Positions 1-64,000 of a stretch of 64,000 nucleotides of DNA are shown here, in pieces (position 1 is the first letter of the stretch; every line of letters begins with the position of its first letter). The stretch is from Burkholderiales bacterium (GTDB taxonomy: Bacteria > Pseudomonadota > Gammaproteobacteria > Burkholderiales > Casimicrobiaceae), in NCBI GenBank assembly GCA_025354165.1, contig JANXNI010000041.1, positions 1 to 64,000 of the forward strand, given 5' to 3'. A program made the translations under genes and the position numbers. The notes beneath the pieces were generated by a model. That model saw only the letters and a program-made list of their open reading frames with translations. It ran no database searches and was not told the DNA's origin.

Positions 1-1751
1 TTTTTCGCTGCGACCTTTTTGCCTGAGTGCCCGGCAAGCCAGTCATACCAGTGCGGCCACCAGCTACCGGGTACTTCCTTCGCTTTGGAGTCCCACGCTT
101 CCGGCGACGCGGCGGGCCATTGACCCGTCCAGTAACTGCGCTTTTTCGGCCCCGGCGGATTCACCACACCGGCAATATGACCCGATGCGCCGAGCACAAA
201 TTCAACCTCGCCGCTCCACGATTCGGCCGACGCAAACGCGCTACCCCACGGCACGATATGGTCCTCGCGCGAGCAATAAACATAAGTTGGAATATCGACC
301 GCCGACAAGTCAATCGGTTCGCCCAACATTTCCATTTCGTCGGGCACGATGAGCTTATTGTCGAGATAGAAATTGCGCAGGTAATACAGATACATCGGGC
401 CCGGTAAATTGGTCGAATCGCCGTTCCAGTAAAGTAAATCGAACGCGGGCGGGTCTTGCCCTTTGAGGTAGTTATTGACGACGTAATTCCAGATCAGATC
501 GTTGGCGCGCAGGCTGGCGAACGACTGCGCCAGTTCGGCGCCGCTCATCAAGCCTTTGGTACCGTCCTCGCCTAATGATTGCATGCGCAGTTTGTACGTG
601 CTCTCGCCGAGATACGCCTTGATATCGCCCGGCTCTTTGAAATCGAGCAGTGTCGTGAGATAGGTCGCGCTCTCAACGAAATCTTCAAGCTCGCCGCGCG
701 CTGCGAGCACCGCCAGACAGCTCGCGAGGATCGTTCCGCCCACGCAAAAACCCAGCGTGTTGATCGTCTCGACGTTGGCGTGATCGCGCACCTCGTCAAT
801 CGCCGTAAGCACGCCCTGCTCCAGATAATCGTCCCAGGTCAGTGTCTTCAATTCTTCGGGAATATTGCGCCACGACACAAGATACACATCAAAGCCTTGC
901 GCTACGGCATGCGCCACAAACGAGTTCTCAGGTTTCAGATCCAGGATGTAGAACTTGTTGATGCACGGCGGCACGATCAAGAGCGGGCGTTGATGCACCG
1001 TCTTTTGCGTCGGCGTGTAATGCAAAAGCTCGATCAAATCGTTCCGAAATACCACTTGCCCCGGCGTGGTGGCGAGGTTCTCGCCGACCTTGAACACCGT
1101 CTCATCGGTCATCGCGATGTGGCCCTGATCAATATCGTGTTTCAGGTTCTCCAGACCGTGCTTCAGGCTCTCGCCATTGGTCTCCAGCGCCTTTTCAATG
1201 GCCTCCGGATTGGTCAGGAAAAAATTGCAGGGAGCCACCGCGTCCAGCATCTGCTCAAGAAAAAACTTCGCACGATGACGTTCGCGCTGTTCGAGATCGG
1301 CACTGGCAACCAGCTCACGCCAGAATGCAGCGGTGCGCAGGTACTGATTGCGAAGCTCCAGAAAATACGGCTGCGATTGCCACGACGCTGCGCGGAAGCG
1401 GCGATCCTTGGCCGCGATTTCGCTGACGTCGGTGCTGGGCGAAAACCATTTGCTCGCTGCGGCCTGCATCGCGCCTGGCTTGACTGCGGGGAGCCACCAC
1501 CAGCCCGCCTCAGGCGTTGGCATCTGGGCCATGCCGGTCATTTGCGGCATCAAAGGCATACCGGGGAACGACGGCATCGCCGCGCCCATGCCGGGGAACT
1601 GTGGCAGGGTGGGCATTCCCGGAAATTGTGGCATCTGAAACGGCATGGGTGAGCCTGCACCTTGCGTTAGAGATTTCATCGCCTCCATCGCCGCCGCGAA
1701 GGGGTTGCCTTGCTGCGAAAAGGGATTGTTCGGCTGGTTGTCACCACTCAT
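1..1751 (-). CDS. phaC: Class I poly(3-hydroxyalkanoate) synthase (3' end cut by window edge)
   Basis: Polymerises (R)-3-hydroxyacyl-CoA into polyhydroxybutyrate at the surface of the storage granule. Read on the minus strand, the frame stays open from the ATG at 1751 to position 1, about 583 codons, close to the family's full length, so only a few C-terminal residues can be missing. The lipase-like box GFCVGG puts the nucleophilic cysteine at residue 336 (codon 744-746). The C-terminal part holds DHIVPW with the catalytic aspartate and GASGHIAG with the histidine. The PhaC N-terminal domain precedes the alpha/beta-hydrolase core. The first 80 or so residues are unusual: low-complexity Met/Pro/Gly/Gln sequence with several FPGMP-like repeats. 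A PhaM-type granule protein lies 2.5 kb upstream on the same strand. phaA and phaB are not in the window. Confidence 0.95.
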   Translation of the reverse strand, partial: MSGDNQPNNPFSQQGNPFAAAMEAMKSLTQGAGSPMPFQMPQFPGMPTLPQFPGMGAAMPSFPGMPLMPQMTGMAQMPTPEAGWWWLPAVKPGAMQAAASKWFSPSTDVSEIAAKDRRFRAASWQSQPYFLELRNQYLRTAAFWRELVASADLEQRERHRAKFFLEQMLDAVAPCNFFLTNPEAIEKALETNGESLKHGLENLKHDIDQGHIAMTDETVFKVGENLATTPGQVVFRNDLIELLHYTPTQKTVHQRPLLIVPPCINKFYILDLKPENSFVAHAVAQGFDVYLVSWRNIPEELKTLTWDDYLEQGVLTAIDEVRDHANVETINTLGFCVGGTILASCLAVLAARGELEDFVESATYLTTLLDFKEPGDIKAYLGESTYKLRMQSLGEDGTKGLMSGAELAQSFASLRANDLIWNYVVNNYLKGQDPPAFDLLYWNGDSTNLPGPMYLYYLRNFYLDNKLIVPDEMEMLGEPIDLSAVDIPTYVYCSREDHIVPWGSAFASAESWSGEVEFVLGASGHIAGVVNPPGPKKRSYWTGQWPAASPEAWDSKAKEVPGSWWPHWYDWLAGHSGKKVAAK

Positions 1752-1906
1752 TTTTATTGCTCCTCCTGTTTTGCACCAATGTAGCCGCCTCGCCAGACCG
1801 ATGCAATGCCTTAATTACTGATCACGCCACGTATTGCACTCAATTGTCGATCCGTGGGCATGCAAGTAACATCATGCGCTGCACAAACGCAGAACAACAA
1901 ATCAAC

Positions 1907-2116
1907 GTGTATGTAATCGCAATCGGCTGGCTGTACGTCGTAGTGATGATCGCAGCAGTTTCTGACTCGCTACTGAAAGGCGTGGTCCGCTTCGTATTTT
2001 TAGGCGCTTTGCCTGTCGGATTGTTGCTTTGGGTCAAGCTTGTGCGCTATCGGGCGCGCGAGGCTGAACGGGCGCAAGCAGCAAACGCTGTGGACGTGAC
2101 GCAAACATCGGATTAG
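1907..2116 (+). CDS. Small membrane protein of unknown function
   Basis: A 69-residue protein if it starts at the GTG at 1907, beginning MYVIAIGWLYVVVMIA. An ATG at 1874 in the same frame would add 11 residues. The first part and the stretch VVRFVFLGALPVGLLLWV form two hydrophobic helices, followed by a basic, Ala/Glu-rich tail. From memory, proteins beginning MYVIAIxWxYV are common small membrane proteins of betaproteobacteria with no assigned role; that resemblance guided the start choice. It is divergent from phaC. No function can be given. Confidence 0.6.
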   Translation: MYVIAIGWLYVVVMIAAVSDSLLKGVVRFVFLGALPVGLLLWVKLVRYRAREAERAQAANAVDVTQTSD

Positions 2117-2197
2117 TCGTGGGTCGGGCCGCTCGCGGTTCCGACCTCACTGCCAGCCAGGCCACTACGGTCGACGGAACACCTCCGGGTGTCCTGC

Positions 2198-3025
2198 CTA
2201 ATGCCCGTGCCCCGCATCCAGCAAACTGTGCGTCAGCAGCACCGTACCGACGCCCAGCCCAATCATGAACATTTGCTGAAACGTGTCCTTGATTGAAAAG
2301 CGGCGATGCAGTGTAGGAATCAGGTCGGCCACCGCTACGTAGAGCATGGACGCCGCCGCAAACGCGAGCACCGGCGTGACATACGCCTGGGCATGCGCCA
2401 ACGCGAAGTACGCCACCACACCGCCCACCACCATCGCCAGACTCGAAATCAGGTTGTAAAGGAAGGCTTTTTTACGCGTATAGCCCGAGTGGAGCAGCAC
2501 AAAAAAGTCGCTAACTTCCTGTGGCACTTCATGCGCAATGATCGCGAGCGACGTCACCACGCCCAAATTGAAATCGGCCAGAAACGCGGCGGCAATGACG
2601 ACGCCATCAGTCGCGTTATGCAACGAATCGCCGATCAGTACCATGAGCCCCGAGCGCCCGCCGTCGTTGCCCTGATGGGGCCCGGGATGCGCGTGATGAT
2701 GTCCGTGATGCATATGACCATGCGTCTGGTCGCCCGCAGAATGCGGTGTCAAATCACCATGCGAATGCCGCCAGATCACGAGTTTTTCGAGGAAAAAGAA
2801 GAACAGAATGCCACCCAGAACCCAGCCCATGAGCGACGCTGGCTGCACGCCTTCAGACAACGCATGTGGCAGGATGTCCAGAAACACCACCGCTAACATC
2901 GCACCCACCGCAAAGGCAACCCAGCGCTCCACCGAGGAGAGTTTTGCGTAAAGCGCAAACGCCGCGACGGCCGCGGAGGCAACGCCGCCCAAAAAAGCGG
3001 CAGCAATGATGGCGAGTAACGTCAA
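2198..3025 (-). CDS. ZIP family divalent metal transporter
   Basis: Inner-membrane carrier expected to import zinc or another divalent cation. The 275-residue protein has the ZIP layout: several hydrophobic helices, then a cytosolic His-rich loop around residues 85-125 with runs such as HGHMHHGHHHAHPGPH. The two metal-binding helices follow, with HNATDG in the first and HEVPQE in the second, matching the HNxxDG and HExPHE-type signatures of TM4 and TM5. The end DAGHGH adds more histidines. It stands alone between the small membrane protein and a binding-protein gene. The sequence does not settle substrate specificity; zinc is the default for this subfamily. Confidence 0.9.
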   Translation of the reverse strand: MTLLAIIAAAFLGGVASAAVAAFALYAKLSSVERWVAFAVGAMLAVVFLDILPHALSEGVQPASLMGWVLGGILFFFFLEKLVIWRHSHGDLTPHSAGDQTHGHMHHGHHHAHPGPHQGNDGGRSGLMVLIGDSLHNATDGVVIAAAFLADFNLGVVTSLAIIAHEVPQEVSDFFVLLHSGYTRKKAFLYNLISSLAMVVGGVVAYFALAHAQAYVTPVLAFAAASMLYVAVADLIPTLHRRFSIKDTFQQMFMIGLGVGTVLLTHSLLDAGHGH

Positions 3026-3183
3026 AGGAATGTCTTTTCAGGCGGGGCGGGTTGCGAAGCAGTTTCGCAACTCAATTGCATTTTACCGATTTGACCGCGC
3101 GAAGCGCTTCGGACGCGAATTGATCACTGCTTGTGGGAGCCGCGCGCCGATGGCTGCATTCCCGGTTTCTCACCCCGAAATCG

Positions 3184-3942
3184 CTACGGGCCTTCCATTC
3201 CCTTGACTTTGAGAAGCTCGCGCGCAGCCGGACCGCTCAACGTATCAAGCAAAGCCCGCGCCGCCGCTGGATCCCGAGCCGCGGCGCTAATGCCTGCGGC
3301 GTACACCGTGTAATTCTGAATCTCGGCAGGAATCGGACCCACCAGCGTCGCACCCGGTACCGCAAGAATTTCGCTGATTTGGTGAATCGCGATATCGGCC
3401 TCGTCGTTCACCAGACGCTGCGCGACGAGGCCGCCGGGCACCAGCACCGCTTTTGCTTTGATGCGATCTGCGATGCCCATTTTTGCGAATAGCTGCGTAA
3501 GATAAATTCCGCTGGAGCCGCCCGCTGCCGGGTCGATGTAGGCGACAGCGCGCGCGGCTAGCAGTGCGCTTTGAAACGCGGCCACGGTGCCGATATCAGG
3601 TGTCGTCGCTCCCTTTTTCACGGCGACACCGATAGCGACCCGGGCCAGCTGTTTGCTTGAGCCTTCGGCAACTTTGCCCGACTTGGTGAGCGCCACCAAT
3701 GCCGCGGGAGTGAGTACCAGAAGGTCAAACGCCTCACCGCCCGCGACGCGCTTCGTCAGCGCGCCCGCCGTGTCGTTTTCTACCGTGACTTTGTGCCCGG
3801 TCTGCTTTTCAAAATCGGGGACGAGTGCCGTGACCACCGGTTTGAACGCGCCAGCGGTGAGCACTTTGATTTCAGCGGCCGACGCGCTCAGGCAGACAAT
3901 TAGCGCGCTGCTCGCGAGGGTAGTGAAAAGAGTTTTCCGCAT
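3184..3942 (-). CDS. ModA-like periplasmic substrate-binding protein
   Basis: A 252-residue secreted protein with a clear signal peptide ending near SASA at about residue 22. The mature part starts EIKVLTAGAFKPVVTALVP, the pattern of the molybdate-binding ModA family (bacterial extracellular solute-binding fold, two lobes). DLLVLTPAAL and YIDPAAGGSSG fit ligand-contact segments of that family. No permease or ATPase gene is next to it, so it is an orphan here. Many such orphan ModA-like proteins do not bind molybdate, so the ligand is uncertain. The gene starts 296 bases from the end of phaM, and a dispersed palindromic element fills much of that gap. Confidence 0.75.
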   Translation of the reverse strand: MRKTLFTTLASSALIVCLSASAAEIKVLTAGAFKPVVTALVPDFEKQTGHKVTVENDTAGALTKRVAGGEAFDLLVLTPAALVALTKSGKVAEGSSKQLARVAIGVAVKKGATTPDIGTVAAFQSALLAARAVAYIDPAAGGSSGIYLTQLFAKMGIADRIKAKAVLVPGGLVAQRLVNDEADIAIHQISEILAVPGATLVGPIPAEIQNYTVYAAGISAAARDPAAARALLDTLSGPAARELLKVKGMEGP

Positions 3943-4091
3943 GCGGTGCTTTCGTGACGGGTGAATCTGAATCGGATGCTATCGCGGCGGTGGCAGGATG
4001 AGCTTGACGGTGATCGATTCGTGGAAAGCTCGCGGTATCGAGAACTTGCCGGTACGAGGCAAATCACATCACAAGAAGCGAATTCTTGGAA

Positions 4092-4230
4092 ACAGCTTTC
4101 GTGTGTGAAAATTGAGGAACCGCCGTTTATATAGGGCTGGCGACGGTTGTCACATACATTTCCGCATAGTCGACTTCTATCTTTTATTCAGCCTAGCCCC
4201 AGTGTAATGAGGCTTTCATGAAAAAGCTGT
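4092..4230. repeat. Dispersed palindromic element, copy A
   Basis: Begins CAGCTTTC and ends AAAAGCTG, with inner arms GGGCTGG and CTAGCCCC around a centre AGTCGACTTC. It lies between the start of the ModA-like gene and the end of phaM, eight bases from the phaM stop codon. At 139 bp it is the longest copy, with extra sequence in the left half. Confidence 0.7.
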
Positions 4231-4237
4231 ATGTGTT

Positions 4238-4636
4238 CTAGCGTCGGCGCGCGCTGCTTCGTGCCGCCCGTTTCACCGTACGCTCAACCGATTCGGCGCC
4301 CTCTTTCATCGATTGTGTCGCCGACTCGCTCATTTTGTTGAATGAGGCGTAGGCATCGCGCTGCATCTCCATCGTCTTGATCGACATTTCTAGTCCTGTG
4401 AGCGAGAGTTTCATCCACGCTTCCACGGCGCGTAAATCCTGAATGCGTCGATCGATTTCGACCGGGTTGATCGCCTTCATGAATTGCTGCGGATCGAACG
4501 CGCCGGCGCCGCCTGCAGAGCCCGCTCCGGGCATGCCCATCATCCCCGCAAACGGGTTCAACGCGGCGGGGTTGGACATCATCTTTTGCATCGACTCGGC
4601 CCACGCGGCCCAAGGTTCGTTTCCAGCTTGACTCAT
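4238..4636 (-). CDS. phaM: PhaM-type PHB granule regulatory protein
   Basis: PhaM proteins activate PHA synthase, sit on the granule and tether it to DNA through a basic tail. This 132-residue product has an N-terminal Met/Pro/Gly-rich segment (NPFAGMMGMPGAG), then a helical domain at about 55-100 with IDRRIQDLRAVEAWMKLSL and the following MEMQRDAYASF, the signature stretch of the PhaM family. It ends in the basic tail VKRAARSSARRR, suitable for DNA binding. PhaC at the left end of the window has a similar NPFA plus Met/Pro/Gly-rich N-terminus. The tail is shorter than the Lys/Ala/Pro tail described for the Ralstonia protein. Granule association and synthase activation are inferred from the family. 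Confidence 0.75.
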   Translation of the reverse strand: MSQAGNEPWAAWAESMQKMMSNPAALNPFAGMMGMPGAGSAGGAGAFDPQQFMKAINPVEIDRRIQDLRAVEAWMKLSLTGLEMSIKTMEMQRDAYASFNKMSESATQSMKEGAESVERTVKRAARSSARRR

Positions 4637-4735
4637 GATGTCTCCTATTGATGACGATGTGGACTGATGCCACGCTGCTAGACTCTTCGCGAAGTCTACT
4701 CGTGAATTGTCCTGAAAGGTTTAGGGTCTTAAGTA

Positions 4736-5008
4736 GTGGGAAAAATCATATTCTGGATCGTCGTATTTTTTCTGGCGCTGCTGGCACTGCGGCTGGTTTC
4801 TGTCCATAAGACCCGAAACGAACGACGGGATCTTGACCACGAAAATCGCGACAAGCCAGATGATCCAAAAAGAAAGCGCGACGACAAACCGGCGTCGGAC
4901 GCAATGGTCAAGTGCGCTCGCTGCGGCGTGTTCACCCCCAAGGCCAATGCCGTTATGAAAAGTGGAGGCTGGACCTGTGGCGACGAGAGCTGCGCGCAAA
5001 AGCGCTAG
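4736..5008 (+). CDS. PP0621 family membrane-anchored zinc-ribbon-like protein
   Basis: A 90-residue protein with one N-terminal transmembrane helix (residues 3-22), a highly charged linker rich in Arg, Asp and Lys, and a C-terminal cysteine module: MVKCARCGVFTPKANAV, then WTCGDESC. The CxxC...C....C arrangement suggests a small metal-binding finger and matches the PP0621 family usually found just upstream of pilS in betaproteobacteria. Its end overlaps the proposed pilS start by 47 bases, implying translational coupling or a later pilS start. Molecular function is unknown. Confidence 0.75.
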   Translation: MGKIIFWIVVFFLALLALRLVSVHKTRNERRDLDHENRDKPDDPKRKRDDKPASDAMVKCARCGVFTPKANAVMKSGGWTCGDESCAQKR

Positions 5009-6596
5009 GCTACAGGCGGAGGCGCTAGCGCCGTCCGTATTCGGGGCGACCACATTGCGACTGCTGAGGCTACTGGCGGTCTATCGCTGTGTCGCGGCCA
5101 TTGCGCTGGCGGTCGCCACATCGGGCACCAGCCTGCATGCGGTCAGCTACTCGGCCGCGGCGGCGTACGCCATATGGGCACTGCTGAGTCTGTTAACGCT
5201 GCCTCGTTTTAAGGGGGGCGTATCCGGGCTGCTGCTCGTCCAGCTCGCGATCGATCTGGTCTTCACCGTCATCATCTACCTGGATGCGCAAAGTCCGGTC
5301 GCGACTTTTGCCACGTATCTTTATCCCGTTCTCGCGGCGCACGGATGGTTCCTGCGGGATCGCATCGCTTTCGGACACGCCGCGCTTGCCAGCATCGCAC
5401 TGCTGGTTGCGGAGCTTTCGTTGCGCGCCGCCAGCGTACAGGCGCTAACGCAAGCAGCGCTGGTGGGGGCTGGTTATTTTTTGCTCGCTGCGATTGGCAT
5501 TTTGCTCGGTCGCAGCGCCGAAGAATCCGAGCAAAAAGTACAACTGCGCACGGCTGACATCCGGCGTCTCGCACATATCAACCAAGTAGTCATTAGTGAA
5601 CTGAACGACGGCGTGCTCGTCATTGGCGCAATGGGTCAGGTCGTGATGGCGAACCCGCAGGCCACACGCTGGCTCGGTGGCGACGAGGCACTGATGCGGC
5701 CCGACGTGCAATTGAGCGAACTCTCCGCTGATTTGCATGCGCGCTGGATGGCGTATTTTCTGCACAATTCAACCATTGACGGCTCGCCAATTCGCACCAG
5801 GGATGGAGCACGACTGTTGACGCCGCGCATGATGCCAGTCGATCTCGAGCAGCGCGCTGGAACGCTGATTTTTCTGGAAGACATGGAACAGGCGGAAGCG
5901 CAGGCGCAACAAATCAAGCTTGCCGCGCTGGGTCGGCTGTCGGCCAGCATTGCGCACGAAATTCGCAATCCGCTCTCCGCGATAAAACAGGCCGCGCAGC
6001 TGATTGGCGAGGAAATTACCGAAAATCCCGGCGCGCAAGCGCTCGCCACGATGATCGACAAAAATGTTGACCGCATTGACCGCATCGTGCGCGACGTTTC
6101 GCTGCTCGGCCGTCGTGATCGCGGCACGCCTGGTGCCGTGAAATTGCAGGAGGCCGTCGTGGAGTTGGTGGACGAGTTGTGCCAGTCGCTACCCGCCCTC
6201 AAAACCGGGTTTCGCCTAGCGCTGCCGGATGACGCGCTGATCTATGTGGATCGCAGCCACCTCGATGAAATGCTCGTCAATTTGATGTCAAATGCGTGGC
6301 GACATTCGCAAAAATTGTCTGACAGCGTCACCGTGCTGGTCAGCGTTAACGATGAAATGCAGCGCGCGATCATCAACGTCATTGACGATGGCGATGGCGT
6401 GCCGCCCGAGGCAACGGATCGTATCTTTGAGCCCTTCTTCAGTGGCAGCGGCAGCACGGGTTTAGGTCTCTATCTTGTCCGTGAACTTGCGCTCGCCAAT
6501 GGCGGCAGTGTGCGACTCGGATCCTCACAAAAGGGCGCGCGTTTCGTACTGGAATTGCCGCTCATGCCAGAACAAGGTATAAAAAACAATGGCTAA
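4962..6596 (+). CDS. pilS: PilS-like sensor histidine kinase
   Basis: Membrane sensor kinase expected to phosphorylate the adjacent sigma-54 regulator. The 544-residue protein has about six hydrophobic helices in residues 30-190, a PAS domain near 205-310, then HisKA with SIAHEIRNPLSAI, putting the phospho-accepting histidine at residue 332. A HATPase domain follows with NLMSNAWRH (N box), DDGDGVP (G1) and STGLGLYLV (G2). The start is uncertain: the ATG at 4962 overlaps the upstream gene by 47 bases, while TTG at 5055 would remove 31 residues and still keep the first helix. It overlaps pilR by 8 bases. The pilS/pilR name rests on gene order and architecture; no pilin gene is in the window, so the target could be other sigma-54 promoters. 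Confidence 0.85.
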   Translation: MEAGPVATRAARKSARLQAEALAPSVFGATTLRLLRLLAVYRCVAAIALAVATSGTSLHAVSYSAAAAYAIWALLSLLTLPRFKGGVSGLLLVQLAIDLVFTVIIYLDAQSPVATFATYLYPVLAAHGWFLRDRIAFGHAALASIALLVAELSLRAASVQALTQAALVGAGYFLLAAIGILLGRSAEESEQKVQLRTADIRRLAHINQVVISELNDGVLVIGAMGQVVMANPQATRWLGGDEALMRPDVQLSELSADLHARWMAYFLHNSTIDGSPIRTRDGARLLTPRMMPVDLEQRAGTLIFLEDMEQAEAQAQQIKLAALGRLSASIAHEIRNPLSAIKQAAQLIGEEITENPGAQALATMIDKNVDRIDRIVRDVSLLGRRDRGTPGAVKLQEAVVELVDELCQSLPALKTGFRLALPDDALIYVDRSHLDEMLVNLMSNAWRHSQKLSDSVTVLVSVNDEMQRAIINVIDDGDGVPPEATDRIFEPFFSGSGSTGLGLYLVRELALANGGSVRLGSSQKGARFVLELPLMPEQGIKNNG

Positions 6597-8010
6597 AAAA
6601 CTTGAAGCGACCCCCCGTGTTCTGGTGGTTGACGATGAACCCGATTTGTTGACGCTGATGCAGCTCACGTTGACCAAGCTGGGGCTCGAAGTCATCACCG
6701 CTGATTCGCGACAAAGTGCTATCGCGGCGCTGGACCGGCAAAGCTATTCGCTGTGCCTCACTGACATGAATTTAGGTGATGGCACGGGGCTGGATGTTCT
6801 GGCCGCCATTGCCGAGCGCGGGCTCGATTTGCCGTGCGCAGTGATCACCGCATTTGGCAATGCCGACAATGCGGTGGCTGCGTTGAAGGCGGGTGCCTTC
6901 GACTATTTGGCCAAACCGGTCTCGCTCGATCAATTGCGCACACTGGTGAAATCCGCGATCAAAGTGCCCGAGCGTCGCGCCGCGCCACCGACCGGCGTCG
7001 TAGCTTCGACCAGCGCCGCCAGCGCTAGCAACAGCAAGCCCGCGCTGGTTGGAGAATCGCAGGCAATAGAGGCGCTTCGAGCGCTACTCGCCAAACTCGC
7101 GAACACCAATACCGCAACGCATATTCACGGCGAATCAGGCACCGGGAAAGAATTGGCTGCTCGCATATTGCACAGCAATGGGCCACGCGCGGCGGGCCCC
7201 TTTGTTGCGGTGAACTGCGGTGCGATTCCCGAAAACCTCATGGAGAGCGAATTTTTCGGCTACCGCAAGGGCGCGTTCACTGGCGCAGAAACCGACCGTG
7301 ATGGCTTTTTTCAGGCAGCCACGAGCGGCACGCTGTTTCTGGATGAAGTGGCCGATTTGCCGCTGTCGCTGCAGGTGAAATTGCTGCGCGCCATTCAGGA
7401 AAAGCGCGTGCGCAAAGTCGGCAACACGGCGGAGGATGCGATTGACGTTCGTATCGTCAGCGCGACGCACAAAAATTTGTCCACCCTCGTGCAATCCGGT
7501 CTCTTCCGTCAGGATTTGTTTTACCGCTTAAACGTGTTGCAGGTCGAGATGCCAGCGCTACGCGAAATTGCCTCTGATATTCCAGTCATCGCCTCGCGAA
7601 CCCTGGCACGCATCACGGGAAATTCCGGTGCAACACTGACGCCCGGCGCATCCAATGCATTGATGCGCTACAGCTTCCCCGGCAATGTGCGCGAACTGGA
7701 AAACGTGCTGGAGCGTGCTGTGGCGCTGGCCGAAAATCCTGCACTGCTCGAGGCCTCGGATTTGCGGCTGACGGTTGACGATCACCCGGTTACTCAGGCT
7801 GCCGCATCGGGCGTGACTGCCGACGCCGGGACGCTCGCGGGTCGCGCGCCTTTGCAGGATTTTCTGGATCGCAGCGAACGCGAAACGCTGGAACTTGCCC
7901 TCGCGCAAACGCGCGGCAATCGTACGCAAGCGGCGAAGCTTTTGGGCATTACCTTCCGCTCAATGCGCTATAGGCTGGAGCGCCTTGGCATGGAACCCGA
8001 TGACCTCTGA
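6589..8010 (+). CDS. pilR: PilR-like sigma-54-dependent response regulator
   Basis: NtrC-family activator of sigma-54 RNA polymerase. Its 473 residues hold a receiver domain (VLVVDDEPD, phospho-acceptor D59 in LCLTDMNLGDG, signalling Lys in YLAKP), an AAA+ domain (Walker A GESGTGKE, the sigma-54 contact loop GAFTGA, Walker B GTLFLDEV) and a C-terminal Fis-type helix-turn-helix (GNRTQAAKLLGITFRSMRYR). It overlaps pilS by 8 bases and ampD by 11 bases, so all three are likely cotranscribed. In other bacteria PilR activates the pilA pilin promoter. That target is assumed by analogy. Confidence 0.9.
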   Translation: MAKKLEATPRVLVVDDEPDLLTLMQLTLTKLGLEVITADSRQSAIAALDRQSYSLCLTDMNLGDGTGLDVLAAIAERGLDLPCAVITAFGNADNAVAALKAGAFDYLAKPVSLDQLRTLVKSAIKVPERRAAPPTGVVASTSAASASNSKPALVGESQAIEALRALLAKLANTNTATHIHGESGTGKELAARILHSNGPRAAGPFVAVNCGAIPENLMESEFFGYRKGAFTGAETDRDGFFQAATSGTLFLDEVADLPLSLQVKLLRAIQEKRVRKVGNTAEDAIDVRIVSATHKNLSTLVQSGLFRQDLFYRLNVLQVEMPALREIASDIPVIASRTLARITGNSGATLTPGASNALMRYSFPGNVRELENVLERAVALAENPALLEASDLRLTVDDHPVTQAAASGVTADAGTLAGRAPLQDFLDRSERETLELALAQTRGNRTQAAKLLGITFRSMRYRLERLGMEPDDL

Positions 8011-8551
8011 CGCCGCGGTCTGGACGAAAGGTTGGTGGCACGACGCAACGAGGCGAGCTAGCCCGAACTTTGACGCACGCCCTGCCGGAGTAGACGTGAA
8101 ACTGGTTGTACTACATCACATCAGCCTTCCTGCGGGGCAATTTGACGGTGACGCGGTTTGTGACTTTTTTGAGAATCGGCTGGACGTTGTGCGTTACCCG
8201 ATGCTCGCCGAGCTGGCGGACGTTCATGTTTCTGCGCACTTCTTCGTGCGACGTACGGGTGAAGTGATTCAATTCGTAAGTTGCGACGACCGCGCGTGGC
8301 ACGCTGGCGTCTCCGTGTGGCGCGGACGGGGCGGATGCAATGACTTTTCAATCGGGATTGAAATCGAAGGTGACGCGGTCGCCCGGTTTGCCGATCCGCA
8401 GTACCTAGCGCTGGACGTTTTGCTCGAAGCAATCAGGCAAAATTATCCGGTCAGATCAGTCACGACACACAGTGAAATCGCGCCGGGCCGAAAGGTTGAT
8501 CCGGGCCCAACGTTTGACTGGTCAAGGCTGGCTGCGCGCTGGTACTGCTAA
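8000..8551 (+). CDS. ampD: 1,6-anhydro-N-acetylmuramyl-L-alanine amidase
   Basis: Cytosolic zinc amidase of peptidoglycan recycling; it cuts the peptide from anhydro-muropeptides and so keeps AmpR-type signalling low. With the ATG at 8000 the product has 183 residues, the usual AmpD length. Zinc ligands are seen in VVLHHISLP (H39), THSEIAPGRKVDPG (His and Asp), and supporting motifs are SAHFFVRRTGEV and CNDFSIGIEIEGD. The start codon lies inside the last codons of pilR, which is why the shorter start was chosen over an open extension further upstream. A REP-like hairpin follows the stop. Confidence 0.93.
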   Translation: MTSDAAVWTKGWWHDATRRASPNFDARPAGVDVKLVVLHHISLPAGQFDGDAVCDFFENRLDVVRYPMLAELADVHVSAHFFVRRTGEVIQFVSCDDRAWHAGVSVWRGRGGCNDFSIGIEIEGDAVARFADPQYLALDVLLEAIRQNYPVRSVTTHSEIAPGRKVDPGPTFDWSRLAARWYC

Positions 8552-8612
8552 TGAGGGAGCGGCTTTAGGGGCGAAGACACACCACGCCCAATTGCTGCTA
8601 AAGCCACTCTCA
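8552..8612. repeat. REP-like hairpin between ampD and ohr
   Basis: Arms TGAGGGAGCGGCTTTAG (8552-8568) and CTAAAGCCACTCTCA (8598-8612) pair with a few mismatches. The GGAGCGGCTT core resembles the widespread REP family of proteobacteria and the hairpin at 18877. It sits between two convergent genes and could end transcription on both strands. Confidence 0.6.
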
Positions 8613-8627
8613 CAGTGCGAAATTGGG

Positions 8628-9053
8628 TTACGCCAACTTAAGCGTCACATCAATATTGCCACGCGTTGCATTCGAGTATGGGCACACGATGTGCGCCTTA
8701 TCGACAAGACCTTGCGCCACCGCACGATCAACGCCGGGGATGTCAACGGTCAGCGTTACTTCAATGCCGAAGCCCGTCGCAATCTGCCCGATGCCGACGT
8801 TGCCGGTGATTTTGGTATCGGCCGGTAGCGCGACCTTTGCGGCACCGGCGACAAATTTCAACGCGCCAAGGAAGCAAGCACTGTAGCCGGCTGCGAACAA
8901 TTGCTCAGGATTGGTGCCGGGCAGGCCGTTGCCGCCGAGTTCCTTTGGCGTAGTCAGTTTGAGATCAAGAATTCCGTCGGATGAACGTGAGCTGCCTTCA
9001 CGGCCGCCGGTAGAGGTGGCTTCGGCACGGTAGAGAACTTTTGCGATGGACAT
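8628..9053 (-). CDS. ohr: Organic hydroperoxide reductase Ohr
   Basis: Cytosolic thiol peroxidase that reduces organic and lipid hydroperoxides. The 141 residues carry the two active-site cysteines of the OsmC/Ohr family: C60 in [10 protein letters not shown] (peroxidatic) and C124 in [12 protein letters not shown] (resolving). Length and order of motifs are standard for Ohr rather than OsmC. The gene lies 12 bases downstream of the regulator ohrR on the same strand, so the two probably form one peroxide-inducible operon. A good ribosome binding site (AGGAAATC reading on the minus strand) sits in the gap. Confidence 0.95.
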
Positions 9054-9065
9054 GGTGATTTCCTG

Positions 9066-9542
9066 TTAGACAAGGTTGGACGAAAAAGTCGCCGCTGCGG
9101 GAACTGCTGCGGCGAGTTGGGTGCGCAAGTCCTTCAACTCGCGCGTTAGGGATTCAAGTTGCGGGAGTTGGCAGCCTGTGAGCTGCATCACGCACATCGG
9201 GATCGGTTCGGCACGGGCGCGCAATTTGTTGCCCGCTGTGGTCAGGGAAATCTCAACCTGACGTTCGTCCACCGCGCTTCTTTGTCGCTCAATCAAACCG
9301 AGCGTTTGCAGACGTTTGGCGAGCGGCGTGAGCGTGCCGGAATCAAGTCCCAAACGTTCGCCCAATTCGCCGACCTTTTGTGAACCATGCTGCCAGAGCG
9401 CGAGCATGACGAGGTATTGCGGATAGGTAAGACCCAATTCAGCCAGCATCGGCTTGTACGCCTTGGTCATAGCGAGCGAGGCCGAATACAGCGCAAAGCA
9501 GAGCTGGCGATCAAGGTCTAAAAGCGAAACTGGATTTTTCAT
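9066..9542 (-). CDS. ohrR: MarR-family organic peroxide sensor/repressor OhrR
   Basis: Represses ohr until a sensor cysteine is oxidised by organic hydroperoxide. The 158-residue MarR-type protein has the redox cysteine at residue 15 in LDRQLCFALYSAS, the expected place in OhrR, followed by LGLTYPQYLVMLALW and a winged helix (ERLGLDSGTLTPLAKRLQ, wing with ERQRSAVDERQVEI). It is the first gene of an ohrR-ohr operon. A strong AT-rich palindrome lies directly ahead of its start and is the probable operator. Confidence 0.93.
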   Translation of the reverse strand: MKNPVSLLDLDRQLCFALYSASLAMTKAYKPMLAELGLTYPQYLVMLALWQHGSQKVGELGERLGLDSGTLTPLAKRLQTLGLIERQRSAVDERQVEISLTTAGNKLRARAEPIPMCVMQLTGCQLPQLESLTRELKDLRTQLAAAVPAAATFSSNLV

Positions 9543-9550
9543 TTCTAGCT

Positions 9551-9575
9551 ATTATATTTTGCACAATATAATTGT
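9551..9575. promoter_or_regulatory. Candidate OhrR operator
   Basis: Perfect 8-bp inverted repeat ATTATATT-TTGCAC-AATATAAT at 9551-9572, overlapped by a second one, ACAAT-ATA-ATTGT (9563-9575). It starts 9 bases before the ohrR ATG (minus strand) and also lies 54 bases before yciB (plus strand). AT-rich palindromes with ACAAT/ATTGT halves are typical of OhrR sites. The assignment is by position and pattern. Confidence 0.7.
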
Positions 9576-9628
9576 CAACTATATTTTTCAAAAGCTGGCG
9601 CAACGCAGCCTGCATACAATGCGACCCC

Positions 9629-10186
9629 ATGCAGTTCCTACTCGAATACGCGCCGATCATTCTTTTTTTCGTCGCATACAAACTTAAAGACATCTATTTC
9701 GCAACCAGCGTGGCCATTGCGGCCTCCGCCATTGCCATCGTCTGGGCGTGGTTTGGCACAAAGCGCGTAAGCACGATGCAGTGGCTGTCGCTCGCCATCA
9801 TCGTGATCTTTGGCGGCGCGACGCTGTTGCTCCATGACGAAACCTTTATCAAATGGAAGCCCTCAGCGCTTTACGGCGCTTTTGCTCTGGCTCTGCTGTT
9901 TGGCAAGCTGGTGCTCAGCAAAAACTGGATTCAGGTGGTGTTTAAGCAGGCGCAGATTCAGGCGCCGGACGCGCTCTGGAGCAAACTAACCTGGGCGTGG
10001 ATCGTGTTTTTTGTCTTCATGGCCGCGTTAAACGGCTATGTGGCTACCCATTACAGCCTGGACGCGTGGGTCAATTTCAAAGTGTGGTGGGCGATGGGCC
10101 TGTTCTTCGCGTTCACGATTGGCAATGTGGCCCTGCTCGCCAAATACATCAAGGACGGCCCCGAAAACGAGGTTGCGCCGAAATGA
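9629..10186 (+). CDS. yciB: Inner membrane septation/spanning protein YciB (IspZ)
   Basis: Integral membrane protein of the YciB/IspZ family, linked in other bacteria to cell envelope integrity and septation. The 185 residues start MQFLLEYAPIILFFVAYKL, the conserved family N-terminus, and form about five to six hydrophobic helices. The motif KPSALYGAFALALLFGKL and the end segment FKVWWAMGLFFAFTIGN are also family-like. The ATG at 9629 was chosen because it gives the conserved N-terminus; an upstream start at 9572 only adds non-conserved residues. The stop codon overlaps the bolA start (ATGA). Confidence 0.92.
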   Translation: MQFLLEYAPIILFFVAYKLKDIYFATSVAIAASAIAIVWAWFGTKRVSTMQWLSLAIIVIFGGATLLLHDETFIKWKPSALYGAFALALLFGKLVLSKNWIQVVFKQAQIQAPDALWSKLTWAWIVFFVFMAALNGYVATHYSLDAWVNFKVWWAMGLFFAFTIGNVALLAKYIKDGPENEVAPK

Positions 10187-10461
10187 ACGCACTCGTTAAC
10201 ACGCTGACGTTGCGCCTCGCTCCGCTAGCTGCGACCGAATTGATCATCAGCGACGACTCGGCCCAGCACGCCGGACATGCCGGAAACACGGGTGGCGGGC
10301 ACTTATCGGCGAAAATCGTGTCCAACGTTTTTTCAGGGCTCAGTACGGTCGCCCGGCACCGCGCGGTTTATGCGCTGGTGGCGGACTTGATGCCGCACAC
10401 CATCCATGCGTTGTCGCTCACTGTGGCGACGCCTGCAGAAGAAGCCTTAACCAAAATCTAG
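10183..10461 (+). CDS. BolA family protein
   Basis: Small 92-residue BolA-like protein. Family members partner with monothiol glutaredoxins in Fe-S cluster and iron sensing. The signature is clear: HAGHAG near residue 32, GGGHLSAKIVSNVFSGL, then RHRAVYALVADLMPHTIHAL. The start at 10183 overlaps the yciB stop by 4 bases, so the two are translationally coupled. The order yciB-bolA-ppiC is a conserved betaproteobacterial arrangement. The conserved cysteine of some paralogues is absent, so this is a BolA/YrbA-type protein with no further subtype claim. Confidence 0.9.
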   Translation: MNALVNTLTLRLAPLAATELIISDDSAQHAGHAGNTGGGHLSAKIVSNVFSGLSTVARHRAVYALVADLMPHTIHALSLTVATPAEEALTKI

Positions 10462-10505
10462 CAAAATACTTAGCTATAGACCTTCAATCACTGGAACAAA
10501 AAAAG

Positions 10506-11321
10506 ATGAAATTTGGTAACTCAATTGCAGCGGCAGTCCTGATCGCCTCTGCCACGTTGGCTGGATCAGCCATTGCACAAACCCCGGCCAAGAAGACCGC
10601 CGCTCCGGCAGCCAAATCTGGCGCTGGCGAAATCGCGGTTCCCACTGAGCAGCTTGATCTCATTGTGAAAGAGCGCCTTGCTCAGGGTCAGCCGGACACG
10701 CCGGAACTGCGCGCCACACTGCGTGACGAGCTCATTAATCGCGAACTGTTCATGCGCGCTGCCAAAGCCAAAGGCATCGACCGCGCGCCTGCTATGAAAA
10801 CGCAGATGCAGGTCGCCAGCGACTCGATTCTGATCCGCGCCTATATTAGCGATTACCTTACCGCCAACCCGGTGACCGAAGATATTCTGAAGAAAGAATA
10901 CGAGACGATCAAAGCCGGTCTCGGTGACAAGGAATACCGCGCTCGCCACATTCTGGTCGAGAAAAAGGAAGACGCCGAAAACATCATCAAGCAGCTTCAG
11001 GCTGGCGGCAAGTTTGAAGAACTCGCCAAGGCGAATTCGAAAGATCCCGGATCCAAGGACAACGGCGGCGATCTTGATTGGGCTGTCCCTTCCAATTTCG
11101 TAAAGCCCTTCGCTGACGCGATGACCGGTCTCCAGAAAGGCAAATACACCACGATCCCGGTGCAAAGTCCGTTTGGTTTTCACGTCATACAGCTGGAAGA
11201 CGTGCGCGATGCGAAAGCCCCTGCGTATGACGAAGTGAAGCCACAACTGGCGCAGCGTCTGCAAGGTCAAGTGATCGAGAAGCATCTGGCCGAATTGCGC
11301 GCTAAAGCGGGCATGAAGTAA
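10506..11321 (+). CDS. Periplasmic parvulin-type peptidyl-prolyl isomerase
   Basis: Folds exported proteins by cis-trans isomerisation at proline. The 271-residue product has a signal peptide ending near AIAQ (about residue 25), an Ala/Lys-rich linker, a helical SurA/PrsA-like chaperone part around residues 45-130, and a parvulin domain at about 140-235. The last holds RARHILVEKKEDA, FEELAKANSKDPGSKDNGGDLDW and PFGFHVIQLEDV, all standard rotamase motifs. It follows bolA by 44 bases and is closed by a strong hairpin terminator. Similar proteins in Burkholderiales are annotated as PpiC/SurA-like. Confidence 0.9.
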   Translation: MKFGNSIAAAVLIASATLAGSAIAQTPAKKTAAPAAKSGAGEIAVPTEQLDLIVKERLAQGQPDTPELRATLRDELINRELFMRAAKAKGIDRAPAMKTQMQVASDSILIRAYISDYLTANPVTEDILKKEYETIKAGLGDKEYRARHILVEKKEDAENIIKQLQAGGKFEELAKANSKDPGSKDNGGDLDWAVPSNFVKPFADAMTGLQKGKYTTIPVQSPFGFHVIQLEDVRDAKAPAYDEVKPQLAQRLQGQVIEKHLAELRAKAGMK

Positions 11322-11351
11322 ACGACTCGCTAGGTCAATACACGGCAGCAA

Positions 11352-11374
11352 AGCCACCTTCGGGTGGCTTTTTC
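11352..11374 (+). terminator. Rho-independent terminator after ppiC
   Basis: Stem AGCCACC / GGTGGCT with a TTCG loop, followed by TTTTTC on the plus strand, 31 bases after the stop codon. Confidence 0.9.
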
Positions 11375-11474
11375 ATTTGTGGAACTCTTTGTGGCCAACC
11401 CCGGGTTAACAGACAGACAAGCGACAGATCGATACCCCATAATCGTGCGGTTACAACTGAGGAGGAAACGTAAC

Positions 11475-11939
11475 TTGAATGGGTTCTTAAAAAATAAAGA
11501 CCTGCTTGCCGGATTGATGTTCATGGCCATCGGCACGATTTTCGTGGTCGGTGCATATAACTATCAGATGGGCACTGCGGCGCGCATGGGGCCGGGATAT
11601 TTCCCGCGTATTCTGGGCAGCCTGATGACGCTGCTCGGCTTGCTCATCGCAGCTATTGGCTTGAAAAATCAGGCACAGTGGGCCAAAACCGCAGGTATCG
11701 GCTGGACGTGGACGCCGGTCGTCATACTTACCGCGGCCGTATTGCTCTTCGGTTTCACGCTGCCAAGTCTGGGCATGATCATCGCCATTTCGCTGTTGAC
11801 CTTTATCTCAGGTTTTGCCGCCCACGATAAAAATTATCGTGAATTGGTCTTCATCACCGTCATCATGTGCCTGTTCTGTGCTGGCGTCTTCATTTGGGGT
11901 CTCAAGCTTCAGATGAAGCTCTTCCCCTGGAGCGGTTAG
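11475..11939 (+). CDS. tctB: Tripartite tricarboxylate transporter small membrane subunit TctB
   Basis: Small membrane subunit of a TTT-family secondary transporter, which takes up carboxylates with the help of a periplasmic binding protein. About four hydrophobic helices in 154 residues; LLAGLMFMAIGTIFVVGA and MGTAARMGPGYFPRILG are typical of TctB. The start is a TTG at 11475, chosen because GGAGGA lies eight bases ahead (11461-11466) and the family's first helix begins just after; a longer frame from 11364 would overlap the terminator. Six bases separate it from tctA. No tctC binding-protein gene is nearby. Confidence 0.85.
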   Translation: MNGFLKNKDLLAGLMFMAIGTIFVVGAYNYQMGTAARMGPGYFPRILGSLMTLLGLLIAAIGLKNQAQWAKTAGIGWTWTPVVILTAAVLLFGFTLPSLGMIIAISLLTFISGFAAHDKNYRELVFITVIMCLFCAGVFIWGLKLQMKLFPWSG

Positions 11940-11945
11940 AAGACT

Positions 11946-13454
11946 ATGGACTTAATTAACAATCTGTCCCTCGGATTCGGTGTCGCGCTAACCGCCACCA
12001 ATATCCTGTACGCACTCATCGGTTGTCTGCTTGGCACCCTGATTGGCGTGCTCCCCGGTATCGGCCCCGTTGCGACGATCGCGATGCTGTTGCCTACGAC
12101 CTACGCGTTGCCTCCGGTCTCGGCCCTCATCATGCTCGCCGGTATTTATTACGGCGCGCAGTACGGCGGATCGACGACTGCCATTCTGGTCAACCTTCCC
12201 GGCGAATCATCCTCGGTGGTGACGGCACTCGATGGCTATCAGATGGCTCGTCAGGGTCGAGCGGGCGCAGCGCTGGGTATTGCCGCCATCGGCTCGTTTA
12301 TCGCGGGTTCGTTCTCGACGTTGCTGGTGGCCGCATTTGCGCCACCGTTGTCGGAAGCTGCGTTGAAATTCGGACCGGCTGATTATTTTTCGCTGATGGT
12401 GCTCGGTCTGCTTGCAGCCATCGTTCTGGCCCATGGCTCCATCGTCAAAGCAATTGCGATGGTCATTCTTGGCATCGTCCTGGGTCTGGTCGGAACCGAC
12501 GTGAATTCTGGCGTGGCGCGTTATAGTTTTGACGTACCGGAACTGACCGACGGCATTGGTTTCGTCGGCGTGGCGATGGGCATCTTCGGGATTGGCGAAA
12601 TTCTCACCAATCTTGAACAGGGCGAGGATCGCGAAGTATTCACCTCGAAAGTCGGCAGCCTGTTGCCGACGCTGCAGGACTTCAAAGACACCTGGGGTGC
12701 CATCACGCGCGGCACGTTACTCGGTTCGCTGCTCGGCATTCTGCCTGGTGGCGGCGCACTGCTCGCGTCGTTTGCCTCGTACTCGTTCGAGAAAAAACTC
12801 GCTGGTGCCAACGCCAATCCACCGTTCGGCAAAGGAAACATCCGTGGCGTAGCCGCTCCGGAATCCGCCAACAATGCTGGCGCGCAAACCTCCTTCATCC
12901 CGCTTCTGACGCTAGGTATTCCGCCGAACGCCGTGATGGCGTTGATGGTCGGTGCCATGACCATTCACAACATTCAGCCGGGGCCGCAGGTAATCACCTC
13001 GAACCCGCAGCTTTTCTGGGGTTTGATCGCTTCGATGTGGGTGGGTAACGCGATGCTGGTGATTCTGAATCTGCCGTTGATCGGTATGTGGGTTCAGTTG
13101 TTGAAGATCCCGTATCGCCTGCTCTACCCGATGATTCTGGTGTTCTGCGCAATCGGCGTGTACACCGTGAACAACACGACGTTTGACGTCTGGATCATCG
13201 CGGCATTCGGCGTGATCGGCTACATCTTCGCCAAGCTTGAATGTGAAGCAGCGCCGTTGCTGCTTGGCTTCATCCTGGGCCCGATGATGGAGGAGAACCT
13301 ACGCCGCGCCATGTTGTTGTCGCGCGGCGACGCGATGGTGTTTCTGGAGCGCCCAATCAGTGCGACGATGCTGGTGCTGTCGCTGATTCTGCTGGTGATT
13401 CTGGCGCTTCCGGCAATTCGCAAAAAGCGCGAAGAAACGTTTGTCGAGGATTAA
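11946..13454 (+). CDS. tctA: Tripartite tricarboxylate transporter large membrane subunit TctA
   Basis: Large subunit of the TTT transporter, 502 residues with about 12 hydrophobic helices, the family's normal size. Recognisable segments are LIGCLLGTLIGVLPGIGPV, IYYGAQYGGSTTAILVNLPG and GVAAPESANNAGAQTSFIPL, which carry the conserved Gly/Pro-rich TctA motifs. It follows tctB directly and is closed by a hairpin terminator. The substrate cannot be told from the membrane parts; the specificity lies in a TctC-type binding protein encoded elsewhere. Confidence 0.95.
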   Translation: MDLINNLSLGFGVALTATNILYALIGCLLGTLIGVLPGIGPVATIAMLLPTTYALPPVSALIMLAGIYYGAQYGGSTTAILVNLPGESSSVVTALDGYQMARQGRAGAALGIAAIGSFIAGSFSTLLVAAFAPPLSEAALKFGPADYFSLMVLGLLAAIVLAHGSIVKAIAMVILGIVLGLVGTDVNSGVARYSFDVPELTDGIGFVGVAMGIFGIGEILTNLEQGEDREVFTSKVGSLLPTLQDFKDTWGAITRGTLLGSLLGILPGGGALLASFASYSFEKKLAGANANPPFGKGNIRGVAAPESANNAGAQTSFIPLLTLGIPPNAVMALMVGAMTIHNIQPGPQVITSNPQLFWGLIASMWVGNAMLVILNLPLIGMWVQLLKIPYRLLYPMILVFCAIGVYTVNNTTFDVWIIAAFGVIGYIFAKLECEAAPLLLGFILGPMMEENLRRAMLLSRGDAMVFLERPISATMLVLSLILLVILALPAIRKKREETFVED

Positions 13455-13472
13455 TCTCTCGCGACGGTCTGC

Positions 13473-13502
13473 AAAAACGGGCACTTTGGTGCCCGTTTTT
13501 GT
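13473..13502 (+). terminator. Terminator after tctA
   Basis: Stem CGGGCAC / GTGCCCG (13478-13484 and 13489-13495) with a 4-base loop, flanked by AAAAA and TTTTT, so it may work on either strand. Confidence 0.92.
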
Positions 13503-13545
13503 TTGTGGGGAGTATTCTTGTTGCGCTTGTTAAGGAGGATTCAGT

Positions 13546-14361
13546 ATGAGCAATACAACGCGTCGCGACGTTTTGAGATCGCTAGGCACAGTCGGCGTGA
13601 TGAGTGGGGGTGCGGCGTTGGCCGGGTGTGCTGCCGTCCCGTCTCCAGCCTCGCCAGCGCTGGTCGCAAGCACGCCGTTCCGAATTGCCGCCACAACTAT
13701 TCCCATCGTTGGCAGCACGCAGATGTTTCCTGTGCGCCGCATCTATTGCATTGGCCGCAACTACGCTGCACATGCGCGCGAAATGGGCTCGGATCCAACG
13801 CGCGAACCGCCGTTCTTTTTTCAGAAACCAACTGATGCGATTCAGCTCGTGCCTCCGGGACAAACGGTCGATCATCCGTATCCGCCGCTGACCAAAAATT
13901 ATCACTACGAGATTGAGCTGGTCGCCGCGCTACATAGCGGTGGCCGCAACATTGCACCAGCGGATGCGTTGAAGCATGTGTTCGGCTACGCAGTCGGGCT
14001 CGACATGACGCGCCGCGACTTGCAGCGAGCGATGGGGGATGAAAAAAAGCCTTGGGAGATCGGCAAAAGCTTCGACCACTCAGCGCCGATTGGCCCGATT
14101 CATCGCGTCGATGACACCGGACATTTCACCCGTGGCAAGATTGAGTTGCTGGTCAATGGCAAAGTCAAACAAAGCGCCGATTTGCAGCAGATGATCTGGA
14201 ACGTCGCCGAACAGATCAGCAAGCTCTCGGAGGCGTTTGAGCTGATGGCGGGTGACATCATTTACTCAGGAACCCCAGAAAACGTAGGCCCTGTGGTGCG
14301 CGGCGACGTGATGACTGGCAAGATCGAGAAGCTGCCGGATATCAACGTGAAAGTCGTTTGA
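13546..14361 (+). CDS. Fumarylacetoacetate hydrolase-family protein with Tat signal and lipobox
   Basis: The FAH fold cleaves carbon-carbon bonds in beta-keto acids such as fumarylpyruvate, using a divalent metal. The catalytic part begins around residue 65 with RRIYCIGRNYAAHAREMG and keeps FQKPTDAI, the metal-binding YEIEL pair of glutamates and GLDMTRRDLQ, plus IYSGTPENVGPV near the end. These are closest to fumarylpyruvate hydrolases. The odd part is the N-terminus: TRRDVLRSLG is a twin-arginine motif, followed by a hydrophobic stretch and LAGC, a lipobox with C28. That predicts Tat export and lipid anchoring, whereas this family is normally cytosolic. A good ribosome binding site (AAGGAGG) sits ahead. 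The real substrate is unknown. Confidence 0.85.
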   Translation: MSNTTRRDVLRSLGTVGVMSGGAALAGCAAVPSPASPALVASTPFRIAATTIPIVGSTQMFPVRRIYCIGRNYAAHAREMGSDPTREPPFFFQKPTDAIQLVPPGQTVDHPYPPLTKNYHYEIELVAALHSGGRNIAPADALKHVFGYAVGLDMTRRDLQRAMGDEKKPWEIGKSFDHSAPIGPIHRVDDTGHFTRGKIELLVNGKVKQSADLQQMIWNVAEQISKLSEAFELMAGDIIYSGTPENVGPVVRGDVMTGKIEKLPDINVKVV

Positions 14362-14382
14362 ACTGCTGGCAAACAGTTCACC

Positions 14383-14494
14383 TTCTGGCTGAATTGACGT
14401 TTGCATAGGGGCTAGCGGTCTATAGCGGCCAAAGTCAACTTTCATCGATATGAGAGTGAAGCCCCTATTCATGCTGGATTTCGGCATAAAGCTG
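14383..14494. repeat. Dispersed palindromic element, copy B
   Basis: Left half TTCTGGCTGAATTGACG then TAGGGGCTAG; right half AAGCCCCTATTCATGCTG then TTTCGGCATAAAGCTG, with the centre AAGTCAACTT. Its right half is nearly the same as in copy C at 62 kb. It lies between convergent genes. Confidence 0.72.
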
Positions 14495-14595
14495 CTATGC
14501 CCGTTAGGCAGTATCCGGCGAGCGCCAATGCTGCGACAGGGAATTAGCAAACTGAATACAGCTCAGGCGTGCCGCATTGCGGCGCGCCGATTGCG

Positions 14596-17022
14596 TTATT
14601 CGAAGTCAGGAACGGGTGGTTTGCCCGGTGCGCCGCCCTCGGCGCGTGGCGCAGCCCCTGCACCTGGCCCGCGACCACGACGACGGCGACCGCGCTTGGC
14701 ATCTGCGCCACCGGCTGGGACGTTGCCGCCCGCTGGAGGGTAACCACCGCTGGCGGCGCTCCCTGCATTGGCGCCATTGCGACCGCCGCGTCCGCCACGG
14801 CTGTTGCCATTACCACCTCGGCCCGCGTTGCTGCCTCGGCCAGCGTCGGTCCCGTTACCCGCATTTCCACGATAGCCCGGTGCGACGTTGCCGTTCACCT
14901 CGCCATTCGCGCCGCGTTTGACTTTGTTGCCGGGTGTGCGTTGGCGGCGACCGACGACCTGCATCTCGGTTGCACCGCCAAACCCGGGGAATTGCTGTTG
15001 TTGCAGGGGTGCCGGCATTGCGCTCGCACCGGTGCGGAAGCGTGGACCTCCGCGTCCGTTTTGACCCGCGCCAGCACCGCCACGCCCCCCTTGACGACGA
15101 CCGCCACGGCCCTGCCCTGCGTCCGCGTCGACGGGTGCAGGGTTGTAGATCGCCTCATGCTCGGTTGCCGAACGCATCGGTCCCAGTGGTTGCTGGGGGA
15201 TGCGATTGCGACCACCGAAGCGAGCGGCTTTTTCGAGCTTCTTCTTCGAGCGCAAACCGACCGACTCAAGAATCTCGAACGTCTCGGCTTCGTCGAGCAA
15301 TTTCGATTGCCCGCGCTTCAACCACGACGGCATTTGCACACAGCCGTACGTGGTGCGGATCAGGCGGCTAACAACGAGGCCCATGTGCTCGAACATGCGT
15401 CGAACTTCGCGGTTACGGCCTTCGTTCAACGTCACGCGATACCAGTGGTTTGCGGCGTCGCTGTCACGATCAATACGATCCAGCGAGAGCAAGCGTGCTG
15501 GGCCGTCATCAAGCTCGATGCCGTCCATCAACGCGTCTTCCTGCTCCGGAGTCAGCTCGCCCAAAGTGCGCACCGAATACTCACGCAGAATTTCATAGCG
15601 CGGATGCATGAAGCGATTGGCGAGTTCACCGTACGTGGTGAACAGCATCAGGCCTTCCGAGTTGTAGTCAAGACGACCGACTGCAACCCATTTGCCGTGA
15701 TCGGGCCGGGGCAGGCGATCAAACACAGTGTCTCGTTGCTCCGGATCATCTCGGCTGACGATTTCGCCGGATTGCTTGTGATAAATCAGGATGCGCGGGT
15801 TGTCGTCGCCCAATTTGACCGTGACTTTACGTCGATTGACGTGAACGCGATCTTGCTCATTAACAATCTGACCAACGCGTGCCTTGACACCATTAACGTC
15901 AACCTCGCCGCGTTCGATCAGCGCTTCCATGTTCCGGCGCGAGCCCAAGCCCTGCTGCGCAAGCACCTTGTGCAGGCGCTCGCCGTCGCGTTCGCCCTGA
16001 TCGTTAACGCCAGAAATGATTTCGTTTTCTGTCGACTCAATGGTGTGGCCCTCGTCGTCAAACATCGCGACAGCGGGCTGAATCATTCGGTCGCGTGGGC
16101 CTTGACCGATGCGAACGGGTGGTGCGCTTTGGGCGCGCTTTTCACGATGGTTGCGGTTTCGTCTTGCCGAGCGATCCATCGGACGGCTCGGATCGCCGAA
16201 CGCGCCAGGATTGGGGCCAAACGCGGCCGAGCCATCACCGGAATCGTCGAGCACCCAGTTGGTGATGCGCGGCGTGTTGTTGGAATGCTCGCCATCGACA
16301 CCGGAGAATGCGGCGTTGTTGGTGGCTTCGCCTGAGGCGGTCGCATTGGGATCGTAGGGTGCGCGTGGTTGGCGTGGGCTGTTGCGATCACCGAAGCCTG
16401 ATCGAGTATCGGAACCCGGTCGTGAATTACGACCGCGACCACCGCGACGATTGCGGCGTGGGCCGCGTTCGCTGTTCGCGACTCCGTTCGCGCCGTAATC
16501 TGCACCGGTGATCGCGCCATCGGCTGCGGGCGCTGAATGCATCGCACCGGCATTGGCTGAATGATCGCCATCGACGCTGGGCGCGCTTTCATTCGGGACG
16601 AATGCAGCGCCTTCTGCATTGGCAGCACCTTCGACTCTCGGAGGACGCTGAACACGGGGTTCACGCGGGGCGCGCGGCTGCCGCGGCTCGCGTGGTGGAC
16701 GAGCCGGCCGGACTTGCGCTTCGCCCGACGCGTCTGATGCGCCCTGCACCGCTTGCTGCGGCTGCCCATCAGCGTTTGTTTGAATCGACTGCGAATCCAG
16801 TGGCACGCCATCGGGCGCGGCAGCGCGCGGAGCGCGTTGCTGGCGCGGCGGCCTTGCGGGACGTCCGTTCGGGTTACTCGCTGGTCGATCAGTGCGCGGC
16901 GCTCGCGCACCTTGCGCCCCTTGCTTCATTTTCTTCGCGAACGCTGGATCGACGTTGCCGTTCACATCCCCCGGTTCGTGATCATCAAAATTGCCAGCGT
17001 CGGAATCATGCATGTCATTCAT
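14596..17022 (-). CDS. rluB: RluB-type 23S rRNA pseudouridine synthase with very long RG-rich tails
   Basis: Converts a uridine of helix 80 in 23S rRNA (position 2605 in E. coli) to pseudouridine. The enzyme core spans roughly residues 345-590: an S4 RNA-binding domain (ERLHKVLAQQGLGSRR, VDVNGVKARVGQIV) and the RsuA-type catalytic domain with GRLDYNSEGLML holding the catalytic aspartate and EGRNREVRRMFEHMG. E. coli RluB has about 290 residues; this protein has 808. The extra length is low-complexity N- and C-terminal sequence rich in Arg, Gly, Pro, Asn and Ala, with many GRGG-like pieces. Two bases separate it from scpB, the conserved scpA-scpB-rluB order. Long antisense frames here come from the biased composition. 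Confidence 0.9.
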   Translation of the reverse strand: MNDMHDSDAGNFDDHEPGDVNGNVDPAFAKKMKQGAQGARAPRTDRPASNPNGRPARPPRQQRAPRAAAPDGVPLDSQSIQTNADGQPQQAVQGASDASGEAQVRPARPPREPRQPRAPREPRVQRPPRVEGAANAEGAAFVPNESAPSVDGDHSANAGAMHSAPAADGAITGADYGANGVANSERGPRRNRRGGRGRNSRPGSDTRSGFGDRNSPRQPRAPYDPNATASGEATNNAAFSGVDGEHSNNTPRITNWVLDDSGDGSAAFGPNPGAFGDPSRPMDRSARRNRNHREKRAQSAPPVRIGQGPRDRMIQPAVAMFDDEGHTIESTENEIISGVNDQGERDGERLHKVLAQQGLGSRRNMEALIERGEVDVNGVKARVGQIVNEQDRVHVNRRKVTVKLGDDNPRILIYHKQSGEIVSRDDPEQRDTVFDRLPRPDHGKWVAVGRLDYNSEGLMLFTTYGELANRFMHPRYEILREYSVRTLGELTPEQEDALMDGIELDDGPARLLSLDRIDRDSDAANHWYRVTLNEGRNREVRRMFEHMGLVVSRLIRTTYGCVQMPSWLKRGQSKLLDEAETFEILESVGLRSKKKLEKAARFGGRNRIPQQPLGPMRSATEHEAIYNPAPVDADAGQGRGGRRQGGRGGAGAGQNGRGGPRFRTGASAMPAPLQQQQFPGFGGATEMQVVGRRQRTPGNKVKRGANGEVNGNVAPGYRGNAGNGTDAGRGSNAGRGGNGNSRGGRGGRNGANAGSAASGGYPPAGGNVPAGGADAKRGRRRRGRGPGAGAAPRAEGGAPGKPPVPDFE

Positions 17023-17023
17023 C

Positions 17024-17803
17024 TCAGTGAACGGTCGGGGGTACGGAAACAGTTTGGATCATGGTCTCTCCAGGCGGGACTTCAAACAACTCATCGTCTG
17101 AGTGTTGAGTGGCGGCAACGAGTGCCTCAGAATCAATCGATAAAGCCAGCGCTGTGTCGATGCGACCCTGCTCGGGATAGATCGGCTCATGCGGCACTTC
17201 CGGCAGCTCAAGCGCAGGATGTGCGTCAAGGTCAGCGAGCGGCGGCAATTCAGACAATGAGCGCAGGCTCAAGTCATTCAAAAATTCTTTGGTCGTGGCG
17301 TACAGCGCAGGGCGGCCCGGCGTGTCTTTGTGACCAATTACTTCCACCCAGCCTCGATCTTCCAGCGCTTTCAAAATATTGGTCGACACGGCAACGCCGC
17401 GAATCGCTTCAACTTCACCGCGCGTGGCGGGCTGTCGATAGGCGATGATGGCGAGTGTTTCCATCACGGCGCGCGAATATTTCGGCGGCTTTTCTGGCGT
17501 CAGTCGATCAATGTTGACCTGCATCTCGGTGCGCGTCTGAAAGCGATAGCCGGACGCGACCTGCATCAGCTCGATGCTGCCGCGCTCTTTCCACTCGGCG
17601 GTGAGATCAGCCAGCAGCAGGCGCACCGTTTCGGTGGGCACCGGTGGGTCAAAAACTTTGACGATTTCGTCTAGGGGAAGTGGCTCGTGGCTGGCCAGCA
17701 AGACCGTTTCCAGTACGCGTTTGGCGTGGGTGAGTTCGTCCAATGAAGGCTCTATGGTTTGTGGGCAATGGAAGACGCCATTGCTAACGTCCCTAACGGG
17801 CAT
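17024..17803 (-). CDS. scpB: Segregation and condensation protein B
   Basis: ScpB dimerises through winged helices and, with ScpA and SMC, forms the bacterial condensin that organises and separates chromosomes. The 259 residues contain the family segments LETVLLASHEPLPLDEIV, YSRAVMETLAIIAYRQP and TRGEVEAIRGVAVSTNI, then PGRPALYATTKEFLNDL. The C-terminal 60 residues are an acidic tail beyond the usual core. The ATG at 17803 directly touches the inner-facing end of a 132-bp inverted-repeat element, so no ordinary Shine-Dalgarno stands ahead of it (AATAGAG only). The first 20 residues before SLDELTHAKRV are not conserved, so a later start is possible. Confidence 0.92.
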   Translation of the reverse strand: MPVRDVSNGVFHCPQTIEPSLDELTHAKRVLETVLLASHEPLPLDEIVKVFDPPVPTETVRLLLADLTAEWKERGSIELMQVASGYRFQTRTEMQVNIDRLTPEKPPKYSRAVMETLAIIAYRQPATRGEVEAIRGVAVSTNILKALEDRGWVEVIGHKDTPGRPALYATTKEFLNDLSLRSLSELPPLADLDAHPALELPEVPHEPIYPEQGRIDTALALSIDSEALVAATQHSDDELFEVPPGETMIQTVSVPPTVH

Positions 17804-17935
17804 CTCTATTGATTCATTTTTGGGGGCGCATTATGTCGTCGCGCGGTGCTCGCAATCCTCATGTACCAGGGCGTACATTGCGGTTGCTGTGCTCCGGGCT
17901 CCTAACACTGCATCCCCAAAAATGAATCAATAGAG
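17804..17935. repeat. 132-bp inverted-repeat element in the scpA-scpB gap
   Basis: Perfect 22-bp inverted ends: CTCTATTGATTCATTTTTGG(GG) at 17804-17825 and its reverse complement at 17914-17935. Inside is a second imperfect palindrome built on GCAATCCTCATGTAC and GTACATTGCGGTTGC around CAGGGC. The whole element can fold into one long hairpin. It fills nearly all of the gap, touching the scpB start codon. Confidence 0.9.
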
Positions 17936-17965
17936 GCGCCCTAAACGAAAAAGCAGAGAAAAGTG

Positions 17966-18859
17966 CTACGCCGCTTCGTCGTTCGCCGCATTCGTGCCGT
18001 AATCAGGTGTGGCCGCGACCATCACCCCGCCGTCGCCGGCGAGTTGCACATAAATGGGGCTAAAGGGTTCAGTTTGCGCGACCGAGATCAGTCGTTCGCG
18101 CGCTAACTCCAGGATCGCGAGGAAGGTGACAACAACCAGTGGTACGGTCGCCGTTTCCTCGAACAGTTGCGCGAATTCTACATGCACACCGGGTTTAAGC
18201 CTGCGCAGCAGAAAACTCATGCGCGCGCGAACCGACAGTTCGTCTCGGGAAATGAGGTGAGTTTTGTTGAGTTTGGCCCGCGCGAGAATCCAGCCCCAGG
18301 CGCGGCGCAGGTCGTCCGGCTCAACATCCGGCATGCGCATCGAGGTCTGTTTTTCGAAGATAACCTGCACAATGGCATAGTCACGCTCAGCTTGCGGCAA
18401 ATCGTCCAGACCGGCTGCGGCCAGCTTCATTTGCTCGTATTCGAGCAGACGCTTGACCAGGGCGGCGCGTGGATCGGCCTCTTCCTCCGCAGTCACCGGC
18501 GGACGCGGCAACAACATGCGCGATTTGATCTCAATCAGCATCGCAGCCATTAACAGATATTCCGCTGCCAGCTCGAAGCGCTGCGTCGATTTCATGCGCT
18601 CGACGTAGTCCAGATATTGCCGCGTGAGGGCGGCCATCGGGATGTCGAGAATGTTCAGATTCTGCTTGCGGATCAAGTAAAGCAGCAGATCGAGCGGCCC
18701 TTCGAACGCGTCAAGAAACACCTCTAATGCTTCCGGCGGAATGTAGAGATCCTTCGGCATCTCGCCGAACGGCTGGCCGTAGATTTTGGCTAACGCGTGC
18801 TCGACGACGGCGGCGACTTCGGGGGCGACTTCGGGCGGTGCAGTTGCTACATCCATCAA
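17966..18859 (-). CDS. scpA: Segregation and condensation protein A
   Basis: Kleisin subunit that bridges SMC heads and ScpB in the condensin complex. The 297-residue protein shows the kleisin layout: an N-terminal segment with LDAFEGPLDLLLYLIRKQN and DIPMAALTRQYLDYVERM, the conserved LAAEYLLMAAMLIEIKSRMLLP, and a C-terminal winged-helix region with TFLAILELARERLISVAQ. The first 35 residues, Ala/Val/Glu-rich, are an extension typical of betaproteobacterial ScpA. It lies upstream of scpB, separated by an inverted-repeat element, and a REP-like hairpin precedes its own start. Confidence 0.95.
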   Translation of the reverse strand: MMDVATAPPEVAPEVAAVVEHALAKIYGQPFGEMPKDLYIPPEALEVFLDAFEGPLDLLLYLIRKQNLNILDIPMAALTRQYLDYVERMKSTQRFELAAEYLLMAAMLIEIKSRMLLPRPPVTAEEEADPRAALVKRLLEYEQMKLAAAGLDDLPQAERDYAIVQVIFEKQTSMRMPDVEPDDLRRAWGWILARAKLNKTHLISRDELSVRARMSFLLRRLKPGVHVEFAQLFEETATVPLVVVTFLAILELARERLISVAQTEPFSPIYVQLAGDGGVMVAATPDYGTNAANDEAA

Positions 18860-18876
18860 TTGCGCATCAATTTATT

Positions 18877-18956
18877 GTTCTTGTAAGAGCGGCTTGCCAC
18901 GACCTACGGTTGTTGAAGATTCACGTCGGGTCGCGGCAAGCCGCTCCTACAAGAAC
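18877..18956. repeat. REP-like hairpin upstream of scpA
   Basis: Arms GTTCTTGTAAGAGCGGCTTG(CC...) at 18877-18903 and its near-complement ending at 18956 match at about 25 of 27 positions, around a 25-bp loop. The core GTAGGAGCGGCTTGCCGCGA on one arm is very close to REP consensus sequences of other proteobacteria. It sits between mpo1 and scpA. Confidence 0.85.
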
Positions 18957-18959
18957 CTA

Positions 18960-19484
18960 TCACGCCACTTTCATCTGCCGAATGTGCGTCGGCCCGACGC
19001 GCGCGACGACAGCGTCCTCAATCTCCGTACGCAAACCTAGCTCAAATGCGAGTTCCGCAGCAACGAAGATCGGCCCAATCGCCAGACCCATGATGTCATC
19101 GACAAACGCTGGCTTCTTGCCTTCGTAGTAATGGCCAACGAATTGAATGATCCAGCCAACGACGAACATGCCGATGCCAGCGACCAGCCAGTTCATCGTA
19201 CTCTGTGCGGCAAAAAATTGCCCGAGCCAGAGACAAAACCCCAGAAAGACTGCCATCGCAATCCCGAAACGAATATCAAGCTTCAGGTAGAACAAACCGA
19301 TGATCACAACGCCAAATAACGCCGGTGTGATCGCAACGCCATCGAGATGCGCAAACACAGGTCGCGACAACAAAATCGTGACGGCTGCCACGATCATGGG
19401 AACACCAACAAAGTGCGTCGCAATATTGCGGCGATCACGGTGATATGCCGCATATTTGCTCAAATAATCTACGAACGAACTCAT
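18960..19484 (-). CDS. Mpo1/DUF962 family membrane protein
   Basis: Resembles the Mpo1 family; the yeast member is an Fe(II) dioxygenase that alpha-oxidises 2-hydroxy fatty acids. This 174-residue protein starts MSSFVDYLSKYAAYHRDRRN, followed by THFVGVP and, after four hydrophobic helices, FVGHYYEGKKPAFVDD: the histidine motifs seen in the family. The start at 19484 was chosen over a longer frame because AAGGAGG stands seven bases ahead. It lies 45 bases downstream of trpS. The enzymatic role in bacteria is inferred from yeast only. Confidence 0.85.
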   Translation of the reverse strand: MSSFVDYLSKYAAYHRDRRNIATHFVGVPMIVAAVTILLSRPVFAHLDGVAITPALFGVVIIGLFYLKLDIRFGIAMAVFLGFCLWLGQFFAAQSTMNWLVAGIGMFVVGWIIQFVGHYYEGKKPAFVDDIMGLAIGPIFVAAELAFELGLRTEIEDAVVARVGPTHIRQMKVA

Positions 19485-19529
19485 GGTTTCCTCCTTGTTA
19501 TCCTGGTCGACGCAGGCAGCGAGCAAAGG

Positions 19530-20732
19530 CTAAACCTTCGCCAACCCCATCGCAGAACGAACATCAAGCATAGTCTCTTCGGCAACCCGGCGCGCCTTCG
19601 CGCAACCATCGTGCAGCACTTCTTTCACATAGCCCGGCTTCGCCTCGATCTCAATGATGCGCGCCTGCATCGGTGCCAGTTCGGCGTTGATCGCGTCAAT
19701 CACCGGTTGCTTGCATTCAAGGCAACCGATGCCTGCCGTCGTGCAGCCCTGCCGCACCCAGGCCCTGGTTTCATCGCTCGAATAGACCTGATGCAGCGTC
19801 CACACGGGGCACTTATCAGGATCGCCCGGATCGTTGCGGCGCGCGCGTGCGGGATCAGTCGGCATCCGGCGAACTTTCTGTTCGACGGACGCTGGCGTTT
19901 CGCGCAAGTCGATGCCGTTGCCGTAGCTCTTGCTCATCTTGCGGCCATCGAGACCGATGACTTTCGACGTCGGTGTCAACAAGGCTTGCGGCTCCGGCAG
20001 GATTGTTCTGCGGGCGCCAGTAAGGAAGCCGAGCAACGTTTCTTTCTCAGCATTTGAGATCGAACCCGCAGCCATCACCAGCGCTTTCGCCTGCTCCAGC
20101 GACTCAGCATTGCCGTCCTGATTGAACGCAATCTTCAAGGCTTGGTACTGCTTGCCGACTTTGCCGCCGAGCTTCTTGATCGCTGCTTCTGCCTTCTCGG
20201 CGAAACCCGACTCACGACCATAAATGTGATTGAAGCGACGCGCGATTTCACGCGTGATTTCAAGGTGCGACACCTGATCTTCGCCGACCGGCACTTTGCT
20301 CGCCCGATAGACAAGAATGTCGGCCGCCTGCATGAGCGGATAGCCGAGAAAACCGTACGTCGTGAGATCTTTCTCTTTCAGGTTTTCCTGCTGTTCTTTG
20401 TACGTCGGCACGCGCTCCAGCCAGCCGAGCGGCGTGATCATGCCGAGCAACAGCGACAACTCCGCATGCTGCGGCACCTGGCTTTGCAGAAAGATCGTCG
20501 ACTGATTCGGGTCGAGCCCGGCTGCGAGCCAATCGGTCACCATGTCGAACGTCGACGTCTCAATCACACGCGGATCGTCGTAATGGCTCGTGAGCGCATG
20601 CCAGTCCGCGACGAAATAAAAACACTCGTGTTCGGACTGAAGTTTGATCCAGTTTTTGAGCGCACCGTGATAGTGGCCGATGTGCATGAAGCCCGTGGGG
20701 CGCATGCCGGAAAGAACGCGATCTTTGAACAT
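19530..20732 (-). CDS. trpS: Tryptophanyl-tRNA synthetase
   Basis: Charges tRNA-Trp with tryptophan. Class I aminoacyl-tRNA synthetase signatures are present: GFMHIGHYHGAL (HIGH motif) near residue 16 and GRKMSKSYGN (KMSKS motif). The 400-residue length is the longer betaproteobacterial form; its C-terminal half contains a cysteine set, GCTTAGIGCLECKQP, usual for that form. It lies six bases downstream of the M50 protease gene, so the two are cotranscribed. Confidence 0.97.
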   Translation of the reverse strand: MFKDRVLSGMRPTGFMHIGHYHGALKNWIKLQSEHECFYFVADWHALTSHYDDPRVIETSTFDMVTDWLAAGLDPNQSTIFLQSQVPQHAELSLLLGMITPLGWLERVPTYKEQQENLKEKDLTTYGFLGYPLMQAADILVYRASKVPVGEDQVSHLEITREIARRFNHIYGRESGFAEKAEAAIKKLGGKVGKQYQALKIAFNQDGNAESLEQAKALVMAAGSISNAEKETLLGFLTGARRTILPEPQALLTPTSKVIGLDGRKMSKSYGNGIDLRETPASVEQKVRRMPTDPARARRNDPGDPDKCPVWTLHQVYSSDETRAWVRQGCTTAGIGCLECKQPVIDAINAELAPMQARIIEIEAKPGYVKEVLHDGCAKARRVAEETMLDVRSAMGLAKV

Positions 20733-20738
20733 AGCAGC

Positions 20739-21359
20739 TTAGAGACCTACCAGCGCACCGAGCGCACGGTAGGTGATTGAGTAAAGCGGCATCAGAATCG
20801 TGCCGAGAATGCCGGCCACCGCCAGACCGAGCACGATGAACAGGCCGTAGGGCTCCATTCGCGAATAGGCGTACGACATTGATCCTGGCAGCAAACCAGC
20901 AACGATACGTCCACCATCCAGCGGCAAAATTGGCAGCAAATTGAGCACCATAAGGCCGACGTTCCACGCCACGCCAGCGCGTGCGATGGCGTCAATGGCT
21001 GGCACGTCGGACATTTTCAGAATGATCGCCCAGCCAATTGCCATGACGAGATTGGCTGCGGGCCCGGCCGCGGCCACCCAGATCATGTCGCGCTTCGGAT
21101 TGCGTAAATTATTGAAATTCACCGGCACTGGCTTGGCCCAACCAAAGAAGAAGCCGCCAATAGCGAGCGTCAGCGCCGGAACGGCGACCGTGCCGACCCA
21201 ATCAATATGCTTGATCGGATTCAGCGATATGCGTCCCAGCATTTCTGCCGTGCGATCGCCAAACATGCGTGCCGCATAACCGTGAGCGGCTTCGTGCAGC
21301 GTGATCGCCAGTAGCAGCGGAATCGCGTTTACCGCGATTTTGTAAATGATGTCGTCCAT
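20739..21359 (-). CDS. M50 family site-2-type membrane metalloprotease
   Basis: Intramembrane zinc protease. The 206 residues form about five helices. LLAITLHEAAHGYAA carries the HExxH zinc site in the first helix, and NLLPILPLDGGRIVAG carries the aspartate ligand in the NxxPxxxLDGG motif. It has no PDZ domain, so it belongs to the short group rather than RseP. In betaproteobacteria this gene is regularly found ahead of trpS, as here. The natural substrate is unknown. Confidence 0.92.
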   Translation of the reverse strand: MDDIIYKIAVNAIPLLLAITLHEAAHGYAARMFGDRTAEMLGRISLNPIKHIDWVGTVAVPALTLAIGGFFFGWAKPVPVNFNNLRNPKRDMIWVAAAGPAANLVMAIGWAIILKMSDVPAIDAIARAGVAWNVGLMVLNLLPILPLDGGRIVAGLLPGSMSYAYSRMEPYGLFIVLGLAVAGILGTILMPLYSITYRALGALVGL

Positions 21360-21440
21360 AGGGCTATTTTAAAGGGCGTGACGTGCGGGACACTTTGCAG
21401 TTGGGGGCAATGCAGCGCGAGCGCAACAAAAGCGCACCTC

Positions 21441-21481
21441 TGAAAAAGAAAAGGCCGCGACGCTCTTGGCAATCGCGGCCT
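21441..21481 (-). terminator. Terminator after the porin gene
   Basis: On the minus strand, stem AGGCCGCGA / TCGCGGCCT with a 12-base loop is followed by TTTCTTTTTC, 33 bases after the porin stop codon. Confidence 0.88.
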
Positions 21482-21513
21482 GAAGGTGTGTGCCTTGCTG
21501 TGAAGTATCTAGC

Positions 21514-22755
21514 CTAGAACTTGTGACGTAGCGAGAACTGATATGACGTCGAGTCCTTGCCAGCATACGCGGTGACGCCGCCGAGGAACCCGTTGCCGCC
21601 AGCCAGCGCTTGCCCATTGGCATTGTTGTTGACTTGTGTGACGATTAGATTAACGTCGGTGCGCTTCGAAAGCGGATAGGTAATGGCGGCACCGTAAGAC
21701 TCAGAATCGGCATTGGTTGCACGACGGTCGTCAAAACGGGAATAGCCAATGGTGATCGTCGAAACACCCAACGGGATGCGCGCACCAACGTGATAGAGCT
21801 TCGCGTCCTGCATAAAGCGCGGCAGGATGCCACTGTCGATGAGCGTCGCAGGCACGCCGCCGGCCAGAAGTCCGGCACGAAGTTCCGGCGCGGACGAACC
21901 GTTCGGCTCCTTTATTGCAGCGTAGAGGGCGAACAGATTGACAAATCCGGCGTTGAAATTTCCGCCGATTGCGAGGGTGTTCAACGACTTTTGACCGGCA
22001 CTGTTGGTGCGCTCGTTGTAGCCTGCACCGACGCCAAACTGGGCCGTCTGGTAGCCGCCGTTAACCCCGACCAGGCGACCGTTTTTGGTGCCTGAGCTGC
22101 TTTCGCCAAACGCGTAGTAGCCGGTGCCGAAGAAGCCGTTTAATTCGATGCGATACAAAAGCGAGTTGCTTTCACGAATGTCGACGCCGGCCGGGATGCC
22201 AGATATCTGACCGGGTGACGCCGCAGAGGCGTTGGCGAATGCATCGAAGCGATTGGTAATTTCGAACGCTGGCGTGTATTGACGGCCTACGAGTACGGCA
22301 CCGTACGGTGTAATCAGGCCGACATAGGCCTGACGGTCAAACAGTCGGCCAGGCAGGTTAACGCCAAGCTGGGCACCGACCGCGCCGTTCAATGCAGCTT
22401 GCACTGCAGGAGGCAGCCCCGCCAGAAAACGATCAGGGAGCTGATTGCCGGAAATCGTACGGTTGCTCAATGAGCCAGTGTCGGCTTCGAAACGATTTTC
22501 GAGAACGAACACGGCTTTCATGCCGTTGCCCATGTCCTCAGTACCGCGCAAACCCCAGCGCGAACCTTCCATGATGCCGCTGGCGACCTGCGTCACGCTG
22601 CCGCCCTTGACGCCGGTGACGTGCTGCACGCCTGCATCGACCACGCCGTACAGTGTGACGTTCGCGGTTTGTGCCAGCGCCTGATTGACGGCGAGCGAGA
22701 GCGGGAGCACGGCGAGCGCTGCGGCGCTACGTGCAAAGATTGAGCTGTATTTCAT
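21514..22755 (-). CDS. General outer-membrane porin, betaproteobacterial type
   Basis: Trimeric 16-strand beta-barrel for passive diffusion of small solutes. The 413-residue precursor has a signal peptide ending NQALAQ at about residue 28, and the mature protein begins TANVTLYGVVDAGVQHV, the standard start of this porin group. It ends YQFSLRHKF with the terminal phenylalanine needed for BAM recognition. The start at 22755 has AAGGAGG seven bases ahead. It is monocistronic with its own terminator. The upstream space, shared with the divergent TonB receptor, contains a dispersed palindrome. Confidence 0.95.
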   Translation of the reverse strand: MKYSSIFARSAAALAVLPLSLAVNQALAQTANVTLYGVVDAGVQHVTGVKGGSVTQVASGIMEGSRWGLRGTEDMGNGMKAVFVLENRFEADTGSLSNRTISGNQLPDRFLAGLPPAVQAALNGAVGAQLGVNLPGRLFDRQAYVGLITPYGAVLVGRQYTPAFEITNRFDAFANASAASPGQISGIPAGVDIRESNSLLYRIELNGFFGTGYYAFGESSSGTKNGRLVGVNGGYQTAQFGVGAGYNERTNSAGQKSLNTLAIGGNFNAGFVNLFALYAAIKEPNGSSAPELRAGLLAGGVPATLIDSGILPRFMQDAKLYHVGARIPLGVSTITIGYSRFDDRRATNADSESYGAAITYPLSKRTDVNLIVTQVNNNANGQALAGGNGFLGGVTAYAGKDSTSYQFSLRHKF

Positions 22756-22962
22756 GGGTCCTCCTTGTTGCTTTGTGTGTTTTGAGCCGCCGCACCCATT
22801 AAGGCGCAACACTCAAACGTATTGCCTAATTGTGCATGCAATCGCGCTGTTTCGGTGAACTACGCACCGCGATGCGCCCGACTCGCATACGGTTGTTGCG
22901 ACCTCGCAACCCTCACGCGTTTTAATCGCCGCGATAGTAGTTTTTACGCAGCAAAATTAGTA

Positions 22963-23078
22963 CAGCTTTTTTACATAGTCCCTATTTCATAAGGGATAGC
23001 GCCCCATATTAGCGCTTGTCGACTTATAAACAATTCATGACATCGCCCTTATTCACGCAGCATTTCATAAAAAAGCCG
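22963..23078. repeat. Dispersed palindromic element, copy F
   Basis: Begins CAGCTTTTTTACATAG, centre TGTCGACTTATAA, right part TCGCCCTTATTCACG, ends ATAAAAAAGCCG. It lies between the divergent porin and TonB receptor genes, so promoters of one or both may overlap it. Confidence 0.75.
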
Positions 23079-23103
23079 TTGATCAGATGAAATCTTAAAA
23101 CTA

Positions 23104-23152
23104 ATGCAATTAAGATGCTTTAACGGCGATTTTTGGCTAACATGCAATTAAG
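23104..23152. promoter_or_regulatory. Two direct repeats ahead of the TonB receptor
   Basis: ATGCAATTAAG occurs twice, at 23104-23114 and 23142-23152, 38 bases apart and 23-61 bases before the receptor start. The spacing is close to four helical turns. This could be an operator for a metal regulator; the sequence does not match a Zur or Fur box that I know. Confidence 0.4.
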
Positions 23153-23174
23153 TTTCATTAGTTGAATTTGCATC

Positions 23175-25181
23175 ATGTTCCGCAACTCATCTCATCGCCG
23201 CCGAATCAGCATGCTTGTCTGCGCCGCCGCGGCCCTCGCCGCATCGTTCCCGACACAGGCGCAAACACCGACGAAAGTTGACAAAGTAATCGTCACTGCT
23301 TCGCCGTTTTCCGATCAGGACGAACTGCAATCGGTGCAACCGGCCGTCGTGGTCGGCAAGGAGGCGCTGGTCAAAGATCGGGCTGCAAGCCTCGGTGACA
23401 CGCTTTCGACGCAAGCCGGTATTCAGTCGTCGTCGTTCGGCCCCGGCGCATCGCGGCCGATTATTCGTGGGCTCGACGGGCCGCGCGTCAAGACGGCTGA
23501 GAACGGCGTCGGCACGCTTGATGTCGGCACCATCAGCCCAGATCACGCGGTCTCAGCCGAAGTGCTTGGCGCGCGCCAGATTGAGATTTTGCGTGGTCCA
23601 GCGACGCTTTTGTATGGTTCCGGTGCGATTGGAGGTCTAGTCAACGTCGTCACGGATCGCATTCCGCAAGCGCACAGCGACGGCACGCGACTACTGTTCG
23701 ACGGTCGTTTGTCGACGGCCGAGCACACGCGAGACATTGGCGGACAATTACGCACCAGCGCAGGACCGTTTGCATTCACCGGGGAAGCGTCAGACCGGCG
23801 TACCGATGACTACGAAACGGCCCACGGAAAGCTCGCGAACTCAGACACCGCAACGAAGAACGCGAGCGTCGGTGGTTCCTACATTCTGGCGAACGGATTT
23901 ATTGGCGTAGGCGTGAATCGCTTCGAGAGCAATTACGGCATTCCATCGCCCGACGCCGCGCGCATCGATCTGTCGCGCAATCGCGTAGAAACGCTGGGCG
24001 AAATCAACAACGTATTGGGGCTGGAGCGGGTGCGCTTTAGTGCGACCAACAATCAATACAAACACGCCGAGATTGAATCTACTGGCGCAATTGGAACGGT
24101 CTTTCGCAACAACGCCAGCAACGCGCGATTCGATCTGCAAACTACGCCCATGGCTGGCTGGCGCACGGTGTTCGGCGCAGAGGTTGAGCGCGCGGAATTC
24201 TCGGCCATCGGCGCAGAAACGATCGTTCCCGTGACCCAAACAAAAAGTCACGCCCTCTTCGCCGTGACCGAGAGAAAATTCGGCGCTGGACGCTTGGAAA
24301 TCGGTGGAAGATTCGAGCGCGTTTCGCATTCGCCCGAAGCACCTGTTTCGCTTCCCGACCGCAGCTTCTCGTTAGCGAATGGCTCGATTGGCTATCAATG
24401 GCAACTCGACAACATAAGCGCCATCAGCGCGTCCTACAGCCACGCCGAGCGCGCCCCCGCGATTGAAGAGTTGTACTCAAAAGGCGCACACGTCGCCACG
24501 CTCACCTACGACCTTGGCAACGCGCAACTGGCGAAAGAGCGCTCGCAAAATATCGACGTTGCCTACAAATTGCAGAGCCACGCGTGGAGCGTTCGCGCCT
24601 CCGTCTTTCGCAATAACGTGAAGAACTTCATCTACGGCGCCAGCGTTGATGAGAACGGTGACGGCGTCGCCGATCACGTCAATACCGCAGGCGAAGTCGT
24701 GGTCAATGGCGAGCTGCTTAAACGGGAATTTGTAAACGTCAATGCACGCTTCACGGGGGCTGAACTTTCACTCGGTTATGCGCCGACGCAAGGCTTCGGA
24801 TTCACCGCGATGTCCGACACGGTGCGAGGCGTCATCGTGAGCGAAAGCGGCAGTAACCTGCCGCGCATCAGTCCATCAAGAATCGGCGGCAAGCTGACCT
24901 GGCGCGGCGGAGCAAATAACGCGTGGTACACGGACGTGGGCGCAACACACGTATTCGAGCAGGACCGCGTAGCCTCGTTCGAAACCAGCACGCCAGCTTA
25001 CACGCGCGTGGATGCGTCAATTCGCTATCGCATGGCTTTTGCCAACAACCGCAGCGCAGAGCTCTACATCCTCGGCAGAAATCTCACCAATCGCGATATT
25101 CGCGTTCACACCTCGTTTTTGAAGGACTTTGCGCCGATGCCCGGTCGGAGTTTGTTTTTGGGTGTGACGACGACGTATTGA
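23175..25181 (+). CDS. TonB-dependent receptor, ZnuD-like
   Basis: Outer-membrane active importer powered by TonB. The 668-residue precursor has a signal peptide (cleavage near TQAQ, residue 30), a plug domain with SLGDTLSTQAGIQSSSFGPG, RPIIRGLDGPRVKTAENGVG and ILRGPATLLYGSGAIGGLVN, and a barrel. These plug motifs, and ELYSKGAHVATLTYDLGN in the barrel, are closest to the ZnuD zinc receptor group. The His-rich loop seen in some ZnuD proteins is not obvious. It ends VTTTY instead of a terminal Phe. The zinc assignment is inference; two direct repeats upstream may be its operator. Confidence 0.85.
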   Translation: MFRNSSHRRRISMLVCAAAALAASFPTQAQTPTKVDKVIVTASPFSDQDELQSVQPAVVVGKEALVKDRAASLGDTLSTQAGIQSSSFGPGASRPIIRGLDGPRVKTAENGVGTLDVGTISPDHAVSAEVLGARQIEILRGPATLLYGSGAIGGLVNVVTDRIPQAHSDGTRLLFDGRLSTAEHTRDIGGQLRTSAGPFAFTGEASDRRTDDYETAHGKLANSDTATKNASVGGSYILANGFIGVGVNRFESNYGIPSPDAARIDLSRNRVETLGEINNVLGLERVRFSATNNQYKHAEIESTGAIGTVFRNNASNARFDLQTTPMAGWRTVFGAEVERAEFSAIGAETIVPVTQTKSHALFAVTERKFGAGRLEIGGRFERVSHSPEAPVSLPDRSFSLANGSIGYQWQLDNISAISASYSHAERAPAIEELYSKGAHVATLTYDLGNAQLAKERSQNIDVAYKLQSHAWSVRASVFRNNVKNFIYGASVDENGDGVADHVNTAGEVVVNGELLKREFVNVNARFTGAELSLGYAPTQGFGFTAMSDTVRGVIVSESGSNLPRISPSRIGGKLTWRGGANNAWYTDVGATHVFEQDRVASFETSTPAYTRVDASIRYRMAFANNRSAELYILGRNLTNRDIRVHTSFLKDFAPMPGRSLFLGVTTTY

Positions 25182-25184
25182 AAC

Positions 25185-25550
25185 TCACTGTTCAGACGCC
25201 CGGCACCACTGCCGTTCGCACGGAATCCCGTTACCTCGTCCGTGGTTGTCCATCTTTGTATTAGGGCAATTGCGCAAGAAAAATGTGGCTTCCTCGCATG
25301 ACGTCATCTGCGAGCAATGCGTCCGACCGTCGCAAACAAACTTTGCCGGTTGTGTTGTAGCGGGAGCCGACGTAGCGCCCGAACTTGTTTGGCTGGTTCC
25401 TGGCGGATGTCCGTACCAGCTGGGCGGTGTAATTACACGCTCCTCAGACGCAATCGCCTCTGGAACGGGCGACGGCTTCGGTGCAAGGTAGCGCTCGTAA
25501 CTCAGCCAGCTCGCAAGCAGCACGATGCCGATGACGATGAATCTCAACAT
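25185..25550 (-). CDS. Excalibur-domain membrane protein
   Basis: 121 residues: one N-terminal transmembrane helix (about 3-20), a Ser/Thr/Pro-rich linker, and a C-terminal excalibur-like domain with CDGRTHCSQMTSCEEATFFL, then KMDNHGRGNGIPCERQWC. The repeated cysteines and the Asp-rich DxDxDGxxCE-like loop are those of a predicted calcium-binding module, although one loop aspartate is replaced (MDNHGRGNGIPC), so calcium binding is uncertain. It converges with the TonB receptor, three bases from its stop. Relatives often carry this domain after a cold-shock or DUF1294 part, which is missing here. Confidence 0.8.
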   Translation of the reverse strand: MLRFIVIGIVLLASWLSYERYLAPKPSPVPEAIASEERVITPPSWYGHPPGTSQTSSGATSAPATTQPAKFVCDGRTHCSQMTSCEEATFFLRNCPNTKMDNHGRGNGIPCERQWCRASEQ

Positions 25551-25853
25551 GGTTCAGATGAAAATGAATAACGCGGATATTTTGCATCTGATCCCTGGCC
25601 AGCCGCTCTGCCGTCGTGGTCTGTAGCGGAAGACTCACTTTTTAGATGCCAAAGATGGCGCGATAGCTGGCTTGGTGGCGACGGCAAGCGTACTTACGCA
25701 CATTAGCTGGTGTCAATTTGTGGCGTGTTACACACGCACCCTAGGTCACTGCGGCATGAGCAGCTCGCGGCAAAAATTGCTCTCATTCAACCAACCACTC
25801 ACCGTAACCCTCTCCCGCAAGGGGAGAGGGGACTGACTTGCGCTTCGCGAGGT
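25551..25853. other. Non-coding gap with a CT/GA hairpin
   Basis: I see no credible gene in these 303 bases. The one marked structure is CCCTCTCCCGCAAGGGGAGAGGG at 25808-25830, a hairpin (8-bp stem) of a kind scattered through many proteobacterial genomes. It lies 24 bases after the stop of the LysR gene and has no T-run. Confidence 0.5.
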
Positions 25854-26828
25854 TCACGCATGCACCGCTGCCACCGCACCCTTCGCCGCGTCAGTAACCG
25901 CCGCTCGCAACCACTGCTGCGCCGACAGCGCTTGCGCTCTGCGATGCCAGACCATATCGACGCGAACGGGCGGTACCGCAAACGGCAAATCTACGACGGC
26001 GAACTCCTCACTAATCCCGGTCGAAGGCAAAAAGTGCTTCGGCAAAACGGTGAGCAAATCCGAACCGGCCACGACTCGCCCCGCAGTAAAAAACTGATTC
26101 ACCGTGAGCACGACTCGTCGCGACCGGTTGATTGCCGCCAAAGCCTCATCAACAAAACCAAACGGTCGTCCCGAAAAGCTCACGAGCAGGTGATGAGCGG
26201 CGCAATACGCGTCCAGCGTGAGCGGTTTGTGCGCCAAATCCAGCGCCAATGGATGATCGCGCCGCATCACGCAGACGTACTCGCCGCTGTAGAGCTGGGT
26301 GTGATACAGGCTGTCGGGATTGCCGGTTTGCATGCTTTGCAGGTTGATCGCGGCGACCACTGCCGGGAAGTAGCCGACGGCGAGATCGACTTCGCCTGCC
26401 TCCAGGAGCGCGCGCGGGTCGCGCGTGGTCAGCGGCAGCACGCGGGTCGTGATGCCCGGCGCGTTCGTTTCGCTGTGACGGATCAGACGCGGAATCAACA
26501 TAGCGGCGGTGGCGTCGGCCATGGCGAGCACGAAGCCCTGTTTCGAAGTGGCCGGGTTGAAGGTGTCGGGTGTGATGCTTGCCTGTAACGAGGCAAGTGC
26601 GTCGCGCACCACAGGCCATAGAGCGATTGCTCTGGGCGTGGGAGCGATTCCGTAACCAGCGCGGGTGACCAGTTCGTCGCCTAGCGCTTCGCGTAGACGA
26701 CGCAGCGCATTGCTGACGGCAGGCTGCGTCATCGCGAGGTTTTCTGCGGCTCGCGTCGTGTTTCGCGTGGCCATAACCTCGTCAAAAACACGCAGTAAAT
26801 TGAGGTCTAACGAACGGAAACTCTGCAT
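25854..26828 (-). CDS. LysR family transcriptional regulator
   Basis: Standard LysR regulator of 324 residues. The N-terminal winged helix-turn-helix spans about residues 5-65 (LNLLRVFDEVMATRNTTRAA, then MTQPAVSNALRRLREALGD), followed by the two-lobed ligand-binding domain. The layout is closest to the NodD/LinR-type group. The start at 26828 (MQSFRSLDLNLL) was chosen because the HTH begins at once; an upstream start would add a non-conserved stretch. It is divergent from the small membrane protein gene at 26963, its most likely local target. The effector is unknown. Confidence 0.92.
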   Translation of the reverse strand: MQSFRSLDLNLLRVFDEVMATRNTTRAAENLAMTQPAVSNALRRLREALGDELVTRAGYGIAPTPRAIALWPVVRDALASLQASITPDTFNPATSKQGFVLAMADATAAMLIPRLIRHSETNAPGITTRVLPLTTRDPRALLEAGEVDLAVGYFPAVVAAINLQSMQTGNPDSLYHTQLYSGEYVCVMRRDHPLALDLAHKPLTLDAYCAAHHLLVSFSGRPFGFVDEALAAINRSRRVVLTVNQFFTAGRVVAGSDLLTVLPKHFLPSTGISEEFAVVDLPFAVPPVRVDMVWHRRAQALSAQQWLRAAVTDAAKGAVAAVHA

Positions 26829-26962
26829 AGCAATAGTCTTTGTATCTTTTTCGTGAATACAACTAATCACTAATATAAATTTGCAATATATCAGGGACTA
26901 CCCTAAATTGCAGATGTCGCCCTCTTATCCAGAGGATGATTTATAAGAAAAGGATTTACATC

Positions 26963-27463
26963 ATGGCTACTCATTTCCACACCTCCCACGACGGCCTGGA
27001 TCGCTTTATCGACGGCGCATCCGCTGCTAAAAGCGTCTTTTCTGACATCTTCTCCGCAAAGCGTTTGCCCACCTACGTGCTCGGCGTCGCCATCATGGCC
27101 GTTGTCACAATGGCCGAGCGCGCGCTTGACGCGGCACAAACTGGTTTCGCCTTTGAGTGGGCGGTGCTGACAGTCGTGGCGCTCGCCACCTTCGGCCTGC
27201 TGGCTGGTCTGATTATTCGCAGTACCCGCGCAGCACAAAGCTGGTTCGCCGACTACTCGAAACATGCCGAGCAAACCCGTGCCGACGTGAAGATGTGGGC
27301 CGCCGCCCGCCGTGACCCGCGCGTCATGAACGACATCATCGCAGCGCAAGGGCATGCCGACTGGATGATCGACGAAAGCCGCTCCCACAAGGTAAGCGCT
27401 TCGGTGAAGGACGACGGCCTGGCGCCATTGGCGCCGTGGGCACAGTTGACGCGTTACTACTAA
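26963..27463 (+). CDS. Conserved membrane protein of unknown function
   Basis: 166 residues starting MATHFHTSHDGLDRFIDGA. An amphipathic start is followed by two transmembrane helices (LPTYVLGVAIMAVVTMA, and AVLTVVALATFGLLAGLII), then a soluble helical tail with WAAARRDPRVMNDIIAAQGH. An AGGA-type site precedes the ATG. It is divergent from the LysR gene, so it may be regulated by it. I do not recognise a functional family. Confidence 0.75.
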   Translation: MATHFHTSHDGLDRFIDGASAAKSVFSDIFSAKRLPTYVLGVAIMAVVTMAERALDAAQTGFAFEWAVLTVVALATFGLLAGLIIRSTRAAQSWFADYSKHAEQTRADVKMWAAARRDPRVMNDIIAAQGHADWMIDESRSHKVSASVKDDGLAPLAPWAQLTRYY

Positions 27464-27620
27464 TTGCTAATAGCAAATTCCCCTTTGCGCTCCGGGCAAC
27501 GCCGGGTGCGTTAAAGGCTGGGCCCACCACCGGTGCATCGCATACGGTTGTAGGGCCCGTTTTGCTGGGCTAAGCGCGTGAAATGCCGTTTCCGCGCGAG
27601 CGGCTCGATCACGTAATCCG

Positions 27621-28649
27621 ATGCGTTCGCAAAGAAGCGACACACGATCAGCGAAAATACAGCCTCTTCTCCTCACTCTCGCGCCCGAACCGGCAGTCTC
27701 AACGCCCAGAGCGGCGCATCCTTCATTGAATTCCAGTCCATTTTTTACTAACCGCAAGGTGGTATTTCTCCTGGCGTCGTTTTGCTGTCTGTTGTGGGGC
27801 AGCGCCTATCCGGCCATTAAAAATGGCTATGCGATGTTCGGGATTGTCGCCAGCGACATTCCGTCGAAGCTGGTGTTCGCGGGCTATCGCTTCATTCCGG
27901 CGGGCTTGTTGTTGCTGGCAGTTGCCGCGCTGATGCGCAAGGATATTTTCACGCTGACGCGGCGCTCGCTGGGACAAGTGGCCGTGCTCGGCTTGACCCA
28001 AACCAGCTTGCAATATCTGTTTTTCTACACCGGACTGGCGTACACGACCGGCGTAAAAAGCTCAATCATGAACGCGACGGGCACGTTTTTCAGCGTGCTC
28101 CTGGCCCATTACATCTACAAGAATGACCGCTTGAGTGCGAACAAAGTCATCGGCTGTGTGGTCGGCTTTGTCGGCGTGATGGTGGTGAATTTCAGCGACG
28201 GGTTGATGTCGTTCGATTTCAGCTGGCTGGGCGAGGGTTCGGTCGTGATCGCGGCATTCGTGCTGTCGGCCGCCTCGATTTATGGCAAACGCATATCGCA
28301 AGGCATGGATTCGGTGGTGATGACGGGCTATCAGCTCACCATCGGCGGCATCGCGCTGCTACTCATCGGCTACGCCACAGGCGGCACACTGGCGGGCTTT
28401 ACGCTGAAGTCGACGACGCTGATGATTTATATGGTGGCGCTGTCGTCAGCGGCGTTTGCGCTATGGAGCATCCTGCTGAAATACAACCGCGTCAGCCTGA
28501 TCACGGTCTTTAATTTCATGGTGCCGATATTCGGCACGCTGCTGTCCGCGCTGTTCCTCGGCGAAACCATTCTGGAATGGAAAAATGGCGTAGCGTTGCT
28601 GCTAGTTTGCTATGGGATTTGGCTGGTGACGAAGGAAGAAGCCAAGTAG
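27621..28649 (+). CDS. EamA/DMT superfamily transporter
   Basis: Inner-membrane exporter or permease of the drug/metabolite family. The 342-residue frame contains ten hydrophobic helices arranged as two EamA repeats; the first starts VVFLLASFCCLLWGSAYPAI and includes TSLQYLFFYTGLAYTTGVKSS, the second includes SAAFALWSILLKYNRVSLIT and FLGETILEW. The first 45 residues before the first helix are not membrane-like and probably include non-coding sequence, so the true start may be later (no good ATG; TTG around 27725 is possible). The stop codon touches copy E of the dispersed palindrome. Confidence 0.85.
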   Translation: MRSQRSDTRSAKIQPLLLTLAPEPAVSTPRAAHPSLNSSPFFTNRKVVFLLASFCCLLWGSAYPAIKNGYAMFGIVASDIPSKLVFAGYRFIPAGLLLLAVAALMRKDIFTLTRRSLGQVAVLGLTQTSLQYLFFYTGLAYTTGVKSSIMNATGTFFSVLLAHYIYKNDRLSANKVIGCVVGFVGVMVVNFSDGLMSFDFSWLGEGSVVIAAFVLSAASIYGKRISQGMDSVVMTGYQLTIGGIALLLIGYATGGTLAGFTLKSTTLMIYMVALSSAAFALWSILLKYNRVSLITVFNFMVPIFGTLLSALFLGETILEWKNGVALLLVCYGIWLVTKEEAK

Positions 28650-28765
28650 CAGCTTTTTCACAAAACCCATATTTCATAAGGGCTGAGTCTCATTTTAACA
28701 AAATGTTGACTTACGCTGATTTATGAGTCCAGCCCGCACGAAATAGTCGATTTACCCAAAAGCTG
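28650..28765. repeat. Dispersed palindromic element, copy E
   Basis: 116 bp with exact terminal inverted repeats CAGCTTTT and AAAAGCTG. Inner arms AAGGGCTGAG and CCAGCCCG flank the centre TGTTGACTTACG. It begins at the base after the stop codon of the EamA gene. The rest of the gap to 29023 shows no gene; the last 60 bases are AT-rich and probably hold the promoter of the next operon. Confidence 0.8.
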
Positions 28766-29023
28766 ATACGCGTTCACCTGGACAATGTGCCTCGCGAAGC
28801 CACCCGAAGCCGCTCATCCGCGCGGCGCGACGGCAAACATCACTCCCAACTCCGCTTTTACAACCGCCACTCCCGCGCTGTCGACGCCAGATCTGGCTCG
28901 TGTTCTGCATCATTCCTATACATTTGTCTAAGAAATATCTTATGTTCGGATGATCTAGGGACGCCTTAAACGCGGTATAAGGGATTCATTCCAACTATTA
29001 TTCAAACGTCATATTTTTTCCCT

Positions 29024-30118
29024 ATGCCGGATCAAAAAAGCGCCACCATTCTGATCGTTGATGACGCTGCGGAGAACTTGCGCGTGTTGAGTGGCCTGCT
29101 CGGCCCACACTATCGCGTGCTGGCGGCAACGTCGGGTGAGCGCGGCCTGCGCGTGGCAGCCGACACGCCAAAGCCTGATCTCGTGCTGCTGGATGTGGTG
29201 ATGGACGGAATGGACGGCTACGCTGTACTCGTGAATCTGCGCGAGAACCCCGCGACACGCGATATCCCGGTAATTTTTCTGACCGCGCGCAATGACGCCG
29301 GTGACGAGGAACGTGGGCTGCTGCTCGGGGCCGCCGACTACATCGCCAAACCGATCACCCGCGCCGTAGTACTCGCGCGCGTTCGAGCACAACTGGAGGC
29401 GAAACAGGCGCGCGACTGGCTGCAAAATCAGAACGTGGCGCTGGAAGCCGAAGTGGCGCGGCGCATGCACGAAAACGATATGACGCAACGGGTCAGCATT
29501 CGCGCTCTGGCGCATCTGGCCGAAGCGCGCGACCCGGAAACAGGCAATCACATTTTGCGCACGCAGGGCTACGTCCAGCGCATGGCGTCGGGCCTTCAGT
29601 CGCACCCGCGATTCGCGGCGACCTTGACCGACAGCTACATCCATCTGCTTGCGCTGTCTGCGCCGTTGCACGACATCGGCAAGGTCGGTATCCCCGATTC
29701 CATCCTGTTGAAACCGGGCAAGCTGACACCCGATGAATGGGCGATCATGAAGACACACGCGAAGCTCGGCAGCGATGCGCTGGAACGGGCCGAGCGCGAT
29801 ATCAAAATGCCGCTCGCGTTCTTGTCCGCCGCGAAAGAAATCGCGCATTGGCATCACGAAAAATGGGACGGTAGCGGTTATCCTGACGGACTCGTCGGCG
29901 ACGCAATTCCGGTTGCAGCCCGGCTGATGGCGGTGGCTGACGTGTTCGATGCGCTGATCTCGCAGCGCGTCTACAAAGCCGCCTTCACCTATGCCGACGC
30001 CCAGGCCATCATTGTCGAGGGGCGAGGCAAGCACTTTGACCCGGACGTGACAGACGCATTCCTGAATGGCTTTGATGACTTCGTCGCCATCGCCGAGCGT
30101 TACCGGGAAACGGCTTAA
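29024..30118 (+). CDS. Response regulator with HD-GYP c-di-GMP phosphodiesterase domain
   Basis: Degrades the second messenger cyclic di-GMP under control of phosphorylation. 364 residues: receiver domain (ILIVDDAAEN, phospho-acceptor D57 in LVLLDVVMDGMDG, YIAKP near 107), a coiled linker at about 125-150, and an HD-GYP domain at about 155-360. Catalytic motifs are intact: LHDIGKVGIP (HD) and HHEKWDGSGYPDGL (GYP), plus ADVFDALISQRVYK. The gene is followed after three bases by a huge hybrid kinase, so both are probably one operon and one signalling route. Known HD-GYP proteins of this type often reduce biofilm formation. Confidence 0.95.
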   Translation: MPDQKSATILIVDDAAENLRVLSGLLGPHYRVLAATSGERGLRVAADTPKPDLVLLDVVMDGMDGYAVLVNLRENPATRDIPVIFLTARNDAGDEERGLLLGAADYIAKPITRAVVLARVRAQLEAKQARDWLQNQNVALEAEVARRMHENDMTQRVSIRALAHLAEARDPETGNHILRTQGYVQRMASGLQSHPRFAATLTDSYIHLLALSAPLHDIGKVGIPDSILLKPGKLTPDEWAIMKTHAKLGSDALERAERDIKMPLAFLSAAKEIAHWHHEKWDGSGYPDGLVGDAIPVAARLMAVADVFDALISQRVYKAAFTYADAQAIIVEGRGKHFDPDVTDAFLNGFDDFVAIAERYRETA

Positions 30119-30121
30119 GTA

Positions 30122-33100
30122 GTGGTGCGGCGCGAACAACCCGCAGTCTTACTACGCACCGTGTTGCGCCAGTTGTTCTGGGCCGCCGCGCTAACGATAG
30201 TCGTATCCGGAGTTCTGCTCGCGGTCGCGCTGTCGTACCTGCGAAGCGATGCGCTTGATGCAAGCGAAAGACTGACTTCGTCGTTTGCGCAGGTCATAGA
30301 AGAGCAAACGACGAGAACATTTCAGACCGTAGATCAAACCCTGCAATTGATCAGTAACCGCCTCGTTCAGCTTGAAGCAGCGGGTGGGGTAAATGAGCAA
30401 TCGGCGCAAGCGCTGCTGAGCGAGCAGATGAAGGAACTGCCCTTTGTCCGTGGCGTGTTCGTGGTAGGTTCCGACAATCGCGTCAAGTTTGCATCGCAAG
30501 CCAGCTTCGTCGGACTGGACGTCAGCAATCGCCCCTATGTACAGCAATATCTTGCTGAAGCGAAAAGGGGCTTTTACGTCTCTGACCCACAACGCGGAGG
30601 CACGTCCGATTCCTGGGCGATCCACGCGGTTCGACCGTTGATCTCTCGCGACGGGAAGCCCGCAGGCATCGTCGTGGCGTCGATTGAGCCGCGATTTTTT
30701 GACAAGCTCTGGCGCACGGTTGATGTGGGAGGCGGCGGCTCGGTGGCGTTGTTCCGGAGCAACGGGGTTCTCATGACGCGGAGCCCGTTTGACGACACCA
30801 TCATCGGTCAAAGGTTCGACAAAGGCCCGGTATTTCGCGATCTGATCGGGAAGAATTCGTCCGGCAGCATTTTGTACGCAAGCTCCATCGATGAGAAATA
30901 TCGCAGCTTCGCTTATCGCACGCTATCAGGGCAACTGGACATGGTGGTGATCGTTGGCCGATCCCTGGATTTGATCCTCGCACCGTGGTGGCGATTTGCC
31001 ATGCTCGCCAGCACGATCTGGGCCTTGGCCGCCGTTTCCATCGTCGGTTTGTGCACCGTCCTGAGTCGGGCGTGGACGCAGCGTGCGCGCGAGGCGGATC
31101 ACGCTCAACATATGTCGGAGCGCCTTTCGCTGGCGACCGATGCAGCCTCGATCGGGGTTTGGGATTGGGACGTGAAGGCCAACCAGCGGAGCGCGTCGCC
31201 CACCTACTTCACCATGCTTGGCTACTCGGCCGACGAAGATCCAGCGGATCGCAAGCGATGGATGTCGCAGGTTCATCCTGATGATCTGGCAGCAGTGACC
31301 GCCAAAATTGAAGCAGTCGTTGCAGGCGTGGACGCCCCCTACGAATACGAAGCGCGGATGCTGCAAGCCGATGGCACCTATCGCTGGGTTAACACCATTG
31401 GCCGCGTGCTGGCGCGCGACGAAGCAGGACGCGCGAGCCGCCTTGTGGGCGTGCGTATGGACATTACCGAGCGCAAAACGGCAGAGCAGGCGCTGCGTGA
31501 CGGCGAGGCGCGATACCGCGAACTGTTCGCTGCCAGCCCGCATCCGATGTGGGTGTTCGATGCCGAGCTGTACACCTTTCTGGCGATTAATTCCGCAGCG
31601 ATTTCACACTACGGTTACAGCCGCGAAGAATTCCTGACGATGAAGATCTGGGACATTCACCCCACCGAGGATTTGCCGCAGTTGCGCGCGCATCTGGAGA
31701 CACTGCATCTCGGGTCGGTGCGGCGCGGGGTCTGGCGGCATCAGCGCAAAGATGGCAGCATTCTCCTTAGCGAAGTGCGTTCGCATGAATTCAAGTTTGG
31801 TGACCGTGCGGCAGTGCTGGTGACAAGTAACGATGTGACTGAGCGGGTGCGGGCGGAAGAGCAGTTGCGCAACAGCGAGGAGAATTTGTCGATCACTTTG
31901 CAGTCGATTGGCGACGCCGTGATCTCAACCGATCACGACGGAAAAATCACGCGCATGAACGCAACCGCAGAGCGCCTGACTGGCTGGACGCTGGGCGATG
32001 CCGCGGGTCATGAGCTGTCGGAGGTTTTCCGTATCGTCGATGCGGAAACGCGAGTCCCGCCGAAAAATCCGGCGCACCTGGCGATGGAGCGTAACGACGT
32101 CGTCGGGCTATCAAATCACACTTCGCTTCTGGCGCGTGATGGCTATGAATATCAGATCGCCGACAGCGCGGCACCCATTCGCAACGCGCAGGGCAAAACC
32201 GTGGGCGTGGTCATTGTGTTCAGCGATGTTACCGAGCAATACGGCGTGCGCCGCGCGCTGGCCCGCTCCATCGAGCTACTTGAGCGCACCGGCGAGATCG
32301 CCCGTGTCGGCGGCTGGGAAGTAAATCTGCGGACAATGGAGCCGTTCTGGACGCGCGAGACCTTTCTCATTTACGAGCTTGAATCACCGGTGACGCCAAC
32401 GCTCGAGCTTCAGGTGAGCGCCTATGCCCCCGAGGCACGCCCCATCATTCGTGCCGCTGTCGAAGCCGCCGTATGCGCCGGAACACCGTTTGATCTGGAG
32501 TTACCGCTGGCGACCCTTAAAGGTCGCGAAATCTGGGTGCGCGTGCAGGGCTCGGTGGTGCTGGAAGGCGGAAAACCAGTGCGACTTACCGGAGCGATTC
32601 AGGACGTCACCGAACGACGCCGACTCAGCAGTGAACTGGATCGGCATCGTCATCATCTGGAAGATCTGGTCGCCACACGCACGATTGCGCTGGCGGCTGC
32701 GCAGGCGCAAGCGGAAGCTGCCAATCAGGCAAAGAGCGCGTTCCTCGCGAACATGAGCCACGAGATTCGGACACCGTTAAATGCGATCATCGGACTCAGC
32801 TACCTGTTGCGTCGATCCGGCGCCAACCCGGGTCAATCGGACCGCTTGCACAAAATCGATACCGCCGGTCGACACCTGTTGTCGATCATCAACGACGTGC
32901 TGGATCTAGCGAAAATTGAGGCTGGTCGACTACAGCTGGATAGCACAGATTTTCATCTCGGAACCGTGCTTGATAGCGTCGCCTCAATCATAAGTGAATC
33001 AGCGCTGACCAAGGGCTTACGCATCGAAATTGATGAAGGAACGGTGCCGCTGTGGTTGCGTGGTGATGTGACACGTTTGCGGCAGGCGCTCCTGAATTAC

Positions 33101-34603
33101 GCGGGTAACGCGGTCAAATTCACCGACACCGGTCAGGTCAAATTGCGCGCGCACTTGATGCAGGATTCGGGTGACGATTTACTTGTCCGGTTTGAGGTTG
33201 TGGACACTGGCGTTGGCATTGCGTCGGGCACATTGAGCAAACTGTTCGACGCGTTCGAGCAGGCCGATGCGACGACGACCAGAAAGTCCGGCGGCACGGG
33301 TCTGGGCCTCACCATCACGCGCGGTTTGGCGCAATTAATGGGCGGCGAATCAGGTGCCGAGAGCACACCAGGCGCTGGCAGCACGTTCTGGTTCACTGCA
33401 AAATTGCAGCGTGGGCGCGGTCCGATGCCTACCGTACCGAATCATGACAAGACCGATGTGGAGACGCGGCTGCGCGATCTGCATCATGGTGCGCGCATCT
33501 TGCTGGTGGAGGACAACGCGATCAATCGCGAAGTGGCAAACGAGTTGCTGTCGGGCGTAGGCATGGACGTAGAAACGGCTGCCGACGGGGAGATCGCGTT
33601 GAGCATGGTGCAAACGCGCCAATACAACCTGATCCTGATGGACATGCAAATGCCCGTGATGGATGGACTGCAAGCGACGCGCGCGATCCGCAAGCTGCCC
33701 GGATGTGAGACAAAGCCAATCCTCGCGATGACGGCCAATGCATTTGAAGGAGATCGCTACGCCTGCGAAGAAGCTGGCATGAATGACTTCATTAGCAAGC
33801 CGGTGGAGCCCGCGGCGCTGTATGAAGCATTATTGGTGTGGTTGTCGGCAGCGCGTGCACATGACCGCCCCCTTATTGCGAGCGAATCAGAAGCCGGTAC
33901 AGCGCTTGCCTCCCCGACGCCCGCAATGGGTGATGTGCCAGCGGCGGTCGCTGAATCGTTAAAGCAGCGCCCGAGCAATGATGAATATGCAGACGCACTA
34001 AGGGCGCTCACGCTCAAAGTACCCGACATCAATGTCGCACGCGGGCTCGTCTTGCTGCGCGGCGACGCCCGAAAGTACCTGCACCTGCTCAGCCAGTTTG
34101 CCACCTCGCACCGGGACGATCCTTCTCAATTGGCGCACTATATCGACACTGGCGACCGAGCCCGGGCGCGACGCTTGTTACACGCCCTTAAAGGCAGCTC
34201 AGCGACGCTCGGGGTTGACTTCGTCGCCGAAGCAACGCGTCGGCTTGAATATATGTTGCGCGAAGATGATGACGCTAGCGCGTTGCCCGAAGGCGTAAAT
34301 CAGGAAGTGGAAAGCCTTGCCGCGTATGGGTCGTCGCTGGCGGCAGCGATCGCATCGCTGAGCGCGATAACGCAGGCCAAACCAATAGTCGACGAAGAGC
34401 CGCGTCACCCCCCCGCAGTGCTCAACGTGATGTTGACAGAGCTGGAAATTCTGCTTGCCCACAACGATACCGCAGCCATTCATTTGCTGGAGGAAAACGA
34501 AGCGGCCTTGCGCGCCGCTCTCGGCCCTGTGTTCGCGGCGATTTCACGCCATCTGAACGCGTATGATTTTGAAGGCGCACTCGGGGCGATGAAGCTGCGG
34601 TAG
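30122..34603 (+). CDS. Multi-PAS hybrid sensor histidine kinase with receiver and HPt domains
   Basis: 1493 residues with a GTG start three bases after the HD-GYP gene. Order: transmembrane helix (about 14-38), a periplasmic Cache-like sensor (about 50-285), second helix (about 290-315), four PAS/PAC units between about 335 and 855 (each closing with a DITERK, DVTERV, DVTEQY or DVTERR motif), a short coiled coil, HisKA with [16 protein letters not shown] (phospho-His 880), HATPase ([20 protein letters not shown]), a receiver with D1174 in [11 protein letters not shown], and an HPt domain with HALKGSS (His 1354). All phosphorelay residues are present, so a His-Asp-His chain ending at the HD-GYP receiver next door is plausible. 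The signal is unknown. Confidence 0.93.
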
Positions 34604-34706
34604 CGACGAAAATGATGCGAATGAGAGGTTTCTCGCTACATTTCCGTCGACTTTGTACCAAAACATCGTTCAGCCCGCGATCTGCTGTGCTTTCAGCCGA
34701 AAGCTG
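34604..34706. repeat. Decayed copy H of the dispersed palindrome
   Basis: The right half keeps CGTCGACTTTG, CAGCCCGCGA and TTTCAGCCGAAAGCTG as in the other copies. The left half is poorly conserved. It lies between the convergent hybrid kinase and nlpD genes. Confidence 0.5.
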
Positions 34707-34720
34707 TTGACGGCACTCCG

Positions 34721-35836
34721 CTAGCGCGGCATCAGCGAAATCGGATCAAGCGGACGGCCCTGACGGCGCACTTCAAAGTGCATTTTGTTACCCGCAGAAT
34801 CACCGACTTCGGCGAGCTTCTGGCCGATCAGTACGCGCTGCTGCTCCTTGACCAACAATTTGTCGGTGTGGAAATACACGCTAACGGTTTCTTTGGCGTG
34901 ACTGACGACGATCATCTGACCGTAGCCGCGCGGTTCCTTGCCGACGTAGATGACCTTGCCCGCTGCGGCAGCGACCACCGGCGTTCCGGCGTTGGCCGCG
35001 ATGTCAATGCCCTTCATCGGCGCTTTGTCGTTGAATTTGCTCGTCACCTTGCCCGAAGTCGGCCATGTCCACGCGATGCCGTCGCGGTCAACGCCCGTGC
35101 CCGGCTTGATCTCGACTTCGATGGGAGCGGCAGGCGCGGTGGCGGCGGTGACGCCGACTGCGGGTAGCGCGCCGAGCGAAGAGGACATGTTGGTCGCCAG
35201 CGCACTGGCCGCGCCAGTCGGCGGAGTCACGGATACTGGCGCGCCCTCGCCCTGCTTCATCGCGGCCAGCGACGCGTCGCTGTAGGCAACGCGTTGCGAT
35301 TTCGGCTCGCGTTTGAGCAACGCGTCAACCGGCGCTTCGGCAGGCGTCACGGGGGTAAATACCGGCGCTGGCATCGGTGCAGGCATCGCACCCGGAGGCA
35401 AAGTTTGACCCTGAATCACGCCGACCGACGGGATCGGCGTCAACGTTGCGCTCGGTGCCACGAGCAGAGGCATACCGGGCGGGTTGGTCGCAAAATCGGT
35501 CGGTGGCTGCAAGCGCAATACTTGGCCGTCGCGCAGCGGCTGCGTCGTGACCATGTTGTTCCACGCCGCCAATGCGTTGATGTCAACATTGTTTACGCGC
35601 GCAATTCCGTAAAGTGTTTCGCCGCGCTGCACGACGTGAAATTTCGAGCCCGCCGTGTTGCCTGGCAATGCAGGATCGACCGGCATCACTGTGACAGGTC
35701 CCGGCGGCAGAAACTGCGGCTGCAGCGGCTGAGTCGGTCGTGCACCGCGATCCTGTACCGGCGCCGGAATGCTGGTGGTGCACCCGGAAACAATCGCGAG
35801 TACGGTGGCTGCGAGAAAGAGTTTTGGAGTCTGCAT
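34721..35836 (-). CDS. nlpD: NlpD-like LysM/M23 lipoprotein
   Basis: Envelope lipoprotein that activates cell-wall amidases at the division site. 371 residues: signal peptide with lipobox VSGC (Cys about 19), a Pro-rich spacer, a LysM domain with VVQRGETLYGIARVNNVDIN near residues 70-110, a long low-complexity linker, and an M23 (LytM) domain at about 255-371 with IDIAANAGTPVVAAAAGKV and KMHFEVRRQGRPLDP. The first metal ligand of active M23 enzymes (HxxxD) is absent (KGIDIA), so it is catalytically dead, as NlpD proteins are. It is the third gene of surE-pcm-nlpD. rpoS, the usual next gene, is not present. Confidence 0.92.
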   Translation of the reverse strand: MQTPKLFLAATVLAIVSGCTTSIPAPVQDRGARPTQPLQPQFLPPGPVTVMPVDPALPGNTAGSKFHVVQRGETLYGIARVNNVDINALAAWNNMVTTQPLRDGQVLRLQPPTDFATNPPGMPLLVAPSATLTPIPSVGVIQGQTLPPGAMPAPMPAPVFTPVTPAEAPVDALLKREPKSQRVAYSDASLAAMKQGEGAPVSVTPPTGAASALATNMSSSLGALPAVGVTAATAPAAPIEVEIKPGTGVDRDGIAWTWPTSGKVTSKFNDKAPMKGIDIAANAGTPVVAAAAGKVIYVGKEPRGYGQMIVVSHAKETVSVYFHTDKLLVKEQQRVLIGQKLAEVGDSAGNKMHFEVRRQGRPLDPISLMPR

Positions 35837-36526
35837 TTATTCTTGTCCTGTCTTTAGGGGCACGAAGACCACCTCATCAAATGCGGTTTGCTGGAAACTG
35901 TCACCCGTACGTGTGACCAGCGTGAGTCGTTGTCGTTCGGGCGAGCCGAGCGGAATCACCATGCGCCCACCATCGGCCATGAGGCCTAACAAATTGGGCG
36001 GTATCTTGCCCCCGCCCGCCGCGACCACAATGGCGTCAAACTGCACCACGTTGGAGGCGGCTTCCTGACCGTCGGCGTTGCGCACTTTAACGTTGCTGAC
36101 GCCAATGCTCGATAGTGTTTGCCGTGCCTTGGCGGCTAACGCGCCGATGCGCTCAATCGTGTACACCTCGCGCGCCAGCCGGGCGAGCACGGCCGCCTGA
36201 TAACCGCAACCGCCACCGATTTCGAGCGCGAGATCAATTGACTTTCCGGCGCGTAGCAACTCGCAGGAACGGGCGACAGAAAACGGCTGCGAAATCGTTT
36301 GCCCGAATCCGATTGGCAGCGCTGTATCTTCATAAGCGCGGCTTGCCAGCGCGTCTTCCACAAATAAATGGCGCGGCACAGCGGCCATCGCCGCGAGCAC
36401 GACTTCATCTCGAATACCCTGCTCACGCAGCCGCGCAATCATGCGCAAACGCGTACGCTCGGACACCATGCCGAGACCTGCGGCTGAGCGCGCGGGTCGC
36501 GCTGTCGAGTCGCTCACGAAAGCCAC
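35837..36526 (-). CDS. pcm: Protein-L-isoaspartate O-methyltransferase
   Basis: Repairs damaged proteins by methylating L-isoaspartyl residues with S-adenosylmethionine. The 229 residues show the PCMT layout: [15 protein letters not shown] (substrate region), the SAM-binding [20 protein letters not shown] and VYTIERIG, then [14 protein letters not shown]. It overlaps surE by 13 bases and ends one base before nlpD starts, fixing the three as one operon. The usual motif is EIGTGSGYQ; here EIGGGCGYQ has Gly and Cys in place of Thr and Ser, which looks tolerable. Confidence 0.94.
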
Positions 36527-37254
36527 GCTTTGACTAGATGCAGCGCGTCAAATTGGGTGAGATCAACAGAGAGCGGCGTCACCGAAACATAACCTTCGGC
36601 AATCGTGCCGAAGTCAGTGTCTGGGCCGGAATCGGCCGCCTTCCCGACCGGGCCAACGCGATATTCAACGATGCCTTTTTCGTTCGTTGCTTTCACTGCA
36701 GGTTCCGCCTGATGACGTCTGCCAAGTCGCACGGTGCGAATACCTTTGATCTCGGTATAGGGCAGGTCGGGAACGTTGACATTAAGTAGCCACGGCGTCG
36801 AAGGCAAGCGCTTTTGGTATCGCGCCACGATGTCGCGCGCGACTTGGGCCGCAGTGTCAAATCGTGTCGCCGGACGAGCAGCGAGCGACACCGCAATGGA
36901 CGGAATACCCAGCAAATAACCTTCCATCGCCGCAGCGACTGTACCCGAGTAAATCGTGTCGTCACCGAGATTAGCGCCGTCATTGACACCCGAAACCACC
37001 AGATCGGGACGAAAATCGAGAAAACCAGTCACCGCGAGATGCACGCAGTCAGCGGGCGTGCCGTCGACGAAATAGAACCCGTTATCGGCTTGCGCGATAC
37101 GGAGCGGACGATCCACAGTGATGGAGTTTGACGTGGCACTGCGATTGCGGCTCGGCGCAACGACGGTTACGTCTGCCAGCGATGACAGTGCGGCAGCCAG
37201 TGCAGTAATGCCCGGTGCGTCGTAGCCATCATCATTGGAAACTAGAATCTTCAC
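36514..37254 (-). CDS. surE: 5'/3'-nucleotidase SurE
   Basis: Metal-dependent nucleoside monophosphate phosphatase of stationary phase and stress survival. The 246 residues begin [16 protein letters not shown] with the DD metal pair, then [30 protein letters not shown] and [20 protein letters not shown], all SurE signatures. It is the first gene of surE-pcm-nlpD. Its start overlaps the proposed start of the divergent ABC permease by 20 bases, so one of the two starts may be wrong; the SurE start is the secure one because its conserved motif begins at the first codon. Confidence 0.96.
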
Positions 37255-38974
37255 TGTCGAGAATTATAGAGAGCCGTTCTTGCATCGAACGCAGGGCCCA
37301 ATTAACCAGCAATATCCTCAGCAGCAGAGCGATCACGGCACGCAGCATTTCAAAAGCAACGCAGCCTATGCGTTTTTGTTGTTAGCGGTCGCGCTGCCGT
37401 TTCTAACCCTGCTGTTCACCATGCTCTCGGCAGATGCCAGCGGGCTGTGGATGCATTACGCCGCGACCGTGTTGCCCACCTACGTGGCGAACTCGGCGGT
37501 GCTTGGCTGTGCGGTCATGGTGCTGGCAAGTGTCATGGGCGCGGCCTGCGCATGGCAGATTGAGCGATATGAGTTCCCCGGACGCCGCGTATTGTCGTGG
37601 GCATTGTTGTTACCGATGGCAATGCCTGCGTACGTGGCGGCGTATGCCTTGACCGATTACCTGCAATTCAGTGGGCCGCTGCAAACGGCGCTGCGCACGA
37701 GTTTTGGCTGGGTGAAGGGCGATTACTGGTTCCCGGAACTGGTGTCGATGCCGGGCGCGATCACGGTGTTTAGTCTGACGTTGTATCCCTATGTGTATTT
37801 GCTGGCGCGAACAGCGTTCGCTGAGCGCGGGGCTGAGTTGTACGAAGCGGCGCGTACGCTGGGTCTGAATCCGCGCAGCGCGTGGTGGCGAGCGGCTTTG
37901 CCAGTCGCTCGACCGGCGATTGCAGGGGGTGCATTGTTGGTGCTCATGGAAACACTGGCCGATTTCGGCACTGTGAGCTACTTCGGTGTGGAAACGCTGA
38001 CCACAGGCATTTATCGCGCGTGGCAAAACATGGGCGATCTGGTGGCGGCGGCACAGTTGGCGGGGGTTTTGCTCCTGGCGGTACTGCTACTGGTGTGGCA
38101 AGAGCGCCGCAGCCGCAGCCGTGCCCGCTATGCCGGCACGCGGGCACGCGCCCAGCGCATGGGCTTTGCGCTGTCACCCGGCAAAGCGTGGTTGCGCACT
38201 GTACTTTGCTCGATTCCGCTGGTGCTGGGATTTGTGCTTCCTGCACTTATGTTGCTACGTTTGCTGGCGCGCGAATGGACGTCATTGTCACTCAGCTCTC
38301 TTTTGCGCTGGACCGGTAATTCGATACTCATTGGCGGTGTCGCGGCGTTGGTGATTATTGGGCTCGCCTTGACCCTGCATGCGCGCGCACGACTATCGAA
38401 CGAGCCGTGGGCGCTGCGCATCGAGCGCTTGCTGTCGTTTGGTTACGCGGTGCCGGGCGCGGTACTGGCGATTGGTATCTTGTTGCCGCTGGCATGGCTG
38501 GACAATCAGATGATCGAAGTCAGCAAGCGCTTGTTTGGATTCAATCCGGGCTTATTGCTAACGGGAAGCGTGTTTGCGCTGGTCTACGCAGCGAGCATTC
38601 GCTTTTACGGCGTGGCGTCGAGCGGTGTTGGTGCTGCGTATTCGCGCTTGCCGCGCCATGTCGACGACAGCGCGCGGGTACTGGGCGTGAGCGGCTGGGC
38701 GCTGTTTGCCCGCGTTCATTGGCCGTCGCTTAAGCCCGGTGCGCTGGCGGCGATGCTCCTTGTGTTCATCGACACGTTGAAAGAATTGCCCGCTACGCTC
38801 ACGTTGCGACCGTTTAACTTCGACACGCTGGCGACACAAACTTATAACCTCGTGAAAGACGAGCGCCTTGGCGAAGCTGCTTTACCGTCGCTGCTGCTCG
38901 TGCTGGCGAGCCTGCCTGCCATTGCGCTTCTGGCTCGCGTTCACAATAAAAGAGTTCAACGAAAAAACGTATGA
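37235..38974 (+). CDS. Iron-type ABC transporter permease with two permease domains
   Basis: Membrane component of a Fe(3+)/thiamine-type ABC importer (FbpB/AfuB/ThiP class). 579 residues, about twelve helices, with two copies of the BPD permease domain. EAA-type loops are [20 protein letters not shown] in the first half and [20 protein letters not shown] in the second. The start is doubtful: 37235 overlaps surE, while an in-frame TTG at 37280 would drop 15 residues and still leave the first helix ([18 protein letters not shown]) intact. No ATPase or binding protein is adjacent. Its stop overlaps the next start (ATGA). Confidence 0.88.
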
Positions 38975-40149
38975 CCATCGCCCGCACCAAATCAGATAAG
39001 TCGCTCGGCACCGTGCTTGGGGACATCACCCCCAAGCAATTCATGGCGGCGCATTGGCAGAAGCGCTGGCGCTTGATACGAGCCGCGGTGCCTGACTTCA
39101 AAGATCTGGTTGATGTCAAAACGCTATGGGCGCTTGCGGGTTCGTCGAACGTTGAGTCGCGCCTCATAATTCGCGACGGTAAGAACTGGAAGCTTGAAAC
39201 CGGCCCATTCAGCAAAAAGCAAATCGCCGCGCTGCCGGAGCGTGGCTGGACTTTGCTGGTGCAAGGACTCAATCTGCACGTTCCTGCTGCCGATGCGCTG
39301 CTGCGGCAATTCAATTTTTTGCCGTACGCGCGGCTCGATGACGTGATGGTGTCGCTCGCCGCGCCGGGCGGCGGCGTCGGCCCACACTTTGACTCGTACG
39401 ACGTGTTTTTGCTGCAAGGCATGGGCACGCGGCGCTGGCAGTTGAGTGAACAGAAGGATTTGTCGCTCGACCCGGCTGCACCGCTGAAAATTTTGAAGAA
39501 ACTGTTGCCAACAGAGACGTTTGAACTGACTGCGGGTGACATGCTTTATTTGCCACCGCAAATCGCCCACGACGGCGTTGCGATGCAAAGCGAAGGCTTC
39601 TGCACGACTTATTCCATTGGCTTTCGAGCGCCGACGCGACAGGAAATCGCCGATGCGTTTCTCGATTGGCTAGGAGCAACGAGCGAAATAGAGGGTCGCC
39701 TGTCTGATCCGGATTTACCTGCGACGTTAACGCCCGCAAAAGTGCCTGCCAGTTATCAGCGCGAAGTGCTCGGCGCGATTGCTGAAATGCAGATTGACCG
39801 GGCTGCGATGAAGCAGTTTGCCGGATGCTTTGCAACTGACATCAAACCTCAGACTGAATTTGATGCGCCTGAGCCTCCTATAACGCGCGCTGCATTTGCA
39901 AAAGCTTGCGCTAGCGCAAAGGGCGGCAGCGTGAGTCTTGCTGCGGCTGCGCTCTGTCTGTACGATGACGAATATCTGTTCATCAACGGCGAGGCGTTTG
40001 TGATTAAGGGCGACGGTTATTTCTGGCGAGCGCTGGCGGACGCGCGCGCACTGGCAGTTCCCTCGACCGTGGCGCGCGAGACGATTGACGCGCTCTACGC
40101 GTGGTACTCCGATGGCTGGCTAAAGCTGGTGGATGCCGTCGAGCGATGA
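38971..40149 (+). CDS. JmjC/cupin ribosomal protein oxygenase, RoxA (YcfD)-like
   Basis: 2-oxoglutarate/Fe(II) oxygenase; the E. coli relative hydroxylates an arginine of ribosomal protein L16. The 392-residue length fits. The iron-binding HxD is in GVGPHFDSYDVFLLQG and the distal histidine in YLPPQIAHDGVA. GTRRWQLSEQ is also typical. An N-terminal cupin domain (about 1-230) is followed by a helical/winged C-terminal part. It overlaps the permease gene and the following gene by four bases each, giving one operon. L16 as the substrate is inferred from the family. Confidence 0.9.
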   Translation: MTIARTKSDKSLGTVLGDITPKQFMAAHWQKRWRLIRAAVPDFKDLVDVKTLWALAGSSNVESRLIIRDGKNWKLETGPFSKKQIAALPERGWTLLVQGLNLHVPAADALLRQFNFLPYARLDDVMVSLAAPGGGVGPHFDSYDVFLLQGMGTRRWQLSEQKDLSLDPAAPLKILKKLLPTETFELTAGDMLYLPPQIAHDGVAMQSEGFCTTYSIGFRAPTRQEIADAFLDWLGATSEIEGRLSDPDLPATLTPAKVPASYQREVLGAIAEMQIDRAAMKQFAGCFATDIKPQTEFDAPEPPITRAAFAKACASAKGGSVSLAAAALCLYDDEYLFINGEAFVIKGDGYFWRALADARALAVPSTVARETIDALYAWYSDGWLKLVDAVER

Positions 40150-40664
40150 ACAGCGGGCAGAACCCACCGGATGCCAGCCTACCGCCGATACCCAATGTGG
40201 TGAGATCGCTGCTGACATGGGACGATACGTCGCGCGCGCTAAATGATTTGATCGACCGAACCGAACGCACGCTCGATGTTTTTGATGCGTCACTTGCGTT
40301 GCAAGACTGGGGCAGCCGAGCCCGGTGTGAGGCGCTGCAGCGCGCTGCACTGGTGCACCACGCAAACATTCGGATTCTGGTGGTTGACGGGCACTTTGTG
40401 TCGACGCAAGTACCTCGATTGCTCAATCTGCTCAAGGCGATGGGGCATCGCATCACGATCATGGTGAGCGACGCGCACGAGCTTCCAGAGTGCAGTTATG
40501 CTGTTGCAGACCGGCAACACTTTCTTTTTCGCCCCAATTCGGTGCATTCACAAGGAACATTGAATTTCGGTAATGCTGCGAAATCAATGGGTTACGCCGA
40601 TTCATTTCATGTACTTTGGGAACAAGGCGGGCAGCGCATCTTTCCCGAAGTACTTGGACTGTAA
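40146..40664 (+). CDS. DUF7931-like protein, possibly an inactive phospholipase D fold
   Basis: 172 residues from the ATG at 40146, which overlaps the preceding stop. The central part ALVHHANIRILVVDGHFVST, then LLNLLKAMGHRITIMVSD, and ADRQHFLFRP resembles the second half of PLD-like domains, but no HxKxxxxD motif is present. Proteins of this kind follow the RoxA gene in other betaproteobacteria (from memory). It is the last gene of the permease-roxA operon. No reaction can be assigned. Confidence 0.65.
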   Translation: MNSGQNPPDASLPPIPNVVRSLLTWDDTSRALNDLIDRTERTLDVFDASLALQDWGSRARCEALQRAALVHHANIRILVVDGHFVSTQVPRLLNLLKAMGHRITIMVSDAHELPECSYAVADRQHFLFRPNSVHSQGTLNFGNAAKSMGYADSFHVLWEQGGQRIFPEVLGL

Positions 40665-40814
40665 ATCCAGCCATTTCCCCTTTTCGGGTTTTCGCTATAC
40701 TTTCGCTCCTCACTCAGTTCTATTCCGGTTTCGCTCATCGGGGTGGTCTCCACTGAGGGAGATTCTCCTTAAGGCACACACATTCGTTAACGACTCACGT
40801 TGTAAGGAAACAAA

Positions 40815-41183
40815 ATGAAGAAGTCCCTCCTGGTCGCTGCTCTTATCGCAGTTAGCCTTGTCGCTTGCGGCAAAAAAGAAGAGCCAAAAGCTGTTGCACC
40901 TGCAGCCGCTGCGGCTCCCGCTCCTGCCCCTATGGCTGCACCCGCTCCAATGGATGCTGCTAAAGATGCGATGGGTAAAGCTGTCGACGCAACTAAAGAT
41001 GCAGCCGGCAAAACCGCCGATGCAGCTAAAGATGCCGCTGGCAAGGCCGTAGATGCAACCTCAGCTGCAGCAACTAAAACTGCTGACGCTGCTAAGGATG
41101 CTGCTGGCAAAGCCGTTGAAGCTGCTAAAGATGCAGCCAAAGACGTAAAAGACGCAGCCAAGGATGCCGTGAAAAAACCCTAA
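40815..41183 (+). CDS. Small lipoprotein with Ala/Lys/Asp helical repeats
   Basis: 122 residues. The signal peptide ends with the lipobox VACG (Cys about 19), then an Ala/Pro spacer, then an 80-residue stretch built of repeats around DAAGKAVDATK, about 11 residues each. Such 11-residue Ala/Lys/Asp repeats occur in LEA-like and apolipoprotein-like amphipathic helices. Codons of the repeats vary, so they are not a recent slippage product. A clear hairpin terminator follows. It stands alone with its own leader. A structural or desiccation/stress role would be a guess. Confidence 0.8.
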   Translation: MKKSLLVAALIAVSLVACGKKEEPKAVAPAAAAAPAPAPMAAPAPMDAAKDAMGKAVDATKDAAGKTADAAKDAAGKAVDATSAAATKTADAAKDAAGKAVEAAKDAAKDVKDAAKDAVKKP

Positions 41184-41208
41184 TCGGTTTCAGTTAACGC
41201 AACCTCTA

Positions 41209-41246
41209 AAAGCCGGTTTCATTTTTAATGTGACCGGCTTTTTTTC
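41209..41246 (+). terminator. Terminator between the repeat lipoprotein and the HAD gene
   Basis: Stem AGCCGGT / ACCGGCT (41211-41217 and 41233-41239) followed by TTTTTTT on the plus strand; AAAA before the stem allows some activity on the other strand. Confidence 0.9.
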
Positions 41247-41263
41247 GTCCGCGATTTGTGGTG

Positions 41264-41995
41264 CTATGCCGTCGTGCCTTTGCTGAGCCATTCGCAAATG
41301 GCGTGCAGCGACTCAATGGTCTCAACGCCGGGGGGCAATTCATGGGCATGAATATGCGCCAGATCAGGCACCCAGTGCGCGCGCGCGCCTGCGGCCACGG
41401 CGGCGGTTAACCCCGGAAGCGAATCTTCAAACGCCCAGCATTGGGTGGCGTCGACGCCGAGCTGGCTGGCGGCGTGAAGATACAGATCAGGCGCGGGTTT
41501 GCCGTGAGTGACGGCGTCGCGCCCGACCACAACGTCAAAATGCGCGAGCAAACGGGCCTTTTCCAGCTTGTGGCGTGCGAAATGGGTACCGGTTGATGTT
41601 GCAACAGCACAGCGCAAACCAGCCCCTCTGACCGCCGCTAACGCCTCGACGACGCCCGACTTGACCGGCACGCCTTTGGCAATTCGCGCCTGATAGTGCT
41701 CGTTCCACACGCGCTGATACTCATCAAACGGAAAATGCGCTCCAAACTCGGAAATCATCATGCGACCGAGCGCGTCGCTTCCGAGACCAATCATTCGCAG
41801 CGCCAGCGCCTTCGATACCGAATGTTCAAGCAGGCGGGCGGTAACGAATGTGGCTTCTTGCGCCATGCGTTCGCTGTCGATCAGAAGACCGTCCATGTCA
41901 AACAGAATCGCCGCGGGATGATCGCGGCGATTTTCTGCGGGATACAGCTTTTCGTTGAAGGCGTTATTTGACAGGGGCTGAGCCGTATAAACCAT
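41264..41995 (-). CDS. HAD-superfamily hydrolase, beta-phosphoglucomutase-like
   Basis: Phosphatase or phosphomutase of HAD subfamily IA. Core motifs: AILFDMDGLLIDSE (nucleophile and acid Asp pair), CAVATSTGTHFARHKLEKA (motif II), and KPAPDLYLHAA with WAFEDSLPGLTAAVAAG (motifs III and IV). The helical cap lies between. Starting at the ATG at 41995 gives 243 residues; GGAAAAG lies a suitable distance ahead. A GTG at 42013 would add six residues. Either start is inside copy G of the dispersed palindrome, and no ATG, GTG or TTG exists between the repeat and the catalytic motif, so the repeat encodes the first 17 or so residues. Confidence 0.88.
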   Translation of the reverse strand: MVYTAQPLSNNAFNEKLYPAENRRDHPAAILFDMDGLLIDSERMAQEATFVTARLLEHSVSKALALRMIGLGSDALGRMMISEFGAHFPFDEYQRVWNEHYQARIAKGVPVKSGVVEALAAVRGAGLRCAVATSTGTHFARHKLEKARLLAHFDVVVGRDAVTHGKPAPDLYLHAASQLGVDATQCWAFEDSLPGLTAAVAAGARAHWVPDLAHIHAHELPPGVETIESLHAICEWLSKGTTA

Positions 41996-42060
41996 AGAAC
42001 TCGACTTTTCCACTTTTATCGTCCTAGCCCTTAATCAGTCGTCATTTCACGAAAAAGCCA
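41945..42060. repeat. Dispersed palindromic element, copy G
   Basis: Begins CAGCTTTTCGTTGAAG, inner arms AGGGGCTGAG and CTAGCCCTTAATCAG, centre ACTCGACTTTTCC, ends CACGAAAAAGCC. It overlaps the 5' end of the HAD gene and ends 15 bases before the stop of the MBL gene. Confidence 0.8.
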
Positions 42061-42074
42061 TCAATCAGTTCGAC

Positions 42075-42839
42075 CTACGCGATGGTGACCCATTCGAGCC
42101 CCTGATCCTGCGTTGCCACAAAAATTTCCTCCGCCGCACCACCCAAGGCTGCCGCAAACGCTTCCTTTGCGAGGTTGGCGCGGTTGTTCTCACGACTCAA
42201 ATGCGCAGCGACCACACGCTGCAACCGGCTGCTGGCCACCCGAGCCAGAATTTTCGCCGACGCTGCATTCGACAAATGCCCGTAGCGGCCGGAAATGCGC
42301 TCTTTGAGCCGCTGCGGATACGATGATCGGTACAACATATCTTCGCAGTGATTAGCCTCCAGAAACAGCGCATCACAGTCGGAAAGCGACGCCTCAATAT
42401 GCGGCGTCGTCTCACCCACATCAGTCAACACGCCCAATCGACGCTGACCATCAGTGAGCGTCATCTGTGCGGGCTCCCGGGCGTCATGCGGCACTGGAAA
42501 CGGCAACACCTCAATGTCGCCGACCAAAAAGGCATCATGCGAATCAAACCCGCGCAGCGTGCAACCATCCCAGCGTGATTCAGTGGCGCTTAAGGTGCCA
42601 AACGTCAGCCACACTGGAATGCCAAAACGCCGCGCAAACCGTGGTGCACCGCCGACATGATCAGTGTGCTCATGGGTAATGATGATCGCGTCGATTCGCT
42701 CGGGTGCGAGGCCTAAGCGCGCGCACCGATTTACAGTTTCCCTGATGCCAAAACCACAGTCAATCATGACAGTGGTTTGCGCTACTTGCACGATTAAGGC
42801 GTTGCCTTCGCTTCCGCTACCGAGACTGGCGAATCTCAC
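42075..42839 (-). CDS. MBL-fold metallo-hydrolase, YycJ/WalJ-like
   Basis: 254-residue metallo-beta-lactamase-fold enzyme. Metal-binding motif IITHEHTDHVGG (HxHxDH) near residue 57, further ligands in LTDVGETTPHI, LEANHCEDML and AAHLSRENN. The N-terminus MRFASLGSGSEGNALIVQ is characteristic of the YycJ/WalJ group, thought to be a nuclease or phosphodiesterase. It follows bamC by about 50 bases on the same strand, a frequent order in betaproteobacteria. Confidence 0.9.
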   Translation of the reverse strand: MRFASLGSGSEGNALIVQVAQTTVMIDCGFGIRETVNRCARLGLAPERIDAIIITHEHTDHVGGAPRFARRFGIPVWLTFGTLSATESRWDGCTLRGFDSHDAFLVGDIEVLPFPVPHDAREPAQMTLTDGQRRLGVLTDVGETTPHIEASLSDCDALFLEANHCEDMLYRSSYPQRLKERISGRYGHLSNAASAKILARVASSRLQRVVAAHLSRENNRANLAKEAFAAALGGAAEEIFVATQDQGLEWVTIA

Positions 42840-42889
42840 GTGACTGTCAAACTCGCCATTGCAGTCATAGGCTCACCGGATAGTGTCAA

Positions 42890-44029
42890 CTAGCGAAGTT
42901 GTGCGTGCAACAGCGTGACGATGCGGGTGCCGATGGCGGTCGCGTCAGGCGTGCCCTTGCTGTCAAGCACACGCACGTCAGTCTTGCCAGCAGTTTCTTT
43001 CACCGTGATGCGGTACTGCTCGGCCACTTCCTTGGTGTCCGTGCGCCAGAATTTAAGCTTGTCGAGAATGCCGGGCTCGTTGTTGGCGATGGTGTCCGGG
43101 TCGGCGTAGCGCACGAAGTACGTGCCTGCAGCACGGTCACGATCCACCACGGTGAAGCCAACGCGATCCAGTGCAAGGCCAACGCGGCGCCATGAACGAT
43201 CAAAGGTGTCATTCATGGACAGGCTGGAGACCCCGCCCACCGACACGATTTGCGCCTGATCCACACGCGCCGCCGCTGCTGCTGGCGATACCGCAGCCTG
43301 AGCGATCTGCGTCGCCTCTTCCTTCGGTGCACCCAAATACTGCATCATGCGATTCAAGATTTCGGCCTCGTACTCGGGCTCTGGTTTGCGCTGTTCGTAG
43401 CGAAACACCGGCTGTGTGCTGGTGCCGATATTTTTCTCTTCGAGGCCGCGATGGCTGATGAAGATCTCGGTCGTGCCGTTGGCACCGCGTTCCAGACGGG
43501 TGCGATATTTATCGCGGGTGCCGCTGGAGTAAACCTGCTCAAACACTTTACCGATAGTGCGACGAATAATGTCTTCCTGAATACGTGCGCGGTTCTCCGC
43601 CCAGTCAGTTTCCATGAGACCGATGCGCGAGTCGTCCGACACCAGCGTCATGTTCATGCTCGCCCAGAACTCGCGAACTTTCGGGAAATTCACTTCGGGC
43701 GTGCCCGGCACCACCAGCCAACGCTCGGTACCCGCCCGCTCAATGCGCATGCCCGACACGGCAGGCAATACGCCACCGGCCCCCGACAAAACCGCCGCGC
43801 GATTGGCCGAATTAACGCCCGAAAGGGTGGCCGTTCCGGCGCGGAAACGTTCGTCGTACTTGGGCGGCGTCAAATCCGGCGGCACTTCCAGCGAAGGGCC
43901 CGACGTCGCGGCCTTGTACTCGACACGCTTCGCCTCGAATGGGCTGTACTCTGCAATCGTGCTGCAACCAGCGAGGGTCACTGCGATAGCAGCAAGCGCT
44001 GTGAGCGCAAACGTTGAAACTGATTTCAT
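42890..44029 (-). CDS. bamC: Outer membrane assembly lipoprotein BamC
   Basis: Accessory lipoprotein of the BAM complex that inserts beta-barrel proteins. 379 residues; signal peptide with lipobox LAGC (Cys about 22), the unstructured N-terminal lasso with YKAATSGPSLEVPPDLTPPK, and two helix-grip domains. WLVVPGTPEVNFPKVREFW is in the first domain, FDRSWRRVGLALDRVGFTVV in the second. The order dapA-bamC is conserved in proteobacteria and supports the call. The ATG at 44029 follows a usable AGGAACACG site. Confidence 0.93.
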   Translation of the reverse strand: MKSVSTFALTALAAIAVTLAGCSTIAEYSPFEAKRVEYKAATSGPSLEVPPDLTPPKYDERFRAGTATLSGVNSANRAAVLSGAGGVLPAVSGMRIERAGTERWLVVPGTPEVNFPKVREFWASMNMTLVSDDSRIGLMETDWAENRARIQEDIIRRTIGKVFEQVYSSGTRDKYRTRLERGANGTTEIFISHRGLEEKNIGTSTQPVFRYEQRKPEPEYEAEILNRMMQYLGAPKEEATQIAQAAVSPAAAAARVDQAQIVSVGGVSSLSMNDTFDRSWRRVGLALDRVGFTVVDRDRAAGTYFVRYADPDTIANNEPGILDKLKFWRTDTKEVAEQYRITVKETAGKTDVRVLDSKGTPDATAIGTRIVTLLHAQLR

Positions 44030-44064
44030 TCGTGTTCCTGTTTCTAAAGTCTTAGCGTAATTTT

Positions 44065-44970
44065 TTAGAGCAATCCGGCGTGGCGCATTGCAGCTTCAAG
44101 CACGGGTTCAAATTTTGGTGTCAGCGGTGTCATCGGCAAACGTGTCGTCGCGCCACACTTGCCCATGCGTGCCATCACCCATTTCGGCGCAATCGGATTG
44201 GCCTCGACGAACAGATCAAGGTGTAGCGGCAACAGCGTATCGTTGATCATGCGAGCCGCAGCGAAATCGCCCGCCAAAGCAGCACGGCAAAGCTCAGCCA
44301 TCGCTTTCGGTGCGATGTTCGCCGTAACAGAAATCACGCCATCGCTACCCATCGCCATCAACGCCAGCGCAGAATCATCGTTGCCACTGTAGACTGCAAA
44401 TCGCTTGTCAAGTTTCCGTAACTGACGAAGCAGTTCACTGCCGCGCGCGATGTCGCCCGTGGCGTCCTTGATGCCAACGATGCCAGGCACGGCAGCCAAC
44501 CGCAAAGTGGTTGCCGTCGCCATATCGGCCACGGTACGACCGGGCACGTTGTACAGGATCATCGGGAGGTCAATAGCCTCCGCAATCGCCTTGAAATGCT
44601 GGTAAAGCCCCTCTTGTGTGGGCTTGTTGTAATACGGGACCACCGAGAGCGACGCGTCAGCACCGACTGATTTCGCGTATGCGGACAGACTGATCGCCTC
44701 ACGCGTTGAATTAGCCCCGGTACCAGCAACAACCTTGATGCGGCCCGCCGAATGCGTCACCGTCGTCTTGATCAAAAGCGCGTGCTCATCGACATCCACC
44801 GTCGGCGATTCGCCCGTGGTGCCCACTATCACAATCGCAGCGGTACCAGACGCCACATGCCAGTCGATCAGACGTTTAAGTGCATCGATATCCAGCGCGC
44901 CGTCGGCGTGCATGGGGGTAACGATGGCAACCAAACTGCCTTGAATCGGGGACAATGCATCAATGGGCAT
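44065..44970 (-). CDS. dapA: 4-hydroxy-tetrahydrodipicolinate synthase
   Basis: First committed step of lysine and diaminopimelate synthesis: condenses pyruvate with aspartate semialdehyde. 301 residues with the DapA signatures: [10 protein letters not shown], the catalytic Tyr in [10 protein letters not shown] and the Schiff-base lysine in [11 protein letters not shown]. The ATG at 44970 was preferred to a TTG at 44982. It heads the dapA-bamC-MBL group on the minus strand. Confidence 0.97.
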
Positions 44971-45073
44971 GGAAGTGAACAAAAATCGAAGCTAACTTTG
45001 AATGTTAGCGCAGGGCGCATGCGCTCGACTCGGTGCTTGGACAACCAGGCTTTAGTGGTCTAAAATAGTGCGA

Positions 45074-45730
45074 ATGGGGAAATACAGACTTTGGGCATGT
45101 GTGCCGCTGCTGCTGGCTAGCTTGGTCTCGACAACGCTTTCGTTGTCGGCATCGGCCGCGCCCAGCGATCCGGCAGATGCGCCAGGCCCGCTACTGCGAG
45201 CCGAAAAAACGTTGCGCAATTTGGGTGACAAGGCCAAAGACTCCGCCGCAAACATCACAAGCTACGCGCTAGCGCTGATCGGCGTTGACTACCGGTTTGG
45301 TGGCAACACACCGGATCAGGGTCTCGATTGCAGCGGTTTGATTCGTTACGTGTTTCAGCAAGCCACTGGCATTTCCCTGCCGCGCAGCGCGCGAGAACAG
45401 GCCCGCGTCGGACAATCCATCAAGCGTGACGATTTACAGCCCGGCGACCTGGTGTTTTTCAATACACGTCGTTTCCAGTTTTCGCACGTTGGACTTTATA
45501 TCGGCGACAACCGGTTTATCCACGCGCCGAGCACGGGTGGCTCGGTGGAAGTGTCGAATCTGGATAACCGCTACTGGCAAAAAGCGTTTAATGGCGCGCG
45601 GCGCGTCGTCGCCGGGTTGCCGGATGTGACTGCTCTGGTAGTTCAATCCGCTCAGGCGGCCACCATCAACCCGATATCTCCTGAAAAAGCCTCGCCAGCG
45701 GCTAATACACGCGACGCCAGCGAAAACTAG
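45074..45730 (+). CDS. NlpC/P60 (C40) cell-wall endopeptidase
   Basis: Secreted peptidoglycan endopeptidase of the spr/NlpC type. 218 residues; signal peptide ending near ASAA (about residue 30), a short linker, then the C40 domain with the catalytic Cys in LDCSGLIRYVFQ, catalytic His in SHVGLYIGDN and a further polar residue in FIHAPSTGG. The frame could also start with GTG at 45068. It converges with the ankyrin gene, and the stops overlap by four bases. Confidence 0.93.
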   Translation: MGKYRLWACVPLLLASLVSTTLSLSASAAPSDPADAPGPLLRAEKTLRNLGDKAKDSAANITSYALALIGVDYRFGGNTPDQGLDCSGLIRYVFQQATGISLPRSAREQARVGQSIKRDDLQPGDLVFFNTRRFQFSHVGLYIGDNRFIHAPSTGGSVEVSNLDNRYWQKAFNGARRVVAGLPDVTALVVQSAQAATINPISPEKASPAANTRDASEN

Positions 45731-46383
45731 CGCTCGCTCGCCTTTTTAAGCATATCGATCACCGGCTTATGCGCTTCACGTACCGCCCAGTCGTAGGCGG
45801 TTTCGCCTTTATCGTTTTTCTGAGCTAAATCCGCACCGTACTCAAGCAGCAGCTTGACCACTTCGGTCTTGTTTTCGCGTGCCGCCATCATGAGCGGACT
45901 GATACCGGTCGGTGACGACGCCATCGGATCGGCGCCCTGATCGAGCAGGTATTTCGCGATTTCGACATGACCGTTGACCGCCGCGTAATGCAGAGCCGTC
46001 CACCCCGAGCTGTTGACATCGCCGCCTTTGCCACGCAGATAACGCACTACCTTCTCGTGACCGTTCAACGCGGCCACCATCAGCGCCGTGTCGCCCCATT
46101 TGTTGCGCATGTTGACCCTGGCACCGGCATCAACCAGCGTTTGTGCGCTTTGCAACAATCCGCCGCGTGAGGCAACCAACAATGCTGGATCGCCCCGTTC
46201 ATCCACTGCATCGGGTTTCACGCCCTTTAGCAACAAGGCGCGCACCTCATTCGGTCGATCAAGGTCAATCATCTGGAACAGATCGGCCGTACTAGCTGCG
46301 TTTTGGGCAAAAGTGACTGACGAAATGAATGCCGTACACAGCAGTGTTGCGCGCAAATGACCGCGGAGATAGCGTGGAATCAT
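45727..46383 (-). CDS. Secreted ankyrin-repeat protein
   Basis: 218 residues; a signal peptide (cleavage near VTFAQ, about 27), then five to six ankyrin repeats with the usual LLxxGAD and TALMxAA patterns, for example WGDTALMVAALNGHEKVVRY and YLLDQGADPMASSPTGISPL. Periplasmic ankyrin proteins in proteobacteria are sometimes linked with catalase or envelope functions; no partner is visible here. It overlaps tatD by four bases and is probably cotranscribed with it. Confidence 0.9.
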   Translation of the reverse strand: MIPRYLRGHLRATLLCTAFISSVTFAQNAASTADLFQMIDLDRPNEVRALLLKGVKPDAVDERGDPALLVASRGGLLQSAQTLVDAGARVNMRNKWGDTALMVAALNGHEKVVRYLRGKGGDVNSSGWTALHYAAVNGHVEIAKYLLDQGADPMASSPTGISPLMMAARENKTEVVKLLLEYGADLAQKNDKGETAYDWAVREAHKPVIDMLKKASER

Positions 46384-47156
46384 GGCGTCACCCGAAACAG
46401 CGAGAAAAAGTTTTGACTGGTGGCGCGGCCAACAGTTTCCACGTCTATGCCGCGAACCGCCGCAATGGCCGAAGCAACGTGCGGGACAAACGACGGCTCA
46501 TTCCTCTTGCCGCGATAGGGGACTGGCGCGAGATATGGAGAATCAGTCTCGATCAGCATGCGCTCAAGCGGCACACGTTGGGCCACATCGCGCAAATCTT
46601 TGGCGCTCTTGAAGCTGACGATTCCCGAAAATGAAATGTGGAAACCAAGATCCATCGCCGCGCTAGCGACGTCCCATGTTTCGGTGAAGCAGTGCATCAC
46701 ACCGCCCACTTCTCCGGCGCGCTCTTCACGCATGATGGCGAGCGTATCCTCGGAGGCGCTGCGGGTGTGTATCACCAGCGGCTTGCCGCATTCGCGGGCT
46801 GCACGGATATGAGTCCGGAAACGTTGCCTCTGCCATTCAAGATCGCCCTGCAAGCGGTAGTAATCGAGCCCGGTTTCGCCAATCGCCTGCACCTTCGGAT
46901 GCTGTGCTCGCGTGAGCAAATCGGCGACCGACGGCTCTTCAATGTCTTCATAGTCTGGGTGCACACCGGCCGTTGCGTAAATGTTCGGGTGTCGGTCCGA
47001 CAGGGCAATGACCGACGGCCATTCAGGCAAGGTAACGCTGATGCACATTGCATGCGACACATTCGCAGCCCGCATGCGCTCAACCACCGCATCAGCATCG
47101 TCCGCGAAATCAGAGAAATTAATGTGGCAGTGGGAATCAACAAACACGGGCAGCAA
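46380..47156 (-). CDS. tatD: TatD family metal-dependent deoxyribonuclease
   Basis: Metal-dependent 3'-5' nuclease with a TIM-barrel fold. 258 residues with all metal motifs: DSHCHINF, GETGLDYYR, VIHTRSASED, HCFTETW and ETDSPYLAP. It follows pilZ by 20 bases in the conserved mltG-tmk-holB-pilZ-tatD run. A tatD-family product at this locus is often annotated YcfH. Confidence 0.95.
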   Translation of the reverse strand: MLPVFVDSHCHINFSDFADDADAVVERMRAANVSHAMCISVTLPEWPSVIALSDRHPNIYATAGVHPDYEDIEEPSVADLLTRAQHPKVQAIGETGLDYYRLQGDLEWQRQRFRTHIRAARECGKPLVIHTRSASEDTLAIMREERAGEVGGVMHCFTETWDVASAAMDLGFHISFSGIVSFKSAKDLRDVAQRVPLERMLIETDSPYLAPVPYRGKRNEPSFVPHVASAIAAVRGIDVETVGRATSQNFFSLFRVTP

Positions 47157-47176
47157 CCGGAAAATGTGGCACGAAA

Positions 47177-47593
47177 CTACATCGTGTGCGTGGGTCGCGA
47201 GGACGCCAGCAGCGCCCCGAGAATGCCTTCAATGCGGCGCTTGGCACCGCGCCCGGTGTCATCCTTGGTGAACTGAACGCCGATGCCCTGGGCGCGCGCG
47301 CCCTGAATACCAGGCGGCGTAATCCACGCCACTTTGCCCTGCACCGCAATGCGATTCGGATCATCCATCAGCGTGAGTAACATGAAGACTTCGTCGCCCA
47401 GTTTGTAAGCGCGCGTCGTCGGAATGAAGATGCCGCCGCCTTCAACCCACGGGATGTAGGCGGCGTACAGCGCCGTGCGTTCCCGAATGTTGAGCGAAAG
47501 CACGCCCGAGCGCACGCCGCCAGGCGCACTACGAACCGTACCAGTAATCGTTCCTTGGCCGGTAGGAGTACCGAGACCGTCTGAATCACTCAT
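47177..47593 (-). CDS. pilZ: PilZ-domain type IV pilus assembly protein
   Basis: 138 residues from the ATG at 47593. The PilZ fold is recognisable by LSLNIRERTALYAAYIPWVE, GGIFIPTTRAYKLGDEVFML and GKVAWITPPG then GIGVQF. The arginine motif (RxxxR) needed for c-di-GMP binding is missing at the expected site, as in the founding PilZ of type IV pilus biogenesis, which does not bind the nucleotide. It sits between holB and tatD in the usual place. Confidence 0.88.
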   Translation of the reverse strand: MSDSDGLGTPTGQGTITGTVRSAPGGVRSGVLSLNIRERTALYAAYIPWVEGGGIFIPTTRAYKLGDEVFMLLTLMDDPNRIAVQGKVAWITPPGIQGARAQGIGVQFTKDDTGRGAKRRIEGILGALLASSRPTHTM

Positions 47594-47630
47594 GAATGGA
47601 TATTGCTCAAAATCCTGTCGCTTCGGTGAC

Positions 47631-48635
47631 TTAGCGACTAAAAAGCGCCCGATAATCCAGCAGCAGCGACTCACATTGCAGCCGCGCAGACAGCGTGGTA
47701 TCGGGCAGATAACGCTTGCGTAACAGTGCCCGATGATAGCGGAGCGCTTCGGCTAGCGGTAGCTTCGCAGCCAATTGGTTCAAGGCTTCGGACTGATCCC
47801 TGTATACCGTTGGCAACAAATTGGCACGCGCACGCGCCCAGTCGCACGTCCAGTCAGCCAGCCACTGCAGCAGATCGGCGAAACGCTCCCGCTTCTCGGT
47901 CTTGCCGCCACCCTCGACCCAAGCTCCCCAATGCAGCGTCGGAAACTGGCCCGGGCGCAGCAAATCGCGAATGAACGCGTCGTGAGCGGATGCTCGCCCA
48001 GAATTGGCAAGCGTCGCTGCGGTTAGCGGCTCGCCGCGCGTTCGCAGCAAGAGCGCATCAATGTCAACGCTGGCGACGCCCTGCTCGCTCATCCATGCGT
48101 GCGCTTCCTGATGCGTCGGTCTCGGCAAGGTAGTCCGGAGTGCGCGGCTGCGGATCGTCGGCAACAGTCGTTCTGCTTGTGAAGTCACGAGCAGCCAGCG
48201 CGTGTTCGGCGGCGGCTCTTCCAGCGCCTTGAGTATCGCGTTGGCACTCTCACGGGCGAGGGCAGCGGCAGGATCAACGAGCAGGACTCGCCCGCGCGAA
48301 CCCGCCGCCGAGAGCTGCATGAAATCAAGTGCCTCGCGCACCACATCAATCTTTATGGTCGGCAATTTCACCGTTTCCCCATCCCCGACATCCGGCAACA
48401 AACGCCGGAAATCAGGATGCACATCGCCCGCCAGCCAGCGGCAGCTCGGGCATTCGCCGCAAGCCGTCTGATCCTTCGGATTCAAACACAACAGCAACGC
48501 CGCCAATGAGGCCGCCGCCTGCCCCGCGCCGTCGCCGGTCCGTCCGACAATCAGCCAGGCGTGGTGATGCGACGACACCAGATCATGTGAACGCGCAAGC
48601 CACTGTCGATGCCACGGGAGCGGTGCAAACTCCAT
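47631..48635 (-). CDS. holB: DNA polymerase III subunit delta'
   Basis: Clamp-loader subunit that helps open the beta clamp. 334 residues: AAA+-like domain with WLIVGRTGDGAGQ, where the Walker A Lys is lost (as is normal for delta'), the zinc module CGECPSCRWLAGDVHPDF, and LEEPPPNTRWLLVTSQAERLLPTIRSR containing the SRC-like region. The ATG at 48635 overlaps the tmk stop; a longer start at 48671 has no conserved sequence. Confidence 0.94.
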   Translation of the reverse strand: MEFAPLPWHRQWLARSHDLVSSHHHAWLIVGRTGDGAGQAAASLAALLLCLNPKDQTACGECPSCRWLAGDVHPDFRRLLPDVGDGETVKLPTIKIDVVREALDFMQLSAAGSRGRVLLVDPAAALARESANAILKALEEPPPNTRWLLVTSQAERLLPTIRSRALRTTLPRPTHQEAHAWMSEQGVASVDIDALLLRTRGEPLTAATLANSGRASAHDAFIRDLLRPGQFPTLHWGAWVEGGGKTEKRERFADLLQWLADWTCDWARARANLLPTVYRDQSEALNQLAAKLPLAEALRYHRALLRKRYLPDTTLSARLQCESLLLDYRALFSR

Positions 48636-48637
48636 CG

Positions 48638-49267
48638 CTAGTCCGATGCCTTCAATAATTGCTGCGCGCAAGCCAGTACGCGCGCGCGAACAGTATCTTT
48701 CGACTGGTCACTCGACAACACTTTGATGCGCTCCGGTTCCGCTGCGGCACGATCCAGATACGCCGTGCGTACGCGATCATGAAAGTCTGCCGCTTCAGAC
48801 TCAATGCGATCCATCGCACCTCGTCGCGCCACGCGATCATGCGCAGCGTCGCGAGCCAAATCAAACAGCAGTGTCAGGTCCGGCGCGAAATTTGGATGTA
48901 CCCACTGGGCCAATTCAGCAACCCGCTCAAAGCCAAGCCCACGACCGCCGCCCTGATACGCAAACGTGGCGTCGGAAAAGCGGTCGCACAATACCCAATC
49001 TCCGCGTTCCAGAGCGGGCCAGACTACCCGCTCAAGATGTTCACGTCGAGCGGCAAACACGAGCAATGCCTCACTATGCGGGCTCATCGCACGATCCAGA
49101 AACAGCACCCGAATCGCTTCGCCCAGCTCTGTGCCGCCGGGCTCGCGCGTCGTCACAACCGTTTTTCCACGCGCCGACAGAAGCGTTCGAACGGCGTCAA
49201 TATGCGTGCTCTTGCCAGCACCGTCGATGCCCTCAAACGTGATGAATTTGCCTCGCAACACAGCCAT
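48638..49267 (-). CDS. tmk: Thymidylate kinase
   Basis: Phosphorylates dTMP to dTDP. 209 residues with the P-loop FEGIDGAGKSTHID, the DRx motif in CDRFSDATFAYQGGGRG, and a LID region (RDAAHDRVARRGAMDRIE) with the arginines of the type II group. It shares the last base of its start region with the mltG stop (overlap at 49267) and lies directly upstream of holB. Confidence 0.96.
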   Translation of the reverse strand: MAVLRGKFITFEGIDGAGKSTHIDAVRTLLSARGKTVVTTREPGGTELGEAIRVLFLDRAMSPHSEALLVFAARREHLERVVWPALERGDWVLCDRFSDATFAYQGGGRGLGFERVAELAQWVHPNFAPDLTLLFDLARDAAHDRVARRGAMDRIESEAADFHDRVRTAYLDRAAAEPERIKVLSSDQSKDTVRARVLACAQQLLKASD

Positions 49268-50259
49268 TACTTACTCAATTGAAATTTCGCCACGGCCCGA
49301 TTATGTTCTGCAAGGTTCTTCGAGAACTCGCTGGTGCCATCGCCACGCGCGACAAAGTACAGGAATTCGCTGTTCGGTGGCGCAACTGCGGCTCGCAGTG
49401 AGGCCCGCCCCGGGAGTGCGATAGGCGTCGGCGGCAAACCGTTACGGGTATAAGTGTTGTAGGGCGTATCGGTTTGCAGATCAACCTTGCGCAAATTGCC
49501 GTCAAATTTTTCACCCAGGCCGTAAATCACGGTGGGATCGGTCTGCAAACGCATGCCAATACGCAACCGGTTCACAAACACGGAACCGACAAGCGGACGA
49601 TCCGCATCGCGCCCGGTTTCCTTTTCGATGATCGAGGCAAGAATTAGCGCTTCGTAGGGGGATTTAAGCGGCGTATCAGCCGCGCGTTGTTCCCACGCAC
49701 GTGCAAGTTCTTCTTTCATGCGTTTGTGCATGAGCTTCAGGAGCGAAATGGCCGAGCTTCCGGGTGCGACGAAGTACGTATCGGGAAAAAAGTAACCTTC
49801 CAGCTCCGGCACGTCGGTCGCCAGTGCCTGCTTCAAATCAGCGCGTGCGGGCAGCGAATTCGCGGCGAAAGTAGCGACGCCTTCGCTTGGCGTCGCCGAA
49901 AGCGATGCATAAAGATCAGACAGACGTGAGCCTTCAACGGTCGTAATGGCCAGTCGCTGCGCATTGCCTGACTCAATCGCCGCAAGGATGTCGGCCACGG
50001 TCTGCGGCGATTCGAACAAATACTCGCCCGCCCGAAGTTTGCGCGCGCTACCGCGAATGCGCGCGACCGCCTGCACCACCAGACTCGGCGCGATTTCAAG
50101 GCGCTCGATCTCGGTCGCAAGGCGCGTCAATGAACTGCCCTGGCGCACGCTCAGGCTAACGCCTTCAGCGGGAATGGTGGCGCGCCAGAGCGGCAGTGCG
50201 AACCACGCAGCGAGGGCTACAGCAGCTAGTACGAATAGCCCGACGAACAGTTTCTTCAT
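49267..50259 (-). CDS. mltG: Endolytic peptidoglycan transglycosylase MltG
   Basis: Membrane-bound lytic transglycosylase that cuts nascent glycan strands. 330 residues: one N-terminal transmembrane helix (4-22), a LysM-like segment, and the YceG domain with LILASIIEKETGRDADRPLV (catalytic Glu) and NRLRIGMRLQTDPTVIYGLG, then LPPTPIALPG. The start at 50259 (MKKLFVGLF) was preferred to a longer one. It is the first gene of the mltG-tmk-holB-pilZ-tatD run and divergent from gspG. Confidence 0.95.
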   Translation of the reverse strand: MKKLFVGLFVLAAVALAAWFALPLWRATIPAEGVSLSVRQGSSLTRLATEIERLEIAPSLVVQAVARIRGSARKLRAGEYLFESPQTVADILAAIESGNAQRLAITTVEGSRLSDLYASLSATPSEGVATFAANSLPARADLKQALATDVPELEGYFFPDTYFVAPGSSAISLLKLMHKRMKEELARAWEQRAADTPLKSPYEALILASIIEKETGRDADRPLVGSVFVNRLRIGMRLQTDPTVIYGLGEKFDGNLRKVDLQTDTPYNTYTRNGLPPTPIALPGRASLRAAVAPPNSEFLYFVARGDGTSEFSKNLAEHNRAVAKFQLSK

Positions 50260-50315
50260 GAATGCGTGATAGAACGGCAATCGCCGCCAAAGTCCCGAAT
50301 CCTATAATTTTGCCT

Positions 50316-50762
50316 ATGTTTTCTCCGCCACTCACCCGCCGCCGAATTTCGCTCGGCTTTACGCTGATCGAATTGATGATTGCCGTTGTCATCATCGGCA
50401 TCCTCGCCGCCATCATCGCCCCCAACGTGATCGGTCGATTGCATGACGCTAAAGTCTCTGCCGCCAAGCAGGACGTATCGACGCTGGTGCAATCGCTCGC
50501 GATGTACAAGCTCGACAACGGACGCTTCCCCACCGGCGAACAAGGTTTGAAGGCGCTGGTTGAAAAGCCGGTCAGCTCGCCGCCACCCAACAACTGGCGC
50601 ACTGGCGGCTACATTGCCCGCCTGCCGAATGATCCCTGGGGCAATCCCTATCAGTTCGCGAACCCTGGACTGCACGGCGACATTGACGTGTTCAGCATGG
50701 GAGCCGATGCTAAACCGGGCGGGGAAGGCGAAGGCGCCGACATCGGTTCGTGGAACCTCTAA
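50316..50762 (+). CDS. gspG: Type II secretion major pseudopilin
   Basis: Main subunit of the T2SS pseudopilus. 148 residues: a short basic leader, the prepilin peptidase site G/FTLIELMIAVVIIGILAA with Glu at +5, and the GspG C-terminal part with KQDVSTLVQSLAMYKLDNGRFPT, GYIARLPNDPWGNPYQF and GSWNL (the calcium-site region). It is the first gene of a gspG-I-J-K-L-M-N operon and overlaps gspI by 13 bases. The secretin, ATPase and GspC/F genes are not in the window. Confidence 0.96.
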   Translation: MFSPPLTRRRISLGFTLIELMIAVVIIGILAAIIAPNVIGRLHDAKVSAAKQDVSTLVQSLAMYKLDNGRFPTGEQGLKALVEKPVSSPPPNNWRTGGYIARLPNDPWGNPYQFANPGLHGDIDVFSMGADAKPGGEGEGADIGSWNL

Positions 50763-51133
50763 GTCCGTCAAGGAGACGCGGCTTCAGCCTGATTGAGGTT
50801 CTGGTCGCAACTGCGATTCTCGCGACTGGGCTCATCGCCGCATCGCGCGCTGCGCTGGTTGCGACTAACGATCAAGGCGCGTTACGCGACCGGACGCTGG
50901 CCCGCTGGGTCGCGCACAATACGCTAGCGGAGATTCGTTTGCAGCCGCAGCAAGCGCAAGTAGGCAATGCAAGCACGCGACGAGTGCAGCAAGCGGGCAT
51001 CGAATTCACTGCGCAAGCCAAAGTCACGGCCACGCCTAGTCCCTTGTTCTCACGCGTTGAAGTGGTGGTGGTGCGTACCGGCGGCGACGGGCACGTGCTG
51101 GCGCAAGCGGTTGGGTTTTCGTCGCGATCATGA
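50750..51133 (+). CDS. gspI: Type II secretion minor pseudopilin GspI
   Basis: 127 residues starting MEPLSPSRRRGFSLIEVLVA: basic leader, cleavage after Gly, Glu at +5. The GspI domain is shown by AHNTLAEIRLQPQQ. In T2SS the I, J and K minor pseudopilins form the tip complex. gspH normally lies between gspG and gspI, but here the two genes overlap directly, so gspH is missing from this place. Confidence 0.92.
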   Translation: MEPLSPSRRRGFSLIEVLVATAILATGLIAASRAALVATNDQGALRDRTLARWVAHNTLAEIRLQPQQAQVGNASTRRVQQAGIEFTAQAKVTATPSPLFSRVEVVVVRTGGDGHVLAQAVGFSSRS

Positions 51134-51648
51134 TGCGCTCCAAAATCAATCGTGTTCGCGGCATGACGCTCGTCGAAATCATGATCGCGCTTTCGATTGC
51201 CTCGCTCATGACGCTGACCGGCTGGCGGGCGCTGGACACTTTGCAGGTCTCACGCGATCGCGTGGTCAACGATGCGGCGCAGTGGCAACGCCTAGATGAT
51301 TTTTTCGCGAATCTCGAAGCTGATTTGCGGCGCGCATCGCTCTCTGAATTTGCCGCCAATAGTGACGCAATAGCGATGGTTCAGCCGTCGCTTTCACACG
51401 GCGTGGACACTCGCCGCGTCAGCTATAGCTGGATGGTCTCTAAGGACGGCGTTGAAGTGATTCGGGAGGCCGGTGGCGAGCGGATGCCGGTTGCCGAGGT
51501 GCAATCGATCTCGGTGGCCTACAGCACCGACGGCGTGTTGTTCGAACCCACGATCAACGCTTATCCACGCGCGATTCGCATCAGTGTTGTCCCGCTCACG
51601 ACGGCGGGCGCACTCCCACCGGTTGATCGCATTCTGGCGCTACGATGA
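51130..51648 (+). CDS. gspJ: Type II secretion minor pseudopilin GspJ
   Basis: 172 residues: the leader ends at RG, followed by MTLVEIMIALSIASLMTLTG with Glu at +5. The GspJ pattern VNDAAQWQRLDDFFANLEAD is present in the next segment. It overlaps gspI and gspK by four bases each. It forms part of the pseudopilus tip with I and K. Confidence 0.93.
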   Translation: MMRSKINRVRGMTLVEIMIALSIASLMTLTGWRALDTLQVSRDRVVNDAAQWQRLDDFFANLEADLRRASLSEFAANSDAIAMVQPSLSHGVDTRRVSYSWMVSKDGVEVIREAGGERMPVAEVQSISVAYSTDGVLFEPTINAYPRAIRISVVPLTTAGALPPVDRILALR

Positions 51649-52550
51649 CCGAATCGAAGCAACGTGCTCGCGGTGCGGCGCTGGTCGTCGCCTTGCTGCT
51701 GACCGCTCTGGGCGCAGCTATTGCGACGCAAATGATTGTGCCGCTCTCCGGTTGGCTGGATCGGGAGTACCGCGCACGCGACACGCAGGCAAGCTACACG
51801 CTGGCCGACGCTGCGGCGTCGTGGGCCATCACGGTGCTAGCGGCGGATGCGCGTCTTGGACCGCTGGATCACTACGGTGAACTGTGGGCGACGCCCTTGC
51901 CGCCAACCCCCGTAGAAGGCGGCACGATTGAAGGCCGCATTACCGACCTTCAGGCGCAGTTCAATCTGAATAATCTCGCGCCGCGCGGCGTGAAAAGCGC
52001 TGCCAACATTGCGCTCGCCAAAGCGCTGTTCGCAAAGGCCGGGGTCGCGCCCGCGCTCGTCGACACTCTGGCTGACGCGATTGACAAAGACGACTTGACT
52101 GACGACGGCCAAAGCGAACGACAACGCTACGGACAAACCTTGCGCAATGGGCCGTTGCGCGATATGGTTGATCTGCTTGACGTGCCGGGCTTTACCGATG
52201 CTTCCGCCCGCGCATTGAGTGAAATCGTGGTTGTCCTGCCCGAGGCGAGCCCCATCAATGCCAACACCGCATCGAAGGCGCTCATTGCAACAGCATTCCC
52301 GGCGGCCACACCGGCCGATCTGGATCGCGCAATGGCCAGACGCGCACAACAACCTTTTTCCGGGCCCAATGATCTGGCGACGTTGTTGGGGCAACCATCT
52401 TTGGACGGGGTTTTCAGTACGAATTCGCAATACTTCGCCGTGGAGGCGGTGATTCGCTTTGAGCGCGTCAGTCATCGCGTACAGTTACAGATTGCCCGCC
52501 CCCCGACCGGTCGACCCACCCTTATTACGCGGCTCATTTCGAACGCTTGA
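51645..52550 (+). CDS. gspK: Type II secretion minor pseudopilin GspK
   Basis: 301 residues, much larger than the other pseudopilins as expected for GspK, which caps the tip. The leader is followed by RGAALVVALLLTALGAAIAT, without the Glu at +5, as is normal for this subunit. The body includes GRITDLQAQFNLNNLAP, DAIDKDDLTDDGQSERQRYG and INANTASKALIATAFP, the last being a helix-hairpin-like motif. Confidence 0.95.
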   Translation: MTESKQRARGAALVVALLLTALGAAIATQMIVPLSGWLDREYRARDTQASYTLADAAASWAITVLAADARLGPLDHYGELWATPLPPTPVEGGTIEGRITDLQAQFNLNNLAPRGVKSAANIALAKALFAKAGVAPALVDTLADAIDKDDLTDDGQSERQRYGQTLRNGPLRDMVDLLDVPGFTDASARALSEIVVVLPEASPINANTASKALIATAFPAATPADLDRAMARRAQQPFSGPNDLATLLGQPSLDGVFSTNSQYFAVEAVIRFERVSHRVQLQIARPPTGRPTLITRLISNA

Positions 52551-53496
52551 ATCCGATCACACCTTGGCACTTCCAGATTCCCAAAAATTACTCAGCCCAC
52601 CTGAACTCGGCGTCGCCCGTGCGCGAATACCCGGCTTTAGTCGACTAACGGCAACCGAACAATTGCGCGCAGCGGCGCTCGCACTCAATCGTGATCTCGG
52701 TGTCGGATCGGACAATCTCAGGCTCACCGCAAGGGCGGTGACTTCGTCACCGGACGATGCCTGGATCGCATATACGACGCATGCAGTCGCCGTGAATTCG
52801 GTGCTCACGACTGACGTGTTCAGCGCATTAAATACGGGCAAAACATATTGGGTCGGTGCACCGAGCGGATACATTGTCGGCACGCATGGCGCCACGGCAG
52901 TTGAAACGACCAGCAACGCCGACGACGCCGGCCTGCCAGCCATCGTTGCTGCCATGTTGACCCCACGTTTCGGCAGCGCCGCCATCGCGAACGATTGCAT
53001 CCTCGTCGACCGCGATCGCACGCTTTTGAACGATGACCGGTTGGCGTTGTGGCAAGCGGCAAGTGGTAGTTCGATGGTGGACGGAAATTTTCCATTGGGC
53101 GCAGAAGCACGATTGGTTGCCGCGCCCAGTCTGCAGACCGTCGCGCGCTCGACGACGCTCGATGTTGCCTTGCGTTACGCTGCCGTTGCGGGCGTCATTT
53201 GCGCGCTGATCGCGGGATCGAAGTTCGCGATGCTGCCATCGATCAATGCCACAAGCACGGCGCAAAAACAGCCCGCGCCCGGCGCATTGCTTGAACGTAT
53301 TGCCACCGTTGCACCCGAAGTATTGGCGCGTACGCAAAGCGCGACCTATGCCAGCGGTGCTTGGGTCTTCAGCCTTAGCGATGCCCTGGATGCGCCTTCC
53401 CAATTGAACATGCAACGAGCACTCGCAGCGAACGGCCTGCAAGCCCAAGCCACCGGCGCGCCAACGCCGCGTGTTCGTGTTTATCTCGCGCCATGA
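52459..53496 (+). CDS. gspL: Type II secretion inner-membrane protein GspL
   Basis: Links the secretion ATPase GspE to the membrane platform. The frame has an actin-like cytosolic domain (residues about 35-220, LTATEQLRAAALALNRDLGV), one transmembrane helix near 235-255 (LRYAAVAGVICALIAGSKFA) and a periplasmic ferredoxin-like part. The start is uncertain: the ATG at 52459 overlaps gspK by 92 bases, unlike the 4-base overlaps of its neighbours. A TTG at 52564, 14 bases after the gspK stop, would give a 310-residue protein. Confidence 0.85.
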   Translation: MSASVIAYSYRLPAPRPVDPPLLRGSFRTLESDHTLALPDSQKLLSPPELGVARARIPGFSRLTATEQLRAAALALNRDLGVGSDNLRLTARAVTSSPDDAWIAYTTHAVAVNSVLTTDVFSALNTGKTYWVGAPSGYIVGTHGATAVETTSNADDAGLPAIVAAMLTPRFGSAAIANDCILVDRDRTLLNDDRLALWQAASGSSMVDGNFPLGAEARLVAAPSLQTVARSTTLDVALRYAAVAGVICALIAGSKFAMLPSINATSTAQKQPAPGALLERIATVAPEVLARTQSATYASGAWVFSLSDALDAPSQLNMQRALAANGLQAQATGAPTPRVRVYLAP

Positions 53497-53888
53497 AGCT
53501 GCCTGATAACGCCACGATTAACGGCTTGAACCGCTTGCAGCTGCGCCGTCTGGCTTACGTTGCGGTTCTCGCCGCGTCCGTACTGGCGACGATTTTTTTG
53601 TTACGCGCTCAGACCGAACACGAGGCAATCCTGCATGACGCCGCAATTCGCAATGCATGGCAGACCGAGGCTGTGCCCGTCAGCGGATCAATGACGATCG
53701 CTGCCGTTCGCGCACGCTTCAATATCTCCGGCGGCGGCACGGCGGGTGATCTCGCATGGCAAGTCGCCAACGCAAATGAATTGTGTGCCAGTCTCTCGGC
53801 GCTTGAACTTGCTGCGGTCAAATTACGCGAGGTGAAAGTGGCACGGCGCGGCGCGGGCTTTGCCGTTAGCGCGGAGCAGATTCCATGA
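53493..53888 (+). CDS. gspM: Type II secretion protein GspM
   Basis: 131 residues: short cytosolic start, one transmembrane helix (LRRLAYVAVLAASVLATIFL), and a small periplasmic domain. This is the GspM layout, though the protein is a little short. Position between gspL and gspN with four-base overlaps on each side supports the call. GspM pairs with GspL in the inner-membrane platform. Confidence 0.85.
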   Translation: MKLPDNATINGLNRLQLRRLAYVAVLAASVLATIFLLRAQTEHEAILHDAAIRNAWQTEAVPVSGSMTIAAVRARFNISGGGTAGDLAWQVANANELCASLSALELAAVKLREVKVARRGAGFAVSAEQIP

Positions 53889-54547
53889 AGCGCTTATTGA
53901 CTTTTTTACTGCTTTTTGTGGTTGCGATGGGTGTATTCGTGTGGCAATTGCCTGCCTCAATCATTGCCGGTTTTGTCCCCACGGAAGCCAGTCGCTTCGT
54001 GCAACTGCATCGAATCACCGGCACGCTGTGGCGCGGCAACGCACTTTTTTCGGCGATGGGTGTTTCACCCACGCTCTCTGTCGCATGGCAATGTCAGCCG
54101 TCGATCATGCCGCTGGGCGCGAGTTGCGCGTTATCTGAAAGCGTGACCGGCGTGGCTCAAGTCAATCTGCTCTCGCGCACGCTGACTATGGAAAAAATCA
54201 CCGCTGTTTTGCCCGTTCAGGTCGGCGGCGGCGCTGCATTCATGGCTGAATCGCCGCGCGTCACACTCGAAATCGCATCACTAACAATGAGCGCAACCAC
54301 GCTGGCCATTCAAGGCAGCGCTCGCGCCGAATCCGCTCGCTACGCCTTCGGCCAAAGCCCCGTCACGCTGGGTGAAGTCACCGCCGATTGCAAACCCGAC
54401 GCAGCTTCCGCATCGTCGCGCTGCATGATCAGTAATCGCGGCGGCAATGCCCGTCTTGATGGTCAGCTTTCGTTGACAGGACGTGGTGCCAGCGGCACGC
54501 TCGAATTAACGCCATCCGGCGCAGCAGCGCAGCGCATCACGTTCTAG
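53885..54547 (+). CDS. gspN: Type II secretion protein GspN
   Basis: 220 residues with an N-terminal membrane anchor (LLTFLLLFVVAMGVFVWQLP) and a periplasmic beta-rich domain including RITGTLWRGNALFSAMG, the characteristic GspN segment. It ends the operon. GspN is present in only part of T2SS systems and its exact role is unclear. Confidence 0.9.
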   Translation: MKRLLTFLLLFVVAMGVFVWQLPASIIAGFVPTEASRFVQLHRITGTLWRGNALFSAMGVSPTLSVAWQCQPSIMPLGASCALSESVTGVAQVNLLSRTLTMEKITAVLPVQVGGGAAFMAESPRVTLEIASLTMSATTLAIQGSARAESARYAFGQSPVTLGEVTADCKPDAASASSRCMISNRGGNARLDGQLSLTGRGASGTLELTPSGAAAQRITF

Positions 54548-54721
54548 CCGCGCGGCGAACGCTGAAGAGCGCTTGTGACACACGCCCAAGGCCACGACAT
54601 TAGGCGTACAGCTCAAATTGAAAACCACAATCGCTGGTGTGGCGTATGAGTTGCTGTGTTCGATAGAACTTTCGCTATGTATGCCCTTCCTTACGCTGCT
54701 GCCAACGGTTACCATCTCACG

Positions 54722-55372
54722 ATGGCAGATTCCTCTTTTTTCTCTCCACGGCCCGCAAAGCCTGTGTCTAAAACGTCCTTAGTCGCTCCGACGACTGCCG
54801 CAGCGGACGCACTGCTGGAACGCGACCGCGTATTAAACACCCTCGTCGCTCGCATGGCGAACAAGGATGAAGGCGCACTGTCAGAAATGTTTGACATGGT
54901 CGCCAAACGATTGCATTCGTTCGCGCTGCGCATCGTGCGCGACGAAGGTCTGGCCGAAGAGGTAACCGAGGACGCGCTGTTTCAGGCCTGGCGTGAGGCG
55001 AACCGGTTCGATGTGGGGCGTGGCAAAGTCATTACGTGGCTGTTAACGATTTGCCGTTCCCGCGCGCTGGATGCACTGCGTCGTGCCGACATCGCGGAAT
55101 GTGTGGAAGACCCGGACGAGTTCCGCTCGCATGAGGCTAGCCTCATGGCCGAGCCTGAGCAGTTGATCAGTCAATTTGAAACCAGCAGCGCAGTGCAAGC
55201 CGCGCTATTGATGCTGCCTCCGAAGGAGCGGCAAGCCGTGAGTCTCGCGTTTTTTCGTGGTCTCACGCATCAGGAAATCGCGGATCACTGGCAAATGCCA
55301 TTGGGCTCAGTGAAGACTTTGATGCATCGCGCGTTCGCTCAATTGCGAACGCAACTTGAGGCACAACAATGA
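54722..55372 (+). CDS. ECF-family sigma factor
   Basis: Alternative sigma factor for extracytoplasmic stress genes. From the ATG at 54722 it has 216 residues. Region 2: ALSEMFDMVAKRLHSFALRI and EEVTEDALFQAWREANRFD, then WLLTICRSRALDALRR. Region 4: LPPKERQAVSLAFFRGLTHQ and MPLGSVKTLMHRAFAQLR. Other starts are possible (GTG 54656, ATG 54677); none has a strong ribosome binding site. It overlaps a ChrR-like cupin gene by four bases, the classic sigma/anti-sigma pairing seen with RpoE-ChrR. Confidence 0.9.
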   Translation: MADSSFFSPRPAKPVSKTSLVAPTTAAADALLERDRVLNTLVARMANKDEGALSEMFDMVAKRLHSFALRIVRDEGLAEEVTEDALFQAWREANRFDVGRGKVITWLLTICRSRALDALRRADIAECVEDPDEFRSHEASLMAEPEQLISQFETSSAVQAALLMLPPKERQAVSLAFFRGLTHQEIADHWQMPLGSVKTLMHRAFAQLRTQLEAQQ

Positions 55373-55893
55373 ATAACGCTACAAATATTATGAACGGTAT
55401 GGACGACGAAACTTTCCCGCACTCAGTGGCAGGCGCTATGGCCGAAGCTGTGCGCGCCGCCCCACTGGACCCGATGACTGAGCGCTTCATGAAGTCGCGA
55501 CTGATGACCCGTGTGCGTGACCTTGAGCGCGGCGACGTCACCAGCACGGTTCGCCCCGATCAGGGTGAGTGGGAAAAATTCAGCCCCCGTATCAAGATGA
55601 AAGTGCTGCGTCGCGAAGCCGATGGCACTAGCATGAGTTACCTTTTAAAGCTTGAGCCGGGTGCATTTCTCGTCCCGCACAAACATTCGATTGACGAGGA
55701 ATGTGTCGTGCTCGAAGGGGAAGTCACGATCGGTTCTGAGCTCGTCGGGCCCGGCAGCTATCACCTCGCCCCACGTGGCCTGGTGCATCAGCCAATTCGC
55801 TCCGAGCATGGCGCGATATTGTTCGTTCGCGGCAAAGAGCCGAGCTGGCGTCACACTGCCGTCAAAGAAACTTTGCGGGCGATTTTGCGCTGA
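55369..55893 (+). CDS. ChrR-like cupin, probable anti-sigma partner
   Basis: 174 residues. The C-terminal cupin is clear: LEPGAFLVPHKHSIDEECVV with the metal ligand histidines and Glu, LEGEVTIGSELVGPGSYHLA, and GLVHQPIRSEHGAILF. ChrR proteins bind their sigma factor through an N-terminal zinc domain with HxxxCxxC. That motif is absent here; the N-terminal half is short and Met/Asp-rich. It could still hold the sigma factor by another surface, or act only as a sensor. The pair is translationally coupled. Confidence 0.82.
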   Translation: MNNATNIMNGMDDETFPHSVAGAMAEAVRAAPLDPMTERFMKSRLMTRVRDLERGDVTSTVRPDQGEWEKFSPRIKMKVLRREADGTSMSYLLKLEPGAFLVPHKHSIDEECVVLEGEVTIGSELVGPGSYHLAPRGLVHQPIRSEHGAILFVRGKEPSWRHTAVKETLRAILR

Positions 55894-55901
55894 TTTGAGC
55901 A

Positions 55902-56019
55902 TACGGCTTTACGCTGAAACGACCTATACATACGGGCTATCGGCGAATTAATTAATAAGTCGATATCCCGACAAAGCCGATGTGAGCCCTTTATTAACAT
56001 CGTTATCGCTGAAAAGCTG
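55902..56019. repeat. Dispersed palindromic element, copy D
   Basis: Begins ACGGCTTTACGCTGAAACG, inner ACGGGCTATCGG and GTGAGCCCTTTATTAAC, centre AAGTCGATATC, ends TATCGCTGAAAAGCTG. It lies between the convergent chrR-like and transglutaminase genes. Confidence 0.8.
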
Positions 56020-56069
56020 ATGCGCCATCGCGCACAGGTTGCGTCCGTGATTGGACGCGTAGCGTGGCA

Positions 56070-56948
56070 TCATGCCGCCACAGCGGCGGACGGTTCAACC
56101 GTCGGTGCCATGCTCAACATGCGTGCCGGCCCGTAGATCGTCGCGAACGGGACGTCCTTGGCGTCGCGCCCTGTTCCAACCCGGATGAGCCATTCGACCG
56201 GGGCCATTTCGGTGGCGTCGAAAATCACCCATTGGTCGCCAAGCCACGCTTCGAACACGGCGTGGAAATCTGGCGCGCCTTCGGGGAACTTGATGTAACC
56301 GACGACGAACCGTGCTGGGATATTGAGCGCGCGACAAAACGTGATGCCAAGGTGCGCGAAGTCGCGACACACGCCTTTGCGTTGCAGGAACACGTCACAC
56401 GCGGTTGTTGTCGTATCGGACGAGCCAACGACGTATTCGATGTTGTCGTGGATCCACGAGCGAATCGCCTCGACTCGGGCCCACCCCTGCGGCAAATTGC
56501 CGAACATTTTCTGCGTGGCGGATGCGAGCAAATCGGATTCGCAATATCGCGTGGGTGCCAACAAATGTACGATCTCGGAGGGAATTTGGGAGACCGACGA
56601 TTCGGCCAATCTATCGGTCGCGTAGGACGGCGGTATCACGTCAATGGTGGCCTGATAGTGCACATTCAGCGTCCCAGCAGGCACGTCGCCACGGGTCAGG
56701 CGATTGCCGGTCGGCGCGTGCACGAATGGTCGCATTTCCACGGCGGGCAGCAGCTTTAGACGCTCCGCCACAATGCGCTGATCAGCTGAGTCAATCGGCT
56801 CAATCTGAAAGATGAAGTGACACGTATCGTCCAATTCATATTGCAGTGTGCAATCAATGTCGAAGCGAATGGGTGATGACGGTACCGTCGGTACTTTCTG
56901 CAATTTCGCCGGTGATGTAGCGCCGGTTGCCGCTTTTTCTACTACCAT
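56070..56948 (-). CDS. Transglutaminase-like cysteine protease family protein
   Basis: 292 residues from the ATG at 56948, which has AGAGG ahead. An N-terminal beta domain (FDIDCTLQYELDDTCHFIF) comes before the transglutaminase core. The catalytic triad is visible: Cys in RKGVCRDFAHLG, His in DFHAVFEAWLG and Asp in WVIFDATEMAP. Such bacterial proteins are predicted cytosolic peptidases or amidases. No signal peptide is seen from this start. Confidence 0.9.
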   Translation of the reverse strand: MVVEKAATGATSPAKLQKVPTVPSSPIRFDIDCTLQYELDDTCHFIFQIEPIDSADQRIVAERLKLLPAVEMRPFVHAPTGNRLTRGDVPAGTLNVHYQATIDVIPPSYATDRLAESSVSQIPSEIVHLLAPTRYCESDLLASATQKMFGNLPQGWARVEAIRSWIHDNIEYVVGSSDTTTTACDVFLQRKGVCRDFAHLGITFCRALNIPARFVVGYIKFPEGAPDFHAVFEAWLGDQWVIFDATEMAPVEWLIRVGTGRDAKDVPFATIYGPARMLSMAPTVEPSAAVAA

Positions 56949-56962
56949 GATGACCTCTGAAA

Positions 56963-57172
56963 CTACTGTTGAACAGCACGGTTCAAACGCAATTGGCGCA
57001 TGCGTCGATGGCAGGATTGCGTCGCAGGGCCGAGACGCGTGCGAAGGTATCCACGCATGCGAAGCGTTCTGCCTTTGAGCACGCAATATTCGTTACCTAA
57101 AATCGCGCCGTAGCCCTGGACGATGAGCCCGGTCAGTTGTTGCCGCAGCCCCTGGATTTGGTCAGTAATCAC
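56963..57172 (-). CDS. Possible small stress protein (uncertain)
   Basis: A 69-residue frame, MITDQIQGLRQQLTGLIVQG then GNEYCVLKGRTLRMRG. The spacing of GLRQQLTG, GYGAILGN and LKGRTLRMRG loosely recalls small CsbD-like stress proteins, followed by an Arg-rich tail. It fits exactly into a 190-base gap and precedes the transglutaminase gene on the same strand by 14 bases. It may also be non-coding. Confidence 0.35.
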   Translation of the reverse strand: MITDQIQGLRQQLTGLIVQGYGAILGNEYCVLKGRTLRMRGYLRTRLGPATQSCHRRMRQLRLNRAVQQ

Positions 57173-57276
57173 AATTCATGCGCCGCTTTAGCAGCCATCG
57201 TTCAGAAAGAGAGACTTTATGCGCACCGAACAAATTTCACAGTGAGACATCGGCGGCAGACTGTGTAGTCCCGAAC

Positions 57277-58254
57277 CTACGATCCCTGTATCGTCACATC
57301 GCCGAGCGTATTCGTCCGCGTCGCAACGTCATGGCCCTCGTTCATGCGAACGCTGACTTCACGTGCGATTTCTGCGCCGAATAGAAAAACCGCCGACGAG
57401 TAGAACAGCCACATCAAAACCACCGCCAGACTCCCCGCAGCACCGAACACATCGGTGGTACCAATGCTAGTCAAGTAAAGCGCGAACAGGCTTTTGCCGA
57501 GTACAAACAGGATCGAGGCGCACGCCGCGCCGAGTGCCGCAGCGCGCGTCGGCACGCGTGTGTCCGGAAGAACCTGCAACAACACGGTGAACATGAAAGT
57601 CAGGAGGACGAGACTGATTAATTTTTCCAGCGTTTGAAAAATAGCGACGAATTGTGTGTCCTGAATAACAAAGTGCTGAAGGGCAGCGACGCCTGCGTCC
57701 AACACCAATGAAACGATCAGCAGAAATGCCAGCCCCGTGACCAGTGCAAACGAGAGTAAGCGCGCTTTCACCAATGCCCAGGTAGATAGCATCAGTGGCA
57801 CATCCGACCGCGCCTGCGAGCGAAAAACAGTATTCAGCGCGACTTTCAATTCGGCAAACGTGACCGATGCGCCGACGATGATCGCAATGATGGAGAACAC
57901 CGTCGCGCTAGTCGATGCGCGCGACTTCCACGCGCTCTCAACAGCGTATTGAACGAAGGTTGCGGCCTCGGGCCCAAAGACGCTGCGCAACTGCCCGTAG
58001 AGTTGGCCTGAGGTCGCGTCCGCACCGAATAAAAACCCCGCTATGGACACGATGACCAGCAGCATGGGAGCCAATGAAAACAATGCGTAAAACGCAAGTG
58101 CAGCGGCCAGCGCGCTGCAGCGGTCATCAATCCATCCCAGCGACGCCGTCCACAAAACGCGCAGCGCCGCGAAGCGCCGTTCGGGTCGATTGTGCTGGTG
58201 CAGCAACGCACTCTCCACACGATATTCTGACAACGCAGCTGGGCGAGATTTCAT
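57277..58254 (-). CDS. YihY/BrkB family inner membrane protein
   Basis: 325 residues with about six hydrophobic helices. YihY family motifs: CSALAAALAFYALFSLAPML, SVTFAELKVALNTVFR, then MLWLFYSSAVFLFGAEIARE near the end. The family was once thought to be ribonuclease BN, which is now assigned elsewhere; function is unsettled, with links to envelope stress and complement resistance. It has a separate promoter region shared with nothing obvious. Confidence 0.92.
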   Translation of the reverse strand: MKSRPAALSEYRVESALLHQHNRPERRFAALRVLWTASLGWIDDRCSALAAALAFYALFSLAPMLLVIVSIAGFLFGADATSGQLYGQLRSVFGPEAATFVQYAVESAWKSRASTSATVFSIIAIIVGASVTFAELKVALNTVFRSQARSDVPLMLSTWALVKARLLSFALVTGLAFLLIVSLVLDAGVAALQHFVIQDTQFVAIFQTLEKLISLVLLTFMFTVLLQVLPDTRVPTRAAALGAACASILFVLGKSLFALYLTSIGTTDVFGAAGSLAVVLMWLFYSSAVFLFGAEIAREVSVRMNEGHDVATRTNTLGDVTIQGS

Positions 58255-58348
58255 AACAGTCTGGATCGCCTTTCTTCTGGGGACGCGCGGTCGTAACTAT
58301 AAAACGGCTAAAGGTGATGCCGGATGATGCCGGGTAACTCCGAAATTC

Positions 58349-58381
58349 AAAAGGGCGTTACGCCGAGATGACGCAACGCCC
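58349..58381 (-). terminator. Terminator after the Cys-repeat protein
   Basis: On the minus strand, GGGCGTT / AACGCCC (58375-58381 and 58353-58359) closes a hairpin followed by TTTTGAATTT, 37 bases after the stop codon. Confidence 0.8.
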
Positions 58382-58417
58382 CTATCTGTCTGAACGCTTA
58401 AGGCTTGAGCTTACTGC

Positions 58418-58990
58418 TTAGCTCTTGCCAAACTTGACTTTTGTATCGTTTAAACAGGCCGTTTTGGCATCACTCGCCAAAGCGTCACAACGTTGTTTAG
58501 CGGCGGCGTAAGCGGCATCTGATTTGTCTTCCATTGCATCTTTGCGGGCATCAGCCACTTTTTTTGACGTGTCAGATTTCGCTTCGGAAGCGACCTTTGC
58601 TACCTTCGCATCAGCCTTCGCTGCAACCTTCGCGGATTTGGCATCCTTGATGCAGACCTCCTTCGGATTGCCAGTCAGCTCACTACATTTCGCTTTTGCG
58701 ATGTCATAGGCAACGTCGGCGCGTTTGTCGCGCAGTTTGCGATCTGCTTTAGGGCTTGGCTTGTACTTCGCGGACAGTTCAGCCTTGGCAATTTCGTATT
58801 TGCCCTTGGCTTCCATGACGCACACGGACTTTGCATTACCTGAAGTTGCAGAGCATGCAGTGATGGCTGCCTTGCGGTCGCCATCGAGCGTTTGCCCGGC
58901 AGCTTTGTATTCCGTTTTGGTGAGTGCCTGAGCAGGGATTGCGATGGCCATGGCGAGAATTGCCATCGTGGGGATCAATTTAAGTTTCAT
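58418..58990 (-). CDS. Secreted Ala/Lys-rich protein with three Cys-pair repeats
   Basis: 190 residues; signal peptide ending near AQA (about residue 22). The mature protein is very rich in Ala, Lys and Asp and predicted helical. Three units share C-x10-C: CSATSGNAKSVC, CSELTGNPKEVC and CDALASDAKTAC, each followed by a [V/I/L]-x-[D/E]-[A/T]-K motif. The periplasm would oxidise these to disulfides. I recall similar unnamed proteins in Burkholderiales, but no function. It has its own terminator. Confidence 0.8.
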   Translation of the reverse strand: MKLKLIPTMAILAMAIAIPAQALTKTEYKAAGQTLDGDRKAAITACSATSGNAKSVCVMEAKGKYEIAKAELSAKYKPSPKADRKLRDKRADVAYDIAKAKCSELTGNPKEVCIKDAKSAKVAAKADAKVAKVASEAKSDTSKKVADARKDAMEDKSDAAYAAAKQRCDALASDAKTACLNDTKVKFGKS

Positions 58991-59060
58991 GAATATTCCT
59001 TAGAAAAAATTATGTGGATTAACTACAAAACGTAGCGGTTTACAGTGACGTACAACGGAT

Positions 59061-59570
59061 TTACGCCGACACGGCGGGATTTTTTACGTGCTGGTGCTCG
59101 CCCATTGCGATGGGTTCCCCGGTGATCGTAGATGCGGCGAGCGACAGCATGCGCACGACCTTACTGCTGTTCGAATCCCAATATTCCGCAGCCTCACAAT
59201 CTACGCGCAGCAGGATCAGGGTCGGGTCATCTTCGCCTTTCGGAAACCACGACTTAGCCATGGGTGTCCACAGCGCGTGAATGCGCTCGCGGTCACTGAC
59301 AACAGCCGCACGTCCAGAGAAGCTTACATACGACGAGTTCTTGGGTTCGGCGAAGGAAACGTTGACACGATCGAGCGCCAGGCCATGACATGTAGCGTTA
59401 TTAGTGAAAAACCACAGGCTGGCCTTTTCATCAATTTCGAGCGGCATCATCGGACGACTGGTTAGCGTTTGGGAACTGACGTCCAGCGTTGTGACCATTG
59501 CAACACCAATGTCGGCGGCGAGGTCAGCAATTTTTTGCAAACCTTCAGAGGCTTGAGTCGCTTTTTTCAT
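59061..59570 (-). CDS. Pyridoxamine 5'-phosphate oxidase-like general stress protein
   Basis: 169 residues of the split-barrel flavin-binding type (general stress protein 26 group). Recognisable parts: MVTTLDVSSQTLTSRPMMPL, LWFFTNNATCHGLALDRVNV, YVSFSGRAAVVSDRERIHAL and ESYWDS-like end region AAEYWDSNSSKV. These proteins bind FMN or FAD, but the substrate is unknown. It lies seven bases downstream of the small stress gene at 59578, so they form an operon. Confidence 0.88.
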   Translation of the reverse strand: MKKATQASEGLQKIADLAADIGVAMVTTLDVSSQTLTSRPMMPLEIDEKASLWFFTNNATCHGLALDRVNVSFAEPKNSSYVSFSGRAAVVSDRERIHALWTPMAKSWFPKGEDDPTLILLRVDCEAAEYWDSNSSKVVRMLSLAASTITGEPIAMGEHQHVKNPAVSA

Positions 59571-59577
59571 AACAAAA

Positions 59578-59913
59578 TCACTTTCCTGGGGCTTTGGAAC
59601 GGCTCGCGCCTTCGGACTCGGCCTCTAGCAGCTCACGGGCTTCAGCGGGTGTGTGCGGCGCGGCTGCTTCAGCATCTTTGCCTACGTCGGCGCTGCGAAG
59701 GTAGGCGCTGACGCTCTTTGCATAACCATCGGTACCCTCGTAGCTGCCTTCGCCGATTTGGCCGGCGCGACTGGGTTTTTCGGTGTCCATGTTGGCAGCG
59801 TCATCGCTGGCGTGCGTAGGCAACGGCAATAAGCCTTCGCTACCTTCGGGCGGCACACCTAAGCTACGAAACGGTGGCTCGGCTTGATTTACGCTGACTG
59901 TATTCGGGTTCAT
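59578..59913 (-). CDS. Small hydrophilic protein, probable stress-associated
   Basis: 111 residues from the ATG at 59913, with GAGGAG ahead. Low-complexity N-terminus, then a conserved-looking piece IGEGSYEGTDGYAKSVSAYL followed by ADVGKDAEAAAPHTPAEARE. That piece recurs in small uncharacterised proteins of many proteobacteria (from memory). It precedes the flavin-binding stress protein in one operon. Confidence 0.75.
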   Translation of the reverse strand: MNPNTVSVNQAEPPFRSLGVPPEGSEGLLPLPTHASDDAANMDTEKPSRAGQIGEGSYEGTDGYAKSVSAYLRSADVGKDAEAAAPHTPAEARELLEAESEGASRSKAPGK

Positions 59914-59943
59914 AGCAAACTCCTCAAAGTAGTAGAGAGCACA

Positions 59944-60085
59944 GTGACGCAGTAATGCGGTCACGTCACGATGGAAGTAAGGCTAAATTTCCTTGGCGAT
60001 GCTGTATGTCGTACGACAGAGCGATTGCATGTCGGCAAATGCCTACAGTGGCGTCAGGGGCTGGATGATGCGAAAATTTCGCATC
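59944..60085. promoter_or_regulatory. Two palindromes in the divergent space before the M3 peptidase
   Basis: GTGACGCA-GTAA-TGCGGTCAC at 59944-59964 has one base inserted in the right arm. GATGCGAAA-A-TTTCGCATC at 60067-60085 is a perfect 9-bp inverted repeat, 15 bases before the M3 start. With a single centre base it looks like a protein-binding site, not a hairpin. Confidence 0.5.
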
Positions 60086-60099
60086 CCCCGGAGACATTT

Positions 60100-61980
60100 A
60101 TGCCATCTGCACGCGAAGTGTTTGACACCCTCAACAGCGACTACTTGAGGGTTCACAAGACCAAGGAAGACCTGTTCTGGGCCACCTACATGGCCACCTC
60201 GGGCGATGATGCCGGGTTCGTGCGAGCGGAAGAATCGTACAAAAACTTCATCGCTGATCCGGCGCGATTGGCATTAGTGCGAGACGCTCTAAACGGTTTG
60301 CCTTCCAGTGAAGGTGAAGCGACGCGCACGCTGCGCCACGGTCTGGATGGTTGGCGCGCTTTGATCGAATGCAACGTGATCGAGACCGATTTAGCGCGGC
60401 AGCTGATGAGCGATCTCATCAAACTCGAAGCAGATCTGTTTGCGAAGCATCGCACGCATGTACTGCGCCACATTAACGAGGCAGGCGCATGGGAAGATGC
60501 CAGTCTCGGCACGCTGGGCACTAACCTCGCAACGAACCGCAATGAGGCCGCGCGCAAAAGCTCGTACGACGGGCTGATGTCGATCGAGCGCTGGGCACTG
60601 GAGAACGGTCTGATCGAGATTGTGAAAAAGCGCAACGCCTTCGCACGCGCACAGGGTTTCGCGAATTTCTTTGACTACAAAGTGCGCAAGAACGAGTGCA
60701 TGTCGGCCGATCAGCTTTTCAGAATCCTCGACGATTTCGAAGCGCGCACGCATGATGCCAACGCGCGTGCGCTGCGCGAGCTTGAGCAAAAGCATGGTGC
60801 CAGCGCGATAAAACCGTGGAACCTGCGCTTCTATAAGAGTGGCGATGTGACGCGCCAACTCGATCCTTATCTGTCGTTCGGTCAAGGGCTGCGACGCTGG
60901 GTGGAGAGTTTCCGAAAGCTCGGAATTTCCTATCGCGGCGCGACGTTGCAACTTGATCTGCTGGAGCGTAAAGGCAAATTTCAGAACGGCTTCTGCCACG
61001 CCCCGGTGCCCTCGTTTTATGACCGTAACGGCGCGTGGGTGGCCGGTGAAATTAACTTCACGGCGAGTGCACAGCCAGATCAAATCGGAAGCGGAGCGCG
61101 CGCAATCGCAACGCTCTTCCACGAGGGCGGTCACGCGGCGCATTTCTCTAACGTGACGCAAAACTCGCCCTGCTTTTCGCAGGAATTTCCACCGACATCG
61201 ATGGCTTACGCCGAAACACAGTCGATGTTTTGCGACAGCCTGCTCGAAGACGCCGATTGGCTCAAACGTTATGCAAAAAATGCGGCTGGCGAGTCGATAC
61301 CGGATGAATTAATCCACGCGAAGATTGAGGCCGATCAGCCGTTTGCCGCTTGGAATGAGCGCGGTATTCTTGTCGTTCCGTATTTTGAGCGCGCGCTGTA
61401 TCAGCTTGCGGATGACGAGCTGAACACGGAGCGTCTGATTGCGCTGGCTCGCGAAAGTGAACAGCGCATTCTCGGCGTCCCCAGCGCACCGCGTCCTCTG
61501 CTCGCGATCCCGCATTTGCTCAATCAGGAAGCTGCAGCTTCCTATCACGGTTATTTGTTGGCGAACATGGCAGTGTATCAGACGCGCGCCTACTTTGAAC
61601 GCGAGTACGGCTATCTGACCGACAACCCCGCCATCGGCCCAGCGCTCGCGAAGCACTACTGGTCTCCAGGCAACAGCATCAGCCACGATGACACGCTCAA
61701 AAGCCTCACGGGCGAGTCATTCAATGCGAAGTATTTGGCCGACAGTTGCAATCAGACGGTTGAGCAAGTGTGGCACGACGCGCAAAACAAAATGTCAGCA
61801 GCAGTGACCCGCGCCTACCCGTTGCCGGGTGCATCCAGTCTCGACGCTCATATCCGTATCGTGCACGGCGCGGAGCTGATCGCCGAGAATCGCGAATCGG
61901 ACGAGGCCATGTGTGAACAGTTTGAGCGCTGGATCAAAGAGCACTATCCGGCAACGCGCGACGACGTCACGAGGCACTAG
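60100..61980 (+). CDS. M3 family zinc oligopeptidase
   Basis: Cytosolic peptidase that degrades short peptides. 626 residues; the zinc site is LFHEGGHAAHF (HExxH type) with the third ligand Glu in AYAETQSMFCDSLLED about 25 residues on. FCHAPVPSFYDRNGAWVAGE and the C-terminal NQEAAASYHGYLLANM belong to the thimet fold. The ATG at 60100 has GGAG ahead, and gives the usual length; 59971 would add 43 non-conserved residues. No signal peptide. The subgroup within M3 is not settled. Confidence 0.9.
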   Translation: MPSAREVFDTLNSDYLRVHKTKEDLFWATYMATSGDDAGFVRAEESYKNFIADPARLALVRDALNGLPSSEGEATRTLRHGLDGWRALIECNVIETDLARQLMSDLIKLEADLFAKHRTHVLRHINEAGAWEDASLGTLGTNLATNRNEAARKSSYDGLMSIERWALENGLIEIVKKRNAFARAQGFANFFDYKVRKNECMSADQLFRILDDFEARTHDANARALRELEQKHGASAIKPWNLRFYKSGDVTRQLDPYLSFGQGLRRWVESFRKLGISYRGATLQLDLLERKGKFQNGFCHAPVPSFYDRNGAWVAGEINFTASAQPDQIGSGARAIATLFHEGGHAAHFSNVTQNSPCFSQEFPPTSMAYAETQSMFCDSLLEDADWLKRYAKNAAGESIPDELIHAKIEADQPFAAWNERGILVVPYFERALYQLADDELNTERLIALARESEQRILGVPSAPRPLLAIPHLLNQEAAASYHGYLLANMAVYQTRAYFEREYGYLTDNPAIGPALAKHYWSPGNSISHDDTLKSLTGESFNAKYLADSCNQTVEQVWHDAQNKMSAAVTRAYPLPGASSLDAHIRIVHGAELIAENRESDEAMCEQFERWIKEHYPATRDDVTRH

Positions 61981-62116
61981 ATCAACGGCATCGGCCGTGT
62001 TGGCTGATCGCAGTACGCAGGCAGCCGTTGCAACGCTTTCGGATTGAGCATCAAAGTCCGGTCACGGCGCGCGGAATTTGACGTTGAGAGTTGAGCAAAA
62101 AATCAATTTTTAATCA

Positions 62117-62235
62117 ACAGCTCTACGCTGAAATGTTTATTTAACATGGGCTATAGGTCAATTTATGCCTATGGTCGAGAAGTTCGATAAATCAATGCGA
62201 GCCCCTATTCATAATGGCTTTCAGCAAAAAGCTGT
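62117..62235. repeat. Dispersed palindromic element, copy C
   Basis: 119 bp. Begins ACAGCTCTACGCTGAAATG, inner ATGGGCTATAGGTC and GAGCCCCTATTCATAATG, ends CTTTCAGCAAAAAGCTGT. The ends pair over about 18 bp (ACAGCT.TACGCTGAAA with TTTCAGC.AAAAGCTGT). It is the clearest copy of the family and lies between convergent genes, 14 bases from the hydrolase stop. Confidence 0.85.
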
Positions 62236-62248
62236 AGATTGCCTATCT

Positions 62249-63319
62249 CTATCCTTTGCCACCACGAACCGCGCCGCTGTAGCGATCAAACAGCCCTTTC
62301 TGCGCGGTGAGCCAGTCGTCAACCAACTTGCCCGGCGCATTGGTTAAAACAATTTTCAGAAACACGCCGGAGAGTTCGCGAGTTGCACGCTTGACCACTG
62401 AATTTAGCTCGACACCGGCGGGGCCAGTGCGATCAGTAAAGATGCTGTGAGTCGCGCCTTTGAACACCGTCAGCACTTTGTCCGGCGCGTGCACCGCGTC
62501 GAATACTTTGATGCGATCAGTGACGTCCGAGTAGTAGCCCGGCACCCGAATCACATCATCGGTGCCGGTCACATGCAGTGTCGGCACCTTGATCGGCCCG
62601 AGCACGTTGACCATGTCGCCTTCACCCACAAACGGCGGAGCAGAAATCAGTATCAGCGCTTTCACGCGATCATCGCGAAACGACATCGATTTGCCGTCGC
62701 GCTCGACTGTCGCGCCGCCAACGAGGAGCGCGGTGTTGGCACCATATGAATGCCCGGCGACGGCAATCGCATTAGCCTGAATCGACGGACCGTAATCTTT
62801 CGATGCGAGCATCGACGTGATCGCAAACGACACGTCTTTCGCACGATCAATCGCGTTGCCTTCGCTAGCCGCAGCGACGACGTTACTGACTAGCGAGAAA
62901 ATGTTGCCGCCCCACACCGCACGGTCGCTGCCCGCGTGTTGAACATGCAGGCTGGCGAAGCCGAGGCTTGCCCAATGCTTACCGAGGTACGAGTAGCCGT
63001 TTTTGCTGCCGCCGAGCCCATGCGAGAACACGACCAGCGGCACGGCAGCGGACGGGCTCGCGCTCGCCGGCCAGTAAAGTCGCACGGGAATGTCGCGCTG
63101 TCGGCTGGCGTCAGTCCATTGCATGTCAATGGTGCGGAAGGCATCACTGTGCGCCGGCTCCGCGCTGGCGGCTCGTATTGGCGCGGTCGATACGGGAACG
63201 TATGCTGACCCCTCCGCAATAGCACCAGCAGCGCTGATCGCCGTGAGCAGGCTTGCAGCCAGCGCGGCCCAATGCCGGGGCCGATGAACAGGATCGGAAG
63301 CGGTAACGTTTGAATTCAT
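62249..63319 (-). CDS. Secreted alpha/beta hydrolase (PAF acetylhydrolase/dienelactone hydrolase type)
   Basis: 356 residues with a hydrophobic signal segment (ALAASLLTAISAAGAIA). The alpha/beta-hydrolase triad is visible: oxyanion region VVFSHGLGGSKNGYSYLG, nucleophile in AVAGHSYGANTALLVGG, Asp in TGTDDVIRVPGYYSD and His in GATHSIFTDR. This layout matches the platelet-activating-factor acetylhydrolase-like secreted esterases. Substrate unknown. The start at 63319 (MNSNVTASD) was preferred to a longer one. Confidence 0.88.
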   Translation of the reverse strand: MNSNVTASDPVHRPRHWAALAASLLTAISAAGAIAEGSAYVPVSTAPIRAASAEPAHSDAFRTIDMQWTDASRQRDIPVRLYWPASASPSAAVPLVVFSHGLGGSKNGYSYLGKHWASLGFASLHVQHAGSDRAVWGGNIFSLVSNVVAAASEGNAIDRAKDVSFAITSMLASKDYGPSIQANAIAVAGHSYGANTALLVGGATVERDGKSMSFRDDRVKALILISAPPFVGEGDMVNVLGPIKVPTLHVTGTDDVIRVPGYYSDVTDRIKVFDAVHAPDKVLTVFKGATHSIFTDRTGPAGVELNSVVKRATRELSGVFLKIVLTNAPGKLVDDWLTAQKGLFDRYSGAVRGGKG

Positions 63320-63540
63320 GAATATAGAGCCGTGTTGAAGTAGCGAAGTTCCGGTGAGAGGTAGCCGCGAACCCAAAAACATACGGCAGACTTGGGGACA
63401 TCACACGCAACTTGCAAGCGACGTGCGGTCAAGCGCGACCTGAAGTCTCGAATCCCGCGACTTATAGCCATCATTTGCGCGTCTGGATATAAACCACCAA
63501 AATCAGCGCGTTCCAAACTTCTCCGTTCAAGGAAACATCA
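63320..63540. other. Gap between divergent genes
   Basis: 221 bases between the divergent hydrolase and small membrane protein genes. I see no gene or clear palindrome; CAAGGAA just before 63541 is the ribosome binding site of the next gene. Confidence 0.5.
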
Positions 63541-63885
63541 ATGCGCGACGCAACCCTACCGGTCGTTCTCATTGCGGGCGGACTCGCCATGCTGGGCTGG
63601 AACTACGGCTGGATTCCGGACTGGAACACGCTGGTTGCCATCGCGCTGGTCGTTGCCGGCGTGGCGATCATGGTGCTCGATGGACTCACCAAAAAGTCGC
63701 TGGTCGCAGGCCCAGTGTTGATCGCGATGGGCATTGGCTGGTACGGCTACTTTGATCTCGGCTGGCGGTCACGGCTGATCATTCCGTTGCTCATGATTTT
63801 TGCAGGACTCATGATGCTAGTAGCGCGATTTGCGCCGCTGCCAGACTCTAAAGAAAATGGCATTCTTGCCCCGCGCGACCGGTAA
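63541..63885 (+). CDS. Small four-helix membrane protein
   Basis: 114 residues with four transmembrane helices (about 8-25, 31-46, 55-70, 78-95). The arrangement and motif LVAIALVVAGVAIMVLDG resemble LiaI/LiaF-type membrane domains (DUF5668-like). A good AAGGAA site precedes the ATG. It lies 47 bases before accA on the same strand. Function unknown. Confidence 0.75.
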   Translation: MRDATLPVVLIAGGLAMLGWNYGWIPDWNTLVAIALVVAGVAIMVLDGLTKKSLVAGPVLIAMGIGWYGYFDLGWRSRLIIPLLMIFAGLMMLVARFAPLPDSKENGILAPRDR

Positions 63886-63932
63886 TACTGCCGAATCCTG
63901 CGAGTTAACCCCGCCCGCCTACAATTCCGGGC

Positions 63933-64000
63933 ATGGCAAAACAAATCTATCTTGATTTCGAGCAGCCCCTCGCCGAGTTGCAATTAAAAATTGATGAACT
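63933..64000 (+). CDS. accA: Acetyl-CoA carboxylase carboxyltransferase alpha subunit (start only)
   Basis: Only the first 22 codons are in the window. The start MAKQIYLDFEQPLAELQLKI matches the conserved N-terminus of AccA, which transfers the carboxyl group from biotin to acetyl-CoA in fatty acid synthesis. Cut by the right edge. Confidence 0.85.
   Translation, partial: MAKQIYLDFEQPLAELQLKIDE

Follow-up and report, generated by a model that had tools for sequence, protein, structure and literature searches.

The question raised by this stretch is what the palindromes of about 116 bp that recur between its genes are: mobile elements, structured RNAs or sites for a protein. The window, as used here, is the whole 64,000-nucleotide stretch of DNA that was analysed; G000 denotes its source genome and the other G-numbers denote the genomes compared with it. 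A first-pass annotation had claimed eight copies in the window, with a constant order of sequence blocks and no target duplications, had expected hundreds in the genome and had left open whether they were MITEs, REP-like elements or structured RNAs. After refinement, the copies and their neighbouring genes are as follows.

4093..4229: copy of 137 bp, its left half longer by 21 bp, just beyond gene 4238-4636(-) on the 3' side
14379..14494: 116-bp dyad site flanked by the convergent genes 13546-14361(+), FAA hydrolase, and 14596-17022(-), RluB type
22963..23078: 116-bp dyad site flanked by the divergent genes 21514-22812(-), porin-like, and 23175-25181(+), TonB-dependent receptor
28650..28765: 116-bp dyad site beginning directly after the stop codon of 27621-28649(+), EamA transporter
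34604..34706: remnant of a decayed copy, flanked by 30122-34603(+), hybrid histidine kinase, and 34721-35836(-)
41945..42060: 116-bp dyad site flanked by 41264-42013(-), whose called start overlaps the site, and 42075-42839(-)
55904..56019: 116-bp dyad site flanked by 55369-55893(+) and 56070-57086(-)
62118..62234: dyad site of 117 bp, its halves differing by 1 bp, flanked by the convergent genes 59971-61980(+) and 62249-63382(-)

A genome-wide family of palindromes

A covariance model was built from 6 window copies and 1 copy from another contig; the 6 window copies score 89.6-99.7 bits by construction, and the copy at 4093-4229, which was left out of model building, was recovered with E=1.4e-4. 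The positions first claimed were correct to within a few bases and seven copies are clear, but the eighth, decayed one is not significant alone (best E 0.14, for a match at 34648-34706). Searching 861,950 bases of G000 (~862 kb, 18% of the genome) gave 85 distinct places with E<=1, 66 of them exactly 116 bp long, and so the further copies expected elsewhere in the genome were found in number. The family is thus confirmed, with 82-85 copies in this sample. Extrapolation from it, a sample of long contigs already known to carry copies, gives ~450-465 copies (449-465) in the whole genome, which supports the hundreds first expected. Genome-wide, every one of 150 candidates scored, out of 1103 first-look candidates, matched the model (worst E 5.4e-8, both strands counted).

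An ungapped symmetric profile found 79 places above 18 bits in G000, 74 of them above 40 bits, and none above 18 bits in a reversed-sequence control; profiles refitted to three species likewise gave zero matches in their reversed controls. Strong half-sites were found at 367 positions with a partner and 21 without, against 1 in the reversed control (these being positions, not distinct sites). Plain pattern searches matched only 2 places with one pattern and none with a stricter one, because the spacers between the conserved blocks vary. A literature search on the topic found no such family described in titles or the openings of abstracts.

Dyad architecture and the case against an RNA

The constant block order and the mainly intergenic location of the palindromes were borne out genome-wide, but the centre and blocks are better described than at first as a WWGTC/GACWW dyad, with the axis at GTC/GAC, flanked by conserved boxes CAGCTTTT, TGAAA, GGGCTA and AWWW. 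The distances between these boxes are fixed, A/T alternates with G/C every ~10 bp as counted from the dyad, and the motif holds about 84 bits of information in G000. Only the boxes at their fixed distances are kept; the spacers are close to random, and low-information positions are 30% identical between copies. The phasing runs on for up to ~50 bp past both ends of the core. Its amplitude was compared with 1000 randomisations over three ranges beyond the edge, 4-38, 24-50 and 38-60 bp, taking the best of five periods; in that order, the observed value was reached by 0, 0 and 5 randomisations in G000, by 0, 17 and 318 in G005 and by 28, 0 and 38 in G002. Boxes and phasing, inside and outside the core, point to a site for a DNA-wrapping protein, which would cover ~116 bp of conserved bases and roughly 200 bp when the helically phased flanks are included.

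A transcribed RNA hairpin, acting as a terminator or processing site, would fit the preference of the sites for gene 3' ends and convergent junctions, and the single strands of 7 of 7 window copies fold better than shuffles (z -1.5 to -4.7), although this is expected because palindromic boxes must fold so. Against it, pairs with two-sided change numbered 41 in 50 copies compared with 42.0 in shuffles, so that the check for compensatory changes stood at chance level and there is no covariation; 12 of 84 copies are flanked by divergent genes; the ~10-bp phasing extends outside the palindrome; and the window held no Rfam match at gathering score. The earlier structured-RNA option is therefore not supported, and we consider it the least probable of the readings weighed here.

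Spacing, shared positions and the mobile-element reading

Sites are spaced at a mean of ~10 kb, and more evenly than expected in two genomes: the coefficient of variation (CV) of spacing was 0.61 in G000 and 0.59 in G002, compared with a null of 0.94 +- 0.10 (0 of 2000 null values in each case). In G005 the CV was 1.22, which is not below chance (1904 of 2000 null values do not exceed it). Convergent junctions were enriched in G000 (odds ratio 3.3, p=1.4e-5) and G002 (2.8, p=0.009), the bias not being significant in G005 (p=0.22), and copies are biased to gene 3' ends. In G002, 37 of 79 sites overlap crude gene calls by 30% or more; five of these were compared with G000 proteins, and the two in well-conserved (80-84%), gap-free alignments score low, at 26-28 bits, so location of G002 sites inside coding sequence is only suggested.

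Sites were found in 16 of 17 genomes of the genus, G016 being the one without, and in none of 47 genomes from other genera of the family; profiles run on two other genera (G017 and G021) did not rise above controls. The motif differs between species of the genus. Several sites keep their junctions across congeners while their spacers have diverged, as judged from ortholog pairs set by hand from synteny and gyrA position, automatic blastn pairing having given none. The junction of 14379-14494 is occupied in G001 (score 108) and the rluB locus L171 of G006 also carries an element; that of 22963-23078 is occupied in G001, G005 and G004, with none found in G012; and that of 41945-42060 is occupied in G005 and G002. 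A G001 copy adjoins the homologue of gene 4238-4636(-), and the homologue of gene 34721-35836 has an element beside its 3' end in G001, G005, G002, G007 and G011. At 40 loci searched, of 80 matched by the 1493-aa protein encoded at 30122-34603 on contigs with no recognisable member of the genus, the element was not found.

These data bear on whether the palindromes are non-autonomous mobile elements, MITE or REP-like, spread by a transposase, as their dispersal, intergenic location, inverted-repeat ends and probable hundreds of copies might suggest. Bacterial MITEs such as Correia/NEMIS and ERIC are ~110-150 bp long with inverted-repeat ends, intergenic and present in hundreds of copies, and the palindromes resemble them in all four respects, but MITEs are alike over their whole length whereas here only spaced boxes are kept. 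Descent as a MITE over the whole length was rejected, as the copies resemble one another about as much as sequences drawn independently from the profile do (mean pairwise identity 0.527 compared with 0.525, although the maximum is slightly higher, 0.69 compared with 0.647). The original observation of no target duplications held for 82 copies, tested at k=2 to 10 and three offsets, with counts at the shuffled level and single 5- and 6-bp coincidences only. The even spacing, the positions common to different species and a 105-kb gap in G005, which holds conjugative-element genes and 0 sites (one gap, 19 of its ORFs examined), also speak against a MITE.

REPs are short and tied to RAYT transposases, and gyrase binds REP/BIME elements. 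The palindromes differ from REPs in length, spacing and architecture: REPs are short, clustered and alternate in orientation, whereas the sites here are single dyads of a fixed 116 bp, without clustering in G000 or G005 and without covariation. No REP/BIME clusters or alternating pairs were found, and small gaps were lacking, spacing being at least 1946 bp in G000 (80 gaps) and at least 4085 bp in G005, although in G002 the calls of one pair are separated by 66 bp and those of another by 988 bp. The likeness is that BIME/REP elements are also dispersed, extragenic and palindromic, with more than 100 copies (by extrapolation, in our case), and bind several proteins (PMC2817692). Taken together, a mobile origin of either kind is highly improbable.

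The even spacing and the empty 105-kb gap would also fit a recognition tag of the chromosome backbone for DNA uptake, repair or segregation, with the phasing a mere binding aid. Known tags for uptake or segregation are much shorter and less symmetric than these sites, which makes this reading improbable too. Among chromosome-organising sites, parS, matS and the like are palindromic protein sites of about 13-16 bp; ours are likewise palindromic, putative protein sites that may organise the chromosome, but parS and matS are short and the element spans ~116 bp plus phased flanks.

Possible binders: DNA gyrase or a new architectural protein

We propose, with a probability of roughly 40%, that each copy is a dyad site wrapped by a two-fold symmetric complex, which we infer to be DNA gyrase; gyrase is our best guess for the binder, with a novel architectural protein almost as likely. 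Under this proposal a two-fold symmetric protein complex would wrap the duplex DNA of each site. Cleavage with a 4-bp stagger would fall on the central TCGA, the two C-terminal pinwheels of GyrA would take up the phased arms, and the phased DNA further out would return as the T-segment. With strong sites at intervals of ~10 kb, many of them at 3' ends and between convergent genes, supercoiling and decatenation activity would be placed about once per topological domain. Gyrase seems to be the only type IIA topoisomerase of the genus: ParC above cut-off was absent from 17 of 17 genus genomes (some being incomplete drafts), compared with 13 of 23 other genomes searched.

According to PMC6379681, the E. 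coli gyrase motif extends over 130 bp with a 4-bp stagger as its centre of symmetry, its two flanks show a G/C periodicity of 10.75 bp, and sites are enriched downstream of active operons; in the right arm of the phage Mu gyrase site (SGS), AT faces the protein (PMC11626157). Our sites are dyad-symmetric DNA of ~130 bp or more, with a 4-bp centre and ~10.5-11-bp G/C phasing in both arms, and share the preference for the downstream side of transcription units. They differ in being hundreds (by extrapolation) of dedicated, nearly all-or-none, evenly spaced sites with strongly conserved bases, whereas Mu has one site, in which the right arm matters most, and the motif of E. coli is degenerate.

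Direct comparison with the Mu site, whose annotated cut is at 17879/17880, gave weak agreement. With sequence profiles, 115 to 662 positions in ~17 kb scored higher, and a two-armed phase template ranked the site 545-907 of 16,811. The right arm was ranked first of 33,870 arms by the G002 template at a +2 bp shift, barely ahead of the next arm (0.50 compared with 0.49), and, shifted, it fell in the best 0.5% and 0.2% with G000 and G005 templates (5-66 bp); this match needs a shift of +1 to +3 bp and emerged once several templates and ranges had been tried. At the nominal dyad the right arm lay in the best 25% (G000), 12% (G005) and 0.7% (G002). The left arm gave no match, and no clear site was seen in pSC101.

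Further points weigh against gyrase. Known gyrase motifs are degenerate, yet the element holds about 84 bits in G000; the G016 GyrA is 81% identical, yet G016 has no sites; and sampled genomes of the family genera g2, g3, g4 and g6 likewise show no ParC, yet have no sites. No special GyrA insertion was seen in the readable rows of a comparison that left out G012, G020, G023, G024 and G035 (wrong-frame ORFs).

The alternative, held tentatively at somewhat less than even odds, is a dedicated chromosome-architecture protein of the genus, nucleosome-like or loop-organising and so far undescribed, which would wrap ~200 bp and set out nucleoid units of ~10 kb. The very high specificity, the restriction of sites to the genus among the genomes searched, the even spacing and the shared positions would suit it, as would a motif that varies between species though GyrA is well conserved in the genus (81-98% identical where compared). 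On the other hand, the published gyrase features account for the architecture without a new protein. Were it correct, the several hundred dedicated, evenly spaced dyad sites, each with ~200 bp wrapped on an undescribed symmetric complex, would mark ~10-kb units of the chromosome backbone in a new chromosome-organising system. In that system, quite conceivable though short of an even chance for the whole combination, newly arrived DNA would carry no sites, and the recognition code would vary among the species of a single genus.

The starting points of topological domains, and the distribution of supercoiling along a bacterial chromosome, have long been in question. E. coli is put at 400-500 such domains per chromosome (PMC3820752), and its gyrase motif is described as too degenerate for standard motif tools (PMC6379681). 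A similar number of exact sites, evenly spaced and readable from sequence, seems to be present in this genus, and the genomes with sites include a complete one, G005; the link between wrapped sites, supercoiling and domains would therefore be directly testable here.

Copies of the palindrome and selection on its boxes

All eight places named by the first-pass annotation were located in the window, and a covariance model built on seven copies, six of them from the window, recognised seven of these places, while the decayed copy at 34604-34706 was not significant alone. Of the seven recognised, six have a length of 116-117 bp and the one at 4093 is lengthened by 21 bp within its left half. A covariance-model search of the whole genome (G000) gave 1103 first-look candidates, and all 150 that were scored matched (E<=5.4e-8, both strands counted). 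Direct reading of 861,950 bases of G000 (the window and stretches of four long contigs, picked for containing matches) yielded 85 distinct places at E<=1, 66 of them exactly 116 bp long; an ungapped profile found 79 places scoring over 18 bits (74 scored over 40), and 0 in reversed sequence. Extrapolation from the 85 places gives approximately 450-465 copies in 4.72 Mb, in keeping with the hundreds per genome initially expected.

The consensus is palindromic about an axis that falls between positions 58 and 59, each half reading, from outside to inside, WW-CAGCTTTT-n3-TGAAA-n3-C-n3-T-n2-A-n3-GGGCTA-n7-AWWW-n6-WWGTC (n, lower information; W, A or T), and the profile holds approximately 84 bits. 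At the 38 low-information positions G000 copies share 30% identity, near chance, and whole-copy identity is 0.527 against 0.525 for independent profile draws (maximum 0.69 against 0.647); fixed spacing with near-random spacers indicates selection on the boxes and not recent copying. A structured RNA had also been proposed, but among 50 copies there were 41 pairs with two-sided changes compared to 42.0 in shuffles, and the arms paired in 61.6% of cells compared to 61.4%, as independent columns yield, so the symmetry is that of a dyad in DNA and not that of a hairpin in RNA. Single-strand folding beat shuffles in all seven window copies tested (z -1.5 to -4.7).

A/T peaks lie at approximately 3-4, 12-13, 22-23, 29-36, 43 and 52 bp from the dyad, with G/C maxima between, and persist beyond the conserved boxes at approximately 67, 77 and 88 bp. 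When the phase of each flank was randomised in 1000 trials (five periods tried, best kept), the observed amplitude at 4-38, 24-50 and 38-60 bp past the edge was reached in 0, 0 and 5 trials for G000, in 0, 17 and 318 for G005 and in 28, 0 and 38 for G002 (the last two being other genomes of the genus). Such phasing, across roughly 200 bp, would be expected of DNA bent round a protein, and we consider it probable (approximately 85%) that the family consists of selected sites for a DNA-wrapping protein and is neither a mobile nor an RNA element.

Placement and distribution of the sites

Refitted motifs marked 82 sites in G000 (862 kb), 35 in G005 (520 kb) and 81 in G002 (460 kb), against 0 in the reversed control of each genome. 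Spacing in G000 and G002 is more even than chance allows (CV 0.61 and 0.59 compared to 0.94 ± 0.10 for random gene junctions; 0/2000 randomisations each). The CV of 1.22 in G005 was not below the null (1904/2000 null values at or below), owing to one 105-kb gap between dyads 110311 and 215434; short intervals are missing there too (2/2000). The smallest gap is 1946 bp in G000 and 4085 bp in G005, and G002 has short gaps of 66 bp and 988 bp. By a simple gene caller, 77/82 sites in G000 and 33/35 in G005 are intergenic, but just 42/79 in G002. Sites favour convergent junctions in G000 (odds ratio 3.3, p=1.4e-5) and in G002 (2.8, p=0.009; divergent also, p=0.008), but not significantly in G005 (p=0.22). 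A dyad site lies directly beyond the gyrA 3' end in G000 (contig C79:25235-25350) and in the related genome G001 (locus L282, approximately 12456-12572).

The G005 gap contains conjugative-element genes: the 19 ORFs examined include PFGI-1 type ParB, STY4528 family, TIGR03752, TraC and TraG/TraD genes, together with a topoisomerase IA-type protein, a Tn3 transposase and a PglZ protein, and housekeeping genes (argD-, trpB- and glyA-like) run from approximately 208 kb onward. Across loci L184-L189 (G005, approximately 110-215 kb), PFGI-1 type conjugative-element genes are joined by genes that look like a defence island (PglZ, a helicase, an N6/N4 methylase, HerA and, as a weak match, a SIR2-like protein), and the gap has 0 dyad sites.

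Related genomes, which the first-pass annotation had proposed to search, also hold the family: a sequence-only model (E<=0.01) matched in 16 of the 17 genus genomes (G016 none; G010 12 and G009 20, both strands counted) and in 0/47 genomes of other genera of the family. An order-wide draw of 300 genomes gave 6 with matches, all genus members, under strict filters and a ceiling of 12 scored candidates for each genome, which may have let weak matches escape. Halves in G005 are 58 or 59 bp, and the G002 motif is more degenerate, retaining the TC|GA centre, inner A/T boxes and GGGC; the putative recognition code thus varies within the genus.

At the loci compared, predicted site positions are common to several genus genomes.

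Site positions compared among genus genomes
22963, porin/TonB junction site: present in G001, G005 and G004; not found at the G012 junction
41945, site: same junction occupied in G005 and G002
rluB site: present in G001, as a weak site in G011 and at the rluB locus of G006; in most other genomes of the genus not seen at rluB
34721-35836, gene: site adjoins the 3' end of its homologue in G001, G005, G002, G007 and G011; remnant only in the window

In three hand-set G000/G001 site pairs, conserved positions agreed at 93/114 and low-information positions at 50/114; unrelated copies within G000 agreed at 81% and 30% respectively. A fourth pair (27/38 and 6/38) was set aside as doubtful. The block at 27621-34603, which encodes an EamA transporter and a hybrid histidine kinase, has one intact element within and a decayed one at the end, and homologues of its flanking genes are adjacent in G001 and G005. 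The RluB-type pseudouridine synthase at 14596-17022 (minus strand; 808 aa) has an enzyme domain (347-594) preceded by approximately 340 extra residues and followed by about 200.

Candidate binding proteins

Excerpts of published work describe the E. coli gyrase motif as 130 bp, symmetric about the 4-bp cleavage stagger, with 47-bp flanks of 10.75-bp G/C periodicity on either side of a central 36 bp, and its sites as enriched downstream of active operons (PMC6379681), and describe a 217-bp phage Mu fragment as wound on the GyrA pinwheels with AT minor grooves toward the protein (PMC11626157). The architecture of the element agrees with these excerpted accounts, and TCGA at the dyad would be a candidate gyrase cut. 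Genus GyrA is of ordinary length in complete rows. ParC above the family cut-off was found in 0/17 genus genomes (several of them incomplete drafts), so the sole type IIA enzyme of the genus appears to be gyrase; none was above cut-off in sampled genomes of four other family genera (g2, g3, g4 and g6), and 13/23 other genomes of the same search had it. Gyrase may be the sole type IIA topoisomerase in this branch. In readable rows the genus GyrA C-terminal tail is short and no more than weakly acidic, ending DQxEL(I/L) or SQGELI-like (locus L234, G000 gyrA and relatives), and most readable other-genus rows have acidic runs at the end; the tail of E. coli GyrA is reported to regulate supercoil levels (PMC6463007).

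The Mu strong gyrase site was not singled out by the element profiles. Its right arm, which the papers describe as the important one, alone matches the templates given a 1-3 bp shift (rank 1/33,870 with G002, best 0.5% with G000, best 0.2% with G005; unshifted, best 0.7% with G002, 25% with G000 and 12% with G005). A lone gyrase also occurs in sampled family genera lacking the sites, and the specificity of the element far exceeds that of known gyrase motifs. Because these two points and the Mu test weigh against it, gyrase is put forward as binder only tentatively, a new architecture protein being almost as probable.

A literature search by topic, covering titles and abstract openings, found no description of such a family. 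If gyrase binds, the element would be a new form of strong gyrase site, multiplied into an evenly spaced array along the whole chromosome; if the binder is not gyrase, bacteria would have in it a chromosome-organising site of a new kind.
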